Shown here in pieces: positions 1 through 53,847 of a stretch of 53,847 nucleotides of DNA. The number at the start of each line of letters is the position of its first letter. The stretch's first letter is position 1. Position numbers and translations under genes: made by a program. Source of the stretch: Rhodococcus maanshanensis NBRC 100610 (GTDB lineage Bacteria > Actinomycetota > Actinomycetes > Mycobacteriales > Mycobacteriaceae); NCBI RefSeq assembly GCF_001894865.1, contig NZ_BCXA01000001.1:1-53847 (forward strand). The letters are read 5' to 3'. The notes under the pieces are model-generated. The model did no database searches. It saw only the letters and a list, made by a program, of their open reading frames with translations, and had not been told where the DNA came from.

Positions 1-2
1 AC

Positions 3-152
3 CTCGCCGAACGAACCTTCCGATGCGTGGACTGCGGTTACACCGACGGTCGCGACCGGAACGCTGCCAGGGTGATCCTGGCTGTGGCAGAACGCGGCCA
101 CACAAGTGTTGACGACCTCAGACAATCTGATCACCCCCTTCGGGGTGGATGA
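3..152 (+). mobile_element. tnpB: 3' end of a TnpB-type (IS200/IS605 or IS607) transposon gene, truncated by the window edge
   Basis: The last 49 codons of a TnpB-like RNA-guided nuclease are readable from the window start to the TGA at 150-152. The second half of the zinc ribbon (RCVDCGYTD) is followed by DRNAA, which carries the conserved C-terminal RuvC aspartate. The rest of the gene and the left end lie outside the window. TnpB is the accessory nuclease of IS200/IS605 and IS607 elements and is not the transposase. The next frame reads on into a SELEI-like ending that I recall from some actinobacterial TnpB proteins, so a late frameshift is possible. Whether the element is intact cannot be judged here. 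Confidence 0.8.
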
Positions 153-206
153 TCCGGTTGCGGTCTGAGCTTGAAATCTTCTGTCCTAGGCAGGGGAAGT
201 GTTAAG
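153..206 (+). mobile_element. Probable right end of the TnpB element, with imperfect hairpin
   Basis: Between the tnpB stop and the metG stop lies an imperfect stem-loop at about 178-198 (CTTCTGTC against GGCAGGGGAAG, with a GU pair and a bulge), then AGTGTTAAG. Subterminal hairpins just after tnpB are typical of IS605-group right ends, and this segment would template the 3' part of the guide RNA. The exact boundary cannot be fixed without the left end or an empty site. Confidence 0.45.
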
Positions 207-1787
207 TCAGGCGGTTTCGGGCTCCACGTACCGGGGGAACACAGGCGACGGCGCCGGCAGCGGATTCCCCGCCGCGATCCGCACGCCGAGGCTCGCGAAG
301 TCGCGGGCGTCCTCGGCCTGCCCGAGCAGGTCCAGGATCTTCGCCCCGGAGTCCGGCATCACCGGCTGGACCAGGATCCCGACGATGCGCACGACCTCAA
401 GGGTCACGTAGAGCACCGTCGCCATCCGGGCCGGGTCGGTCTTGCGGAGCACCCACGGCTCCTGCTGGGAGAAGTACCGGTTCGTATCCGCCAGCACCGC
501 CCAGATCGACTCGAGCGCCAGGTGCAGGGCCTGACGGTCGAAGTCCGCGCGCACGACCTCGAGCAGCGCCTCGGCCTTGGCCAGCAGCGCGTTGTCGTCG
601 TCGGTGAGATCGCCGGGGGTGGGGACCTGGGCGTCGCAGTTCTTCGCGACCATCGTCAGCGACCGCTGTGCGAGGTTGCCCAGCTCGTTCGCCAGGTCCG
701 CGTTCATCCGGGTGACGATGGACTCGTGGCTGTAGTTGCCGTCCTGGCCGTAGGAGATCTCGCGGAGCAGGAAGAAGCGCAGCGCGTCGAGGCCGTACTG
801 CTCGACCATCTCGAGCGGGTCGACGACGTTGCCGACCGACTTCGACATCTTCTCGCCCTTGTTGTACAGGAAGCCGTGCACGAAGATGCGCTTCGGCAGC
901 TCCAGGCCCGCGGACATCAGGAACGCCGGCCAGTACACAGCGTGGAAGCGGGTGATGTCCTTGCCGATGATGTGCAGGTCCGCAGGCCAGAACTTGCGGA
1001 AGGACTCGCCTTCGGTGTCCGGGTAGCCGGCGCCGGTGAGGTAGTTGGCGAGGGCGTCGACCCACACGTACATGACGTGCTCGGGGTGACCCGGCACCGG
1101 CACGCCCCAGTCGAAGGTGGTGCGCGAGATGGACAGGTCCTTGAGGCCGCCCTTGACGAAGCTGACGATCTCGTTGCGCCTGGTGTCGGGCGCGATGAAC
1201 TCGGGGTGCGACTCGTACAGCGCGAGGAGCTTGTCCTGGTAGGCGGAGAGCCGGAAGAAGTAGGTGGACTCCTCGGTCCAGACCACGGGGGTGCCGGTCA
1301 GCATCGAGACCCGGGTCCCGTCCTCGAGCAGTTCGGTCTCGGCCTCGGTGTGGTAGGCCTCGTCGCGCACCGAGTACCAGCCCGCGTAGGTGTCGAGGTA
1401 GATGTCGCCCGCCTCGACCATGCGCTCCCAGAGCACCTTGCAGACGGCCTCGTGGTCCTCGTCGGTGGTCCGGATGAACCGGTCGTACGAGACGCCAAGG
1501 GCCTTGTCCAGCGCCTGGAACTCGTCGGAGTTCCTGGCCGCGAGCTCGCGGACGGGGATGCCCTCCTTGGCCGCGGTCTGTTGCATCTTGAGGCCGTGCT
1601 CGTCCGTGCCGGTCATGAAGAACACGTCGAAGCCGTCGAGGCGCTTGAAGCGCGCGAGGGCGTCCGAGGAGATGTACTCGTACGCGTGGCCGACGTGCGG
1701 GACGCCGTTCGGGTACGCGATCGCCGTGGTCATGTAGAACGGCGGCCGGGTGGCTTCGGGGCGGCTGGGTGCGGGTGACACAGTCAT
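207..1787 (-). CDS. metG: Methionine--tRNA ligase
   Basis: Cytoplasmic class I aminoacyl-tRNA synthetase that charges tRNA-Met for initiation and elongation. The 526 residues show the HIGH motif as HVGH (31-34), the TGTDEHG segment (about 59-65), the WVDALANYL region (about 242-250) and KMSKS at 313-317. The length fits the short bacterial MetRS without a C-terminal tRNA-binding domain. The ATG at 1787 sits 9 nt downstream of a TAGAGT -10-like hexamer, suggesting a very short leader. The gene diverges from tatD as in mycobacteria, and its stop lies about 55 bp from the tnpB stop. Confidence 0.97.
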
Positions 1788-1795
1788 GGTGCGCC

Positions 1796-1802
1796 TACTC
1801 TA
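1796..1802. promoter_or_regulatory. Overlapping divergent -10 elements for metG and tatD
   Basis: TACTCT (1796-1801) ends 6 nt before the tatD GTG at 1808, the spacing of a leaderless actinobacterial transcript. On the other strand TAGAGT (1802-1797) ends 9 nt before the metG ATG. The same seven base pairs could serve both directions. The prediction rests on position and hexamer similarity only. Confidence 0.4.
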
Positions 1803-1807
1803 TCTGC

Positions 1808-2635
1808 GTGCCAAGAGACCGTCCGGCCCCGGACCTGCCAGAGCCGCTCGCGCCCCTGATCGACTCCCACACCCACCTCGACGCGTGCGGCGCCACGGAC
1901 GCCGCGTCGGTGGCCGAGATCCTCGACCGCGCGGAGCGGGTCGGTGTCGGTCGCGTGGTCACGGTGGCCGACGATCTGGCCGCCGCACGGTTCGCGGTGG
2001 ACGCCGCGAGCTGGGATCCGCGGGTGTACGCGGCGACCGCCATCCATCCGACCAGGGCGAACGTGCTCGACGACGCGACAAAGGCCGAGATCGAGCGCCT
2101 GGCGGGCGATCCGCGGACGGTCGCGGTGGGGGAGACCGGGCTCGACTACTACTGGCCGGGCAAGCTGGAGGGCTGCGCCACCGTCGAGGAGCAGGTCGAG
2201 GGGTTCCGCTGGCACATCGACCTGGCCAAGCGGCTGCGCAAGCCGCTGATGATCCACAACCGGGAGGCGGACCACGACCTGCTCGCGGTGTTGCTCGACG
2301 AGGGCGCGCCGGAGACGGTCATCTTCCACTGCTTCTCCTCCGACGCGAACATGGCGATGGCATGTGTCGAGGAGGGCTACGTGCTCAGCTTCTCCGGCAC
2401 GGTCAGCTTCAGGAACGCGCGCGAGCTGCACGAGGCCGCGAAGCTGGTGCCCGACGACCAGCTGATCGTCGAGACCGACGCGCCGTTCCTCACCCCGCAC
2501 CCGTTCCGCGGCGCACCGAACGAGCCGTACTGCCTGCCGTACACGGTCCGCGCGCTGGCGCACACGCGTGGGCAGGACCCGCTGGAGCTGGCCCGGGCGT
2601 CGACCGCCACCGCCCGCCGGGTCTACCGCATCTGA
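1808..2635 (+). CDS. tatD: TatD family metal-dependent hydrolase (putative DNase)
   Basis: Predicted TIM-barrel amidohydrolase-type metallo-DNase, 275 residues. Metal-site motifs are visible in order: DSHTHLD near the N-terminus, GETGLDYY, a central HNR, FHCFSS and ETDAPFL near the C-terminus. The GTG at 1808 is preferred: an in-frame start at 1769 would overlap the metG start, and the -10-like TACTCT at 1796 suits a leaderless start here. It precedes rpfB/ksgA/ispE as in M. tuberculosis. Physiological role in this group is not settled. Confidence 0.93.
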   Translation: MPRDRPAPDLPEPLAPLIDSHTHLDACGATDAASVAEILDRAERVGVGRVVTVADDLAAARFAVDAASWDPRVYAATAIHPTRANVLDDATKAEIERLAGDPRTVAVGETGLDYYWPGKLEGCATVEEQVEGFRWHIDLAKRLRKPLMIHNREADHDLLAVLLDEGAPETVIFHCFSSDANMAMACVEEGYVLSFSGTVSFRNARELHEAAKLVPDDQLIVETDAPFLTPHPFRGAPNEPYCLPYTVRALAHTRGQDPLELARASTATARRVYRI

Positions 2636-2638
2636 CGC

Positions 2639-2726
2639 CGAGTGTGCAGTGGGGGCACCTCCCTGCACGAAGTGCTTGGGGGAAGGTCGCATCGCCCGAG
2701 AGCGACCGGCGGAAACTGCACACTCG
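2639..2726. repeat. Dispersed palindromic repeat, copy 1 (composite)
   Basis: Perfect 12-bp inverted repeat CGAGTGTGCAGT (2639-2650) / ACTGCACACTCG (2715-2726), starting 3 nt after the tatD stop. The interior shares GCATCGCCCGAGAGCGACCG with copies 2 and 4. It also holds a 35-nt nested hairpin (about 2650-2685, GCAC-GAA-GTGC at its tip, flanked by C- and G-runs) that the other copies lack. Probably a terminator-like extragenic palindrome. Confidence 0.75.
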
Positions 2727-2758
2727 ACGAGTAGATTGGGCCGCACAGGTGACGACGA

Positions 2759-3295
2759 ATGCACGGGCTCACGAATTCGACTCCCGTCGACCGCGGCGTC
2801 GACGTCGTCGCCGTGCACGTCGCAGCATGGGAGATCGAGTGCTGCGCCCCGCCGCCCGAGGTGGGCCGCGAGGCGAGGTGGGTGCTCGCCTTCACCGCGG
2901 ACGACGCCGAGCCGGAGATCTTCCACCGACCGGTTCGCTGGGACCGCATCGGCAGCAAGCTCAGTGCAGGCGGCATCAGCGCCTACTGGCGGGATGCGCC
3001 GGATGACCTGTCCGACCATCCCACCGGGCTGCGCGGGCGGTTGTGGGGGACGGTGCACGGCGCGGACGTCCCGGATGGATTCGTCGGTACCACCGGCACG
3101 GTGATTAGCGTGTATCTGCTGGACGAGCTGTACCGCGAGGACGAGGCGGGCGTGTGGCGCCCGCTACCGGGGACCGAGGTGCGGACCTCGGTAGGGAAGA
3201 GTCCCAGTTGGTTCGGTGGCAGTGGGACATTCGTGTCAGGGATGGACTGCCGCAAGCAGACCGGGGTGGTGATGGAGCTGGCGGTCTCGGGCTGA
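2759..3295 (+). CDS. Hypothetical protein, possibly DUF6578-like
   Basis: 178-residue protein of unknown function with normal high-GC codon use. The segment AAWEIECCAPPPEVG near residues 23-37 is reminiscent of actinobacterial DUF6578 proteins, which begin with a WQxECCG-like motif; I recall this and cannot check it. No signal peptide or membrane helix is seen. It lies between two dispersed palindromes and converges on the ABC transporter genes. The ATG has no strong ribosome site, so a GTG near 2810 just before the conserved segment is an alternative start. Confidence 0.65.
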   Translation: MHGLTNSTPVDRGVDVVAVHVAAWEIECCAPPPEVGREARWVLAFTADDAEPEIFHRPVRWDRIGSKLSAGGISAYWRDAPDDLSDHPTGLRGRLWGTVHGADVPDGFVGTTGTVISVYLLDELYREDEAGVWRPLPGTEVRTSVGKSPSWFGGSGTFVSGMDCRKQTGVVMELAVSG

Positions 3296-3302
3296 CGCAG
3301 CC

Positions 3303-3363
3303 GCCGAGTGTGCAGTTGTTTGGGCATCGCCCGGGAGCGACCGACGACAACTGCACACTCGGC
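3303..3363. repeat. Dispersed palindromic repeat, copy 2
   Basis: Perfect 17-bp inverted repeat GCCGAGTGTGCAGTTGT (3303-3319) / 3347-3363 with a 27-nt loop containing GGGCATCGCCCGGGAGCGAC. It starts 7 nt after the stop at 3295 and ends 18 nt before the convergent ATPase stop, so it is placed to act as a bidirectional terminator. Confidence 0.8.
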
Positions 3364-3381
3364 GAGCGGCGGGGGTTCGGC

Positions 3382-4146
3382 TTACAGCACCTTCTTGAGG
3401 AAGTCCTGCGTGCGCGGATTCTGCGGGTTCCCGAACAGCTCCGCGGGGGTGCCCTCCTCGACGACGAACCCGTCGGCCATGAAGATCACCCGGTCGGACA
3501 CCTCGCGGGCGAAGCCCATCTCGTGGGTCACCACGACCATCGTCATGCCCTGGTCGGCGAGGTCGCGCAGCACCTGTAGCACCTCGCCGACCATCTCCGG
3601 GTCGAGTGCGCTGGTGGCCTCGTCGAACAGCATGATGTCCGGGTTCATGGCCAGCGCCCTGGCGATCGCCACACGCTGCTTCTGTCCACCAGAGAGATTG
3701 GCGGGCTTGGCGTTCGCCTTCTCGCCGAGACCCACCTGCTCGAGCAGTCTGAGCCCGGTGGCCCTTGCCTCCTCCTTGGTGGCTCGCTTGGTCTGCACCG
3801 GCGCCAGCATCACGTTCTCCAGCGCGGTCATGTGCGGGAAGAGATTGAAGTGCTGGAACACCATGCCGATGTGCTGGCGCACCTTGTCGATGTCGACCTT
3901 CTTGTCGGTCAGGTCGTAGCCGTCGACGATCACCGTGCCGTCGGTGATGTCCTCGAGCTTGTTCAGGCAGCGCAGGAAGGTGCTCTTGCCGGACCCGGAC
4001 GGCCCGATCACGCAGACCACCTCGCCGTTGGCGATGTCCACGTCGATGCCCTTGAGCACCTCGTTGTCCCCGTACGCCTTCTTGAGGCCGGAGACCTGAA
4101 TCTTGGTGGTGGGCGACGCAACCGGCGTCGCTGACGACTCCGTCAT
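3382..4146 (-). CDS. glnQ: Polar amino acid (glutamine-type) ABC transporter ATP-binding protein
   Basis: 254-residue ATPase of the polar amino acid uptake family that energises import by the binding-protein/permease fusion encoded just upstream. Walker [11 protein letters not shown]-loop [10 protein letters not shown], signature LSGGQKQR, Walker [14 protein letters not shown] and the switch histidine VTHEMGF are all present. ATG 4146 overlaps the upstream stop by 4 nt (ATGA), implying translational coupling. Glutamine or glutamate as substrate is inferred from family resemblance. Confidence 0.93.
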
Positions 4147-5600
4147 GCGTTGATCCTCTTTTCGAGCCGGTCGGACAGTTTGGTCAACGCCATGATGATG
4201 ACGAAGTAGAAGATGCCGACGATCAGCCACATGTTGAAGGACTCGAAGTTCCTCGCGATGATGATCTTGCCGGTCTGGGTGAGCTCGGCGATGCCGATCA
4301 CCGACAGGATCGAGGTGTCCTTGAGGGTGATGACCGCCTGGTTGACGAACGAGGGCATCATCGTGCGCACCGCCTGCGGCAGGACGACCTTGCGCATCGA
4401 GGCCATGTAGTTCATGCCGAGGCTGCGGGACGCCTCCATCTGGCCCTTGTCGACGGACTGGATGCCACCGCGGATGATCTCGGTGATGTAGGCGCCCGCG
4501 TTCAGGCTCAGTGTGATGACGCCCGCGGTGAACGCAGGCATCTGGAAGCCGAGCGCGGCCGGGATGCCGAAGTAGATGAAGAATGCCTGCACCAGCAGCG
4601 GGGTGCCGCGGAAGATGTCGACATAGGTGACGCCGATCGCGCGCAGGAACTTGCTGTGCGAGACCCGCAGGAACCCGAAGACCAGACCGAGCACCAGCGC
4701 GATCGCCAGCGACACCACGGTCAGCACGATGGTCATCCACAGGCCCTTGAGCAGCTGCGGGTAGGTGTCCTTGAGGAGCGAGAAGAAGTTGTTCCCGCCC
4801 TGGGCCTCCTGCGCACCCTCGCCGAGGTAGGTGTCGAGGATCTTGTCGTACTGCCCGCTGGCGCGCAGGTTCGCGAGCCCGGCGTTGAACTTCTCGATCA
4901 GTTCGGCGTTCTGGCCCTTGGAGACCGCGAACCCGTAGGAGTTGCCCGCCTCCTTCTCGCCGACCGCCTTGAGGCCGTTGCCCTGCGCGATGCCGTACAG
5001 CAGCACCGGGTAGTCGTCGAACACCGCGACCGAGTTACCGGTCTTGACGTCGTCGTACATGCTGGCGGAGTCGTCGAAGGTGACGGTGGTGAAGCCGTAC
5101 TTGTCCTTGATGGACTCGGCGAACATCGCGCCCTCGGTGCCGGTCTTGATCGCGACCCGCTTGCCCCTGAGGTCCTCGTAGGACTCGATGTCGTCGTTCG
5201 ACTTCGCGACCGCCATCTGGACGCCGGAGTCGAAGTAGGGATCGGAGAAGTCGAAGACCAGCTTGCGCTCGTCGGTGATCGACATGCCGGCGATGACGCC
5301 GTCGACCTGGCGCGACTGCAGCGCCTGGACGGCGGCGTTGAAGCCGAGCGGCTTGACCTGGTAGCGGAACCCCTGGTCCTCGGAGATGGCCTTGAGCAGG
5401 TCCATGTCGATGCCGACGAAGTCGCCCTGCTCGTTCTGGAACTCGAACGGGGCGAACGTCACGTCGGTGGCGATGACGTAGGTCTTGTCGGGGTCGGATT
5501 GCGCGTTGGCGGTTCCGGCTCCGAGGACGAGGGCGAGCAGGGCGAGGATGCCGATCACGACGGGTAGTCGGTCGAGTCTTCGGCGCGATTGTGTACGCAT
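4143..5600 (-). CDS. Amino acid ABC transporter: substrate-binding protein fused to permease
   Basis: About 485 residues, with two units normally made separately. An N-terminal signal/anchor helix (about 15-33) leads to a family 3 solute-binding domain (about 40-265, with [12 protein letters not shown] and [10 protein letters not shown]). A HisM/GlnP-type permease follows (about 285-485), with its EAA-loop segment [10 protein letters not shown] facing the ATPase. The binding domain would sit outside the membrane, tethered to its own channel. The fusion architecture is known in actinobacteria and Firmicutes. ATG 5600 is preferred because AGGA lies about 12 nt upstream; ATG 5612 is the alternative, giving 489 residues. 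Confidence 0.9.
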
Positions 5601-5731
5601 CCGCGTGAGCATTCCTGGTCACGATTGCGGGAGCAAACGACTCGGCCCTGTGTACCGATTTGAGACCTTTGTTTGCACTGGTCAGAGCCTCGCGGTTGCC
5701 AGGAGTCCCCGTGCTCGTTACCGTACTGTGA

Positions 5732-6910
<1,179 letters not shown>

Positions 6911-6981
6911 GTGTCGGATTTCGCGGCAGCTCGGCAGAGGCGATAGGTTCATCTCGTGACAAACCCCGAGGTGAACCCCCT

Positions 6982-7896
6982 GTGACCAGCCCCGAGGTGG
7001 ACCCCGCCGAGGGGAACCCGCGCGGCCAGGCCGCCCTGCTCGGCCCCATCGAGGTGCGCGCGCTGGCCGAAGAGCTGGGCGTGCGCCCCACCAAGCAGCT
7101 CGGCCAGAACTTCGTGCACGACGCCAACACGGTGCGCCGCATCGTGACCACGGCAGGCGTCGGGCGCGACGACGTGGTGCTCGAGGTCGGCCCCGGACTC
7201 GGTTCGTTGACCCTTGCTCTGATGGATGTGGTCGCCTCGGTGATCGCGGTGGAGATCGACCCGGTGCTCGCCGCCCGGCTCCCGACGACGGCGGCCGAGC
7301 GGGCTCCGGAACTCGCGGACCGGCTCACCGTGGTGGGCGCCGATGCCATGAAGGTGATGCCCGCCGACCTGCCCGCCGCGCCGACCGCGCTGGTCGCGAA
7401 CCTGCCGTACAACGTGGCGGTGCCCGTGCTGCTGCATCTGTTCTCCGAGTTCCCCAGCCTGCGCACCGCCCTGGTGATGGTGCAGGCGGAGGTCGCGGAC
7501 CGGCTCGCCGCCGTGCCCGGCAACAAGATCTACGGGGTGCCCAGCGTCAAGGCCCGGTTCTTCGGCGAGGTCCGGCGCGCGGGTGCCGTCGGCCGCCAGG
7601 TGTTCTGGCCGGTGCCGAAGGTGGAGTCAGGGCTGGTGCGGGTGGACCGCTACGCCGAGCCACCGTGGCCGATCGACGAGGAGCATCGGCATCGGGTGTT
7701 CGCCGTTGTCAATGCGGCCTTCGCGCAGCGCCGCAAGACGCTTCGTGCCGCGCTCGCCACCTGGGCGGGCTCGCCCGCCGAGGCCGAACGCCGACTGGTC
7801 GCGGCGGGGATCGACCCGTCCGCCCGCGGTGAGACGCTCGATGCGGCGGCCTATGTGCGACTGGCGGAGGTCGAGCCGCTCGACCCGATCGGATGA
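6982..7896 (+). CDS. ksgA: 16S rRNA (adenine(1518)-N(6)/adenine(1519)-N(6))-dimethyltransferase
   Basis: 304-residue SAM-dependent enzyme that dimethylates two adjacent adenosines in the 3' hairpin of 16S rRNA late in 30S maturation. It shows [14 protein letters not shown] at the N-terminus, the SAM motif [12 protein letters not shown] and the catalytic [14 protein letters not shown] 6982 is the first start before the conserved block; other in-frame starts are possible. Its last 35 codons recur in degenerate form at 8099-8206, and ispE, normally its neighbour, is 17 kb away. Confidence 0.96.
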
Positions 7897-7898
7897 CG

Positions 7899-7970
7899 CG
7901 GCGCTGACGTCGGAAGTGAGCTTCTTCGGAGCTCGCGTTCAACGAATTGCCAAGTGCGGCAGCGGTATGC
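7899..7970 (+). repeat. Direct repeat block A1 (partner at 8594-8668)
   Basis: Immediately after the ksgA stop, a roughly 72-bp block contains GCGGCGCTGACGTCGGA and ends AATTGCCAAGTGCGGCA. The same block with scattered differences is at 8594-8668, and its first part again at about 9009-9021. It marks duplication of a module in this patch. Confidence 0.6.
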
Positions 7971-7974
7971 GAAA

Positions 7975-8085
7975 CGCGTTGGGCGGCATAGGTGTGGCCC
8001 ATGCTCGGTGACCTGGTGTTTCCTGCCGCGTAGAGGCCGTCGATGACGGCGTCGTCCGTTCGCAACGCCCGGCCGGTGCTGCCGG
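7975..8085 (-). pseudogene. Remnant of a KstD-like FAD-dependent 3-ketosteroid dehydrogenase C-terminus
   Basis: On the minus strand about 35 codons read GRALRTDD then VIDGLYAAGN and MGHTYA, the signature near the C-terminus of flavoprotein 3-ketosteroid delta1-dehydrogenases and fumarate-reductase-like oxidoreductases. No start, FAD-binding N-terminus or intact remainder exists nearby. The fragment adjoins a ksgA-like fragment at 8099. The family assignment is from recalled motifs. Confidence 0.55.
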
Positions 8086-8098
8086 GTGTCGATGCCGC

Positions 8099-8206
8099 CC
8101 TGGTTCCGAGATGCGTCGCCGCCTGGTCGTTGCGGGCATCGAACCGTGCGCTCGAGGTGAGGTCTTGGACGCCGCCGCTCTCGTGAGGCCGGCGACCGTC
8201 GAATAG
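8099..8206 (+). pseudogene. Second, degenerate copy of the ksgA 3' end
   Basis: This segment encodes a C-terminal KsgA-like tail ending in a TAG at 8204-8206. RRLVVAGIEPCARGEVLDAA here corresponds to the ksgA tail [20 protein letters not shown]. The two copies match along their whole length at amino acid level but have many base differences. There is no methyltransferase domain, so it is a fragment. It suggests recombination at the ksgA 3' end with a diverged homologue. Confidence 0.65.
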
Positions 8207-8285
8207 TTCGGTGATTTGTTTGTGTTGAACGAATCATCATTTGCCGCAGGGATATTCGAATGCTGATGTGGGTCGGTGGCTTTGC

Positions 8286-8325
8286 CGGTAGGTTACCGCG
8301 CAGCGCCGGATCGGTGCTCTGACGG
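8286..8325 (+). repeat. Direct repeat block B1 (partner at 9203-9243)
   Basis: About 40 bp containing CGGTAGG and GCGCAGCGCCGG and ending CTGACGG recurs at 9203-9243 with roughly 80% identity by eye. Both copies lie shortly upstream of a small reading frame (8335 and 9287), so they may hold shared promoter sequence. Confidence 0.55.
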
Positions 8326-8334
8326 GTGGGTGAG

Positions 8335-8457
8335 ATGCATCGTCGGGTAATTCGCTGGCGAAAGGGCTTCGTTATGGGTTCGGTTGAAGGATTGCTCTGG
8401 TACTACCTCATGGGTGGAAGTACGGACCCTGAGGGAATGGGGCCGTACCAGGGCTAG
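8335..8457 (+). CDS. Possible 40-residue small protein
   Basis: An ATG at 8335 after a G-rich stretch (GGGTGGGTGAG) opens a 40-codon frame ending TAG 8457, with a basic N-terminus and a hydrophobic centre (GLLWYYLMGG). It sits downstream of repeat block B1, as the secreted-protein gene at 9287 sits downstream of B2. It could be a shortened relative or a chance frame. Function is unknown. Confidence 0.25.
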   Translation: MHRRVIRWRKGFVMGSVEGLLWYYLMGGSTDPEGMGPYQG

Positions 8458-8527
8458 GTGTTTGCCCAGGCGGGTTGGTCGAGAGATTGCGACGACACGC
8501 TGTAGCTGGTCGGTGAACAACGAAGGA

Positions 8528-8578
8528 CTCCCGTCGTGAAGTGGAGCTGCTATTACAGCCGCTTCACGAGGGCGGGAG
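8528..8578. terminator. Strong stem-loop in the ksgA-copA intergenic patch
   Basis: Arms 8528-8544 and 8559-8578 form about 17 base pairs with one GU pair and a 3-nt bulge, closing a 14-nt loop. There is no T-run, which is usual for actinobacteria. It lies 70 bp after the small frame at 8335-8457 and could terminate it. Confidence 0.45.
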
Positions 8579-8593
8579 ACTCTCGTGGCTGCC

Positions 8594-8668
8594 TCGCACT
8601 GACATCGGAGCCGGCTCCATTGGCCCCCGTTGCGTTTAGCAAATTGCCAAGTGCGGCAACAGTATCCG
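8594..8668 (+). repeat. Direct repeat block A2 (partner of 7899-7970)
   Basis: Carries CTGACATCGGA and then AATTGCCAAGTGCGGCA followed by a GTAT, matching block A1 about 690 bp upstream. It precedes the frameshifted secreted-protein gene. Confidence 0.6.
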
Positions 8669-8691
8669 GTCGTTCGTTCATGTGCATCACA

Positions 8692-8974
8692 AACTGATCG
8701 GAGTTCGAGATATGCACAGTTCCACGGCAGGTCGTCTTGCTTCCAGATTGTCGCCTCGGCCGTGCTGGTCGGTGGCCTCGCCGTCGGGGCAGGTGCTGCG
8801 TCCGCGGCACCCGCCGAAGCCCTCCCACCGGGAGGGTCCGTTGCCGTGGGCTTGCCCGACGGATCGGTGGATGGCTTCTTGGCGAACCCCCTCTATTTTC
8901 TCTTCAATCCGATCTTCGGGCTGGGTGGGAGTAGTCGGCCCTGCCCCGCTACCCCTGGTTGCGGCCAGATGTGA
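8692..8974 (+). pseudogene. Small secreted protein gene with an N-terminal frameshift
   Basis: ATG 8692 has a good ribosome site (GGAG, 8-nt spacing) and begins MHSSTAGRLAS. The hydrophobic signal core and AxA cleavage region (VLVGGLAVGAGAASA) continue in the next forward frame to TGA 8974. One inserted base near 8725-8730 would restore a signal peptide like that of the neighbour at 9287 (LLSGGLATGAGTASA). The predicted mature part is about 50 residues, with a central GFLANPLYFLFNP segment and two cysteines near the end. It is a disrupted gene or a sequencing error. Confidence 0.6.
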
Positions 8975-9082
8975 GGCTGAGTCGAATTTCACCCCGGTCG
9001 TGACCATGGCGCGGCGCTGACTTCCTAGACCGTGTTTCGAAAGTGGTTCCAGCGGTGGGAACCACACCAAGGCAGGCGTGTC

Positions 9083-9208
9083 GTGACAACTGAGAAACCG
9101 AGTTTCTGGGGAGTCCTGAGCTGTGTGGGATGTGCGTCCCCAATGGGTAGGCAAAACTCCGATGCAGGGTTGATCGAACCTGAGTCGTGTGGGGGCTCCA
9201 GTCGGTAG
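9083..9208 (+). other. Gap 8975-9286: weak 41-codon frame only
   Basis: The 312-bp gap between the two secreted-protein genes contains a GTG-initiated 41-codon frame (9083-9208) with no recognisable features and no clear ribosome site. It also holds repeat block B2 at 9203-9243. I see no convincing gene here; the stretch looks like the duplicated upstream region of the 9287 gene. Confidence 0.2.
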
Positions 9209-9243
9209 GGTCCGGCGCAGCGCCGGGTCGGCGCGGCTGACGG
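9203..9243 (+). repeat. Direct repeat block B2 (partner of 8286-8325)
   Basis: Matches block B1 with a one-base indel and several substitutions. It ends 43 bp before the start of the secreted-protein gene at 9287 and may include its promoter. Confidence 0.55.
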
Positions 9244-9286
9244 CCAAAAGAATTCGTCGTCGGTTCCCACTGCGAATGGAGTTGGA

Positions 9287-9550
9287 ATGTCTCGTTCGAT
9301 GAGGCGGCGTATCGCGTCGACCGTCACTGCGGCGGCGCTTCTGTCCGGTGGTCTGGCGACTGGTGCCGGCACCGCATCGGCAGAGAGCCCTCTGGACACC
9401 GGGAGTGCGGTCCTCGGGAACTTGATCTACGCGCCGATCGGTTCGGCCGATGTGGGCAGTGATCTCGCTGAGCTCGCGATTGCAAATCCGTACCAGACGA
9501 TCATGGTGATTCTGGTCGGTGGGTCCGTCGCCATCGACAACATCGGATAG
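9287..9550 (+). CDS. Small secreted protein of unknown function
   Basis: 87 residues. A basic N-terminus (SRSMRRR), a hydrophobic core and an AxA site (TASA, about residues 29-32) form a classical signal peptide, leaving a mature chain of about 55 residues. The mature part is mostly uncharged, with two hydrophobic stretches (SAVLGNLIYAPIGSA; TIMVILVGGSVAI), so it may associate with the envelope. GGAG lies just upstream of ATG 9287. Its signal peptide resembles that of the frameshifted gene at 8692, pointing to a duplicated family. Small envelope peptides are common in mycolic-acid bacteria, but no function is claimed. Confidence 0.6.
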   Translation: MSRSMRRRIASTVTAAALLSGGLATGAGTASAESPLDTGSAVLGNLIYAPIGSADVGSDLAELAIANPYQTIMVILVGGSVAIDNIG

Positions 9551-9555
9551 CCACG

Positions 9556-9595
9556 GTGTGCGAGTGTGGAAGCCCTGGCTCCCACACTCGCACAC
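9556..9595. terminator. Bidirectional terminator between the secreted-protein gene and copA
   Basis: Perfect 14-bp inverted repeat GTGTGCGAGTGTGG (9556-9569) / 9582-9595 with a 12-nt loop, centred between two convergent stop codons (9550 and 9609). Confidence 0.8.
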
Positions 9596-9608
9596 AGGCG
9601 CGGAGCGC

Positions 9609-11879
<2,271 letters not shown>

Positions 11880-11880
11880 G

Positions 11881-12762
11881 TCAGTGGCCTTCGTGGGTGG
11901 AGACCGTGAATTCCGCTGTACGGACCACGTTCTCGTGCTGGAAGTCGAGGAACAGGCGGTAGGTGCCGTCGGACGGCGCCTGCGCGTGGAAACGGACGTC
12001 TGGTCCGGGCGGGGTGACGCCGTCGCCGGGCTCGCCCTGCGGGTGCACGTGCAGGTAGGCGAGGTCGCCGGAGCGCAGCGCGACCAGGTGCCCGAAGGCG
12101 CCGAGGTACGGCTGCAGATCGGTGACCGGCTTCCCGTCGCGGGCCACGGCAAGGGTCAGTTCTCCGCCTGCGGTGCTGAGATCGCCGGACAGGGTGACCT
12201 GGTAGCCGTCCACCTCGGCGACCCGGGCTTCCCGGGGCAGGGGGGCAGGCGTGAAGTCGCCCGCGACGTCGACGTTGCGGCCGAGCGTCAGCTGCGGGCC
12301 GCCGGTCGGCTGGAAGTCGGCGAACACGCGATAGGTGCCGCCCCGCGGCCAGTTCCAGTCGATGGACCAGGTGCCGTCCGCGGCCCGGACCGGGTGGACG
12401 TGGCGGAATTCGCTGGTGTCGCTGCGGACCACGATCAGGTGTAGCTGCTTCTCGTGCAGGTCGTCGTACTCGGTGACCGCGGTCCCGGACGGGCCGAGGA
12501 CCCGGAAGGTCAGTGCGCCGGGGGTGTCGGCTGCGGCGGGCGCGGTGACCTCGGACAGGGTGTAGCCCTGCTCGGAGACCTGAAGGCCCGCGGGGGCGGT
12601 GGTGACGGCGGTGTCCGCGTCACCGTGTCCGCCGTGGGTGGCGGTGTCGTGGGTGTTCGACATGTCGATCGGGCTTCCTGTTGCCGCGCCCAGCCCGAGG
12701 GCCGCCGCGAAGATCACGGCGAGCCCTCCGGCGTAGGCGGTGAGTTTGATCGGGGTGTTCAT
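11881..12762 (-). CDS. Membrane-anchored extracytoplasmic protein of the copper operon
   Basis: 293 residues with an N-terminal signal/anchor helix (about 8-28), then a His/Asp/Met-bearing linker ([11 protein letters not shown]) and two beta-rich halves containing histidine pairs (FRHVHP, YLHVHP) that could bind copper outside the membrane. The C-terminus ends STHEGH. It lies between copZ and copA with 1-8 nt gaps, so a role in copper handling is likely. I know similar proteins in actinobacterial copper loci but no established biochemical function; periplasmic copper buffering is inference. Confidence 0.8.
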
Positions 12763-12770
12763 GGCCGTCC

Positions 12771-12980
12771 CTATGCGGGAGTGGCCGAGTAGCCGGCCTC
12801 GTCGACGGCGCCGAGTACGGCCGATTCGTCGAGCGGGGCGGAGCTGGTGATGGTGAGCCGGCCGGTGGGGACGTCGACGGCGATGTCGGTGACCCCGCCG
12901 AGCTTGCCGACCTCGGCGCGGACCGAGCCCGCGCAGTGGCCGCAGGTCATGCCGGTGACGGTGTAGTTCGCGATGGTCAT
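12771..12980 (-). CDS. copZ: CopZ-like copper chaperone
   Basis: 69-residue single heavy-metal-associated domain with GMTCGHC, the Cu(I)-binding CxxC loop. Such chaperones pass Cu(I) to the N-terminal domain of CopA and to copper sensors. It is the first gene of the operon, 25 bp downstream of the nearest CsoR-like operator, with GGAGAG upstream of ATG 12980. Confidence 0.93.
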   Translation of the reverse strand: MTIANYTVTGMTCGHCAGSVRAEVGKLGGVTDIAVDVPTGRLTITSSAPLDESAVLGAVDEAGYSATPA

Positions 12981-13004
12981 GTCGCTCTCCTCTGTGTGTG
13001 CCTC

Positions 13005-13021
13005 ATACCAATGGGGGGTAT
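13005..13021. promoter_or_regulatory. CsoR-like copper-responsive operator 1
   Basis: ATACCAATGGGGGGTAT: outer arms ATACC/GGTAT around a G-rich 7-bp centre, the form of actinobacterial CsoR sites. It lies 24 bp upstream of the copZ start and overlaps a TATGAG -10-like hexamer on the minus strand. Apo-CsoR would repress until Cu(I) binds. No csoR gene is in the window. Confidence 0.7.
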
Positions 13022-13041
13022 GGGTTCTTGCATGGATGAAG

Positions 13042-13058
13042 GTACCCCTGGGGGGTAG
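13042..13058. promoter_or_regulatory. CsoR-like operator 2
   Basis: GTACCCCTGGGGGGTAG has the same 17-bp geometry as sites 1 and 3 (TACC/GGTA arms), midway between the divergent copper operon and MFS gene. It is less symmetric at the ends than site 3. Confidence 0.55.
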
Positions 13059-13090
13059 TTCACGCAAGTCCCTGTCGGGTGTTGCGTGAC

Positions 13091-13107
13091 ATACCCATGG
13101 GGGGTAT
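13091..13107. promoter_or_regulatory. CsoR-like operator 3, overlapping the MFS promoter
   Basis: ATACCCATGGGGGGTAT is the best match of the three. It overlaps TATAAA (13105-13110), a good -10 hexamer for the plus-strand transporter starting at 13168, so binding would block that promoter. Confidence 0.7.
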
Positions 13108-13167
13108 AAACCGAGGACGCGGCATTCGCCGTGACAGTCATCCGGAGTATCAGGAGGAGTGGTCGAG

Positions 13168-14601
13168 ATGGATCGGACACAGGTACCGACGCAAACCCGA
13201 AAATGGTTGGCGCTGGGGTTGATTGCGCTAGCGCAGTTCATGGTCATCATGGACACGTCGATCATCGGGGTCGCGCTGCCGGAGATGCGCGAGGATCTCG
13301 GCTTCAGCCAGGGAAATCTCACCTGGGTGTTCAACGCGTACGTGGTGATGTTCGGTGGGATGCTGCTGCTCGGCGGGCGGCTGTCCGACCTGTATGGCGC
13401 CCGCCGGATGTTCAGCCTCGGGTGGCTCATCCTGCTGGTGGGATCGGCGGCCGCGGGTCTGGCGGGTGACGTGCCGACCGAGCTCGTGGGGCGGGCGGTA
13501 CAGGGCGTCGGCGCCGCGCTGATCGCGCCTGCCGCGCTCACCCTGCTGATGATGCTGTTCGGGTCCACCCCGCGGGAACTGACCAGGGCGCTGGCCGTCT
13601 ACGGCGCCGCGGCGCCCGCGGGCGGAACCGCAGGCGTGTTCCTGGGCGGACTGCTCACCGAGTACGCCTCGTGGCCATGGGTGTTCTACATCAACATCCC
13701 GATCGCGGTGATCGCGCTCGTTGCGGCGCCCGCGCTGCTGCCCGGCGGTCGCGGCGGTGCGACCGGCGGCGTAGACCTGCTCGGTGCGCTCACCGTCACG
13801 CTCGGCATCGGGGCGGCGGTGTTCGGCATCGTCCGTGCCCCTGAGGTCGGCTGGGCCGACGCGCAGACGTGGGGGACACTGCTCGCCGCCGCGGTGCTGA
13901 TCGCGGGGTTCGTGGTGATCCAGGCCCGCCGGCGCGAACCGCTGGTCCGGCTCGCGATCTTCCGGACCCCCAACCTGGGTGCCGCCAATCTCGCGCAGTT
14001 CCTGCTCGGGGCCGCGTGGATCCCGATGTGGTTCTTCCTGAACCTGTATCTGCAGCAGGTGCTCGGCTACTCGGCGTTTCCCAGCGGCGCCGCCCTCATC
14101 CCGATGACGGCGCTGATCATGATCGGCATGATCGTGCTCGCGCCTCGGCTGATCGCGAGGTTCGGGCCGAAGCCGATGGTGGTCTCGGGTCTGGTCCTGC
14201 TGGCGGCGGGCCTGGCCTGGTTGTCGCTGGTTCGCCCGGATGGCAACTTCTGGGTCGACGTGCTGCCCGCGTCGTTGGTCTCGGCGCTCGGCATGGCGCT
14301 GGCCTTCATTCCCTCGCTTGGCACCGCGATCTCGAGCGCGCGGCCGGAGGAGGGTGGACTGGCGTCGGGCATCGTCAACACCAGCTACCAGCTCGGCTCC
14401 GCGCTGGGTCTGGCCGCCGCGACGGCGGTCGGCGCGGCGCTGGGGGCGAACGAGCTCGGGGATTCCGGCGCCCTCACGGACGGGTTCTCGGCTGCCTTCC
14501 TGGTCGCGGCGGCGGTCGCGTTGGCCGGGGCCGCCCTGGCCGGGCTGACGTTGCGCGGTTCGCGGGCGTCCGCGCCGGACGTCGAGTCGGTGACGGTCTG
14601 A
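13168..14601 (+). CDS. MFS transporter, DHA2 (EmrB/QacA) family
   Basis: 477-residue inner-membrane drug/proton antiporter-like protein with about 14 hydrophobic helices. It shows the DHA2 signatures DTSIIGVALPEM in helix 1, LLGGRLSDLYGARR in loop 2-3 and a motif C-like GGTAGVFLGGLL in helix 5. ATG 13168 is chosen because AGGAGG lies 10 nt upstream; GTG 13159 would be too close to it. It diverges from the copper operon across three CsoR-like sites, so copper-linked expression is likely. Its substrate is unknown. Confidence 0.9.
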   Translation: MDRTQVPTQTRKWLALGLIALAQFMVIMDTSIIGVALPEMREDLGFSQGNLTWVFNAYVVMFGGMLLLGGRLSDLYGARRMFSLGWLILLVGSAAAGLAGDVPTELVGRAVQGVGAALIAPAALTLLMMLFGSTPRELTRALAVYGAAAPAGGTAGVFLGGLLTEYASWPWVFYINIPIAVIALVAAPALLPGGRGGATGGVDLLGALTVTLGIGAAVFGIVRAPEVGWADAQTWGTLLAAAVLIAGFVVIQARRREPLVRLAIFRTPNLGAANLAQFLLGAAWIPMWFFLNLYLQQVLGYSAFPSGAALIPMTALIMIGMIVLAPRLIARFGPKPMVVSGLVLLAAGLAWLSLVRPDGNFWVDVLPASLVSALGMALAFIPSLGTAISSARPEEGGLASGIVNTSYQLGSALGLAAATAVGAALGANELGDSGALTDGFSAAFLVAAAVALAGAALAGLTLRGSRASAPDVESVTV

Positions 14602-14749
14602 TGGCCCGGGGAGCGGTCCGGCTGGACGACCCGAGGATCAGGGCCGTGCTGCGCTGCGCGGCGGGCTGCCTGCTGGTCTCGCTGCGGGTCCGGCTGGATC
14701 GGCGTTCTGTCGGTAGCGCTCGCTGAGCGCCGGTACCGATCGGCTGCTC

Positions 14750-14792
14750 GCTGGCGCTCCTGCGGGACGTGAGTCCGCGCAGGAGCGTCAGC
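14750..14792. terminator. Terminator-like hairpin between MFS gene and DinB-fold gene
   Basis: Arms 14750-14764 and 14778-14792 pair over 15 bp with one GU pair, with a 13-nt loop, between the convergent stop codons at 14601 and 14827. Confidence 0.65.
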
Positions 14793-14826
14793 GTCCGCCG
14801 TCCCCGATGGTCGGGGGTGGATGGTG

Positions 14827-15429
14827 TTATCGGAGTACGGGAGTCGCCGACCACTGCGGATCACGGCCGAGGAGTGCGGCCAGCCGGTCGAGCGCGGGGG
14901 CGTCCGGGTCGAGGGGGCGGGCCGGGGCGAACAATGCGCCCGGCCCGCGCATGTCGGGCGAGTCGGGGTATCCACCGGCGAACTTCAGTGCGGTGGCCAC
15001 CCGGCGTTCCGCGGGACGGTAGTCGATACCGATCGCCCTGCTCAGGTCCCAGCCGTGGGTGAGGACGTCGACGAAGTGGACGCCGATGGCGATCGAGCCG
15101 GATGCTGCCCCGGAGTTCGCGAGCGGAATGCTCCGATCGAGGACCGCGTCGTCGGTCAGGACGAAGGTGAGTTCTCTTGCGGCAGCGCCGAAATCGGCAC
15201 GGGGGTCCGGAGTCGCCGGGGCGTCGCCGGTGAGAGGCGCGCTGGTGTCGTCGGCGGTGCCGGACAGGTGGGAGCACATCGCCCGGGCGTTGGCGTTCAG
15301 GTGGGAGATCACCGCACGGACATCCCACTCGTCGCAGGGGGTCGGGAGATCGAGCTGTTGTTCGCTCAGTCCGGCGATGATCCCGCCCGTCAGGGCGAGT
15401 GCCTCCAGGTAGTGCTCGCGCAGGTCCAT
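14827..15429 (-). CDS. TIGR03086/DinB-type putative metal-binding protein (mycothiol isomerase fold)
   Basis: 200 residues with the four-helix DinB/maleylpyruvate-isomerase fold pattern: LPTPCDEWDVRAVISHLNA near residues 28-46 and a later HGWDLSRAIG, giving the histidines that usually bind a divalent metal. Members in mycolic-acid bacteria are thought to act with mycothiol or as small metal hydrolases; the substrate here is unknown. ATG 15429 has a strong GAGGAGGG upstream, so longer starts are rejected. It lies downstream of the WYL regulator in the same direction. Confidence 0.8.
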   Translation of the reverse strand: MDLREHYLEALALTGGIIAGLSEQQLDLPTPCDEWDVRAVISHLNANARAMCSHLSGTADDTSAPLTGDAPATPDPRADFGAAARELTFVLTDDAVLDRSIPLANSGAASGSIAIGVHFVDVLTHGWDLSRAIGIDYRPAERRVATALKFAGGYPDSPDMRGPGALFAPARPLDPDAPALDRLAALLGRDPQWSATPVLR

Positions 15430-15529
15430 GAACCCTCCTCTATAAGTACGAACGATCGTGCGGTTATTTGACCATGCGATCGGCGGGTGGATCAAGGGGG
15501 GCGAATGCGGCTGACCGGGTGCCGCGCGT

Positions 15530-16498
15530 TCAGCTCCGGCGGTAGCGCTCGCTCAGCATCGCGTGGTGCTCGGCCTGCTGCAGGCATTCCTCGCGGACCT
15601 CGGGCGGGCTGAGCACCGTGAAATCGACGCCGAACGCAGCGAGCCAGCCCGCGATGCCGCTGGCCGAGTCGCCGCGGAGCTCGATCACACACCGGCCGTC
15701 GTCGACCGCCTCGACCGCGCCCCAGAACTCGTCGACCATCGGCGTGATCTGCTCGATCGGGGCGTCCAACAGCACCCGCGCCGTGACCTGGCTGAACGCG
15801 CGGCTGATGCCGCGGGAGACGAACGCGGCGGCGTCGCCTGCCGGCAGCTCGCGCGGCGTGAACCGGGGCCCGCTGGGCGTTTTGGGCGTCATCCGGTCCA
15901 CCCGGAACGATCGCCAGTCCTCGCGCGTGAGGTCCCAGGCGACCAGGTACCACCGCGCGCCTGCCCGGACCAGGCGGTGTGGTTCGACCTCCCGCCTGCT
16001 CTCGGTGCCGTCCGGGGTGCGGTAGTCGAAGCGCAGCCGCTCGTGGACGTGGCAGAGCGAGGCGATCGCGGAGAGCACCTTCGCGTCGACCGCGGACCGC
16101 GGCGCGCCCTGCGGCACCACGTCGATCCGCAGCGCGTCGAGGCGGTGCCGCAGCCTCGAGGGCATCACCTGCCGCAGCTTGGTCAGTGCGCGCAGCGACG
16201 AGTCGCCGAGGCCCTCGACCGATCCGGTGGCGCCGGACTGCAGGCCGAACGCGACGGCCAGCGCCTCCTCGTCGTCCAGCAGCAGCGGCGGCATCTCCGC
16301 GCCCGCGCCGAGCTGATACCCGCCGCCGACGCCAACGCTCGCGTTGACCGGATAGCCCAGGTCGCGCAGCTTGTCCACGTCGCGGCGCACCGTCCGTGGC
16401 GTCACGGCCAGCCGTTCCGCGAGGTCCGCCCCCGACCACTCCCGCCGCATCTGCAGCAGCGACAGCAGTCGGAGCAGTCTTGCCGAGGTTTCCCGCAT
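15530..16498 (-). CDS. WYL-domain transcriptional regulator (DeoR/HTH_11 type)
   Basis: 322 residues. The N-terminal winged helix-turn-helix (about 1-60) has the HTH_11 stretch ERLAVTPRTVRRDVDKLRDLGYPV. A WYL domain lies about 140-220 (VEPHRLVRAGARWYLVAWDL) with a C-terminal WCX extension. WYL proteins sense ligands, often nucleic-acid derived, and regulate metabolism or DNA damage genes. ATG 16498 is favoured because a perfect 12-bp palindrome at 16514-16544 lies upstream and a longer start would cover it. Its target beyond itself is not evident. Confidence 0.88.
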   Translation of the reverse strand: MRETSARLLRLLSLLQMRREWSGADLAERLAVTPRTVRRDVDKLRDLGYPVNASVGVGGGYQLGAGAEMPPLLLDDEEALAVAFGLQSGATGSVEGLGDSSLRALTKLRQVMPSRLRHRLDALRIDVVPQGAPRSAVDAKVLSAIASLCHVHERLRFDYRTPDGTESRREVEPHRLVRAGARWYLVAWDLTREDWRSFRVDRMTPKTPSGPRFTPRELPAGDAAAFVSRGISRAFSQVTARVLLDAPIEQITPMVDEFWGAVEAVDDGRCVIELRGDSASGIAGWLAAFGVDFTVLSPPEVREECLQQAEHHAMLSERYRRS

Positions 16499-16513
16499 GG
16501 CTACACCCTGCCA

Positions 16514-16544
16514 GCTATTGCGGACACTTGTGGTCCGCAATAGC
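16514..16544. promoter_or_regulatory. Putative autoregulatory operator of the WYL regulator
   Basis: Perfect 12-bp inverted repeat GCTATTGCGGAC (16514-16525) / GTCCGCAATAGC (16533-16544) with a 7-bp spacer, 16 bp upstream of the regulator start. Such a repeat next to an HTH gene usually binds its own product. Confidence 0.6.
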
Positions 16545-16572
16545 CGGGGGCCGCCGGCCGATCAGCGCCGAT

Positions 16573-16621
16573 GGGGAGGTTCTCGGGTCCACGCGCCGAG
16601 TGAGCCCCCGACAACCTCCCC
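16573..16621. repeat. Stem-loop between the carboxylase 3' end and WYL promoter
   Basis: Arms 16573-16587 and 16607-16621 pair over 15 positions with one mismatch (GGGGAGGTT core), around a 19-nt loop. It lies downstream of the carboxylase terminator on the same strand and could be a second terminator or an unrelated extragenic palindrome. Confidence 0.5.
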
Positions 16622-16681
16622 TTCGATCGTGCGGATCACTGGCTGAAGACCGGGCGTGCCAACCGTTTTCCCCTGGAACGC

Positions 16682-16720
16682 CGAACGGCGCCGTCGGAGT
16701 GATTCCGACGGCGCCGTTCG
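16682..16720 (-). terminator. Terminator of the acyl-CoA carboxylase gene
   Basis: Perfect 17-bp inverted repeat CGAACGGCGCCGTCGGA (16682-16698) / 16704-16720 with a 5-nt loop, 13 nt after the carboxylase stop. A very stable GC stem without a U-run, usual in actinobacteria. Confidence 0.85.
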
Positions 16721-16733
16721 AAAGCCGAGGCCG

Positions 16734-19700
16734 TTACCCCTCGAGGGAGCTCAGCGTCCTGGCCATGCCCCGCTCGACCGCCGCCGCGATGTAGGGCCGC
16801 AGCTCGGCCGCGGGCACGATCGCGTCCACCGAGCCGACCTCGCGGGCCCGCTCGATGTTGTGGATCGCCTCGAATTCGGCGGCCACCTCGCCGAGCTTCG
16901 ACGACCGGACCGCGGAGCGCTCGGCGGCGAGCTCGACCCGCAGGCGGGTGCGTTCGGCGTTGTCCTCGGTCTCGGCCAGGCGCGCTTCGAGGTCACGGAC
17001 CGCGGGATCCGCCGCGGTGCGGGCGTTGACGTCGCGGGTGAAGACGACGGCCGCGGCCGGCGCCCCGCCGAGCACCGAGGCGAAGGAGCCCTCGACCGCG
17101 AGCACCTCCATGTTCTCGTTCAGCGCGCCGGAGAACACCACGAACGCGCCGCCGTGGTACCGCGAGACCACCACGAACACGATCGGTCCGTCGAAGTTCA
17201 CGATGGCACGGCCGATCTCGGCGCCGTACTCGAGCTGCAGGTTCCGCAGCGACTCCGGGGAGCCGTCGAAGCCGGACAGGTTCGCCAGCACCACGACCGG
17301 GCGATTGCCGCTGGCCGCGTTGATCGCGCGGGCCGTCTTCTTCGACGAGCGCGGGAACAACGTGCCGGACGTCCACTGGTCGGGTCCGTCGGTCGGGAAC
17401 CAGCCCTTTCGGGCGATGGCGCGCGACTCGATGCCGATCACGGTCACCGCGTTGCCACCGAGGTGGGCGTCGAACACCACGGAGGTGTCGGCGTCGGCCA
17501 TGTCGGCCCACCGTTCGAGCACCGCGTGGTCCTGGTCGACCACGGAGCGCATCACGGTCCGGATGTCGAAGGGCTTCTTGCGGTCCGGGTTGGTCTCCGC
17601 CGAGAAGATCTCGCCGACCGTGGTGAACTCGCTCGACGGGTGCACGTGCGGGAAGGTGCGGACGTCGCGGTCGATCGGGTCCGTGGACTCGGCCTTGCGC
17701 GGGAATCGTTCGCCCGCAGCGAGGTACGAGTGCTCGTAGTGCGTGAACAGGACGCCGATGGCCGCCGTCAGGTTCGGCGCCCAGTACTGCGCCTGCCCGT
17801 TCGGGCCCATCACCCGGTCGTAGCCGCCGATGCCGAAGTTGTCCTCCGCGGAGACACCACCCGAGTAGTCGAGTGACTGCTTGCCGGTCAGCACCATCGC
17901 GCTGTCCGGGGTCATCACCAGGATGCCCTTGGTGTGCATCAGCATCGTCGCCTCGGCGTTCCAGTAGGGCTGGGCGCCGACGTTGATCCCGGCGACGATG
18001 ACGTTGATCTCGCCGCCGTTCTGGGTGAACGTGATGATCCGGCGCAGCCCGCGCGAGACCCAGTCCATGTTCTCGGTGCCGGATTCCATCGAGATGGTGG
18101 CGCCGGAGGAGAGGGCGAACCACTCGACGGGCACTCCGAGACGCTCCGCCATGTCGATCGCGGCGACCACCCGGGAGCACTCGGCCTCGGCCACGGTGCC
18201 CAGCGCCTTCGTCGGATCACCGAACAGCGCGACGCGGGTCATGCCCTCGGGATGCCGCTGGGTAGGCGTGGTCACCAGGCCGACGATGATGCCCGCCGAG
18301 TTCCGTCCGTGGGGGCGGTCGACCGGGACCAGCACGCCGGACTCGTCGAGGTCGTACTCGACGAACGTGCCGCCCGCCGACAGGGCAGGGATCAGCTCGT
18401 AGGGGTACACCGTGCCGCGGGCCTTGGAACGCTGCACCTTCTGCGTGTACGCGTCCAACGGCTTGAGCGGCTCGGTCGGCGGCTCGGTGACGGCGACCTG
18501 CAGGCCTGCGCCCGAACGGTACGAGAACCGAACCGCCACCTGGCGAGGCGCCTCGTTGGGCGTCTCCTGCAGGCGACCGATGATGGTGAGCTGCTCGAGT
18601 CCGGCGCCAACGGTCAGCGGCGCGACGTGCTGGGCGATCCGGGCGATCCGGTCGGCCGACACCTCGAACTTCGGCCACACGTAGAGCACAACGCGGTTGT
18701 TCTCGATGCGCTTGCTGCCGCGCTCGGCCTGGACCCGGCGGATGCCGTCCAGGCAGGCCACGACGGCCCGCTCGATGGCGGGCGCGGCGGCGATCTCGCC
18801 GTCCGCGTCCAGCTGCAGCGTCAGGTCCCGCACCTGCGCCATCGCGATCAGCCGCTCGTCGGTCTGGTTCTCCTTGGCGACGAGGCGGTACAGGTAGGTG
18901 TCCGCCGGGGCGGGCAGGCGGGTGCCGTCGAAGTTCTTGAGCCGCCACATGTTCAGGCGCTGAGCGGTGAGCGGGTGCATGTCGCGGATGATCTTGTCCT
19001 CGACCAGCCCCGAATCCGGCTCGGCCGCGGGCCGGAACGTCACGACGCGCTGCGCAGTGATGTCGCCGGGGGTCGCCACCGTGACGGTGATGCGGCGCCA
19101 GGACGCCGCTGCGCCGTGCTCCCGCAACACCGTGCGCAGCGACTCGGCGAGGGCGTCGCCGTCCGCGGGTGCGTCCGGCCAGACGAGGTAGAGGTCGATG
19201 ACCTGATTGACGGGGGCAGGCCCGACCGCGGCGTCGACGGCGGCAAGCGCCTCGTCGAGGCGGGCCCGCTCGGCGGCGACCGAGACCAGGCTCAGCTGTT
19301 CGCCCGAGAGCTCGAAAGTGCCGGTGACGCAGGGCAAGCCATGGCCGTCGAGGGCCTTGACGTCGTGCAGGCCGCGGATCTTGTAGTACTGGCGGGTGAC
19401 GACCTCCAGCAGGTCGCCCGGCAGCGACAGCGGGTCGGCGAGGAGACCGACCAGCGGCTCCGGCGTGTCCACCAGTGCGTCGATCCGCTCCGCGCGGTCG
19501 ATCGCACCCGGACGCTCCGCGAGGTACTGCAGGCTGCCCCGCACGCCGTCGTAGACCTGCTCGCGGGCCTTGCGGATCGCCGGCTCGTCGAAGATCCGGA
19601 ACTGCAGGTTGCGGGCGACGTCGCCGACGACCGGGTAGCGCAGCTGGGTGGCGAGGACGAGGCGGTCGAGCACCTCGGCAAGGGCGGGGTAGCTGTCCGT

Positions 19701-22220
19701 GCTGACGCGGCCGTCGTGCAGCCACTGCGCGAGTAGGCCCGCGACGATCGGGACCTGGGTCTCCATCCGCTGCTGCGCGACGAAGATCCGGTAGACGGCC
19801 TCCTCGAGCTCCAGCGTGCGCTCGAGGTCGTTGACGTCGTAGTGACGCAGCGATCGGGAGAGCTTGGCGCGGAAGGAGTCCGGCATCCCGTGGACGTCCA
19901 CGTCGAGTGACTGCAGGAACGAGTGGAAGTGCTCGCGCGGGCTGTGCACCCGCTCGACGGTGTCCTCCTCGTCGACGGTCGGCCGGTTGCGCGAGAGCTC
20001 GCACAGGTCCGCGAACGTGGTCAGCAGGTTCAGCTCGGCGGCGACGAGCGTGTTGTCGGACTCGGGGAGCGACTCGCGCAGGGCGAGGTACTCGGCCAGC
20101 AGCGCGCGCGAGCGGGCGGCGTCGACGTCGAATCCGGTGATCATCGCGCTCAGCGCGTCGAGCCGCGCCAGCGCCTCGGTGAGGTCGTCGCGGTCGTGGG
20201 CCTCGGGGGCGACGAACTCGACCCGCGGGGCCTGGGTGGTCACCGTCTCCTCGGCGACCTGATCGACGCGCAGCAGCGGCGCGCCCGCGTCCACCTGGGC
20301 GTTGACCACGGCCAGCACCTCGCGGACGGTGCCGGCGTATGGAGCCCGGATCGCGGTCTCCATCTTCATCGCCTCGAGGACCACGAGGGTGTCGCCTGCC
20401 TCCACCTCGTCGCCGACGGCGACCGGGAGGGCGACCACCACGGCGGGCGAGGGGGCGCGCACGACGCCCGCCTCGTCCTGGCTGATCTGGTGGCTGATGC
20501 CGTCGACCTCGACGAGGTGATGGGCGGGGCCGGTCACCGAGACGATGTGGAACCGGCGGCCGCCGACCACGATCCGGCTCTCGAACTCGCTGAGCCGGTC
20601 GACGTCGACCTCGATCTCGCCGCTGTCGCCGTCGATCCGGTAGCGGTGCGGTCCGATCTGACCGACCACGAGCTGGTAGGCCTGGCCCTGGTAGCTGAGT
20701 TCGACGGGTCGTCCGACGTTGTGCTTGGCGCGCGGCCTGCCGCCGCGGGCGGCGGCGAGGAACGCGCCGCGCTCGTGGGCCTCCTCGGCGTCGTACACGC
20801 CGACGGCGGTGGCCAGCAGCGCCACGGCGGCGGCGGGCGTCGGGCCGTTCGCGGTGCCCGCGCCGGTGCGGTCGAGCCATCCGGTGTCCGCGCTGGCGGT
20901 GATCACCTCCTCGCGGTCCAGCAGGTCCAGCAGGAACGACTTGGTGGTGGTGCCGCCGTCCAGGACGACGGTGGTCTCACGCAGCGCGGTGCGCAGCCGG
21001 GCGAGGGCCTCGGACCGGTCCCGGCCCCAGGCGATGACCTTGGCGACCATGGAGTCGTAGTCGGGCGGGATGACATCGCCCTGGGCGATGCCGGTGTCCA
21101 CGCGCAGTCCGGAGCCGAGCGGGAACTTGAGCAGGCGCACGGTGCCGGGTGCAGGGGCGAACCCGTTGTCGGCGTCCTCGGCGTTGAGCCGGGCCTCGAC
21201 TGCGTGGCCGAACTCGGGCGGGCAGTCACCGACGAGCGGGTCGCCGCCTGCCACCTGGATCTGCAGCTTGACCAGGTCGATGCCGGTGGTGGCCTCGGTG
21301 ATCGGGTGCTCGACCTGCAGCCGGGTGTTGACCTCGAGGAAGGTGAAGACCTGCTGGGAGGGCTGGTACAGGTACTCGACGGTGGCGGCGCCGCAGTAGC
21401 CGGCCGCGCGCACCAGGTCCGCGGAGACGCCGCGCAGGTGGTCGGCCTGCTCCTTGCTCAGCAGGGGAGAGGCCGACTCCTCGATGACCTTCTGGTTCTT
21501 GCGCTGGATGGAGCAGTCCCGCACGCCGGGGGCCCAGACGTTGCCGTGCGCGTCGGCGATGACCTGCACCTCGACGTGGCGGGCCTCGGTGACCAGGCGC
21601 TCGATGAACACGACGGGGTCGCCGAAGGACCGCTCCGCCTCGCCCTGGGTGCGCTCGAGGGCGAGCTCGAGCTCGTCCTCGGCGAAGACCTTGCGGATGC
21701 CACGGCCGCCGCCGCCGGAGCGGGCCTTGATGATCAGCGGGTAGCCGATGGCCTGCGCGTGCCTGCGGGCGTCGGCGCGGGTCTCGACGGGGCCGCCGGA
21801 CCACGGCGCGACCGGGACGCCGACCTTCTCGGCGAGCAGCTTGGCCTCGACCTTGTCGCCGAGCAGACGCATGGCGTCGGCGGAGGGGCCGATGAAGGTG
21901 ATGCCGAGGCGGGCGCAGAGGTCTGCGAAGGCCGGGTCCTCGGCGACGAAGCCCCAGCCGACCCAGACGGCGTCGGCCCTGGCCTCGATCAGGGCGCGCT
22001 CGAGCTCGGCGTGATCGAGGTAGGGGGTTGCGGCCGTGGTGGACGGCCGCAGGGTGACGCCCTCGTCCGCCTGCCGGACGAACATCGCCCGACGCTCGGC
22101 CTCCGTGTGCAGCGCGATCGTCGTGATGCCGTACGGGTGCTCGGCATTGAGCTCGCGCACTGCCCGGATCAGGCGTACCGCCGCCTCACCCCGATTGACC
22201 ACCGCTACACGTTTGAACAT
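16734..22220 (-). CDS. Single-chain multidomain acyl-CoA carboxylase (BC-BCCP-CT)
   Basis: About 1828 residues holding all activities of a biotin-dependent acyl-CoA carboxylase. The biotin carboxylase domain (about 1-450) has the ATP-grasp loop KARSGGGGRGIRK and EVNTRLQVEHP. A mid-chain biotinyl domain has EAMKMETA with biotinylated Lys619. A central region (about 700-1230) and a carboxyltransferase half (about 1240-1800, with SGTENMDW near 1386, GGEINVIVAGINVG and DAHLGGNAV) follow. The order resembles eukaryotic acetyl-CoA carboxylase. Similar one-chain enzymes are reported in actinobacteria and make malonyl-CoA or carboxylate longer acyl-CoAs; the substrate here is unproven. Start ATG 22220 follows GGTGGGCGAGG. 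Confidence 0.93.
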   Translation of the reverse strand: MFKRVAVVNRGEAAVRLIRAVRELNAEHPYGITTIALHTEAERRAMFVRQADEGVTLRPSTTAATPYLDHAELERALIEARADAVWVGWGFVAEDPAFADLCARLGITFIGPSADAMRLLGDKVEAKLLAEKVGVPVAPWSGGPVETRADARRHAQAIGYPLIIKARSGGGGRGIRKVFAEDELELALERTQGEAERSFGDPVVFIERLVTEARHVEVQVIADAHGNVWAPGVRDCSIQRKNQKVIEESASPLLSKEQADHLRGVSADLVRAAGYCGAATVEYLYQPSQQVFTFLEVNTRLQVEHPITEATTGIDLVKLQIQVAGGDPLVGDCPPEFGHAVEARLNAEDADNGFAPAPGTVRLLKFPLGSGLRVDTGIAQGDVIPPDYDSMVAKVIAWGRDRSEALARLRTALRETTVVLDGGTTTKSFLLDLLDREEVITASADTGWLDRTGAGTANGPTPAAAVALLATAVGVYDAEEAHERGAFLAAARGGRPRAKHNVGRPVELSYQGQAYQLVVGQIGPHRYRIDGDSGEIEVDVDRLSEFESRIVVGGRRFHIVSVTGPAHHLVEVDGISHQISQDEAGVVRAPSPAVVVALPVAVGDEVEAGDTLVVLEAMKMETAIRAPYAGTVREVLAVVNAQVDAGAPLLRVDQVAEETVTTQAPRVEFVAPEAHDRDDLTEALARLDALSAMITGFDVDAARSRALLAEYLALRESLPESDNTLVAAELNLLTTFADLCELSRNRPTVDEEDTVERVHSPREHFHSFLQSLDVDVHGMPDSFRAKLSRSLRHYDVNDLERTLELEEAVYRIFVAQQRMETQVPIVAGLLAQWLHDGRVSTDSYPALAEVLDRLVLATQLRYPVVGDVARNLQFRIFDEPAIRKAREQVYDGVRGSLQYLAERPGAIDRAERIDALVDTPEPLVGLLADPLSLPGDLLEVVTRQYYKIRGLHDVKALDGHGLPCVTGTFELSGEQLSLVSVAAERARLDEALAAVDAAVGPAPVNQVIDLYLVWPDAPADGDALAESLRTVLREHGAAASWRRITVTVATPGDITAQRVVTFRPAAEPDSGLVEDKIIRDMHPLTAQRLNMWRLKNFDGTRLPAPADTYLYRLVAKENQTDERLIAMAQVRDLTLQLDADGEIAAAPAIERAVVACLDGIRRVQAERGSKRIENNRVVLYVWPKFEVSADRIARIAQHVAPLTVGAGLEQLTIIGRLQETPNEAPRQVAVRFSYRSGAGLQVAVTEPPTEPLKPLDAYTQKVQRSKARGTVYPYELIPALSAGGTFVEYDLDESGVLVPVDRPHGRNSAGIIVGLVTTPTQRHPEGMTRVALFGDPTKALGTVAEAECSRVVAAIDMAERLGVPVEWFALSSGATISMESGTENMDWVSRGLRRIITFTQNGGEINVIVAGINVGAQPYWNAEATMLMHTKGILVMTPDSAMVLTGKQSLDYSGGVSAEDNFGIGGYDRVMGPNGQAQYWAPNLTAAIGVLFTHYEHSYLAAGERFPRKAESTDPIDRDVRTFPHVHPSSEFTTVGEIFSAETNPDRKKPFDIRTVMRSVVDQDHAVLERWADMADADTSVVFDAHLGGNAVTVIGIESRAIARKGWFPTDGPDQWTSGTLFPRSSKKTARAINAASGNRPVVVLANLSGFDGSPESLRNLQLEYGAEIGRAIVNFDGPIVFVVVSRYHGGAFVVFSGALNENMEVLAVEGSFASVLGGAPAAAVVFTRDVNARTAADPAVRDLEARLAETEDNAERTRLRVELAAERSAVRSSKLGEVAAEFEAIHNIERAREVGSVDAIVPAAELRPYIAAAVERGMARTLSSLEG

Positions 22221-22615
22221 CCTCGCCCACCGTTTCTCGAATATGTGTGTCGACTGCGCCGCGCCCACGCGACCGTCCGCCGTCCCGAACCCCATGAGGA
22301 GTGCCGAAGCGGTGTGCAGTCCGGACCGGTTGGCCTGGGACATGCCCGACCGAGTGCGGTTGGGACCCGAAACCTCGTGTGGAAACGAAGTCGAGGCGCG
22401 AGCGAATTCGATCCGGTCACGCGTAATCCTCGCCCGGCCTGGCGTCCCAAGTCGACCCTGCCGGTACGCAAGCATGCAGTATTTCCCCGACATTGTCATG
22501 TCGCGTCCGTCGCCGCCGATGGATCGATCAATGTCGTTGCAGTGCAGCGAGATTCGATTCGGCTTCGATGGGGTCCGGAGGGCGAATCGGTACTACCAAC
22601 CGGTAATAAGATTGA

Positions 22616-22672
22616 TACTGGCGAGTAGGTATAACGCGTACTCGCGAGTAGGAAATCATTTACTCGCGAGTA
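22616..22672. promoter_or_regulatory. Three phased TACTCGCGAGTA-like operators
   Basis: TACTCGCGAGTA occurs perfectly at 22639-22650 and 22661-22672, and with one changed base (TACTGGCGAGTA) at 22616-22627. Start-to-start distances of 23 and 22 bp place the sites two helical turns apart on one DNA face. The form is typical of TetR-family operators; the regulator is not adjacent and is unknown. Confidence 0.65.
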
Positions 22673-22907
22673 GGGTTACCGGCAGGCGAAGTTTCCATAT
22701 TGAGAAAGATGCTGTTACGGCGAGTATCGATTCCCTGGCGAGAACACATGATCTTGATATCTGCAGGTGAATGGATTGTGGCCCCGCGTGCCAAATCAAG
22801 TTGATCTTGGCGGGCGTCCGGCAGGCCCTGGACCTGGACATTTGCTCAAGTGGAATCCGATTTCCGAATGATGTAGAACGGGTCTCAAGCGCTACTGGTT
22901 CGTGATC

Positions 22908-22932
22908 TTTCTCACAGAATAACTGTGAGAAA
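22908..22932. promoter_or_regulatory. Inverted repeat upstream of the WS/DGAT gene
   Basis: Perfect 10-bp arms TTTCTCACAG (22908-22917) / CTGTGAGAAA (22923-22932) with a 5-bp spacer, 88 bp upstream of the WS/DGAT start. The AT-rich arms and promoter position favour an operator over a terminator. Confidence 0.5.
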
Positions 22933-23020
22933 TCGACACACCTGGAACGCCGGAATGACAGGTCCCCGGGGGACCGGATCCGCACGGTTCCGGGCACGGG
23001 ATTTCAGGAAAGAGGCGTCA

Positions 23021-24439
23021 ATGCTGCTGCCGATGTCACCCACCGACTCGATGTTCTTGCTGGGCGAGTCCCGAGAGCATCCGATGCACGTCGGGGGTCT
23101 GGCGCTGTTCACGCCGCCGGAGGGTGCGGGGGCGCGGGACGTGCGGGCGATGCTCGACGCGGCCTTCGCCAGGGGCGAGGTGTCGCCGTTGCTGCGCAAG
23201 CGGGCGCGGCGATCGGTGACCTCGCTCGGTCAGTGGGGCTGGGAGACCGACTCCGAGATCGACCTCGGCCACCACGTCAGCCACGAGGCGCTCCCGGCGC
23301 CAGGCGGGGTCACGGAGTTGCTCGAACTGGTGTCCCGCCTGCACGGCGGGCTGCTCGACCGCAGCCGCCCGCTGTGGGAGATGCACCTGATCGAGGGCCT
23401 CGAGGACGGCCGGTTCGCGGTGTACACGAAGATCCACCACGCCCTTGCTGACGGCGTGTCCGCGATGAAACTGCTGCGCAGCGCGCTCAGCGAGGATCCG
23501 GAGGCCCGCGAGATGCCCGCCCCGTGGGAGCCACTGGTGCGGGAGCGTCCCGCGCTCACGCTCGTCCCGGACGTGTCCGAGGGGGCCGTGGTCGAGCCCT
23601 CCAGGAGTGGCCCCCTCGACCTGGCGTCGGCGGTCCTGCGCGTCGCGCGTGGCGCCGTCGGCGAGGCCGTCGGCCTCCTGCCCGCGCTTGCGGGCACGGT
23701 CGACCGGGCCAGGAACGACCGCGGCGGTTCGCTCTCCTTCGCCGCGCCCAGCAGCATCTTCAACGTGCAGATCGGGGGTGCTCGGCGGTTCGCGGCGCAG
23801 TCATGGCCGATCGAGCGGCTGCGGCTGGTCGCGAAATGCGGCGACGCCACCATCAACGACGTGGTGCTGGCGATGTGCGCGGGCGCGCTGCGCGCCTACA
23901 TGGACGAACTCGACGCGCTGCCCGCCGACCCGCTGATCGCGATGGTGCCGGTCTCGTTGCGGCGTGAACAGCCGGAGGCCAAGGCGGGCAACGAGATCGG
24001 GCTGCTCATGTGCAATCTCGCCACGCACCTCGACGATCCGGCGGCCCGGCTCGACACGGTGCGCACCGCCATGCGCGAGGGGAAGGACTCGATGCGCACC
24101 ATGAGCACGGCGCAGGTCCTGGCCACCAGCGCGCTCGGTGTCGCCCCGTTGGCGCTCGGCATGTTCGGCCTCGGCGGGCCGATCCGCCCCGCGAACGTGA
24201 TGGTCTCCAATGTGCCCGGTCCCGGGACACCCCTGTACTGGAACGGCGCTCGGTTGAGCGCGCTCTACCCGCTGTCGATCCCGGTCGACGGGCAGGCCCT
24301 GAACATCACCTGCACCAGCACCGACGACGAGATCGCGTTCGGGTTGACCGGCTGCCGCCGCAGTGTGCCGCCGTTGCAGCCACTACTCGGATATCTCGAC
24401 GACGAGCTCGCCGCGCTCGAGCGAGCCGTCGGTTTGTGA
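23021..24439 (+). CDS. Wax ester synthase / diacylglycerol acyltransferase (WS/DGAT)
   Basis: 472-residue acyltransferase that joins an acyl-CoA to diacylglycerol or a fatty alcohol, forming storage triacylglycerol or wax esters at the membrane/lipid-droplet surface. The catalytic motif HHALADG lies near residue 138. PLWEMHLIEGL before it and NVMVSNVPGP near 390 are further family landmarks. ATG 23021 is chosen over upstream in-frame starts because the family begins close to LLPMSPTDSMFLLGE and GGAAAGAGG precedes it. Divergence from the carboxylase suggests coordinated lipid synthesis. Confidence 0.93.
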   Translation: MLLPMSPTDSMFLLGESREHPMHVGGLALFTPPEGAGARDVRAMLDAAFARGEVSPLLRKRARRSVTSLGQWGWETDSEIDLGHHVSHEALPAPGGVTELLELVSRLHGGLLDRSRPLWEMHLIEGLEDGRFAVYTKIHHALADGVSAMKLLRSALSEDPEAREMPAPWEPLVRERPALTLVPDVSEGAVVEPSRSGPLDLASAVLRVARGAVGEAVGLLPALAGTVDRARNDRGGSLSFAAPSSIFNVQIGGARRFAAQSWPIERLRLVAKCGDATINDVVLAMCAGALRAYMDELDALPADPLIAMVPVSLRREQPEAKAGNEIGLLMCNLATHLDDPAARLDTVRTAMREGKDSMRTMSTAQVLATSALGVAPLALGMFGLGGPIRPANVMVSNVPGPGTPLYWNGARLSALYPLSIPVDGQALNITCTSTDDEIAFGLTGCRRSVPPLQPLLGYLDDELAALERAVGL

Positions 24440-24464
24440 AACCGCAGAGGGAAAGGACGATGCA

Positions 24465-24665
24465 ATGCAGCTCACCGCACATGACCAGTCCCTGTTTCCA
24501 GATGATCCCGCGCCACACCGGGTCCGCTCTGCCGTGGCCATCGCGATGGGGTCGGCCGTTCCCGCCACGGCGTCGGCCGTCCTGGTGACCGGGTCCGGCA
24601 CCACCGGTGTGCTGACCGGAGCCTTCACCATCGCCTGCGTGGCGGTGGCGGCCCTGATCATCTAG
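24465..24665 (+). CDS. Small membrane protein downstream of WS/DGAT
   Basis: 66 residues. A short polar N-terminus is followed by two hydrophobic stretches ([19 protein letters not shown] and [17 protein letters not shown]), so it probably spans the membrane twice or forms a hairpin. It begins 25 nt after the WS/DGAT stop with AGAGGGAAAGG just upstream, so co-transcription is likely. I do not recognise a family. Confidence 0.55.
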
Positions 24666-24672
24666 GCCCGGC

Positions 24673-25098
24673 TCACTCGATCGGCCCGGCCAGCATCCAC
24701 CGGTGACCGAAAGGGTCCACCAGGGTGGCCCCGCGATGGCCGTTCTCGGTCGCCGGCTCGCGTTCGACGGTCGCGCCCGTCGCCCGCGCCCGCTCCAGGA
24801 TGGCGTCGGTGTCGGTGACCGGCAGCATGAGGCTCACCCCGGAACGGCCGGGGGCGGGCGCGGTGAAGCCGATCTCCGGGAACTCGTCGGCCAGATACAG
24901 CGTGCCGTCGCCGATCGCCAGCTCGCAGTGCCCGACCCGGCCGTCGGGCATCATCACCGGCTCGCCGTCGACGCGGGCGCCGAAGGCCTCGGCGTACCAC
25001 TCGATCGCGCGGCGGGCGTCGGGCACGGACAGGTAGGGCAGGGCAGCGGGCCGCGGCACCACGGTCCGCTGCAGGTCGGGGTCGCGGGGATCGGTCAT
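24673..25098 (-). CDS. VOC (glyoxalase/bleomycin-resistance fold) family protein
   Basis: 141 residues with the paired beta-alpha-beta-beta-beta pattern of PhnB-like VOC proteins. It starts around [21 protein letters not shown], with [20 protein letters not shown] in the middle and [12 protein letters not shown] at the end. It may bind a metal and act on a small molecule or give resistance; no specific reaction can be assigned. ATG 25098 is chosen because GAGGAGCC precedes it. It converges on the small membrane-protein gene with 7 nt between stops. Confidence 0.85.
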
Positions 25099-25191
25099 TT
25101 CGGCTCCTCGGTGGGTAGGCGGCGTCCACCACCATGGTGGTCCCATCGGCGCGGTCATCGGACCGCATTTGTTCCACTACGCTGGTGCCTT

Positions 25192-26121
25192 GTGCTGTCC
25201 GCTGTTCCTCGCCCGGTGATCGTCCGGGCACCGTCGAAGGTCAATCTGCACCTCGGCGTCGGTGACCTGCGCGAAGACGGCTATCACGAGCTCACCTCGG
25301 TCTTCCAGGCGCTCTCGCTGCACGACGACGTCGAGGTCAGCGACGCCGACGAGCTCTCGGTCGCGGTGCACGGCGAGAGCGCGCGGGTGGTGCCGACCGA
25401 CCGGCGCAACCTGGTCTGGCAGGCGGCCGAGCTGCTCGCCGAGCGGGCGGGCCGGGACCCCGCGGTCGCGATCACGATCGCGAAGGGCATCCCGGTCGCG
25501 GGTGGCATGGCGGGCGGCAGCGCCGACGCCGCGGCGACGCTGGTCGCCCTCGACGAGCTCTGGGAGCTCGGCCTCGAGCGCGTCGATCTGGACGAGTACG
25601 CGGCCCGGCTCGGCAGCGACGTGCCGTTCTCGCTGCGCGGCGGCACCGCGATCGGTACCGGTCGCGGGGAGAAGCTGCTGCCGGTGCTGTCCCGCAACAC
25701 CTTTCACTGGGTTCTCGCGCTCGCCAAGGGCGGGCTGCGGACCCCGGACGTGTTCCGCGAGCTGGACTGGCTGCGGGCCGAGGGCGCCCCGCCCCGGCTC
25801 GGGGACCCCGACGAGCTGATGCACGCGCTGGCCGTCGGCGATCCCCATCAGCTCGCGCCCCTGCTCGGCAACGACCTGCAGCCCGCGGCGCTGTCCCTCA
25901 AGCCGGAGCTGCGCCGGACCCTGCGGGCCGGCACCGCCGCGGGTGCCCTGGCCGGCATCGTCTCTGGCTCGGGGCCCACCTGTGCCTTTCTCTGCGCGGA
26001 CGCCGACGCGGCCGTGGCGGTCAGCGCGGAACTGGCGGGCGCGGGCGTCTGCCGGACCGTGCGAACAGCCCACGGACCGGTGCCCGGTGCCCGCGTGATC
26101 GACGACAAGACGGAGCGCTGA
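25192..26121 (+). CDS. ispE: 4-diphosphocytidyl-2-C-methyl-D-erythritol kinase
   Basis: 309-residue GHMP kinase of the non-mevalonate (MEP) isoprenoid pathway that phosphorylates CDP-ME. It shows [11 protein letters not shown] at the N-terminus, the ATP loop [17 protein letters not shown] near residue 100 and the C-terminal [12 protein letters not shown] 25192 is the start nearest the conserved N-terminus. It overlaps the ABC-F gene by one base (TGATG). In mycobacteria it follows ksgA directly; here 17 kb intervene. Confidence 0.95.
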
Positions 26122-27893
26122 TGGCGAATCTGATCAATCTGGAGCAGGTCTCGAAGTCGTTCGGGATCAAACCGCTGCTCGACTCGGTGTCGCTCGGCGT
26201 CCAGGAGGGCGAGCGGATCGGTGTCGTCGGCCTCAACGGCGGCGGCAAGACCACCATGCTCGAGGTGCTCGCAGGCCTCGAGCCGCCGGACTCCGGCAGG
26301 GTGAGCCGGGTTGGCGGACTGCGGATGGCCGTGGTCACCCAGCGCGGCGTGCTGCCCGCGGGCTCGACCGTCGCGGACGTGGTGCTGGCCCCGCTCGGGG
26401 TCGCCGAGCACGAGTGGGCTGGCGACGCGCGGATCCGATCGATCCTCGCGGGCATCGGCGTCGACTCGGTCGGCCTGGAAGCGAAGGTCGACGGGCTGTC
26501 CGGCGGCGAGCGGCGCCGCGTCGCGCTCGCGGCCGCGCTGGTCCAGGACCTCGACCTGCTGGTGCTCGACGAGCCGACCAACCATCTCGACGTCGAGGGC
26601 GTGCAGTGGCTGGCCGAGCATCTCGTCGGCAGGCGCAGTGCCCTGGTCGTGGTGACCCACGACCGGTGGTTCCTCGACACCGTCGCCACCCGCACCTGGG
26701 AGGTCGTCGGCGGCAATGTCGAGACCTACGAGGGCGGCTACGGCGACTGGATCTTCGCCAGGGCCGAGCGGGCCCGGCAGGCGGACGCGGCCGAGGACCG
26801 GCGCCGGAACCTGGCCCGGAAGGAACTGGCCTGGCTGCGCCGTGGCCCGCCGGCCCGGACCTCCAAGCCGCGCTACCGGATCGAGGCGGCCGAGGCGCTC
26901 ATCGCCGACGTGCCGCCGCCGCGCGACAACGTCGCGCTGGCCTCGTTCGCGCAGCGTCGGCTCGGCAAGGTCGTCATCGAGCTCGAGAACGCCACCATCT
27001 CGACCCCCGACGGTCGGGAGCTCGTGCACGACCTGACGTGGCGGCTTGCCCCTGGCGAACGCATCGGCCTTGTCGGCGTCAACGGCTCCGGCAAGACCAC
27101 GCTGCTGCGTACCCTTGCCGGCGAGATCGCGCCGTCGACGGGCAAGCGCATCGAGGGCAAGACGGTCAAGATCGGTTGGCTCCGACAGGAACTCGACGAT
27201 CTCCCGACCGACATGCGGGTGCTCGAGGCGGTCAAGGACGTCGCCGAGCGGATCGTGCTGGGAGACCGTGAGGTCTCGGCCGGTCAGCTCGCCGAGCGGC
27301 TGGGCTTCACCCCGGCCCGTCAACGGACCCCGGTTGGCGACCTGTCCGGCGGCGAGCGCCGCAGGCTGCAGCTCACCCGTGTGCTGATGTCGGAGCCGAA
27401 CGTGCTCTTGCTCGACGAGCCGACGAACGACCTGGACATCGACACCCTCCAGCAGCTCGAGGACATCCTCGACGGCTGGGCGGGGACGATGGTCGTGATC
27501 AGTCACGACCGGTTCCTGATCGAACGGCTCTGCGACTCCACCTGGGCGCTGTTCGGCGACGGCAAGCTCACCAACCTGCCCGGCGGCATCGCGGAGTACC
27601 TGCGTCGGCGCGAGCAGGTCGTGGCGATCGCGGCTCCTGGGCCCGCGCCGGTGACGACGCCGACCACGGCGCGCGACGGCGCGGCCGACCGGGCCGCCCG
27701 CAAGGAACTGAGCAAGCTGGAGCGTCAGGTCAGCAAGCTCGACGAGCGGGAGACCACGCTGCACGCGGCGCTGGTCGAGGCCGCCACGGACCCGCAGCGG
27801 TTGCAGTCGCTCGACGCGGAGCTGCGGCAGGTGCTGGCCGACAAGGAGGCCGCGGAGGAGCGCTGGATGGAGTTGGCCGCCGAGCTGGAATGA
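26121..27893 (+). CDS. ABC-F family ATPase (Uup/EttA-like ribosome-associated)
   Basis: 590 residues with two soluble ABC domains and no membrane helices. Walker A motifs are GLNGGGKTT and GVNGSGKTT, LSGGERRR occurs twice, and Walker B segments end LDEPTNHLD and LDEPTNDLD. A charged C-terminal coiled coil (about 520-590) resembles Uup. ABC-F proteins act on ribosomes to relieve stalled or antibiotic-bound translation. It is translationally coupled to ispE. It could be a housekeeping factor; nothing points to a specific antibiotic. Confidence 0.92.
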   Translation: MANLINLEQVSKSFGIKPLLDSVSLGVQEGERIGVVGLNGGGKTTMLEVLAGLEPPDSGRVSRVGGLRMAVVTQRGVLPAGSTVADVVLAPLGVAEHEWAGDARIRSILAGIGVDSVGLEAKVDGLSGGERRRVALAAALVQDLDLLVLDEPTNHLDVEGVQWLAEHLVGRRSALVVVTHDRWFLDTVATRTWEVVGGNVETYEGGYGDWIFARAERARQADAAEDRRRNLARKELAWLRRGPPARTSKPRYRIEAAEALIADVPPPRDNVALASFAQRRLGKVVIELENATISTPDGRELVHDLTWRLAPGERIGLVGVNGSGKTTLLRTLAGEIAPSTGKRIEGKTVKIGWLRQELDDLPTDMRVLEAVKDVAERIVLGDREVSAGQLAERLGFTPARQRTPVGDLSGGERRRLQLTRVLMSEPNVLLLDEPTNDLDIDTLQQLEDILDGWAGTMVVISHDRFLIERLCDSTWALFGDGKLTNLPGGIAEYLRRREQVVAIAAPGPAPVTTPTTARDGAADRAARKELSKLERQVSKLDERETTLHAALVEAATDPQRLQSLDAELRQVLADKEAAEERWMELAAELE

Positions 27894-27994
27894 ACCGGGG
27901 CTCACCCATTCCGGTCTCCTCGCCGAGCGAAGGCGACTAGTCTGCGATGCAGGTCAGTATCTGTGCATGAGTCCCGTCATGGAAGGCGTGCATC

Positions 27995-28483
27995 ATGGAT
28001 CTGGAGGCCGTCGCCGAGATCTGCCGACTCAAATACCGGTACACCCGCGCGCTGGACACGAAGGATTGGGCCACGTTCCGCGACACCCTGTTGCCCGACG
28101 CGACGGCGACCTACGGCGAGCATCTCCGGTTCGAGGATCGCGATGCGCTGGTCTCCTTCATGGAGATCACGCTCGCCCCGCACGTGCTGACCGAGCACCT
28201 GACCGGGCAGCCCGAGATCGAGGTGGACGGTGACACCGCGTCCGGGGTCTGGGTGCTCTCGGACACGGTGATCATCCCGGAGGACGGGATGCTGCTGCGC
28301 GGTGCGGCGTTCTATCACGACCGGTACGCCAGGGGCGCGGACGGACGATGGCGCATCTCGCACACGGGCTACGAGCGCACCTACGAGGTGGTCATCTCCC
28401 TCGCCGACATCCCGAGCTTCCAGGTCACCTCGAGCCGGTGGGCGCTCTCGGTGACCCCGTCCGCCACCCAGGCCACCGCCTGA
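27995..28483 (+). CDS. SnoaL-like / NTF2-fold protein
   Basis: 162 residues of the SnoaL_4 type: N-terminal helix with LKYRYTRALDTKDWATFRDTLLPDA, a central beta-sheet (GVWVLSDTVIIPEDGML) and RGAAFYHDRYARGADGRWRI. Members act as isomerases, hydratases or dehydratases on small hydrophobic molecules, or as ligand-binding proteins. The specific role is unknown. Confidence 0.82.
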   Translation: MDLEAVAEICRLKYRYTRALDTKDWATFRDTLLPDATATYGEHLRFEDRDALVSFMEITLAPHVLTEHLTGQPEIEVDGDTASGVWVLSDTVIIPEDGMLLRGAAFYHDRYARGADGRWRISHTGYERTYEVVISLADIPSFQVTSSRWALSVTPSATQATA

Positions 28484-28490
28484 CGGAGGC

Positions 28491-28563
28491 CCGCGGGTCG
28501 AATCGTGCTCGGAGCGAGGACCTCTCGGTCGGTGGTGTGTCCTCGCGGTGCGCGGACCCGCGG
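28491..28563 (+). terminator. Nested hairpin downstream of the SnoaL-like gene
   Basis: Outer arms 28491-28499 / 28555-28563 (CCGCGGGTC) enclose a second stem 28514-28521 / 28539-28546 (GCGAGGAC). It ends 20 bp before the next start and probably terminates the upstream transcript. Confidence 0.45.
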
Positions 28564-28582
28564 TCGGGCCTAGGGTTCTAGC

Positions 28583-29287
28583 GTGCCCGACATCGCGCCC
28601 CGGTCCTCGTTCGCCGACACCCGCGCGTGGCTGCGCGCCCTGCCTGCCCTCACGGCAACCGCGGTGGCGGCCGATGCCCTGGACCCGTCGCCGACCCCGT
28701 CGCCGTTGTTCCTGCGCTGGCTCGAGGACGCGGTCGCGGCGGGAGTGCCGGAACCCCAGTCCGCCGTGCTGTCCACGACGGAGGACGACGGCCGGGTCGA
28801 TGCCCGGGTCCTCATCCTCAAGGATGTCGACGAGCGGGGCTGGTGGTTCTCGGGCTCGGTGGACTCGCCGAAGGGGCGTCAGCTGGCGGCGAACCCCTCG
28901 GCGGCGTTGACCTTCTACTGGGCCGGAGTGGGCAGGCAGGTCCGGGTGCGCGGCCGGGCCGAGCCGGGGGAGGCGGGGGTGAGCGCGCGGGACTACGTCG
29001 AACGGTCGGTGACCGCCCGTGCGGTGGCCGCGGCCAGCAGGCAGAGCGAGGTGCTGGCCGATCCGGCCGAGTACGACCGAGCGGTCGCCGAGATGGTCGC
29101 CCGGATCGAGGCCGATCCGGGCACCGTCGCGCCGGCCTGGCAGGCTTGGTGCCTGGTCCCGGACAGCGTGGAATTCTGGCTCGCCGACCCGGGGCGCAGA
29201 CACCAACGGTTGCGGTACCGGCGGCCCAGGTGGCCGTCCGCGGGGTGGTCGACCACTGAGTGGATTACGGACGTCCTGTGGCCGTGA
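28583..29287 (+). CDS. Pyridoxamine 5'-phosphate oxidase family protein (PdxH-like)
   Basis: 234 residues with the FMN split-barrel pattern of PNP/PMP oxidase: RVLILKDVDERGWWFSGS for FMN/substrate binding, SPKGRQLAANPSAALTFYW, RQVRVRGRAE, and a C-terminal WLADPGRRHQRLRYRR like the PLP-binding tail of PdxH. It would oxidise pyridoxamine/pyridoxine phosphate to PLP using O2. Genomes of this group usually have a clearer PdxH elsewhere, so this may be a paralogue. GTG 28583 is the start. Confidence 0.82.
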   Translation: MPDIAPRSSFADTRAWLRALPALTATAVAADALDPSPTPSPLFLRWLEDAVAAGVPEPQSAVLSTTEDDGRVDARVLILKDVDERGWWFSGSVDSPKGRQLAANPSAALTFYWAGVGRQVRVRGRAEPGEAGVSARDYVERSVTARAVAAASRQSEVLADPAEYDRAVAEMVARIEADPGTVAPAWQAWCLVPDSVEFWLADPGRRHQRLRYRRPRWPSAGWSTTEWITDVLWP

Positions 29288-29313
29288 CCGAGAACATTTG
29301 AACGGGAGTGTGC

Positions 29314-30312
29314 ATGAGCTTCATCCGGACCAACGTCGCAGGCGGCGTCGGCGAGATCGTGCTGGACCGACCGAAGGCGCTCAACGCCCTCGACCCGAGC
29401 ATGATCCGCGACCTGTACGAGCCGCTGCTGCGCTGGCGCGACGACCCCGCGGTCGAGACGGTCCTGGTGACCAGCGGTTCCGAGCGGGCGTTCTGCGCGG
29501 GTGGCGACATCAAGGCCGTGCGGGAGGCGGTGCTGCGCGGCGATCGGGAGTTCGTGCACGGGTTCTTCGCCGACGAGTACCGGCTCAATCTGCTGATCGG
29601 CGAGTACCCGAAGCCCTACATCTCGCTGATCGACGGCGCCGCGATGGGCGGCGGGCTCGGCATCTCGGTGCACGGCTCGGTCCGGGTGGTGACCGAGCAG
29701 GCGGTGCTGGCGATGCCGGAGACCGCGATCGGGTTCTTCCCCGACATCGGAGCCAGCCACTTCCTGCCGCGGCTGACCGGCGCGGCCGGGATGTACCTCG
29801 GGCTCACCGGTGCAAGGGCATCGGCGGGTGACGCTGTCGCATTCGGGCTGGCGACGCATTTCGTGCCGAGCGAGCGGCTGGCGGAGCTGGCCGACGCGAT
29901 CCGCGGTGGGTCGGCCGCCGAGGCGCTGGAGAAGTTCGGCGAGCAGGCCCCCGACGCGCCGCTGGCCGCGCGGCAGGCGGAGATCGACGAGGTGTTCGCG
30001 CAGGGCACCCCTGCGGACATGCTGGCCCGGCTGACCGGGGACGACGAGTGGACGGCGCAGGCGAGGACCGCGCTGACCGCGGTGTCGCCGACCGCCGCCT
30101 TCATCACCGCGGAGCTGATCCGGCGCGGCGCGGGCGACGGGCTGTCGCAGTGCCTCGATCGTGAGCTGGCGCTGACCGGCCCGGTGACCGCGGGGCCCGA
30201 CTTCGCCGAGGGCGTGCGGGCGGTGCTGGTCGACAAGGACCGCAACCCGTCCTGGTCGCCGTCGAGCCTCGCCGAGGTGGACCGGGACGTGATCGCCGCG
30301 CTGTTCGACTAG
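29314..30312 (+). CDS. 3-hydroxyisobutyryl-CoA hydrolase (crotonase superfamily)
   Basis: 332 residues. It has crotonase oxyanion-hole motifs ERAFCAGGDIKAV and DGAAMGGGLGISVHG, and the hydrolase-subfamily marker ETAIGFFPDIGASHFL. The length exceeds that of simple enoyl-CoA hydratases and fits HIBYL-CoA hydrolase, which releases 3-hydroxyisobutyrate in valine breakdown. ATG 29314 with GGGAG seven bases upstream is preferred to GTG 29308. A dispersed palindrome begins 9 nt after the stop. Confidence 0.88.
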   Translation: MSFIRTNVAGGVGEIVLDRPKALNALDPSMIRDLYEPLLRWRDDPAVETVLVTSGSERAFCAGGDIKAVREAVLRGDREFVHGFFADEYRLNLLIGEYPKPYISLIDGAAMGGGLGISVHGSVRVVTEQAVLAMPETAIGFFPDIGASHFLPRLTGAAGMYLGLTGARASAGDAVAFGLATHFVPSERLAELADAIRGGSAAEALEKFGEQAPDAPLAARQAEIDEVFAQGTPADMLARLTGDDEWTAQARTALTAVSPTAAFITAELIRRGAGDGLSQCLDRELALTGPVTAGPDFAEGVRAVLVDKDRNPSWSPSSLAEVDRDVIAALFD

Positions 30313-30321
30313 CCCCGCCCG

Positions 30322-30390
30322 CCCCGCCGAGTGTGCAGTTGCTGTCGTCCCTTCCCGGGCGACGCCCCGGCAGATGCACACTCGGCGGGG
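30322..30390. repeat. Dispersed palindromic repeat, copy 3
   Basis: Perfect 16-bp inverted repeat CCCCGCCGAGTGTGCA (30322-30337) / 30375-30390. The interior matches the reverse complement of copy 2 (TGTCGTC, then CCCGGGCGACGCCCC), so it lies in the opposite orientation. It starts 9 nt after the hydrolase stop. Confidence 0.8.
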
Positions 30391-30447
30391 GTCGGGGGCG
30401 CGCGGATAGCATCGATTCCGCCATCCCAACCGGAGGAGCCAGCAATC

Positions 30448-31302
30448 GTGATCACCGAGATCCTCGCCCGTGCGGCGCTGAGCCCGATCCCGTCCGCCCG
30501 GGCGATCGCCGCGAAGATCCTGCCGATGCGCGAGCACCGGATCGAGGGCAAGCGGATTCTGCTGACCGGGGCGTCGTCCGGGGTGGGGGAGGCGGCCGCG
30601 CGGCGCCTCGCCGCCGAGGGCGCCGAGCTGATCCTCGTCGCGCGCGGCGCCGAGGCGCTCGAGGCCGTGCGCGACGAGATCGTGGGTGAGGGCGGGACCG
30701 CGCACGCGGTGCCATGCGACCTCACCGATGCCGACGACGTGGACCGGCTCCGGACCCTCGTCCGCGACGAACTCGGCCCCGTCGACGTGCTCGTCAACAA
30801 CGCGGGCCGGTCGATCCGCCGGCCGGTCGAGGACTCGCTCGACCGGTTCCACGACTTCGAGCGCACCATGGCCCTGAACTACTTCGGCCCGGTGCGGCTC
30901 ACCCTCGCGCTGCTGCCGGAGATGCTCGAGCGAGGGCAGGGACACGTGGTCAACGTGGCCACCTGGGGCGTGCCGGGCGGCGTCATGCCCAAGTTCGCGG
31001 CGTACCACGCGTCGAAGTCCGCGGTCAGCGCGTTCGGGCGCGACCTTGGCGCCGAGCTCGAGGGCCGCGGGGTGTCCGTGACGACAGTGCACTTCCCGCT
31101 GATCCGCACCCCGATGATCGCGCCGACCAAGGACTACGACTCGATGCCCGCGCTCGCCCCGGAGGACGCGGCGTCGTGGCTGGTCACCGCGATCCGCACC
31201 CGGCCGGTCGAACTGCTCCCGACCTATGCGGAGCTGCTGCGGTTCCTGGACAACTTCGCCCCGACGGTCACCGACGCCCTCGTCAGGCGTGCCGGGATCT
31301 GA
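30448..31302 (+). CDS. Short-chain dehydrogenase/reductase
   Basis: 284-residue classical SDR. The Rossmann motif is TGASSGVGEAAA, followed by CDLTDADD, NNAG and the catalytic YHASK. An N-terminal extension of about 30 residues precedes the fold. GTG 30448 is chosen because CGGAGGAG lies 10 nt upstream. Its substrate is unknown; related proteins reduce lipid or fatty-acyl carbonyls. Confidence 0.88.
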   Translation: MITEILARAALSPIPSARAIAAKILPMREHRIEGKRILLTGASSGVGEAAARRLAAEGAELILVARGAEALEAVRDEIVGEGGTAHAVPCDLTDADDVDRLRTLVRDELGPVDVLVNNAGRSIRRPVEDSLDRFHDFERTMALNYFGPVRLTLALLPEMLERGQGHVVNVATWGVPGGVMPKFAAYHASKSAVSAFGRDLGAELEGRGVSVTTVHFPLIRTPMIAPTKDYDSMPALAPEDAASWLVTAIRTRPVELLPTYAELLRFLDNFAPTVTDALVRRAGI

Positions 31303-31313
31303 CCGCCGCCGGT

Positions 31314-31370
31314 CGAGTGTGCACCTATCGGGGCATCGCCCGAGTGGCGGCGACCGCAGGTGCACACTCG
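31314..31370. repeat. Dispersed palindromic repeat, copy 4, forming the 3' end of prrB
   Basis: Perfect 13-bp inverted repeat CGAGTGTGCACCT (31314-31326) / 31358-31370, with GGGGCATCGCCCGAGTGGCG in the loop. It starts 11 nt after the SDR stop, and on the other strand it encodes the last residues and stop codon of prrB. Confidence 0.8.
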
Positions 31371-32683
31371 GCGGGGCCGGAGCGGGGGAGCCGCAGCGCC
31401 AGCCTGACGCCGCCGAGCGGGCTGTCCACCAATTCCACGGTGCCGCCGTGCAGTTCGGCCTGCTGGGCGACCAGCGCGAGCCCGAGCCCGGACCCCTCGG
31501 AGCCGGAGCCGGTGCCGCGGACGAAGCGCTCGAACACCGACGCCCGCTCTAGCTCGGGCACTCCGCTCCCGTCGTCGTCGACGGTGATGACGGCGTCACC
31601 GTCGGTGTCGGTGCGGACGGAGACCAGCACCCGTCCGGCCCCGCCGTGCCGGACCGAGTTGGTGATGGCGTTGTCGAGCACCAGCCGCAGTCCGGTCGGA
31701 ATGCCGCGCACCACAACGGGTTCGGGCGCTGCGAACCCGATGTCCAGGTCGGGGTGGGTGCGCTCGGCCGCCTGGACGCAGCGGTCGACGAGCTCGGCCA
31801 GGTCCAGCTCCTCGTGGTCGGCGACGTCGGAGAGCTCGCCGACCGCCAGCCGTTCGAGGTCGGTCAGGGTCGTCTCGACCTGACGTTGGGTGGAGAGCAG
31901 GTCGCGCAGGATCTCCTCGCGCTGCTCGCCGGTGAGCCGCATCGTCGAGAGCACCTCGAGGTCGGTCCGCATCGACGTCAGCGGGGTGCGCAGCTCGTGC
32001 GCGGACACCGCGGCGAAGTCGCGGGCGGACCCCAGCGCCTCCTCGGTCCGTTTCTGGGCGGCGGCGATCCGATCGAGCATGTGCCCCATCGCCTCCGACA
32101 GGTCCTCGGCCTCCCGCGCACCGCGCACGCTCGGGCGCGCGGCCCGGGGATCGTCGCCGATGTCGTGCGTGGCGTCGGCGAGCAGCCGCAGCGGGCGCAC
32201 GGCCCGGCCGGCCAGCAGCCAGCCCAGCCCGCCCGCCGCCGCGATCGCCACCACGGCGGCGATCGCGACCGCCACCTGCTGCTGGCGGATGGCCTGGGTC
32301 AGCGGGTCCTCCGGGACGGTCAACGCCAGGAAGGCGCCCGGTTCTCCTGGGACCGCGACGTCGCGGATGCGGACCGCGGTACCTGCCAGCAACTCCGTTC
32401 TGGTCGCGTCCTCGGCCGCGGTGGCCTCTGCGGATCCTCCTGACACGACGGCAGGCAGCGGAAGGGCCGGTGCCACGTCGATTATTTCGGCCGAGATCGT
32501 GTCGGCCGGGACCGTGTTGACCGGGGCCGACAACGTCACCGAGTCGAGTGTCCTGTCGATCTGCTCGGAGCCGTTCACCCGCAGGAACACCGCGATGGCG
32601 GCGCCGATCGCGACGATGACGACGGCCGCGGACAACGCCGACACGATGGCGACCCGCGCCCGCAGCGACAGCGACCGCCTCAC
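31325..32683 (-). CDS. prrB: Sensor histidine kinase PrrB
   Basis: 452-residue membrane kinase paired with PrrA. Two transmembrane helices (about 10-34 and 150-172) flank an extracytoplasmic sensor. A HAMP domain, a dimerisation domain with [11 protein letters not shown] (phosphorylated His229) and an HATPase_c domain with [16 protein letters not shown] and GSGLGLAL follow. GTG 32683 overlaps the prrA stop by 4 nt (GTGA). The C-terminus past residue 437 ([15 protein letters not shown]) is encoded by a dispersed palindrome, so it is probably a lineage-specific tail. Confidence 0.93.
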
Positions 32684-33381
32684 GGTTGCGCTCGCAGGAC
32701 GAACCCGACGCCGCGGACTGTGTGCAGGACTCGTGGCATCGAGTTCGCCTCCAGTTTCTTGCGTAGATACGTGACGAAGACGTCGACCACGTTGGTATCG
32801 GCATCGAAGTCGTAGCCCCACACCAGGCGGAGCAGCTGGGGGCGGCTGAGCACGACGCCCGTGTTCTCCGCCAGCGCGCCGAGCAGGTCGAATTCGCGCT
32901 TGGTCAGGTCGAGCCTGCGGCCCGCGACGTGGGCGCGCCGCCCCGGCAGGTCCACCTCCAGGGCCCCGACCGTCACGGTCCCGGCGGGCGCCGCGGACCG
33001 GGGTGCCCGCCGCAGCAGCGCCCGCAGCCGGGCGACCAGTTCACCGAGCTCGAACGGCTTGGTCAGGTAGTCGTCCGCGCCTGCCTCCAGGCCCGCTATC
33101 CGGTCGCCGACGGAGCTGCGCGCACTGAGCACGCAGATCGGCACCTCGTTGCCCATCGCCCGCAGCGCGGTGACCACGCCAACGCCGTCGAGGCCAGGCA
33201 TGTTCACGTCGAGGACGATCGCGGCGGGGCACTCGTCGGACACGGCCCGCAGGGCGGAGGCGCCGTCCGTCGCGTTCTCGGTGTGAAACCCGGACAGACG
33301 GAGCCCCCGCTCCAGCGAGGCCAGGACCTTGGGGTCGTCGTCGACGACGAGGATGCGGGCGGTATCGGTCACCGCATCCAT
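32680..33381 (-). CDS. prrA: Two-component response regulator PrrA (OmpR family)
   Basis: 233 residues. The receiver domain has the acidic cluster VVDDD (13-16), phosphoacceptor Asp58 in [11 protein letters not shown] and the lysine in YLTKPF. The C-terminal OmpR-type winged helix shows LTKREFDLL and [20 protein letters not shown] and ends [11 protein letters not shown]. It closely follows my recollection of M. tuberculosis PrrA along its length. It is co-transcribed with prrB, and a secreted-protein gene ends 23 nt upstream in the same direction. Confidence 0.95.
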
Positions 33382-33404
33382 GGTGCCAGGGCCGCGAAGG
33401 TGTC

Positions 33405-33986
33405 CTAGCAGACGCGAGTCACGGTCACGGCGCCTGCCGGGGCGTTCTCGTCCATCTCAACGGTCAGCATCTGTACATCCGCGGGCAGTTCGTCCGCCGG
33501 GACGCCGCGCGCGATGGTGCCGTCGGCGATCATCCTCTGCGCCTCCTCGTCGGTGAGCACCTGCGTGAGGACCAGTCCCGGCTCGCCCGCGGGGGTCGCA
33601 GGGGCAGAGGTGACGGCGGGCATCGCGGTCCCGTCGGCGATCAACCGCTGCACCCCCTCGGTCAGGACGTCTGTGAGCGGCTGTCCCGGCTCGCCGGCGG
33701 GGGTCGCCGGGACAGTTGCGACGGCGGGCATCGCGGTTCCGTCCTCGATCATCTTCTGCAGCGCCTCCGGGCTGAGCTCGACGGCCGTGGCCGCACAGGT
33801 CGCCGCGTCCAGCTGTGCGCCTGCCACCGCGGGGCCGGACTGCTGGACGGCGACGGCGCCGCCCTGCGGGATGGAGTCGTTTGCCCACGCGACGCCGGGG
33901 ACGGTGACGGCGGCGACGGCCGCGATGCCCGCGGCCGCGATGCCTGCGCGTGCGCGGAAGGTGCCGGCAGTGAGGGACTTGCGCAT
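33405..33986 (-). CDS. Secreted protein with three 35-residue repeats, upstream of prrAB
   Basis: 193 residues. A signal peptide (about 1-35, ending GVAWA) precedes a chain with three imperfect repeats built on [11 protein letters not shown] (about 74-160). Two of them share PATPAGEPG. Two cysteines, one early and one as the last residue, could form a disulfide. I recognise no family. Its stop is 23 nt before prrA, so it may be first gene of the operon, and three 11-bp-spaced repeats at 34061-34088 lie upstream. It could feed a signal to PrrB; this is inference. Confidence 0.75.
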
Positions 33987-34060
33987 GGGAACTCCTTGGG
34001 TCGTGTCGTAGCCCCGGTGGCTTCGACGTGACCCAAGGTATGGACGAAAAACTCGGCGCC

Positions 34061-34088
34061 CGTTAGCGAATCATTAGGGGTTCGTTAG
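34061..34088 (-). promoter_or_regulatory. Three 11-bp-phased direct repeats, probable response-regulator site
   Basis: CGTTAG (34061), CATTAG (34072) and CGTTAG (34083) are spaced exactly 11 bp. Tandem half-sites at 10-11 bp are the binding mode of OmpR-family regulators such as PrrA. The array lies 75-102 bp upstream of the secreted repeat-protein start and overlaps the pnuC stop codon. Confidence 0.6.
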
Positions 34089-34738
34089 ACCCGCACCGGC
34101 GTCGTCCGACGCTGGATCCGCAGCCACACCGCGAAGCCCCAGACCACGAAGCCCGCGTACACCAGGTACAGGATCGCCGACGGGTAGTAACCGGCCTTGA
34201 GCAGCAGCGGGACACCGACGACGTCGACGCCGATCCAGATCAACCAGAACTCGGTCCACCCGCGGGCCATTCCGTAGGTGGCGAGCATCGAGCCCATGAA
34301 GATCCAGGCCTCCGCCCACGGGCCATAGGACCCGAGCCGGGCGAAGATCTGCGCGAACGCCACGGTGCCTGCGGCCATCGCGAGGACCAGCAGGAGCCGG
34401 TCCCGTGGCGGCGCCCACCGCGGCAGCACCGCCTGGCCGGACTCGTGCCGCGACCGCAGCCACTGCGTCCAGCCGTACACGCTCACGGTGATGAACATCA
34501 GCTGGCGGCCGGCCTGGCCGTACAGGTTCAGCTCCTGCGGGGTGTGGAACAGCGCGCCCATGAACACGGTGAACAGCAACGCATTTCCGGCGATGCCGAC
34601 CGGCCACGCCCACACCACGCGCTTCATCCCGCCGATCGCGGACGCGATGCCGAAGGTGTTGCCGAGGATCTCGCGCCACAGGATCGTGGCCCCGCTGATG
34701 TGCAGTTCCGCATCGAACAGGGTGAGCAGCGGGTTCAC
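34085..34738 (-). CDS. pnuC: Nicotinamide riboside transporter PnuC
   Basis: 217-residue inner-membrane protein with about seven helices and the tryptophan-rich PnuC landmarks VYGWTQW and WTEFWLIWIGVDV. It moves nicotinamide riboside (or a related vitamin precursor) by facilitated diffusion for NAD salvage. It follows prfC by 4 nt, so the pair is probably co-transcribed. No riboswitch is visible upstream. Confidence 0.9.
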   Translation of the reverse strand: MNPLLTLFDAELHISGATILWREILGNTFGIASAIGGMKRVVWAWPVGIAGNALLFTVFMGALFHTPQELNLYGQAGRQLMFITVSVYGWTQWLRSRHESGQAVLPRWAPPRDRLLLVLAMAAGTVAFAQIFARLGSYGPWAEAWIFMGSMLATYGMARGWTEFWLIWIGVDVVGVPLLLKAGYYPSAILYLVYAGFVVWGFAVWLRIQRRTTPVRV

Positions 34739-34742
34739 GGAG

Positions 34743-36443
34743 CTAGTCGGCGGTCGCGACGAGCGGCTCGAGGGTCAGCTCGGGAAGCTCCTTCTGCAGG
34801 TACTGCAGCCGCCACTTGTCGCTGATCAGTGCGAGCATCACGCCGTCGGATCTGGTGAAGACCTCGACCCCGCGCTGGCGGCCCAGCTCGGTGGCCGACT
34901 CGGCGTCGGTGCGGCGAGCAAGCGCGTACGGCAGGCCCTCCATCCTGGCCTCCACCGAGAACTCCGCCTTCATCCGCGCGGCCACCACCTCGAACTGCAT
35001 CGGGCCGACGGCCGCCATCACGGGCGCCGCGTCGCCGCGAATGTCGTTGCGCAGCACCTGGACCACGCCCTCGGAGTCGAGCTGCTCCACGGCGCGGCGG
35101 AACTGCTTGTACTTGCTCGCGCTCTCCGCGCGCAGCACAGAGAAGTGCTCGGGCGCGAACGAGGGGATCGGCGGGAACTCCACCTTCTTGTCCGTGAACA
35201 GGGTGTGGCCCGGGGCAAGGGCGGTCGCGTTCACCAGGCCGACCACGTCACCCGGGTACGCCGACTCGACGGTGGAACGCTCGCGGCCGAACACGGTCTG
35301 CGCGTACTTGGTGGTGAAGGGCTTGCCGGTCTGGGCGTGCGTCACGACCATCCCGCGCTCGAAGACGCCGGAGACGATCCGCATGAACGCCAAGCGGTCT
35401 CGATGGCTCGTGTCCATACCCGCCTGCACCTTGAAGACCACCGCGCTGAACGGATCGGTGACCTCCCGTGCGGCGCCCTTGAGGTCGTCGCGCGGGCCGG
35501 GAGCCGGCGCGAGCGCCACCAGGGTGTCGAGGATCTGCCGGACACCGAAGTTCAGCATCGCGGAGGCGAAGATGACAGGGGAGGTCTGCCCGGCCAGGAA
35601 CATCTCCTGGTCGTGGTCCTGCCCGCTGGCCGAGAGCAGCTCGCTCTCTTCGACCGCGGTGTCCCAGTCGGAGCCGTCGCGTGCTGCTGCTGCGGCGGCG
35701 TCGAGGATCTCCTCGGGCGCGATCGTGGCGCCGCCCGCGGTGCGGGTGAACCGGATGTACTCCTGCGGGGCGCCGTCCTCGCCGCGCCGAAGCAGGCCGC
35801 GGAAGTCGCCCGCGATGCCAACCGGCCAGTACAGGGGGGTCGGGGTCAGGCCGATCCGCTCGTGGATCTCGTCGAGCAGCTCCAGCGGGGTCTGGCCGGG
35901 GCGGTCCCACTTGTTGATCACGGTGATCACGGGGATGCCGCGGTGGCGACACACCTGGAACAGCTTGAGGGTCTGCGGCTCGAGGCCCTTGGCGGCGTCG
36001 ATCAGCATGACCGCGGCGTCGACGGCGGTGAGCACCCGGTAGGTGTCCTCCGAGAAGTCGGAGTGACCCGGGGTGTCGACCAGGTTGATGACGCTGATCG
36101 GATCGTTCGGCTCGGACTCGCCGGACTTGTAGTTGAACTGCAGCGCCGTCGAGCTGACCGAGATGCCGCGGGCCTTCTCCATCTCCATCCAGTCGGAGAC
36201 GGTGGAGCGGCGACCGGCCTTGCCGTGCACGGCGCCCGCCTCCGAGATCATCTTCGCGTGCAGCGCGAGGGCCTCGGTGAGCGTGGACTTACCGGCGTCC
36301 GGGTGCGAGATGACCGCGAAGGTCCGTCGGCGGGCGGCCTCGGCGGCCAGGCCCTTCGGCGTCGCGGGGGTCCCGGCTGAGGCGACCTCCGCGATGGCGT
36401 CGGGTGAGGTGGAGGCGGACGCCGACGCGGGCTCGGTGGTCAC
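34743..36443 (-). CDS. prfC: Peptide chain release factor 3
   Basis: 566-residue translational GTPase that recycles RF1/RF2 after termination. It shows the G1 motif SHPDAGKSTLTE, a switch region with EMEKARGISVSS, G3 DTPGHSDFSED, G4 NKWDRPGQ and the C-terminal RF3 domain. An Ala/Ser-rich N-terminal extension of about 35 residues precedes the GTPase domain and is probably disordered. GTG 36443 is the start. The gene diverges from the acyl-AMP ligase across 229 bp. Confidence 0.95.
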   Translation of the reverse strand: MTTEPASASASTSPDAIAEVASAGTPATPKGLAAEAARRRTFAVISHPDAGKSTLTEALALHAKMISEAGAVHGKAGRRSTVSDWMEMEKARGISVSSTALQFNYKSGESEPNDPISVINLVDTPGHSDFSEDTYRVLTAVDAAVMLIDAAKGLEPQTLKLFQVCRHRGIPVITVINKWDRPGQTPLELLDEIHERIGLTPTPLYWPVGIAGDFRGLLRRGEDGAPQEYIRFTRTAGGATIAPEEILDAAAAAARDGSDWDTAVEESELLSASGQDHDQEMFLAGQTSPVIFASAMLNFGVRQILDTLVALAPAPGPRDDLKGAAREVTDPFSAVVFKVQAGMDTSHRDRLAFMRIVSGVFERGMVVTHAQTGKPFTTKYAQTVFGRERSTVESAYPGDVVGLVNATALAPGHTLFTDKKVEFPPIPSFAPEHFSVLRAESASKYKQFRRAVEQLDSEGVVQVLRNDIRGDAAPVMAAVGPMQFEVVAARMKAEFSVEARMEGLPYALARRTDAESATELGRQRGVEVFTRSDGVMLALISDKWRLQYLQKELPELTLEPLVATAD

Positions 36444-36672
36444 CGGGATTCCTTACTGATATGAGACGGACGAAAAGTGGCGAAACGCCAATATGCCAGG
36501 TTACCCGTGCCGGTGGCGCCTATGCTCGGGTACACCCCGAACCTGGCCGTGGCCCCGCGGGAGAAACGGCCGAACTGCGTTTCCAGAAGTACCAGTGAGG
36601 GCTCTGGGGCCCTCGGCGCGGTGTGCACCGCGCCCGGCCGCCTCGTCCCTCCACCGTGCGGAGGAGGGCGTC

Positions 36673-38310
36673 ATGAGCCGGTTCACCGATGAGATGTATG
36701 CCAACGCTGCGGACAGTCCCCATGGGCTCGTCACCGGGGAACCCGACAGTCCGCGCCGCCAGGTCTGGAGCGAGATCCACGCGGCGGCCCGCGCGATGGC
36801 GGGTGCCCTCGCGGACACCGGCATAGGCCCGGGCGACGCGATCGGGATCCTCGCCGGTCAGCCCGTGGACATCGCGCCGTCCGTGCAGGCCATCTGGATG
36901 CGCGGTGCCTCGGTGACCATGCTGCACCAGCCGACGCCGCGCACGGACCTGACCGTCTGGGCGGAGGACACCGAGACGGTCATCGGCATGATCGCGGCCA
37001 AGGCGGTCATCCTCGGCGCACCCTTCGACGCGGCGGCCCCGCTCCTCGAGGAGCGGGGCATCAGGGTCGTCACCATCGCGGACCTGCGCGCGGGACCCGA
37101 TGTCGACCCGGTGCAGACCTCCGAATCCGACATCGCGTTGCAGCAGCTCACATCGGGATCGACGGGGTCACCCAAGGCCGTGCAGATCACGCACGGGAAC
37201 TTCTACACGAACTCCTGCGCGATGCTCTCCCGGATCAAGTTCTCGGTCGACGACGACGTGATGGTGAGCTGGCTGCCGCTGTTCCACGACATGGGCATGG
37301 TCGGTTTCCTCACACTGCCGATGCAGATCGGTGCCGAGATCGTCAGCATCACCCCGATGGACTTCCTCACCTCGCCGCTGTTGTGGGCGGAACTGATGGG
37401 CAGGTACCGGGGCACGGTCACCGCCGCACCGAACTTCGCCTACTCGCTGCTCGCCAGGCGGCTCGCGCAGGCAGGGGACGGCGTCGTGGACCTGTCGACG
37501 GTGCGCTGCCTGCTCAACGGTGCGGAGCCGGTGGACGCCGACACGATGCTCGCGCTCGCGGAGGCGGGGGCACGATTCGGGCTGGATCCGGCGGCGCTGG
37601 CGCCGACCTACGGGATGGCGGAGGTGACCCTCGCGGTCTCCCTGCCCCAGCCGGGGCAGGGATTGGTGCTCGACCTGGTGGACCCGGACCTGTTCGAGGC
37701 GGGCGGCCTTGCGGTACCGACCGACCGGGCCAATGCCCGCCGGCTCCCGACGCTCGGTCCGCTGGTGTCGGGCCTGGAGGGGCGCATCGTCGGCGAGGAC
37801 GGGCGGGTGCTCCCACGCCGTGCGGTCGGCATCATCGAGCTCAGGGGCGGGTCGGTGACCCCCGGCTACCTCACGGTGGAGGGGCGCAAGCCCGCGCGGG
37901 ACGCGGATGGGTGGTTCAACACCGGGGACGTCGGCTACTTCACCGAAGAGGGTCTGATGGTGGTGTGCGGGCGTGTCAAGGACGTGATCATCATGGGCGG
38001 GCGCAACGTCTACCCGACCGACATCGAGCGGGCCGCGTGCACTGTCAGGGGGGTCCGGCCGGGCAACGCCGTCGCGGTGCGGCTCGACGCGGGGCAGAAG
38101 CGGGAGTCCTTCGCGGTCGCGGTGGAGACCAACGACCACGAGGACCCCGAGGAGGTCAAGCGGATCGAGCACGAGGTGGTGCACGCGGTGGTCTCGGAGG
38201 TCGGCGTGCGACCGAGGACGGTGGCCGTGCTTGGTCCGGGCAGCATCCCGAAGACGTCGTCCGGCAAGCTGCGGCGCGGGCGGTCGGCCGCCCTGGTGAG
38301 CGGGGCGTAG
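36673..38310 (+). CDS. Fatty-acyl-AMP ligase / acyl-CoA synthetase-like (Rv1013/Pks16-type)
   Basis: 545-residue ANL adenylating enzyme. The P-loop [13 protein letters not shown], the FAAL-type [24 protein letters not shown] and [20 protein letters not shown] are present, and the acyl-adenylate lysine segment near the end is [11 protein letters not shown]. It activates a fatty acid as acyl-AMP for transfer to ACP or CoA. The length and its place before pth match M. tuberculosis Rv1013 (annotated pks16 although not a polyketide synthase). ATG 36673 follows GGAGGAGGG. Confidence 0.9.
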
Positions 38311-38335
38311 TCCGGCGACGCGTCGGCCGGGCGGA

Positions 38336-38848
38336 CTATTCGCGGATGCTGACCTCGGAGGTCGAGCCGTCGAATCTGAACGATCCGGCCGGTCCTCTGC
38401 AGGACATGGACTTGCCGTCGAGGGCCGTGCACGACAGCTCCCCGACCGTGAGCGTCGAGCCCGGCGGCAGCAGCTGGCCCGCGATGAAGGCACCGGCCAC
38501 GTTGACGACCTTGCGGACCCCGTCGGGCTCGATGACGATCGCGTCGGCGGGCGCCCGCACGTTGGTCTGGGGGTCGACGATCGGCGGGTCCGTCTTCGGC
38601 AGCGGGAGGTCACACAGCATGTGCGGCGCCTGGTTGTCGGCCTGGTTGGGGTTGAACCAGCAGCCCGCGGCCCCGGACACCAGGTGGAACACGTGCTTGC
38701 CGTCACCGATCGCGTACTCGGCGGGGTCGACCTGGACTCCCTCGGCGGCGGTGGCGACCCCGGCGGTGGTCGAATTCGCGCAACCACTCATCAAGACCCC
38801 GGCCACGAGCACGAGCCCGGCACCTGCTGCGCCGCCCCACCGAACCAC
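38336..38848 (-). CDS. Putative lipoprotein with two disulfide pairs
   Basis: 170 residues from GTG 38848. A 20-residue signal with lipobox LMSGC is followed by a secreted domain with four more cysteines (GCWFN, MLCDLP, LSCTAL, MSCRGP), probably two disulfides. It would be lipid-anchored to the outer face of the membrane. AGGGGG lies just upstream of GTG 38848; GTG 38875 is an alternative start. No known family is recognised. It shares a short convergent gap with the acyl-AMP ligase and lies downstream of pth in the same direction. Confidence 0.72.
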   Translation of the reverse strand: MVRWGGAAGAGLVLVAGVLMSGCANSTTAGVATAAEGVQVDPAEYAIGDGKHVFHLVSGAAGCWFNPNQADNQAPHMLCDLPLPKTDPPIVDPQTNVRAPADAIVIEPDGVRKVVNVAGAFIAGQLLPPGSTLTVGELSCTALDGKSMSCRGPAGSFRFDGSTSEVSIRE

Positions 38849-38928
38849 TACGCCCCCTGTGTCATTCTCGATCACCACACCATCGCGGCGTCCGCCGCGT
38901 AGCCCAGATAGTAGCCAGCCCGGTTCGA

Positions 38929-39510
38929 TCAGTGCAGCTGGTTCTGTGCGGCCTCTAGCCCGGCGCGGAGCAGCAGCTCGACGGCGTCCGCGGCTTCCTC
39001 GCACACCAGGTCCAGTTCCTTGCGCTCGACCGACGAGAACGGCTTGAGCACGTAGTCCGCGGGATCCATCCGACCGGGCGGGCGGCCGATGCCGACGCGG
39101 GCACGCAGGTAGTCCTTGGTGCCGATCGCGCTGGAGATCGAGCGCAGGCCGTTGTGCCCGCCCTCGCCGCCGCCGAGCTTGAGCCGGAGCGTGCCGAAGT
39201 CCAGGTCCAGCTCATCGTGCACGACGACGAGATTCGCGGGTTCGACCGAGAAGAACCGGGCCAGGGCGGCCACCGGCTTGCCGGACAGGTTCATGTACGA
39301 GCGCGGTTTCGCCACGATCACCTGCCGGCCCGCGATGCGCAACGTGACCGCGTCCGAGCCGCTCTTCTTGTGCGCGGTGAACCGGGCCCGCTCGCGGGCG
39401 GCCAGCGCGTCGACCACCATGAACCCGATGTTGTGCCTGGTGCGTTCGTACTGCGGTCCTGGATTTCCCAGCCCGACGACGAGGGCAGTTGATTCGGAAG
39501 GCTGGCTCAA
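38929..39510 (-). CDS. pth: Peptidyl-tRNA hydrolase
   Basis: 193-residue cytoplasmic esterase that frees tRNA from peptidyl-tRNA dropped by ribosomes. [18 protein letters not shown] near the N-terminus contains the catalytic histidine. [18 protein letters not shown] and [13 protein letters not shown] are the remaining family landmarks. It lies downstream of rplY, from which a strong hairpin separates it, as in mycobacteria. Confidence 0.97.
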
Positions 39511-39551
39511 CGCGGTCGGCTCTCGGTCGTAGGGGTGGGGCCGCGAACGGC

Positions 39552-39587
39552 AACGGCGCGCCGTCCCTCGCGGGATGGCGCGCCGTT
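39552..39587 (-). terminator. Terminator downstream of rplY
   Basis: Arms 39552-39567 and 39572-39587 form a 16-bp stem with one GU pair and a 4-nt loop, 38 nt after the rplY stop and before pth. It may lower pth readthrough from the rplY promoter. Confidence 0.8.
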
Positions 39588-39625
39588 GACGTTAGCGCTG
39601 CACTGATGTGTGCGGTGGAGCAGGC

Positions 39626-40270
39626 TCAGCTCTCGGTGGCCTCGGCCTCGGCCTCGCCAGCCTCCTCGGCGGGGGCCTCGGCGCCCTCGGCGCCCGCACC
39701 CTCGGCCTCGAGGGCCTCGGCGGTCGGCGCGGCGACGATGTTGACGATCAGCAGCTCCGGGTCACCCTGCAGGGTGGCGCCTGCGGGCAGGGTCAGGGCG
39801 GAGGCGTGGATCTGGCTGCCGACCTCGAGGCCCTCGACCGAGACCTCGATGGACTCGGGCAGGTTCATGGCGTCGGCCTCGACGGAGACGGTGGTGGCGT
39901 CCTGGGCGACCAGGCTGCCTGCGGCGGCATCGCCGGTGACGACGACGGGCACCTCGACGGTGACCTTCTCACCCTTCTTGATGACCAGCAGGTCCGCGTG
40001 CTCGATGTAGTTGCGGATCGGGTGGACGACGACCGACTTGGTGAGCGCGATCTGCTCCTTGCCCTCGATGTCGAGGGTGAGGACCGCGTTGGTGCCGTGC
40101 GCGCGCAGGACCTTGGCGAACTCGCGGGCGTTCAGCGCGAGGTGGCGCGGCTCTTCCTGGTGGCCGTAGAGGACCGCGGGGACCTGGCCGTCGCGGCGGG
40201 CGCGGCGGGCAGCACCCTTGCCGAACTCGGTGCGGACGGCGGCTTCGAGGCGATTGGCATCGGTCGACAT
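39626..40270 (-). CDS. rplY: 50S ribosomal protein L25/general stress protein Ctc
   Basis: 214 residues. The N-terminal 5S-rRNA-binding L25 domain (about 1-95, with [12 protein letters not shown]) is followed by a beta-rich TL5/Ctc domain and an Ala/Glu-rich tail of about 30 residues, common in actinobacteria. It binds 5S rRNA in the large subunit. ATG 40270 has AGGAGC upstream. Divergent from the nitrobindin-like gene. Confidence 0.95.
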
Positions 40271-40574
40271 GGAAAAACAGCTCCTACGGCTCACATCAGA
40301 TTTGAATTCGGTGGCATTGCGGTGTTCTCGACGGGGGCGGACGACGCGCACGGCCCGGAGCGCAAACTGCTCGAAAGGTAGCCGTAGCCGCGTCGATCAC
40401 GGTGAGCCAACGAAGTGGTTCACCCTCGCCGAGACAACGCTGGCCAGCATACCGGAGACCGGCGATCTCCCGCCAATCGACCTCGACACGCGCCCCGCGC
40501 GAAATCGCACGGGTTCGGGATGGCCGTTAGGTTTGGACGGAGATGGAAGACCACGACAACTCCCGGGAGTGCCG
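40271..40574. other. Intergenic region between rplY and the nitrobindin-like gene
   Basis: This 304-bp divergent gap must hold the rplY promoter (minus strand) and that of the nitrobindin-like gene (plus strand). I see no gene, strong palindrome or repeat in it. Confidence 0.5.
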
Positions 40575-41054
40575 ATGACTGACGTGACCGCCGCGCTGGC
40601 GCCGCTGGGCGTGCTCGCCCCGTTTGCCGGCCACTGGGCAGGCTCCGGCGAGGGGCACTACCCGACGATCGAGGATTTCGCGTACGACGAGCAGGTCAAC
40701 CTGACGCCGATCGGGAAGCCCTTCCTGACGTACCTGTCCCGGACTCGCAAGACGGGCGGCGGGCCGCCGATGCACACCGAGAACGGTTACCTGCGGCTCA
40801 CCGGAGGGGACAGCGTCGAGCTGCTGGTCAGCCAGCCCACGGGATTCGTCGAGATCCATCAGGGTGACGTCCGCGACGGCGTGCTCGAGATGACCACGGT
40901 GACGCTGAGCCGATCCCCGAACGCCAAGCCCGTCCACGAGATCCGCCGACGCTGGGTGGTCGAGGGCGATCTGCTCACCTACGACCTGTGGATGGCACAC
41001 GACACGACGCCGCTCACCCACCATCTGCACGCCGAGCTGCGCAGGCAGGAGTAG
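40575..41054 (+). CDS. Nitrobindin / THAP4-like heme-binding beta-barrel protein
   Basis: 159 residues of the FABP-like family. The family motif appears as FAGHWAGSGEGHYPTIEDF near residues 17-35, and HHLHAELRR near the C-terminus carries the expected heme-ligand histidine. Nitrobindins bind ferric heme and react with NO or peroxynitrite. ATG 40575 follows a GGGAG site. The stop lies 5 nt from the convergent EgtE-candidate stop. Confidence 0.88.
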   Translation: MTDVTAALAPLGVLAPFAGHWAGSGEGHYPTIEDFAYDEQVNLTPIGKPFLTYLSRTRKTGGGPPMHTENGYLRLTGGDSVELLVSQPTGFVEIHQGDVRDGVLEMTTVTLSRSPNAKPVHEIRRRWVVEGDLLTYDLWMAHDTTPLTHHLHAELRRQE

Positions 41055-41059
41055 CTCCG

Positions 41060-42229
41060 CTACAGCGCCGCGACCGCCTCGACGAGCCGCTCGAGGTCTT
41101 CGAACGAGTTGAAGCAGTGTGGCGACGCCCGCACCACCGCGTCCAGGTCCCGGTTGCTCATGTCGACCAGCGTCGAGCCGCGGCCGCTGACCGTCACCGT
41201 GATGTCCTTGGCGGCCAACGCTTCCCGCACCGCCGCCGGGGCGACCCCGTCGACGGTGAAGGAGACGATGCCGCTGCGGGCGCGGCCGAGGTCGCGCACC
41301 GTCGCACCGGGGACCGTCGCCAGCCCGGCGCGCGCGGCCTCGGCGCGCTCGGCCACCGCGGCGCTCACCTCGTCGATCCCCAGTTCGAGCAGGTAGCGGA
41401 CCGCCGCACCCAGGCCGAGCCGGCCCGCGACGCCGCACTCCCAGAACTCGAACCGCGAAGCGTCCCCGGCCATCCGGTAGCCGTCGGTCGCCGTCCACTG
41501 CGCGCCGTGCAGGTCGAGCGCGGCGGGTTCCAGGGTGCGGGCCAGTTCGGGGCGCACGTAGAGGAATCCGGTGCCCCGCGGGGCCCGCAGCCACTTGCGG
41601 CCCGTCGCCGAGAGCGCATCGACGCCGAGCGCGGTGACGTCCACCGGGATCTGGCCGACCGACTGGCAGGCGTCGAGCAGCACCAGCGCGCCGACACCGT
41701 GCGCCAGGTCCACCACCTCGCGGACGGGATTGATCAGCCCGCCATTGGTCGGCGCGTGCACCAGCGACACCAGCCGAACCCGCTCGTCGAGCATCCCGGA
41801 GAGGGCGTCGAGGTCGATCTCCCCGGTCGGCGTGGACGCCACCACCTCGACGACCGCGCCGGTCGCACGGGCGCGCTGCAGGGCCGCGATGGCGTTGCTG
41901 GCGTACTCGACCTCGGTGATCAGGACCCGATCGCCCGCGGCGAGCGGCACCGCGTAAAAGAAGTCCGTCCATGCCCTGGTCGCGCTCTCCACCAGCGCGA
42001 AGTCGCCTGCCTGGGCGCCGAGCAGCTCGCCGAGCGCGGTCTTCACCTCGGCCAGGTCGGCGGCGCGCTCCCCGGCGGCGAGGTACCCGCCGATCTCGGC
42101 CTCCCGTCGCAGGTGGGCGGTGACCGCCTCGAGCACCGGCTCGGGGGACAGCGACGACCCGGCACTGTCGAGGAAGACCTTGTCGAGGCAACCGGGCGTA
42201 TCGCGGCGCAGGCGTTGCTGATCGAGCAT
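41060..42229 (-). CDS. Class V aminotransferase-fold PLP enzyme, EgtE candidate
   Basis: 389 residues with the class V pattern: N-terminal FLDSAGSSLSPEPV, SATRAWTDFF, the cofactor-binding aspartate region LLDACQSVGQIPVD and the PLP-lysine segment SATGRKWLRAPRGTGFLY. EgtE, the hercynylcysteine sulfoxide lyase that makes ergothioneine, belongs to this fold. Its position beside egtABCD, divergent from egtA, makes it the natural EgtE candidate. Class V desulfurase-like enzymes vary widely, so the assignment rests mainly on context. Confidence 0.7.
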   Translation of the reverse strand: MLDQQRLRRDTPGCLDKVFLDSAGSSLSPEPVLEAVTAHLRREAEIGGYLAAGERAADLAEVKTALGELLGAQAGDFALVESATRAWTDFFYAVPLAAGDRVLITEVEYASNAIAALQRARATGAVVEVVASTPTGEIDLDALSGMLDERVRLVSLVHAPTNGGLINPVREVVDLAHGVGALVLLDACQSVGQIPVDVTALGVDALSATGRKWLRAPRGTGFLYVRPELARTLEPAALDLHGAQWTATDGYRMAGDASRFEFWECGVAGRLGLGAAVRYLLELGIDEVSAAVAERAEAARAGLATVPGATVRDLGRARSGIVSFTVDGVAPAAVREALAAKDITVTVSGRGSTLVDMSNRDLDAVVRASPHCFNSFEDLERLVEAVAAL

Positions 42230-42396
42230 CTTCAGACCCTCCCGGCTGACTGAGCTGGCATTGTCTGTCGGACAGTACCGTCGCCGCGGTCGGCGCGACG
42301 GGTGCGCGATCGGCGATCGCGGTTTAGTGTCGGTGACGGTCTCTATTGTCGAATTCGTACTTGCCGAACACGCGCCGCCGACGATCGGAGCAGCTG

Positions 42397-43632
42397 ATGG
42401 CGATGGCAGTGGATTCGCGCCGGCTCACCACCCGAGCCGCCGCGGAGGCGTACGTCGGTGGTGTCTGTTTCAAACTCGGCCCACCCCGGCTCATCGGTGC
42501 CGAACTGGAATGGCTGACCGCTCGTGACGACCCCGCGCGGAGCCGGCCGGACCTCGGCGACGTCGCCGCTGCGCTGGGGCCGCACGCACCGACATCGATT
42601 GCCCCCTCTTCACCCGCTCTGAGTCTGCCGAGCGGAAGCGCCGTCACCATCGAACCCGGCGGCCAGATAGAACTCTCCAGCGCGCCCCTGTCCTCGGCCG
42701 AGGACCTGTGTGTCGCGCTCGCCGCAGACGAGGCCGTCCTTCGTCGCCTGCTGAGGGCGGCGGGCATCACCGTCCATTCCCGTGCCGCCGACCGGTCCCG
42801 CCAGGCCGAGCGGCTGCTGCGACTGCCTCGGTATCGGGCCATGGAGGAACGGTTCGACGGGATCGGTCCCTTCGGCAGGCTGATGATGTGCAACACCGCG
42901 GCCACCCAGGTGAGCGTCGACGCAGGGGCGGACCCGGCCGAGGTGGCCGCCCGCTGGCGGTTGCTGCACGACGCAGGCCCCGCGTTGCTCGCGGCCTTCG
43001 CCTGTTCGCCTCGGCTGCGCGGAACGCCGGACGGTGGGTGGGCCTCGCAGCGGATGCGGACCTGGCTGGAGCTCGACCCGGAGCGGACGCGGCCGCTGCA
43101 CACCGCCGATCCGATCGCCGACTACGGCAGCTGGGCGCTCGACGTGCCGCTGCTGTGCGTGACCGGTGGGCGAGGCGCGGATTCCGACGGCGACTGGTCG
43201 GCGCCGCCGGGCGCCACCTTCGCGGACTGGATCGCCGGGGCACTGGATTCCGAGATCGACAGGCGGCCGGACCTTGCCGACCTCGACTACCACCTGACCA
43301 CGCTGTTCCCTCCCGTCCGGGCCGCGGGCCACCTGGAGGTGCGGTACCTGGACGCGCAGCCGGGCGATCTCTGGCGGGTGCCGATCGCGGCGCTGGCCGC
43401 GCTGCTCGGCGACCGGGGCACCGTCGCGGAGGCCACCGCGATCGCGGCGCCGACCGCAGGACGGTGGCGTGACGGCGCCGAGTTCGGGCTCCGCGACGGC
43501 GAATTGCGGCGCGCCGCAAGCGAACTGCTGTTCCTGGCCGCAGCGCGGTCGTCCCGGTTCGAGGAGGAGCTCGCGGCCGCGGCCGAGCGATGTTGTCGCG
43601 GAATCAACCCAGCAGAGGAGTACCACCGATGA
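42397..43632 (+). CDS. egtA: Glutamate--cysteine ligase EgtA
   Basis: 411-residue GCS2-type ligase that makes gamma-glutamylcysteine, the sulfur donor used by EgtB. IGAELEWL near the N-terminus and VTIEPGGQIELSSAP give the ATP/substrate-site glutamates. MMCNTAATQVSVD and HLEVRYLDAQPGDLW follow. ATG 42397 is chosen because CGGAG precedes it by six bases. The stop overlaps the egtB start (ATGA), so the cluster is translationally coupled. Confidence 0.93.
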   Translation: MAMAVDSRRLTTRAAAEAYVGGVCFKLGPPRLIGAELEWLTARDDPARSRPDLGDVAAALGPHAPTSIAPSSPALSLPSGSAVTIEPGGQIELSSAPLSSAEDLCVALAADEAVLRRLLRAAGITVHSRAADRSRQAERLLRLPRYRAMEERFDGIGPFGRLMMCNTAATQVSVDAGADPAEVAARWRLLHDAGPALLAAFACSPRLRGTPDGGWASQRMRTWLELDPERTRPLHTADPIADYGSWALDVPLLCVTGGRGADSDGDWSAPPGATFADWIAGALDSEIDRRPDLADLDYHLTTLFPPVRAAGHLEVRYLDAQPGDLWRVPIAALAALLGDRGTVAEATAIAAPTAGRWRDGAEFGLRDGELRRAASELLFLAAARSSRFEEELAAAAERCCRGINPAEEYHR

Positions 43633-44981
43633 CCGCAGGCCCCTCGACTCACGCAACGGCGCCAGAGGCCCCGACGCCCGAGGTCCTGCGTGCCCAGCTC
43701 GCGACGGTGCTGGCCCGTGCCCGCGCCCGCAGCGCGGCCCTCACCGACTGCGTCGACGAGTCGGAACTGATCGCGCAGCACTCGCCGCTGATGAGTCCGC
43801 TGGTGTGGGACCTCGCGCACATCGGCAACCAGGAGGAGCTGTGGCTGGTTCGCGACGTGGGTGGCCGCGAACCGGTGCGCCGCGACATCGACGAGATCTA
43901 CGACGCGTTCAAGCACGCGCGGGCGGACCGCCCGGCGTTGCCGTTGCTGAACCCGGCGGAGGCGCGCGGCTACGTCGCGGAGGTCCGGGACAAGGTGTGG
44001 GACATCCTCGACCGTTCGCCGCTGGCGGGCCGGCCGGTCGAGCGGGACGGTTTCGCATTCGCGATGATCGCCCAGCACGAGCAGCAGCACGACGAGACGA
44101 TGCTCGCCACCCACCAGTTGCGAAGCGGCCCAGCGGTCTTGCGCGCCGTCCCCGCGCCGGACCCAGTGCACGCGGTGACGCCGGAGGAGGTGGTGATCCC
44201 CGGTGGTGAGTTCACCATGGGCACCTCAACGGACCCGTGGGCGCTGGACAACGAGCGGCCCGCCCACCAGGTCAATGTCGCGACGTTCGCGCTCGACGTC
44301 GCTCCGGTCACCAATGGGCAGTACCGGGAGTTCATCGCGGACGGTGGGTACGACCGTGCCGAGTTGTGGAGCGAACGCGGTTGGGCACACCGGCGGTCGG
44401 CCGGTCTGACCGCGCCACAGTTCTGGGAGCGGGACGGGGCGGGGGACTGGTGGCGGAGGTCTTTCGGGATCCTCGCGCCGCTGAACCCGAACCAGCCGGT
44501 GGTGCACGTCTGCTACTTCGAGGCGGAGGCGTACGCGCGGTGGGTGGGCAAGCGGCTGCCCACCGAGAGCGAGTGGGAGAAGGCCGCCAGGTGGGACCCG
44601 GCGACCCGACGATCGCGCCGATACCCCTGGGGCGATGAGGAACCCGGCTCCGAGCACGCGAACCTCGGGCAGCGGCACCTCGAGCCCGCGGGTGTCGGGG
44701 CGTACCCGCGGGGCCGGTCCCCGCACGGCGTGGATCAGCTGATCGGCGACGTCTGGGAATGGACCTCGTCGGACTTTCTGCCCTATCCGGGCTTCGCGGC
44801 GTTCCCGTACCGGGAGTACTCGGAGGTCTTCCACGGCGGCGACTACAAGGTGTTGCGCGGCGGGTCGTTCGGCACCGACCAGGTGGCCTGCCGGGGCACC
44901 TTCCGCAACTGGGACCATCCCGTGCGGCGTCAGATCTTCGCGGGATTCCGCTGCGCGCGTGATGTGACGGAGAGCGCCTAG
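43629..44981 (+). CDS. egtB: Ergothioneine biosynthesis sulfoxide synthase EgtB
   Basis: 450-residue non-heme iron enzyme that joins hercynine and gamma-glutamylcysteine with O2 to form the C-S bond. The N-terminal DinB-like domain supplies the iron ligands His64, His150 and His154 (HEQQH). The C-terminal FGE-sulfatase/C-type lectin domain contains GGEFTMGT, RLPTESEWEKAAR, WEWTSS and RGGSFG. Second gene of the egtABCD operon. Confidence 0.96.
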   Translation: MTAGPSTHATAPEAPTPEVLRAQLATVLARARARSAALTDCVDESELIAQHSPLMSPLVWDLAHIGNQEELWLVRDVGGREPVRRDIDEIYDAFKHARADRPALPLLNPAEARGYVAEVRDKVWDILDRSPLAGRPVERDGFAFAMIAQHEQQHDETMLATHQLRSGPAVLRAVPAPDPVHAVTPEEVVIPGGEFTMGTSTDPWALDNERPAHQVNVATFALDVAPVTNGQYREFIADGGYDRAELWSERGWAHRRSAGLTAPQFWERDGAGDWWRRSFGILAPLNPNQPVVHVCYFEAEAYARWVGKRLPTESEWEKAARWDPATRRSRRYPWGDEEPGSEHANLGQRHLEPAGVGAYPRGRSPHGVDQLIGDVWEWTSSDFLPYPGFAAFPYREYSEVFHGGDYKVLRGGSFGTDQVACRGTFRNWDHPVRRQIFAGFRCARDVTESA

Positions 44982-45740
44982 ATGTGCAGGCACCTGGGCT
45001 ATCTGGGCCCGCCGCGCGCGGTGGGAGAGGTGATCACAGCCGGATCGCACAGTCTGCGCGACCAGTCCTGGGCGCCGCGGGACATGCGCAGGGGCGGCAC
45101 GATCAACGCGGACGGATTCGGTGCGGCGTGGTGGCAGGGCGATCCGGGATCGCCGGACGGGGTGCAGGCCTACCGGAATCCGGTGCCGATGTGGGCGGAC
45201 CCCGCGGTCGACGGGGTGCTCGGTCAGGTCCGTTCTGGTGCCGTGCTCGCGGCGGTCCGCTCGGCCACCGTCGGCATGCCGCTCGAGCGCGCCGCGTGCG
45301 CCCCGTTCACCGGCGACGGGTGGGCGCTGAGCCACAACGGTCGGATCGTGGGCTGGCCGGTTTCGATCGCCGGGCTCGCCGAGTGGCTGCCTGCCGTGGA
45401 GTTGCTGCGGATGCCTGCGTTGACGGATTCGGCGTTGCTCTGGACCCTGGTGCGGCGCCGACTGGATGCGGGCGCACCGGCCGCCGCCCTGGCCTCGGTC
45501 ACCGCCGACGTCCTCGAGGCCGCGCCCGAATCGCGGCTGAACCTGTTGTTGGGCAACGGGACGACGCTGTGGGCGACCACCGTGTACCACTCGCTGTCGG
45601 TGAAGGTGGACGAGACCAGCGCGATGATCTCGTCGGAGCCGATCGACGACGACCCGGGCTGGCAGCCCGTACCGGATGGCCGCCTCGTCGAGGCACGACC
45701 GGGACACCTGAACATCACCGAGTTGGGAGATCACCTATGA
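44982..45740 (+). CDS. egtC: Gamma-glutamyl-hercynylcysteine sulfoxide hydrolase EgtC
   Basis: 252-residue class II glutamine amidotransferase-like hydrolase. The catalytic nucleophile is Cys2 after removal of Met1, in MCRHLGYLG. RGGTINADGFG and GWALSHNGRI match the Ntn-hydrolase substrate loops. It removes the glutamyl group from the EgtB product. The ATG abuts the egtB stop. Confidence 0.95.
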   Translation: MCRHLGYLGPPRAVGEVITAGSHSLRDQSWAPRDMRRGGTINADGFGAAWWQGDPGSPDGVQAYRNPVPMWADPAVDGVLGQVRSGAVLAAVRSATVGMPLERAACAPFTGDGWALSHNGRIVGWPVSIAGLAEWLPAVELLRMPALTDSALLWTLVRRRLDAGAPAAALASVTADVLEAAPESRLNLLLGNGTTLWATTVYHSLSVKVDETSAMISSEPIDDDPGWQPVPDGRLVEARPGHLNITELGDHL

Positions 45741-46708
45741 GCGAACCGACCCTGGAGATCCACCTTGCGCCGGAGCAGCTGCTCGGGTCCCTGCGCGAGG
45801 ACGCCCTGATCGGGCTCACATCGACACCGAAGTGGCTGCCGCCCAAGTGGTTCTACGACGCCAGGGGTAGTGAACTGTTCGAGGAGATCACCCGGCTGCC
45901 CGAGTATTTCCCGACCCGCACCGAGCGGGAGTTGCTGCGGGCGAGCGCTGCGGACATCGCGGAGGCCACCTCCGCGCAGATCCTCGTCGAGCTGGGCTCG
46001 GGTTCCTCGGAGAAGACCCGGTTGCTCCTCGGCGCGATGACCGAGCACGGAACGCTGGAGCGCTACGTGCCGCAGGATGTGTCGGAGGCCGCGTTGGTGT
46101 CCGCAGTCGGGCAGCTCGCCGACGAGTTCCCGTCACTGACCGTGCACGGCATCGTCAGCGACTTCACCGACACCCTGCACAACCTGCCGCGGGGCGGTAC
46201 GAGGATGATCGCGTTTCTGGGTGGCACCCTCGGCAATCTGGTGCCCGACGAGCGGGCCGAGTTCCTGGCCTCGATCGCCGAGGTGCTGGACGAGGGCGAG
46301 CAGCTGCTGCTCGGCGTCGGACTGGTCACGGACCCGGCGGTGCTGGTTCCCGCCTACGACGACGCGGCTGGGGTGACCGCACAGTTCAACCGGAACGTCC
46401 TGTCGGTGCTCAACGAGCAGCTCGGCGCCGACTTCGATGTGGATCGGTTCCGGCACGTGGCGCTGTGGGATGAGACGAACGAGTGGATCGAGATGCGGCT
46501 GGAGGCCGCGGAGGCGATGAGCGTGTGCCTGCCGGGCATCGGCCTGGACGTGCGGTTCGGCGCGGGGGAGCAGATGCGCACCGAGATCTCGGCGAAGTTC
46601 CGGGTCGAGGGCATCGGCAAGGAGCTCGACGCCGCGGGCTTCGGCAGCGATCGGGTGTGGACCGATCCGGACGAGCGGTTCGCGCTGATCCTGGCGGACA
46701 AGAAGTAG
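45737..46708 (+). CDS. egtD: L-histidine N(alpha)-methyltransferase EgtD
   Basis: 323-residue SAM-dependent enzyme that trimethylates histidine to hercynine, the first committed step of ergothioneine synthesis. TPKWLPPKWFYDARGSELF near the N-terminus, the SAM loop VELGSGSSEKTRLLL and LGGTLGNL are family landmarks, and FRVEGIGKELDAAGF is near the end. ATG 45737 overlaps the egtC stop by 4 nt. A terminator follows. Confidence 0.97.
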   Translation: MSEPTLEIHLAPEQLLGSLREDALIGLTSTPKWLPPKWFYDARGSELFEEITRLPEYFPTRTERELLRASAADIAEATSAQILVELGSGSSEKTRLLLGAMTEHGTLERYVPQDVSEAALVSAVGQLADEFPSLTVHGIVSDFTDTLHNLPRGGTRMIAFLGGTLGNLVPDERAEFLASIAEVLDEGEQLLLGVGLVTDPAVLVPAYDDAAGVTAQFNRNVLSVLNEQLGADFDVDRFRHVALWDETNEWIEMRLEAAEAMSVCLPGIGLDVRFGAGEQMRTEISAKFRVEGIGKELDAAGFGSDRVWTDPDERFALILADKK

Positions 46709-46712
46709 GCCC

Positions 46713-46748
46713 GCGCCGGACCCGCACAGATTCGTGTGGGTCCGGCGC
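46713..46748. terminator. Terminator between egtD and the convergent small gene
   Basis: Arms GCGCCGGACCC (46713-46723) / 46738-46748 are perfect over 11 bp with a 14-nt loop. It lies 5 nt after the egtD stop and 9 nt from the stop of the small minus-strand gene, so it can serve both. Confidence 0.85.
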
Positions 46749-46756
46749 GCCACAGC

Positions 46757-46885
46757 CTAGGACTGAGAGTTGAGGAACAGTCCCAGCCCGATCAGGGCGC
46801 CTGCGCCGCTGAGCAGGCCGGCTCCGAATCCGGCGACCTTGGCAACGGTGCCGAGCATGGCGAGGTCGGCGTCGGAAGATCCCAT
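46757..46885 (-). CDS. Small hydrophobic peptide of 42 residues
   Basis: ATG 46885 preceded by TAAGGAGAACACC (AGGAG, 7-nt spacing) opens a 43-codon frame ending TAG 46757. After MGSSDADLAMLG comes a Gly/Ala-rich hydrophobic helix (VAKVAGFGAGLLSGAGALIG), then LGLFLNSQS. There is no cleavable signal. The strong ribosome site and the shared terminator argue that it is expressed. Corynebacterineae are known to make tiny envelope proteins such as the PorA/PorH channels without signal peptides; a similar role is speculation. It is too short for routine gene calling. Confidence 0.6.
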   Translation of the reverse strand: MGSSDADLAMLGTVAKVAGFGAGLLSGAGALIGLGLFLNSQS

Positions 46886-47060
46886 GGTGTTCTCCTTATG
46901 GCGGTTGGGTGAGTGATGCACGTCTCAGTGCGCCGCCATTGTTGACAGAGAATTCGTTCGGCCCGGCCACCTGTCTCGGTGACTGAGACCCCCACAGGGG
47001 CCCGGTGAAGGTGTCCGGTGGGGTTCGCCTCCCGAGGCGACGACAACCGCCGCGACGCGG

Positions 47061-48767
47061 CTACCCGGCCGGGCTAGGAGCCGCAGTGGTGGTGGTCGGG
47101 ACGGTGGTGGTCGTTGCCGCCGCCGCGGTGGTGGGGAGTGTGACGGTGTCCGGCACCGAGTCCTGCGAGACCGACGGGGCCGCAGCCTCCGCGGCGGGGG
47201 CCGCGCTCGGCGTCGCGGCGGGTGTCGATGCCGATCCGGTTTCCGATGCCGCCGGTGTGTTGGTGGTCGTCGCGCCGGTCGTGGTCGTAGCGCCTGTCGT
47301 GGTCGGCGCGGCGGGCTTGGTCGTCGTGACAGTGCCCGCCACGGGCGCGGTGCTCGGTGCGGTCGGGGTGGCCGAGGCCGTGGCCGACTCGAGCGCGGCC
47401 GCCAGGCTGCCGGCATCCGGCTTGGCCGACGGATCGACGGGTTGACCGTTCTGCGCCTGCTGCGCGAGATGCGTCAGCCACGCCGCCGCGTACTCGGCGG
47501 AGGTCAGCGGCTTCCCGTTGGTGGCATCGTTGTCGCGCCAGTAGTCGAAGTGGTGACCGACGTCCTTGGCGAGCGTCAGCTGGTAGGGATCGCTCAGGAC
47601 GACCGGGATGGTGTTCTGGTTCGTCGTGATGAGTCCGATGATTTCCTTGAACACCTTCTGTGGGAGGTAGGCCAGCGGGGACATCTCGTCGGCGGAGATC
47701 GACTGGGCCTTCGCAGGGGCCTTCGTGGCCTCGCCTGGCTTGTACGACGGGGAGGACACCGTCAGCAGCACGTCGAGGAAGGTCTGGTCGCCCTTCATCC
47801 AGTCCGGCTGGGACCGTACTTCCGCGAACGCATTGAACGCGATCTGGCTGAGCGCGACAGCGACGTCCTGTCCCGTCGCAGGCGTGAGGCCCTCACGCTC
47901 GAGGGTGTCGACATTCAGCTGCCTGCCCACGTTGATCGCGAGCTGCAACAGCGAGATGTTCTCCGGCACCGCGCAGGTGAAATCCTTCTCGGAGCAGAAC
48001 GACGCAACCTTGCCGCCCAGCGCGCCGAAATCGTCGCCGCCGGTATCCGGGAGCGCGCCCTGCCCCGTGGTCGGGTTGGTGCCGTTCTGGAACTGCCGGT
48101 CGAATCCGTCCGGATTGGCGAATGGGTTCTTGGCCCCGGGGAACGGGCCCTGACCGTTCGCCCGTCCCGCGTCGGCCAGGATGACCACGCCGACGACGTT
48201 GCCCGGGTTCACGATCCCGTATCCGCCGTCGGTGTCCGCGTCCTGGTGGCCGACATCCATCGCGACCCGCCGGGCGACGTCAGCGCCCTCGCTGTAGCCG
48301 ACGACCGCGAACTTGGTGTCGGGGCACGCAACCCGGATCGCGCGCATCACCGATTCGGTGTTGGCCACGCCGGTGGCGACGGCCTCCTCGTAGCTGCTCA
48401 TGTTCGCTGGGTAGGCGATGTAGACGGCGGCGTACGCGTTCGGGTCGACGACACCGTTCGGTGCGTTGATCACCGGATCGACCCAGTGGCTGCTGTAGTC
48501 GCTCGACAGCGCGGCAGGCAGGGCCTCGCCGTTCGCTCCGACCAGCATCTTCGTGGTGCCCGCCACGGGCGTGTCATTGCGGCCGGCGATCGAGACGGTC
48601 ACCATGTCGTGGCACTCGGTCACCGAGGACGTGAGCTCGGTATCCGCGGTGCGCGGCGCAGGGGACAGGGCCCAGGTCAGCCCGAGTATCGCCGTCACCC
48701 CCACGACGGCGGGCACGATGGCGGCCGAGCCTATCCGATGGCGTGCAATGAACCCGCGAACTGTCAT
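47061..48767 (-). CDS. Secreted cutinase-family serine esterase with Thr/Ala/Pro-rich tail
   Basis: 568 residues. An N-terminal signal/anchor helix (about 15-36) precedes an alpha/beta-hydrolase of the cutinase type with nucleophile Ser159 in VVGYSEGADV and flanking cysteines Cys52 and Cys148. The region with DVGHHFDYW may supply the catalytic histidine. From about residue 455 the chain is a low-complexity Ala/Pro/Thr tail with T-runs, likely a cell-wall linker or O-glycosylated stalk. Mycolic-acid bacteria encode many such lipid esterases. Substrate unknown. Confidence 0.85.
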   Translation of the reverse strand: MTVRGFIARHRIGSAAIVPAVVGVTAILGLTWALSPAPRTADTELTSSVTECHDMVTVSIAGRNDTPVAGTTKMLVGANGEALPAALSSDYSSHWVDPVINAPNGVVDPNAYAAVYIAYPANMSSYEEAVATGVANTESVMRAIRVACPDTKFAVVGYSEGADVARRVAMDVGHQDADTDGGYGIVNPGNVVGVVILADAGRANGQGPFPGAKNPFANPDGFDRQFQNGTNPTTGQGALPDTGGDDFGALGGKVASFCSEKDFTCAVPENISLLQLAINVGRQLNVDTLEREGLTPATGQDVAVALSQIAFNAFAEVRSQPDWMKGDQTFLDVLLTVSSPSYKPGEATKAPAKAQSISADEMSPLAYLPQKVFKEIIGLITTNQNTIPVVLSDPYQLTLAKDVGHHFDYWRDNDATNGKPLTSAEYAAAWLTHLAQQAQNGQPVDPSAKPDAGSLAAALESATASATPTAPSTAPVAGTVTTTKPAAPTTTGATTTTGATTTNTPAASETGSASTPAATPSAAPAAEAAAPSVSQDSVPDTVTLPTTAAAATTTTVPTTTTAAPSPAG

Positions 48768-48891
48768 GTCGTCTCCCCATTCCGACTTCGAGGCACGCGT
48801 CGGTACTACCCCCCGAGCGGTGCGTCACATCACCAGGTACATCGTCACACGGGGCGGCAGTGCTACACGCGAGTCTCACCGATTGATTCCG

Positions 48892-49386
48892 CTACAGCGT
48901 CAGCTGCATGAACGTCATGTCCAGCCAGCGCCCGAACTTCATCCCGACCTCGGGCATCACGGCGACCGTCCGGAAGCCGAACCGCTCGTGCAGTGCGATC
49001 GAGGTGGTGTTGCCGGACTCGATGCTCGCCACCATCACGTGCACACTGCCTGCCCGGGCCCGCTCGATCAGCGACGTCATCAGCTCGGACGCGATGCCCT
49101 TGCGATGGTGGTCGACGTGCACGTACACCGAGTTCTCCACCGTGTACCGGTACCCGCTCTTGGCTCGCCACACGCCATAGGACGCGTACCCGGCCACCCG
49201 CCCGTCGGATTCGGCGACGAGCACCGGGTACCCGGCGCGGCGGCGCGACTCGAGCCACTCGCGACGGTCCTCGACGTCCACCGTCTCCTCGTCCCAGATG
49301 GCGGTGGTGTTGAGCACCGCCTCGTTGTGGATCTCGAGGATGCCGGGCAGGTCGTGGTGGTCGGCGTCGCGGATCAACAGGCTCAC
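48892..49386 (-). CDS. GNAT N-acetyltransferase, phosphinothricin acetyltransferase-like
   Basis: 164 residues of the GNAT fold. It shows IRDADHHDLPGILEIHNEAV at the N-terminus, ENSVYVHVDHHRKGIASEL with the acetyl-CoA pyrophosphate loop (HHRKGIAS), and LHERFGFRTV. The pattern matches Pat/MnaT enzymes that acetylate phosphinothricin, methionine sulfoximine or similar amino acid analogues. GTG 49386 is the start. Confidence 0.87.
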   Translation of the reverse strand: MSLLIRDADHHDLPGILEIHNEAVLNTTAIWDEETVDVEDRREWLESRRRAGYPVLVAESDGRVAGYASYGVWRAKSGYRYTVENSVYVHVDHHRKGIASELMTSLIERARAGSVHVMVASIESGNTTSIALHERFGFRTVAVMPEVGMKFGRWLDMTFMQLTL

Positions 49387-49442
49387 CGGACCATGGTGCC
49401 GTACTCGGCCACGATCCGGCGTGTCGCCGTCGCTCCCCGGGC

Positions 49443-50342
49443 TCAGTGCTTCATGGCGTCCGCAGGGAACCGCACACCGGTCAGTTGCTCGGACGTGGTC
49501 CACAACCGCTTGGCCAACTCGACATCGGAGGCCTCGGGGGTGCGGCCGACCAGCGTCGGGTAGCCGCGAATCTCGTAGAACCCGTCGGGTCCGACGTAGC
49601 TTCCGCCGGGCAGGTCCCGGCTCGTCGCGAACAGGGTCGGACGGGCGCCCGCATCGGCGTCCTGTGCGATCAACTTGTTGCCGAGCGACATGACGGCGCC
49701 GGCGAGACGGTTGCCGGAGTGACTCTGCAGGTTCGTTGCTGCCCAACCCGGATGGGCGTTCAGCGCTCGCACGGGCGATCCGACCTCACGCAACCGGCGC
49801 TGCAGCTCGAGGGAGAACAGCAGATTGGCGATCTTGGACTGGCCGTAGGCGCCGCTCCGGTCGTATTTGCGTGACTCCCAGTTCAGGTCGCCGAGATCGA
49901 TCGTGCCGCGGCGGTGTGCCTGCGAGGCGAGCGTCACCACTCGGTCGGTGATGTGCGGCAGCAGCAGATTGGTCAGCGCGAAGTGGCCGAGGTGGTTGGT
50001 GCCGATCTGGCTCTCGAAGCCGTCCTTGGTGTGCCCCTCGGGGACCATCATGATCCCGGCGTTGTTCACCAGGACGTCGATGTCGCCACTCCAGTCGTCG
50101 GCGAAACGTCGCACCGAGGAGAGGTCGGCGAGGTCGAGGGCGCGCACCTCGGTGGTGCCCCCGATGCCACGAGCGGCTTCGGTCCCGCGGGGGACGTCAC
50201 GTACGGCCAGCACAACGCGGGCGTCGACGCGGGCGAGCTCGCGGGCGGTCGCCAGACCGAGGCCGCTGTTGGCGCCCGTGATGACGACAGTGCGCCCCTG
50301 GAAGGAAGGCAGGTCTGCGGAGGTCCATTTGTGGGTTGTCAT
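49443..50342 (-). CDS. Short-chain dehydrogenase/reductase (protochlorophyllide reductase-like subgroup)
   Basis: 299-residue NADP-type SDR. ITGANSGLGLATARELAR is the cofactor motif, LDLADLSSVRRF and VNNAGIM follow, and the catalytic YGQSKIAN with NAHPGWAATNLQ lies downstream. Substrate unknown. ATG 50342 has GGAG just upstream; ATG 50360 is an alternative. It is divergent from a TetR gene with a palindrome between them, so the regulator probably controls it. Confidence 0.9.
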   Translation of the reverse strand: MTTHKWTSADLPSFQGRTVVITGANSGLGLATARELARVDARVVLAVRDVPRGTEAARGIGGTTEVRALDLADLSSVRRFADDWSGDIDVLVNNAGIMMVPEGHTKDGFESQIGTNHLGHFALTNLLLPHITDRVVTLASQAHRRGTIDLGDLNWESRKYDRSGAYGQSKIANLLFSLELQRRLREVGSPVRALNAHPGWAATNLQSHSGNRLAGAVMSLGNKLIAQDADAGARPTLFATSRDLPGGSYVGPDGFYEIRGYPTLVGRTPEASDVELAKRLWTTSEQLTGVRFPADAMKH

Positions 50343-50361
50343 GCGCTCCAATGTAGGCATC

Positions 50362-50376
50362 GACTACAAAGTAGTC
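50362..50376. promoter_or_regulatory. TetR-type operator between the SDR and TetR genes
   Basis: Perfect palindrome GACTAC-AAA-GTAGTC (15 bp), centred in the 77-bp divergent gap, 20 bp upstream of the SDR start and 43 bp upstream of the TetR start. It probably controls both genes. Confidence 0.7.
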
Positions 50377-50419
50377 AACGACAACATTTGGGTCCGATGT
50401 CGGCTATCCTGCTCAGACC

Positions 50420-51019
50420 ATGAATTTCACACGCGCGCGCTCCTATCACCACGGCGACCTGCGCGGCGAGCTGATCCAGCGGGGAGAGGCGACGCTGCGG
50501 GAGGCGGGCGTCGACGGGCTGTCGCTGCGCCAGCTCGCCCGGGACATCGGGGTCAGCCATGGTGCGCCCAGCCGACACTTCCGCGACAAGCAGGCGCTGC
50601 TCGACGCGATCGCGCTCTCGGGGTTCGAGCGACTCGGCGGGGTGTTCGCGGCCTCGGTCTCCGAGGGCGCTTTCGAGGCCCGGCTGGAGGCCGTGGCGCG
50701 CGCCTACCTCCGATTCGCGACCGAGAACCCGGCATTGCTGGAATTGATGTTCGCCCGCAAGCACAGCCCCACCGGTGGAGTCGAGCTGCCCGCGGCGGCC
50801 GAGCGTGCGTTCCGCATGCCGATCGCGCTCATTGCGGAGGGGCAAGCGAGTGGTGACCTGATCGAGGGCGACGCGACGCAGATCGGACTCGCGGCCTTCG
50901 CGGGAATGCAGGGGCTGGTGACCTTCGTCAGCTCGGGGTTCGTGTCCGTGGAGCTGGGGGAGCGCCTGATCGGCGAACTCGTCGCGCAAACGATGAACGG
51001 CCTGCGCCCCCGGGATTAG
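50420..51019 (+). CDS. TetR family transcriptional regulator
   Basis: 199 residues. The N-terminal HTH (about 8-60) has GLSLRQLARDIGVSHGAPSRHFRDKQAL. The C-terminal ligand/dimer domain resembles the TetR_C_33/WHG type (YLRFATENPALLELMFA). It likely represses the divergent SDR and itself through the GACTAC palindrome. Effector unknown. Confidence 0.92.
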   Translation: MNFTRARSYHHGDLRGELIQRGEATLREAGVDGLSLRQLARDIGVSHGAPSRHFRDKQALLDAIALSGFERLGGVFAASVSEGAFEARLEAVARAYLRFATENPALLELMFARKHSPTGGVELPAAAERAFRMPIALIAEGQASGDLIEGDATQIGLAAFAGMQGLVTFVSSGFVSVELGERLIGELVAQTMNGLRPRD

Positions 51020-51032
51020 CGGGGCGCAGGCC
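50999..51032. terminator. Terminator overlapping the TetR stop codon
   Basis: Perfect 12-bp arms GGCCTGCGCCCC (50999-51010) / 51021-51032 with a 10-nt loop. The hairpin starts inside the last TetR codons and lies 36 bp from the convergent stop at 51068. Confidence 0.8.
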
Positions 51033-51067
51033 GTCCAGGACCCGCAATGGGGTGTAGGGCTTGGGTA

Positions 51068-51679
51068 TCAGCCGTCGAGGCCGCGGCGGGTCTTCTCCAG
51101 CGCGGCCAGCATGCGCAGGATCGACGCCTTCTGGTTGCCGAGATCGGTGAGCCGGGCGCGGGCGGCCAGTCCCTGGCCTGCCTCCGCGACGGTGATCTGC
51201 TCGTCGACCGACGCGAGCTGGTCGAGCAGACCGGTGACGCGCGCTTCGAGGGTCGCCATGTCGACGGACGTGGTCGGTGCCGACGCAGCCGGGGTCGAGG
51301 CCGAGGAGGCGGCCTTCGGGGCGGCGGCGCGACGCGGCGCGGATGCGGGCGCGGTCTCCGCGACGACCGCGGCCGCGCGCGGGCGCAGGGCCTTGCGGAC
51401 CAGTGCCGGGTCCGGCGGGGTCTCGAGCTTGATCTGGTTCAACGCCGCGCGGGCGTCGCGGGCGGTGACGCGCCACTCGCGCTCTTCCTCGTCGTCGGAC
51501 TGCAGCGTGCCGCCGAGCGGGCGCAGTCCGTACATCCCGAGGAAGCGCCGGGCGCCGTCGATGATCTCTTCGTTCTCGCGGCAGGTTCCGCAGCGCGGCT
51601 CGTTGCGGTAGGCCTCCACCGCGTCGGTGTCCCCGCACCAGACGCAGGCGCCGGGAACCCATCGCCTGGCCGTCCGCAT
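51068..51679 (-). CDS. Hypothetical zinc-ribbon / coiled-coil protein
   Basis: 203 residues from ATG 51679. The N-terminus has two CxxC pairs (CVWC ... CGTC, 13 residues between), probably a structural zinc site. A middle region (about 100-145) is Ala/Pro/Ser-rich, and the C-terminal 50 residues look like a coiled coil (ATLEARVTGLLDQLASVDEQ). I do not recognise the family. No ribosome site decides the start; GTG 51724 is an alternative. Upstream 51680-51916 shows no gene. Confidence 0.7.
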   Translation of the reverse strand: MRTARRWVPGACVWCGDTDAVEAYRNEPRCGTCRENEEIIDGARRFLGMYGLRPLGGTLQSDDEEEREWRVTARDARAALNQIKLETPPDPALVRKALRPRAAAVVAETAPASAPRRAAAPKAASSASTPAASAPTTSVDMATLEARVTGLLDQLASVDEQITVAEAGQGLAARARLTDLGNQKASILRMLAALEKTRRGLDG

Positions 51680-51916
51680 CGTCGTTGTTCCGGACTGGCC
51701 ATCGAGTGTCTGCGCGTCAATCACGACGCATGACAATAGGGCAGAGCGAAGTGGCCCTCGACACCGGCTGGCAACCAACCTGCGGTTCTGCATTCCGGCG
51801 TGATCAATCTCATGTTCATCTCTCGGCGCGGCGCGGCGTGACCGGGTCAAACGCTTGCCGCGCAAGAGGTTCCGGCACCCGTCGGGCCGCTGATCGGACC
51901 CGGTCGAGGGCAGGGG

Positions 51917-53146
51917 TCACCTCTGCGGTGGGGGCGGAGGCGCGTCGCCCGGGGCGAGCTGGGCACCGATCTTCCGGAAGATCGATTCGGCCGCGTTCTT
52001 GTACAGGCCGGCCTCGTCGAAGGCCTCCTGGTCGTAGGTGACGGCGACGGCGATCGCGACCTTCTTCGACGGCAGGTAGGCCTCCGCCGCCGCGTACCCG
52101 GAGAACAACGGATTCTGCAGCAGCCAGTCGCCGGAGATGACGATCCCGAGCCCGTAGGTGTACCCCTCCGACATCGGGGAGCAGGTGGGGCACCCGGGCA
52201 GGGCCGTCGTCTTGCCGCGCAGGTCCGTCGACACCATCCGCTGATACGACTCCGAGGACAGGAGCTTGCCCGTGCCGATCGCGACCGCGGTGTCGTGCAG
52301 GTCGAAGATGTCGGTGGTCTGGACGGCGCCGCGGGTGATGGTCCAGGACGGGTTCCAGTAGGTGGATTCCTCGTAGAACGGTGCGCCGGCCGGGATCTTG
52401 AGGGCCTCGCGACGCTCGGAGCTGAAGGCGTGCAGGGCGGGTTGGGCGATGGCGGCAGTGCCCGGGTCAGTGGTGTTGGTCAGTCCGAGCGGGCCGAGCA
52501 CCCGCTCCTGCATGAGCTCCGTCATCGGCTTGCCGGTGATCTTCTCCAGCGCCAGTCCGAGGATGACGTAGTTGGTGTGCGCGTAGTTCCAGTTCGTCCC
52601 CGGCTCGTAGATCAGCGGCTTGGCGGTCGCGGGGGCGATGAGCTCCTCGGGCGTCCACCTGCGGAACGGGTCGGCGTAGATGGCGTCGTCGAACTCGGGA
52701 GCGCCCAGGACGTAGTCGGGGTAGCCCGAGGTCATCTGGGCGAGCTGGCCGAGGGTCACGAGGTCGCCGTGGGGGATGTACGGCAGCCAGGTCGACACCT
52801 TGTCGTCGAGGCTCACCTTCTTCTCGTCGACGAGCTGGAGCAGCAGGGTTGAGACGTACGAGATGGCAACGGCGCCGTTGCGGAAGTGCATGTCGGTGGT
52901 GGCGGGCACGCCGGTCATCGACTCGCCGACGGCCTCGGTGAGGATCTCCTTGCCGTCGACGGTGGCGCGCACGATCACCGCCTTCAGGTGGCTCTCGGAC
53001 ATCGCCTCGCGGACGATCGTCTTCACGGCCTCGGCCTGCGCTGGGTCGGCGGGTGACGGGGGCGGCGACGAGGTGTCCGTCGAGGTGCACGCGGCGACGA
53101 GGCCGACCAGGCTCACGAGCACGAGGACGCGCCGAATCATCGCCAT
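51917..53146 (-). CDS. Lipoprotein of serine beta-lactamase/PBP fold lacking catalytic residues
   Basis: 409 residues. A lipobox (LVAAC, Cys20) anchors a domain of the class C beta-lactamase/serine hydrolase family, recognisable from HFRNGAVAIS, GDLVTLGQLAQMTSGYPDY, EPGTNWNYAHTNYVILG and VLGPLGLTNT. The position of the SxxK nucleophile reads Ala92-Val-Ala-Ile95, and the YxN motif reads YAH. Both the serine and lysine are gone, so the protein is predicted to be inactive as an enzyme and may bind cell-wall fragments or a partner. ATG 53146 or 53140 are both possible starts. Confidence 0.85.
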   Translation of the reverse strand: MAMIRRVLVLVSLVGLVAACTSTDTSSPPPSPADPAQAEAVKTIVREAMSESHLKAVIVRATVDGKEILTEAVGESMTGVPATTDMHFRNGAVAISYVSTLLLQLVDEKKVSLDDKVSTWLPYIPHGDLVTLGQLAQMTSGYPDYVLGAPEFDDAIYADPFRRWTPEELIAPATAKPLIYEPGTNWNYAHTNYVILGLALEKITGKPMTELMQERVLGPLGLTNTTDPGTAAIAQPALHAFSSERREALKIPAGAPFYEESTYWNPSWTITRGAVQTTDIFDLHDTAVAIGTGKLLSSESYQRMVSTDLRGKTTALPGCPTCSPMSEGYTYGLGIVISGDWLLQNPLFSGYAAAEAYLPSKKVAIAVAVTYDQEAFDEAGLYKNAAESIFRKIGAQLAPGDAPPPPPQR

Positions 53147-53187
53147 AGCTGATCTTGGCAGACCCGGCGGCCTCGCTGCCTGCTTTT

Positions 53188-53829
53188 CTAGGCCGGGGCC
53201 CCCACCACATCGGTCGCCCACTCGACCAGCGGCCGCATCGACTCCCAGGCCTTGCGGACCTCGGTCGCCGTGCGCCTGCTGTCGATCCACTTCGGTGAGG
53301 CGTACAGGCGACTGGCCGTCAGGGTCTTGTGACGCAGCAGCTCGATCCGCGGATGCTCGACGGAGAACCCGCGTGGCGTCGTCTTGAGCCGGTCGCCGCC
53401 GATCTCGAATTTCGCGGCCTCGAGGTCCCGGGTGATCGTCTCGAGCTGCCCGCCCCGGAGGTCGCTGTCGATCGCGGCACGAAAGCGCGCGACCCGATCC
53501 GGGTCGGCCTGATAGAAGCCGCCGGCAACGAAGAGCCCGCGGGCGTCGAGCTGCACGTAGTAGCCGAGGCCGGGCCGCACCGCGCAGAAGCCGCCCTGAT
53601 GCGTCTTGTACGGCGACTTGTCCTTGGAGAACCGGACGTCGCGATACGGGCGGAACACCTTGCCTGGCCCGAAATCGGGCTCCAGTTCGGCGAGCAACGC
53701 GGCCATCGGCGCGTGCACGGTCTCGTCGTAGACGGCCTTGTGCGCCGTCCACCAACTCTTGCTGTTGTCCGCCTCGAGGTCCTCGTAGAAGTCCAGGGCG
53801 GCGACGGGGAACCCGGAGAACGCGGTCAT
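53188..53829 (-). CDS. DUF2461 domain-containing protein
   Basis: 213 residues matching the DUF2461 family: FYEDLEADNSKSWWTAHK near the N-terminus, VFRPYRDVRFSKDKSPYKT, and YYVQLDARGLFVAGGFYQ. Function of the family is unknown. ATG 53829 is the natural start, 19 bp from the window end. It precedes the beta-lactamase-fold lipoprotein in the same direction with a 41-bp gap. Confidence 0.9.
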   Translation of the reverse strand: MTAFSGFPVAALDFYEDLEADNSKSWWTAHKAVYDETVHAPMAALLAELEPDFGPGKVFRPYRDVRFSKDKSPYKTHQGGFCAVRPGLGYYVQLDARGLFVAGGFYQADPDRVARFRAAIDSDLRGGQLETITRDLEAAKFEIGGDRLKTTPRGFSVEHPRIELLRHKTLTASRLYASPKWIDSRRTATEVRKAWESMRPLVEWATDVVGAPA

Positions 53830-53847
53830 GTGAAAAGGCTAGCGCCT

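What the first reader, a model, noticed from the sequence alone, without database searches (positions are those of the whole stretch)
2639..31370. Four-copy family of dispersed palindromes placed directly after stop codons
Copies at 2639-2726, 3303-3363, 30322-30390 and 31314-31370 share arms GCCGAGTGTGCA/TGCACACTCGGC and an interior GGGCATCGCCCG-x-GAGCGACCG. Copies 1, 2 and 4 have one orientation and copy 3 the other. They start 3, 7, 9 and 11 nt after plus-strand stop codons. Ordinary terminators would not share arms and loop, so this is a homologous mobile or copied element, REP/MITE-like, possibly serving as a terminator. Shared sequence is seen directly; mobility and function are inference.
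Basis: partly seen in the sequence, partly recalled or inferred. Interest (0 to 1): 0.7.

Follow-up and report, generated by a model that had tools for sequence, protein, structure and literature searches.

The report
Fixed-length palindromes after actinobacterial genes
Many actinobacteria carry repeated DNA palindromes of almost constant length (about 57 bases) right after the ends of genes, probably acting as end-of-gene hairpins; their fixed size and shared ends and centre suggest that something specific recognises them.

Summary
The four copies belong to a family with 47 copies of exactly 57 nt in this 5.67-Mb genome (<=3 arm mismatches; reversed-pattern control 0), plus one 56-nt copy and the 88-nt copy 1. 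The same design, CGAG(T/C)GTG - about 40 nt - CAC(A/G)CTCG, recurs patchily across Actinomycetes with lineage-specific inner arms and a mostly conserved central CG. Copies lie a median 11 nt from a stop codon and avoid divergent spacers; two tandem copies follow each of three rRNA-operon ends. Of 40 sites compared with a sister species 35 keep the element; three of the five others hold an unrelated hairpin. Three of 29 are flipped in place. There is no U-tract, no RAYT transposase, no Rfam match. Best reading: a repeated, U-less ('I-shaped'-type) 3'-end hairpin, mainly inherited vertically, with flips and paired arm changes from template switching. A plain terminator does not explain the fixed length, ends and centre, which hint at a recognition factor. 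REP/RAYT-type mobility is not supported. Function is inferred; 3'-end mapping would decide.

The parts
2639..2726 (+). Palindrome copy 1: 88-nt variant, a 57-nt element with about 31 nt extra near its left arm; 3 nt after the stop of a TatD-type DNase gene, tandem context
2650..2684 (+). Extra piece TGGGGGCACCTCCC...CTTGGGGGAA (approximate limits) inside copy 1; absent from the sister-species ortholog, which is a plain 57-mer with both arms of the C/G type
   Evidence: L197:2384-2440
3305..3361 (+). Palindrome copy 2, 57 nt, between convergent genes (DUF6578 gene and ABC-transporter ATPase gene)
30328..30384 (-). Palindrome copy 3, 57 nt, interior in the opposite orientation, between tandem ECH_2 and short-chain dehydrogenase genes; an element is also present at this place in G250 and G652, not in G654, G653 or G651
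31314..31370 (+). Palindrome copy 4, 57 nt, between convergent dehydrogenase and histidine-kinase genes; the reverse gene's predicted stop lies inside the element

Best explanation
These are members of a family of repeated 3'-end hairpins, recurring across Actinomycetes, that act as transcription-unit boundaries: the RNA copied from either strand folds into a long stem-loop just behind the stop codon, which ends or protects the transcript without a U-tract (the 'I-shaped' kind described for mycobacteria). Shown: the family, its fixed length, its place after stop codons, its avoidance of promoter-side spacers, retention in a sister species, and unrelated hairpins at three orthologous sites that lack it. 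Inferred: that the hairpin forms in RNA and ends or stabilises transcripts. Also inferred: that the fixed length, ends and centre reflect recognition by a factor not yet identified. In-place flips and paired arm changes are best explained as template-switch by-products of a palindrome.
For: Placement: 23 tandem, 16 convergent, 1 divergent, 1 inside an ORF and 7 at edges among 48 copies of this genome; 37 of the 39 tandem or convergent copies within 50 nt of a stop, one of these overlapping the gene end by 46 nt, median distance 11. Palindrome spacers are divergent in 1 of 37 against 47 of 114 others, p=3e-6. Elsewhere: sister species 2 divergent of 35, other genomes 5 of 60 with a clear context (includes 2 clear-context copies of G595 later rejected), C-type mycobacterial elements 1 of 42, named loci 9 of 95. 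Two tandem copies follow each of three rRNA-operon ends that I saw, two with 5S found by Rfam and the third recognised by the same downstream hairpin; one copy follows a superoxide dismutase gene. Of the five sites empty in the sister species, L032:5018 and L174:3039 hold unrelated long hairpins there (-46.6 and -47.9 kcal/mol) and L032:4318 a smaller one (-31.5). Other gene ends of this genome carry strong unique hairpins too: z<-2 in 28% of 58 tandem and 4 of 9 convergent spacers without the family, against 4% of 127 coding and 6% of 47 divergent stretches. Mean fold energy of 34 elements -31 kcal/mol. U-less terminators within 50 bp of stop codons are described for mycobacteria (PMC12288462, passages read). 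Arm homogenisation and spacer inversion by template switching between inverted repeats: PMC8604942, start of abstract in a listing.
Against: No U-tract: T is depleted behind the elements (0.095 in 21 tandem copies against 0.151 in the window) and the terminator scan finds nothing at the four sites. Whether U-less hairpins terminate in mycobacteria is disputed: a paper title cited in PMC12288462 says a U-tract is required. In this genome and its sister the two halves of an element are no more complementary than random halves (p=0.94 and 0.72), and fold energy does not beat half-swapped elements. G-U does not clearly exceed A-C on the transcript strand (24/16 and 19/17; 33/24). Tandem spacers with the family are no more often extreme in fold z-score than those without (30% of 23 against 28% of 58). 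The three rRNA operons already have their own hairpin. A plain terminator needs neither near-invariant ends nor a fixed length.
Confidence: 0.5

Rival explanations
1. A DNA-level site: a dimeric or tetrameric protein binds the two ends, with conserved centre and rigid spacing, as a roadblock, insulator or chromosome-organising site at gene ends, with no RNA hairpin needed.
For: Length 57 nt in 30 of 31 hits when 44-74 was allowed, 56-60 nt in listed hits when 52-62 was allowed, while inner arms are free; ends near-invariant over 30 sequences; CG in the central 6 nt in 206 of 241 elements; no half-half covariation in G000, G250, G307, G347; little strand bias of wobble pairs.
Against: Unrelated hairpins at three sister-species sites; clear covariation in G080 (254 pairs against 235.5 sd 3.9, 0 of 2000 shuffles); the centre is not special in G523 (3 of 10) and hardly in G080, where control windows reach 0.83; no binding protein identified or searched for; orientation bias in tandem spacers of C-type elements (16 against 3) and of this genome (16:5, p=0.027).
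Confidence: 0.25
2. A REP/MITE-like mobile or recently mobile element copied by a transposase, with gene-end placement due to selection against other insertions.
For: Homologous dispersed copies with lineage-specific flavours and two subfamilies in some genomes; in-place flips in 3 of 29 orthologs; presence/absence at 5 of 40 sites.
Against: No Y1_Tnp in 11 of 12 genomes, a fragment in the twelfth; other transposase families were not searched for; no direct target repeats seen by eye; 35 of 40 sites retained between species 88-96% identical in aligned stretches.
Confidence: 0.15
3. A recombination or gene-exchange site (integron-like in effect): genes are gained and lost at the palindrome edges.
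For: 8 of 15 gene-content breaks between the two species, in 29 locus pairs, lie within 50 bp of a palindrome edge, on 4% of the aligned sequence (8 against 38 palindrome spacers, 7 against 129 others, p=0.007). A 9.5-kb mce-type operon lies between two copies in G250 and is absent in G000, where one copy remains.
Against: Loci were chosen around palindromes. In the mce case the remaining copy matches the first copy over its whole length (sequences compared by eye), so the exchange is at the arm edge, as expected of ordinary recombination between short repeats. No recombinase searched for; transcription-unit ends are natural boundaries for gene gain and loss.
Confidence: 0.07

Closest known systems
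U-less ('I-shaped') intrinsic terminators of mycobacteria (Unniraman 2001; Ahmad 2020; as cited in PMC12288462, passages read)
   Same: Stable hairpin without U-tract within 50 bp behind stop codons in high-GC actinobacteria
   Different: Those are described by structure; here many copies share ends, centre and length
REP elements / RAYT system (features recalled, and PMC3733652 abstract start in a listing)
   Same: Short palindromes in many copies at gene ends, a constant tag with lineage-specific arms
   Different: Symmetric ends on both sides, about 57 rather than 20-40 nt, no RAYT gene found
Uptake-sequence terminators of Haemophilus (described in PMC5217627, passages read)
   Same: Inverted pair of a conserved 9-10-mer behind genes
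   Different: The half-site hardly occurs singly here: 12 of 67 half-sites lay outside exact pairs, 11 of them in 57-nt pairs with 1-2 mismatches and one in copy 1; spacing is fixed
Spaced palindromes found statistically (PMC5217627, e.g. GAATCCAT-N23-ATGGATTC near 3' ends in B. japonicum) and the Myt-1 stem-loop family of M. tuberculosis (72 nt, 75 copies; PMC2267715); passages read of both
   Same: Repeated palindromes or stem-loops of unknown function, the first near 3' ends
   Different: Different motif (PMC5217627); Myt-1's sequence is not in the passages read, so identity could not be tested
Integron attC sites (recalled)
   Same: Imperfect palindromes of 57 nt or more behind stop codons, conserved ends, variable arms
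   Different: Dispersed rather than arrayed, different ends; no integron integrase was searched for

Membership tests
U-less (I-shaped) intrinsic terminator | Strong hairpin within 50 nt of the stop codon | tested here: met
   median 11 nt, 37 of 39 tandem or convergent copies within 50 nt; mean -31 kcal/mol
U-less (I-shaped) intrinsic terminator | No U-tract | tested here: met
   T fraction 0.095 over 12 nt downstream in 21 tandem copies
U-less (I-shaped) intrinsic terminator | Ends transcription | not testable with these tools
   needs Term-seq or a read-through reporter
Canonical intrinsic terminator | Hairpin followed by a U-tract | tested here: not met
REP/RAYT | RAYT (Y1_Tnp) gene in the genome | tested here: not met
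   no match in 11 of 12 genomes; 30 of 121 positions in G595, over the cut-off but in a 1137-aa frame
REP/RAYT | 20-40 nt palindrome with a one-sided tetranucleotide tag | tested here: not met
   57 nt with symmetric ends
MITE | Terminal inverted repeats | tested here: met
MITE | Target-site duplications and recent insertion polymorphism | tested here: inconclusive
   flanks read by eye show none; site L168:4532 differs without a clean junction
Uptake-sequence terminator | Many single copies of the half-site besides the pairs | tested here: not met
   67 half-sites; the 12 outside exact pairs are halves of degenerate pairs or of copy 1
Integron attC | Integron integrase and cassette array | not tested
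   no search for an integrase was made; copies are dispersed over many contigs
Rfam families | Match to a curated RNA family | tested here: not met
   0 in the window at gathering score; in 10 other loci one miRNA match of 24.2 bits against a cut-off of 142

The most novel reading that the evidence does not exclude
The elements are tripartite sites (end, centre CG, end, at about 57 nt) read by a dedicated, still unknown actinobacterial factor that ends or insulates transcription units in a sequence- and length-specific, strand-symmetric way: a termination or boundary system distinct from both Rho-dependent and U-tract termination.
Probability: 0.22. Interest if true: 0.88.

Novelty: new variant of a known kind. 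Interest (0 to 1): 0.6.

Why it matters
How GC-rich actinobacteria, mycobacteria included, end transcripts without U-tracts is disputed. This family offers, in some genomes, dozens of natural, sequence-matched sites, kept at orthologous places and sometimes replaced by unrelated hairpins, on which U-less termination can be tested directly. If a factor reads the ends and centre, it would be a new class of boundary signal. The elements are also apparent hot spots of gene gain and loss.

Tried and rejected
Rfam scans: nothing relevant. Sequence-string searches of papers (one search listed 30 of 679 papers): no paper on this motif in the listings. Topic searches: none in the listings either. So 'not described' rests on these searches of open-licence papers. 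Virus collection: 4 hits with little inner pairing by eye, taken as chance. G595 copies: rejected because they sit in longer interspersed repeats, with matches of up to about 1.7 kb between loci; 5 of them are in the counts. 15 of the loci were set aside by me as probable chance hits (13 outside Actinomycetota, plus Embleya and Collinsella); their centre CG count is 8 of 15, and one search left out two further loci labelled Bifidobacterium breve. RNA-only reading through G-U excess: no clear support. Excess half-half pairing in G226 and G523 was discounted because each holds two subfamilies. Arm conservation (13 of 480 arm against 121 of 888 inner positions, 24 usable pairs of 31) is biased because most sister loci were fetched for exact arms; not used as proof. 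Motif orientation over all groups is only borderline (23:11, p=0.058).

Full report
OBSERVATION. The window holds four copies of a palindrome with core CGAGTGTGCA...TGCACACTCG. Three are exactly 57 nt; copy 1 is 88 nt. In the whole genome (5.67 Mb, 96 contigs) the exact arms occur 30 times, control 0; with the gap free between 28 and 58 there are 31 hits, all 57 nt but one of 56; with up to 3 mismatches at 57 nt there are 47, of which 29 have none, 11 one, 6 two and 1 three. The sharp fall with mismatch number and the near-absence of other lengths show that arms and length are constrained.

DISTRIBUTION. In 298 genomes of the order, CGAGTGTGC-N34..44-GCACACTCG is present in 23, in 6 of 76 genera; listed hits are 56-60 nt where 52-62 was allowed; the reversed control hits once, in G026. 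Allowing the paired change at position 5 (CGAGYGTGC...GCACRCTCG) gives 48 of 298 genomes and 11 of 76 genera, up to 53 copies in G178, many genomes outside the family with a single hit, control again one hit in G026. In 394 genomes of the class CGAGTGTG-N38..43-CACACTCG is present in 26, in 10 of 138 genera, control one hit in G350. In the genus the 2-mismatch pattern counts 46, 44, 1, 14, 0 and 10 in its six genomes. The 10-12 nt inside the arms are lineage-specific.

ANATOMY. On 30 chosen sequences from several lineages, the outer nine positions on each side are invariant except position 5, and two central columns (C, G) are 90% or more. CG lies in the central 6 nt in 206 of 241 elements; CG is found in 0.36-0.83 of control windows inside the arms depending on the set, so the centre is not special in G080 (0.83), and G523 is an exception with 3 of 10. 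Position 5 is mostly T with A opposite or C with G opposite: in the 89 places listed (a part of all) I count by hand 63 C/G, 18 T/A and 8 hybrids; in this genome the counts are 30 T/A, 2 C/G and 4 hybrids of 36. Copy 1 is T/A here and C/G at both arms in the sister species. Within a genome halves are mostly shuffled freely: no excess complementarity in G000 (215 against 227.6 sd 8.2, 34 elements), G250 (21), G307 (6) or G347 (11), a clear one in G080 (18), and an excess in G226 (15) and G523 (10) that two subfamilies can explain.

PLACE. Gene calls are from my own codon-model script. Of 48 copies in this genome 23 are tandem, 16 convergent, 1 divergent, 1 inside an ORF, 7 at edges (six of them behind rRNA operons). 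The nearest upstream stop is a median 11 nt away for the 39 tandem or convergent copies, 37 within 50 nt. Divergent spacers are avoided (1 of 37 against 47 of 114, p=3e-6), and in other lineages too. Each of three rRNA-operon ends that I saw has two tandem copies behind the operon's own hairpin.

EVOLUTION. Against G250 (aligned stretches 88-96% identical), 40 of 46 copies were compared; the six rRNA copies were not. 29 were matched by their flanks, 26 in the same and 3 in flipped orientation, one of them an exact reverse complement. Two more are retained beside changed neighbours (L034:4995 and L172:3064) and four more were found by flank search, one of which (L170:3014) lies inside an ORF. 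Five are missing: L032:4318, L032:5018, L168:4532, L169:5617, L174:3039. At L032:5018 and L174:3039 the sister species has unrelated long hairpins, at L032:4318 a smaller one. The spacer with copy 3 has an element in G000, G250 and G652 but not in G654, G653 or G651. Flips and double arm changes are what template switching between inverted-repeat arms produces (PMC8604942, start of abstract seen). 8 of 15 gene-content breaks lie within 50 bp of an element edge, among them a 9.5-kb mce-type operon (MlaE and Mce4_CUP1 domains in the two proteins scanned).

INTERPRETATION. Place, retention, and unrelated hairpins at empty sites favour a 3'-end hairpin function. The absence of a U-tract puts the elements with the U-less terminators reported for mycobacteria within 50 bp of stop codons (PMC12288462, passages read), a class whose activity is contested in papers cited there. 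Such a class does not predict a family with common ends, centre and length. Three things could give this: a recognition factor, common descent with local copying, or DNA-level binding. Orientation of the asymmetric centre relative to transcription is biased in this genome (16:5, p=0.027) and in C-type mycobacterial elements (16:3) but not in the T-type elements tested elsewhere (7:8), so I do not lean on it.

NOVELTY. REP/RAYT membership fails on the RAYT gene and on size and symmetry. Canonical terminator membership fails on the U-tract. I file it as a new variant of a known kind (U-less 3'-end hairpins / repeated intergenic palindromes). No description of this motif was seen in the listings of the searches named, which cover open-licence papers only.

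Noticed in passing
window 2650-2684: Copy 1 carries about 31 nt extra with a GGGGGCACCTCCC...GGGGGA hairpin, absent from the sister species; in the 299 loci held the pattern occurred only in the two loci covering this place.
   Followed up: partly
L239 (G250:C23:352500-363000): An mce-type operon (MlaE permease and Mce4_CUP1 domains) lies between two palindromes in the sister species and is missing at the orthologous place in this genome.
   Followed up: partly
L035, L037, L042: Three rRNA-operon ends share one hairpin followed by two tandem palindromes with about 19-nt spacers.
   Followed up: partly
L255-L259, L209, L215, L221 (G595): Longer interspersed repeats of G595 contain a fixed 57-nt CGAGTGTG...CACACTCG segment, possibly unrelated to the palindromes.
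   Followed up: partly
window 39542-39597 and 46712-46749: Other strong inverted repeats behind or near gene ends with unique sequence, for example CGCGCCGGACCCGCAC / GTGTGGGTCCGGCGCG.
   Followed up: no
G043 elements, e.g. G043:C7:24116-24171: In some mycobacteria the inner arms repeat the half-site (GCGGCCAGCCGCAC...GTGCGGCTGGCCGC), giving nested palindromes.
   Followed up: no
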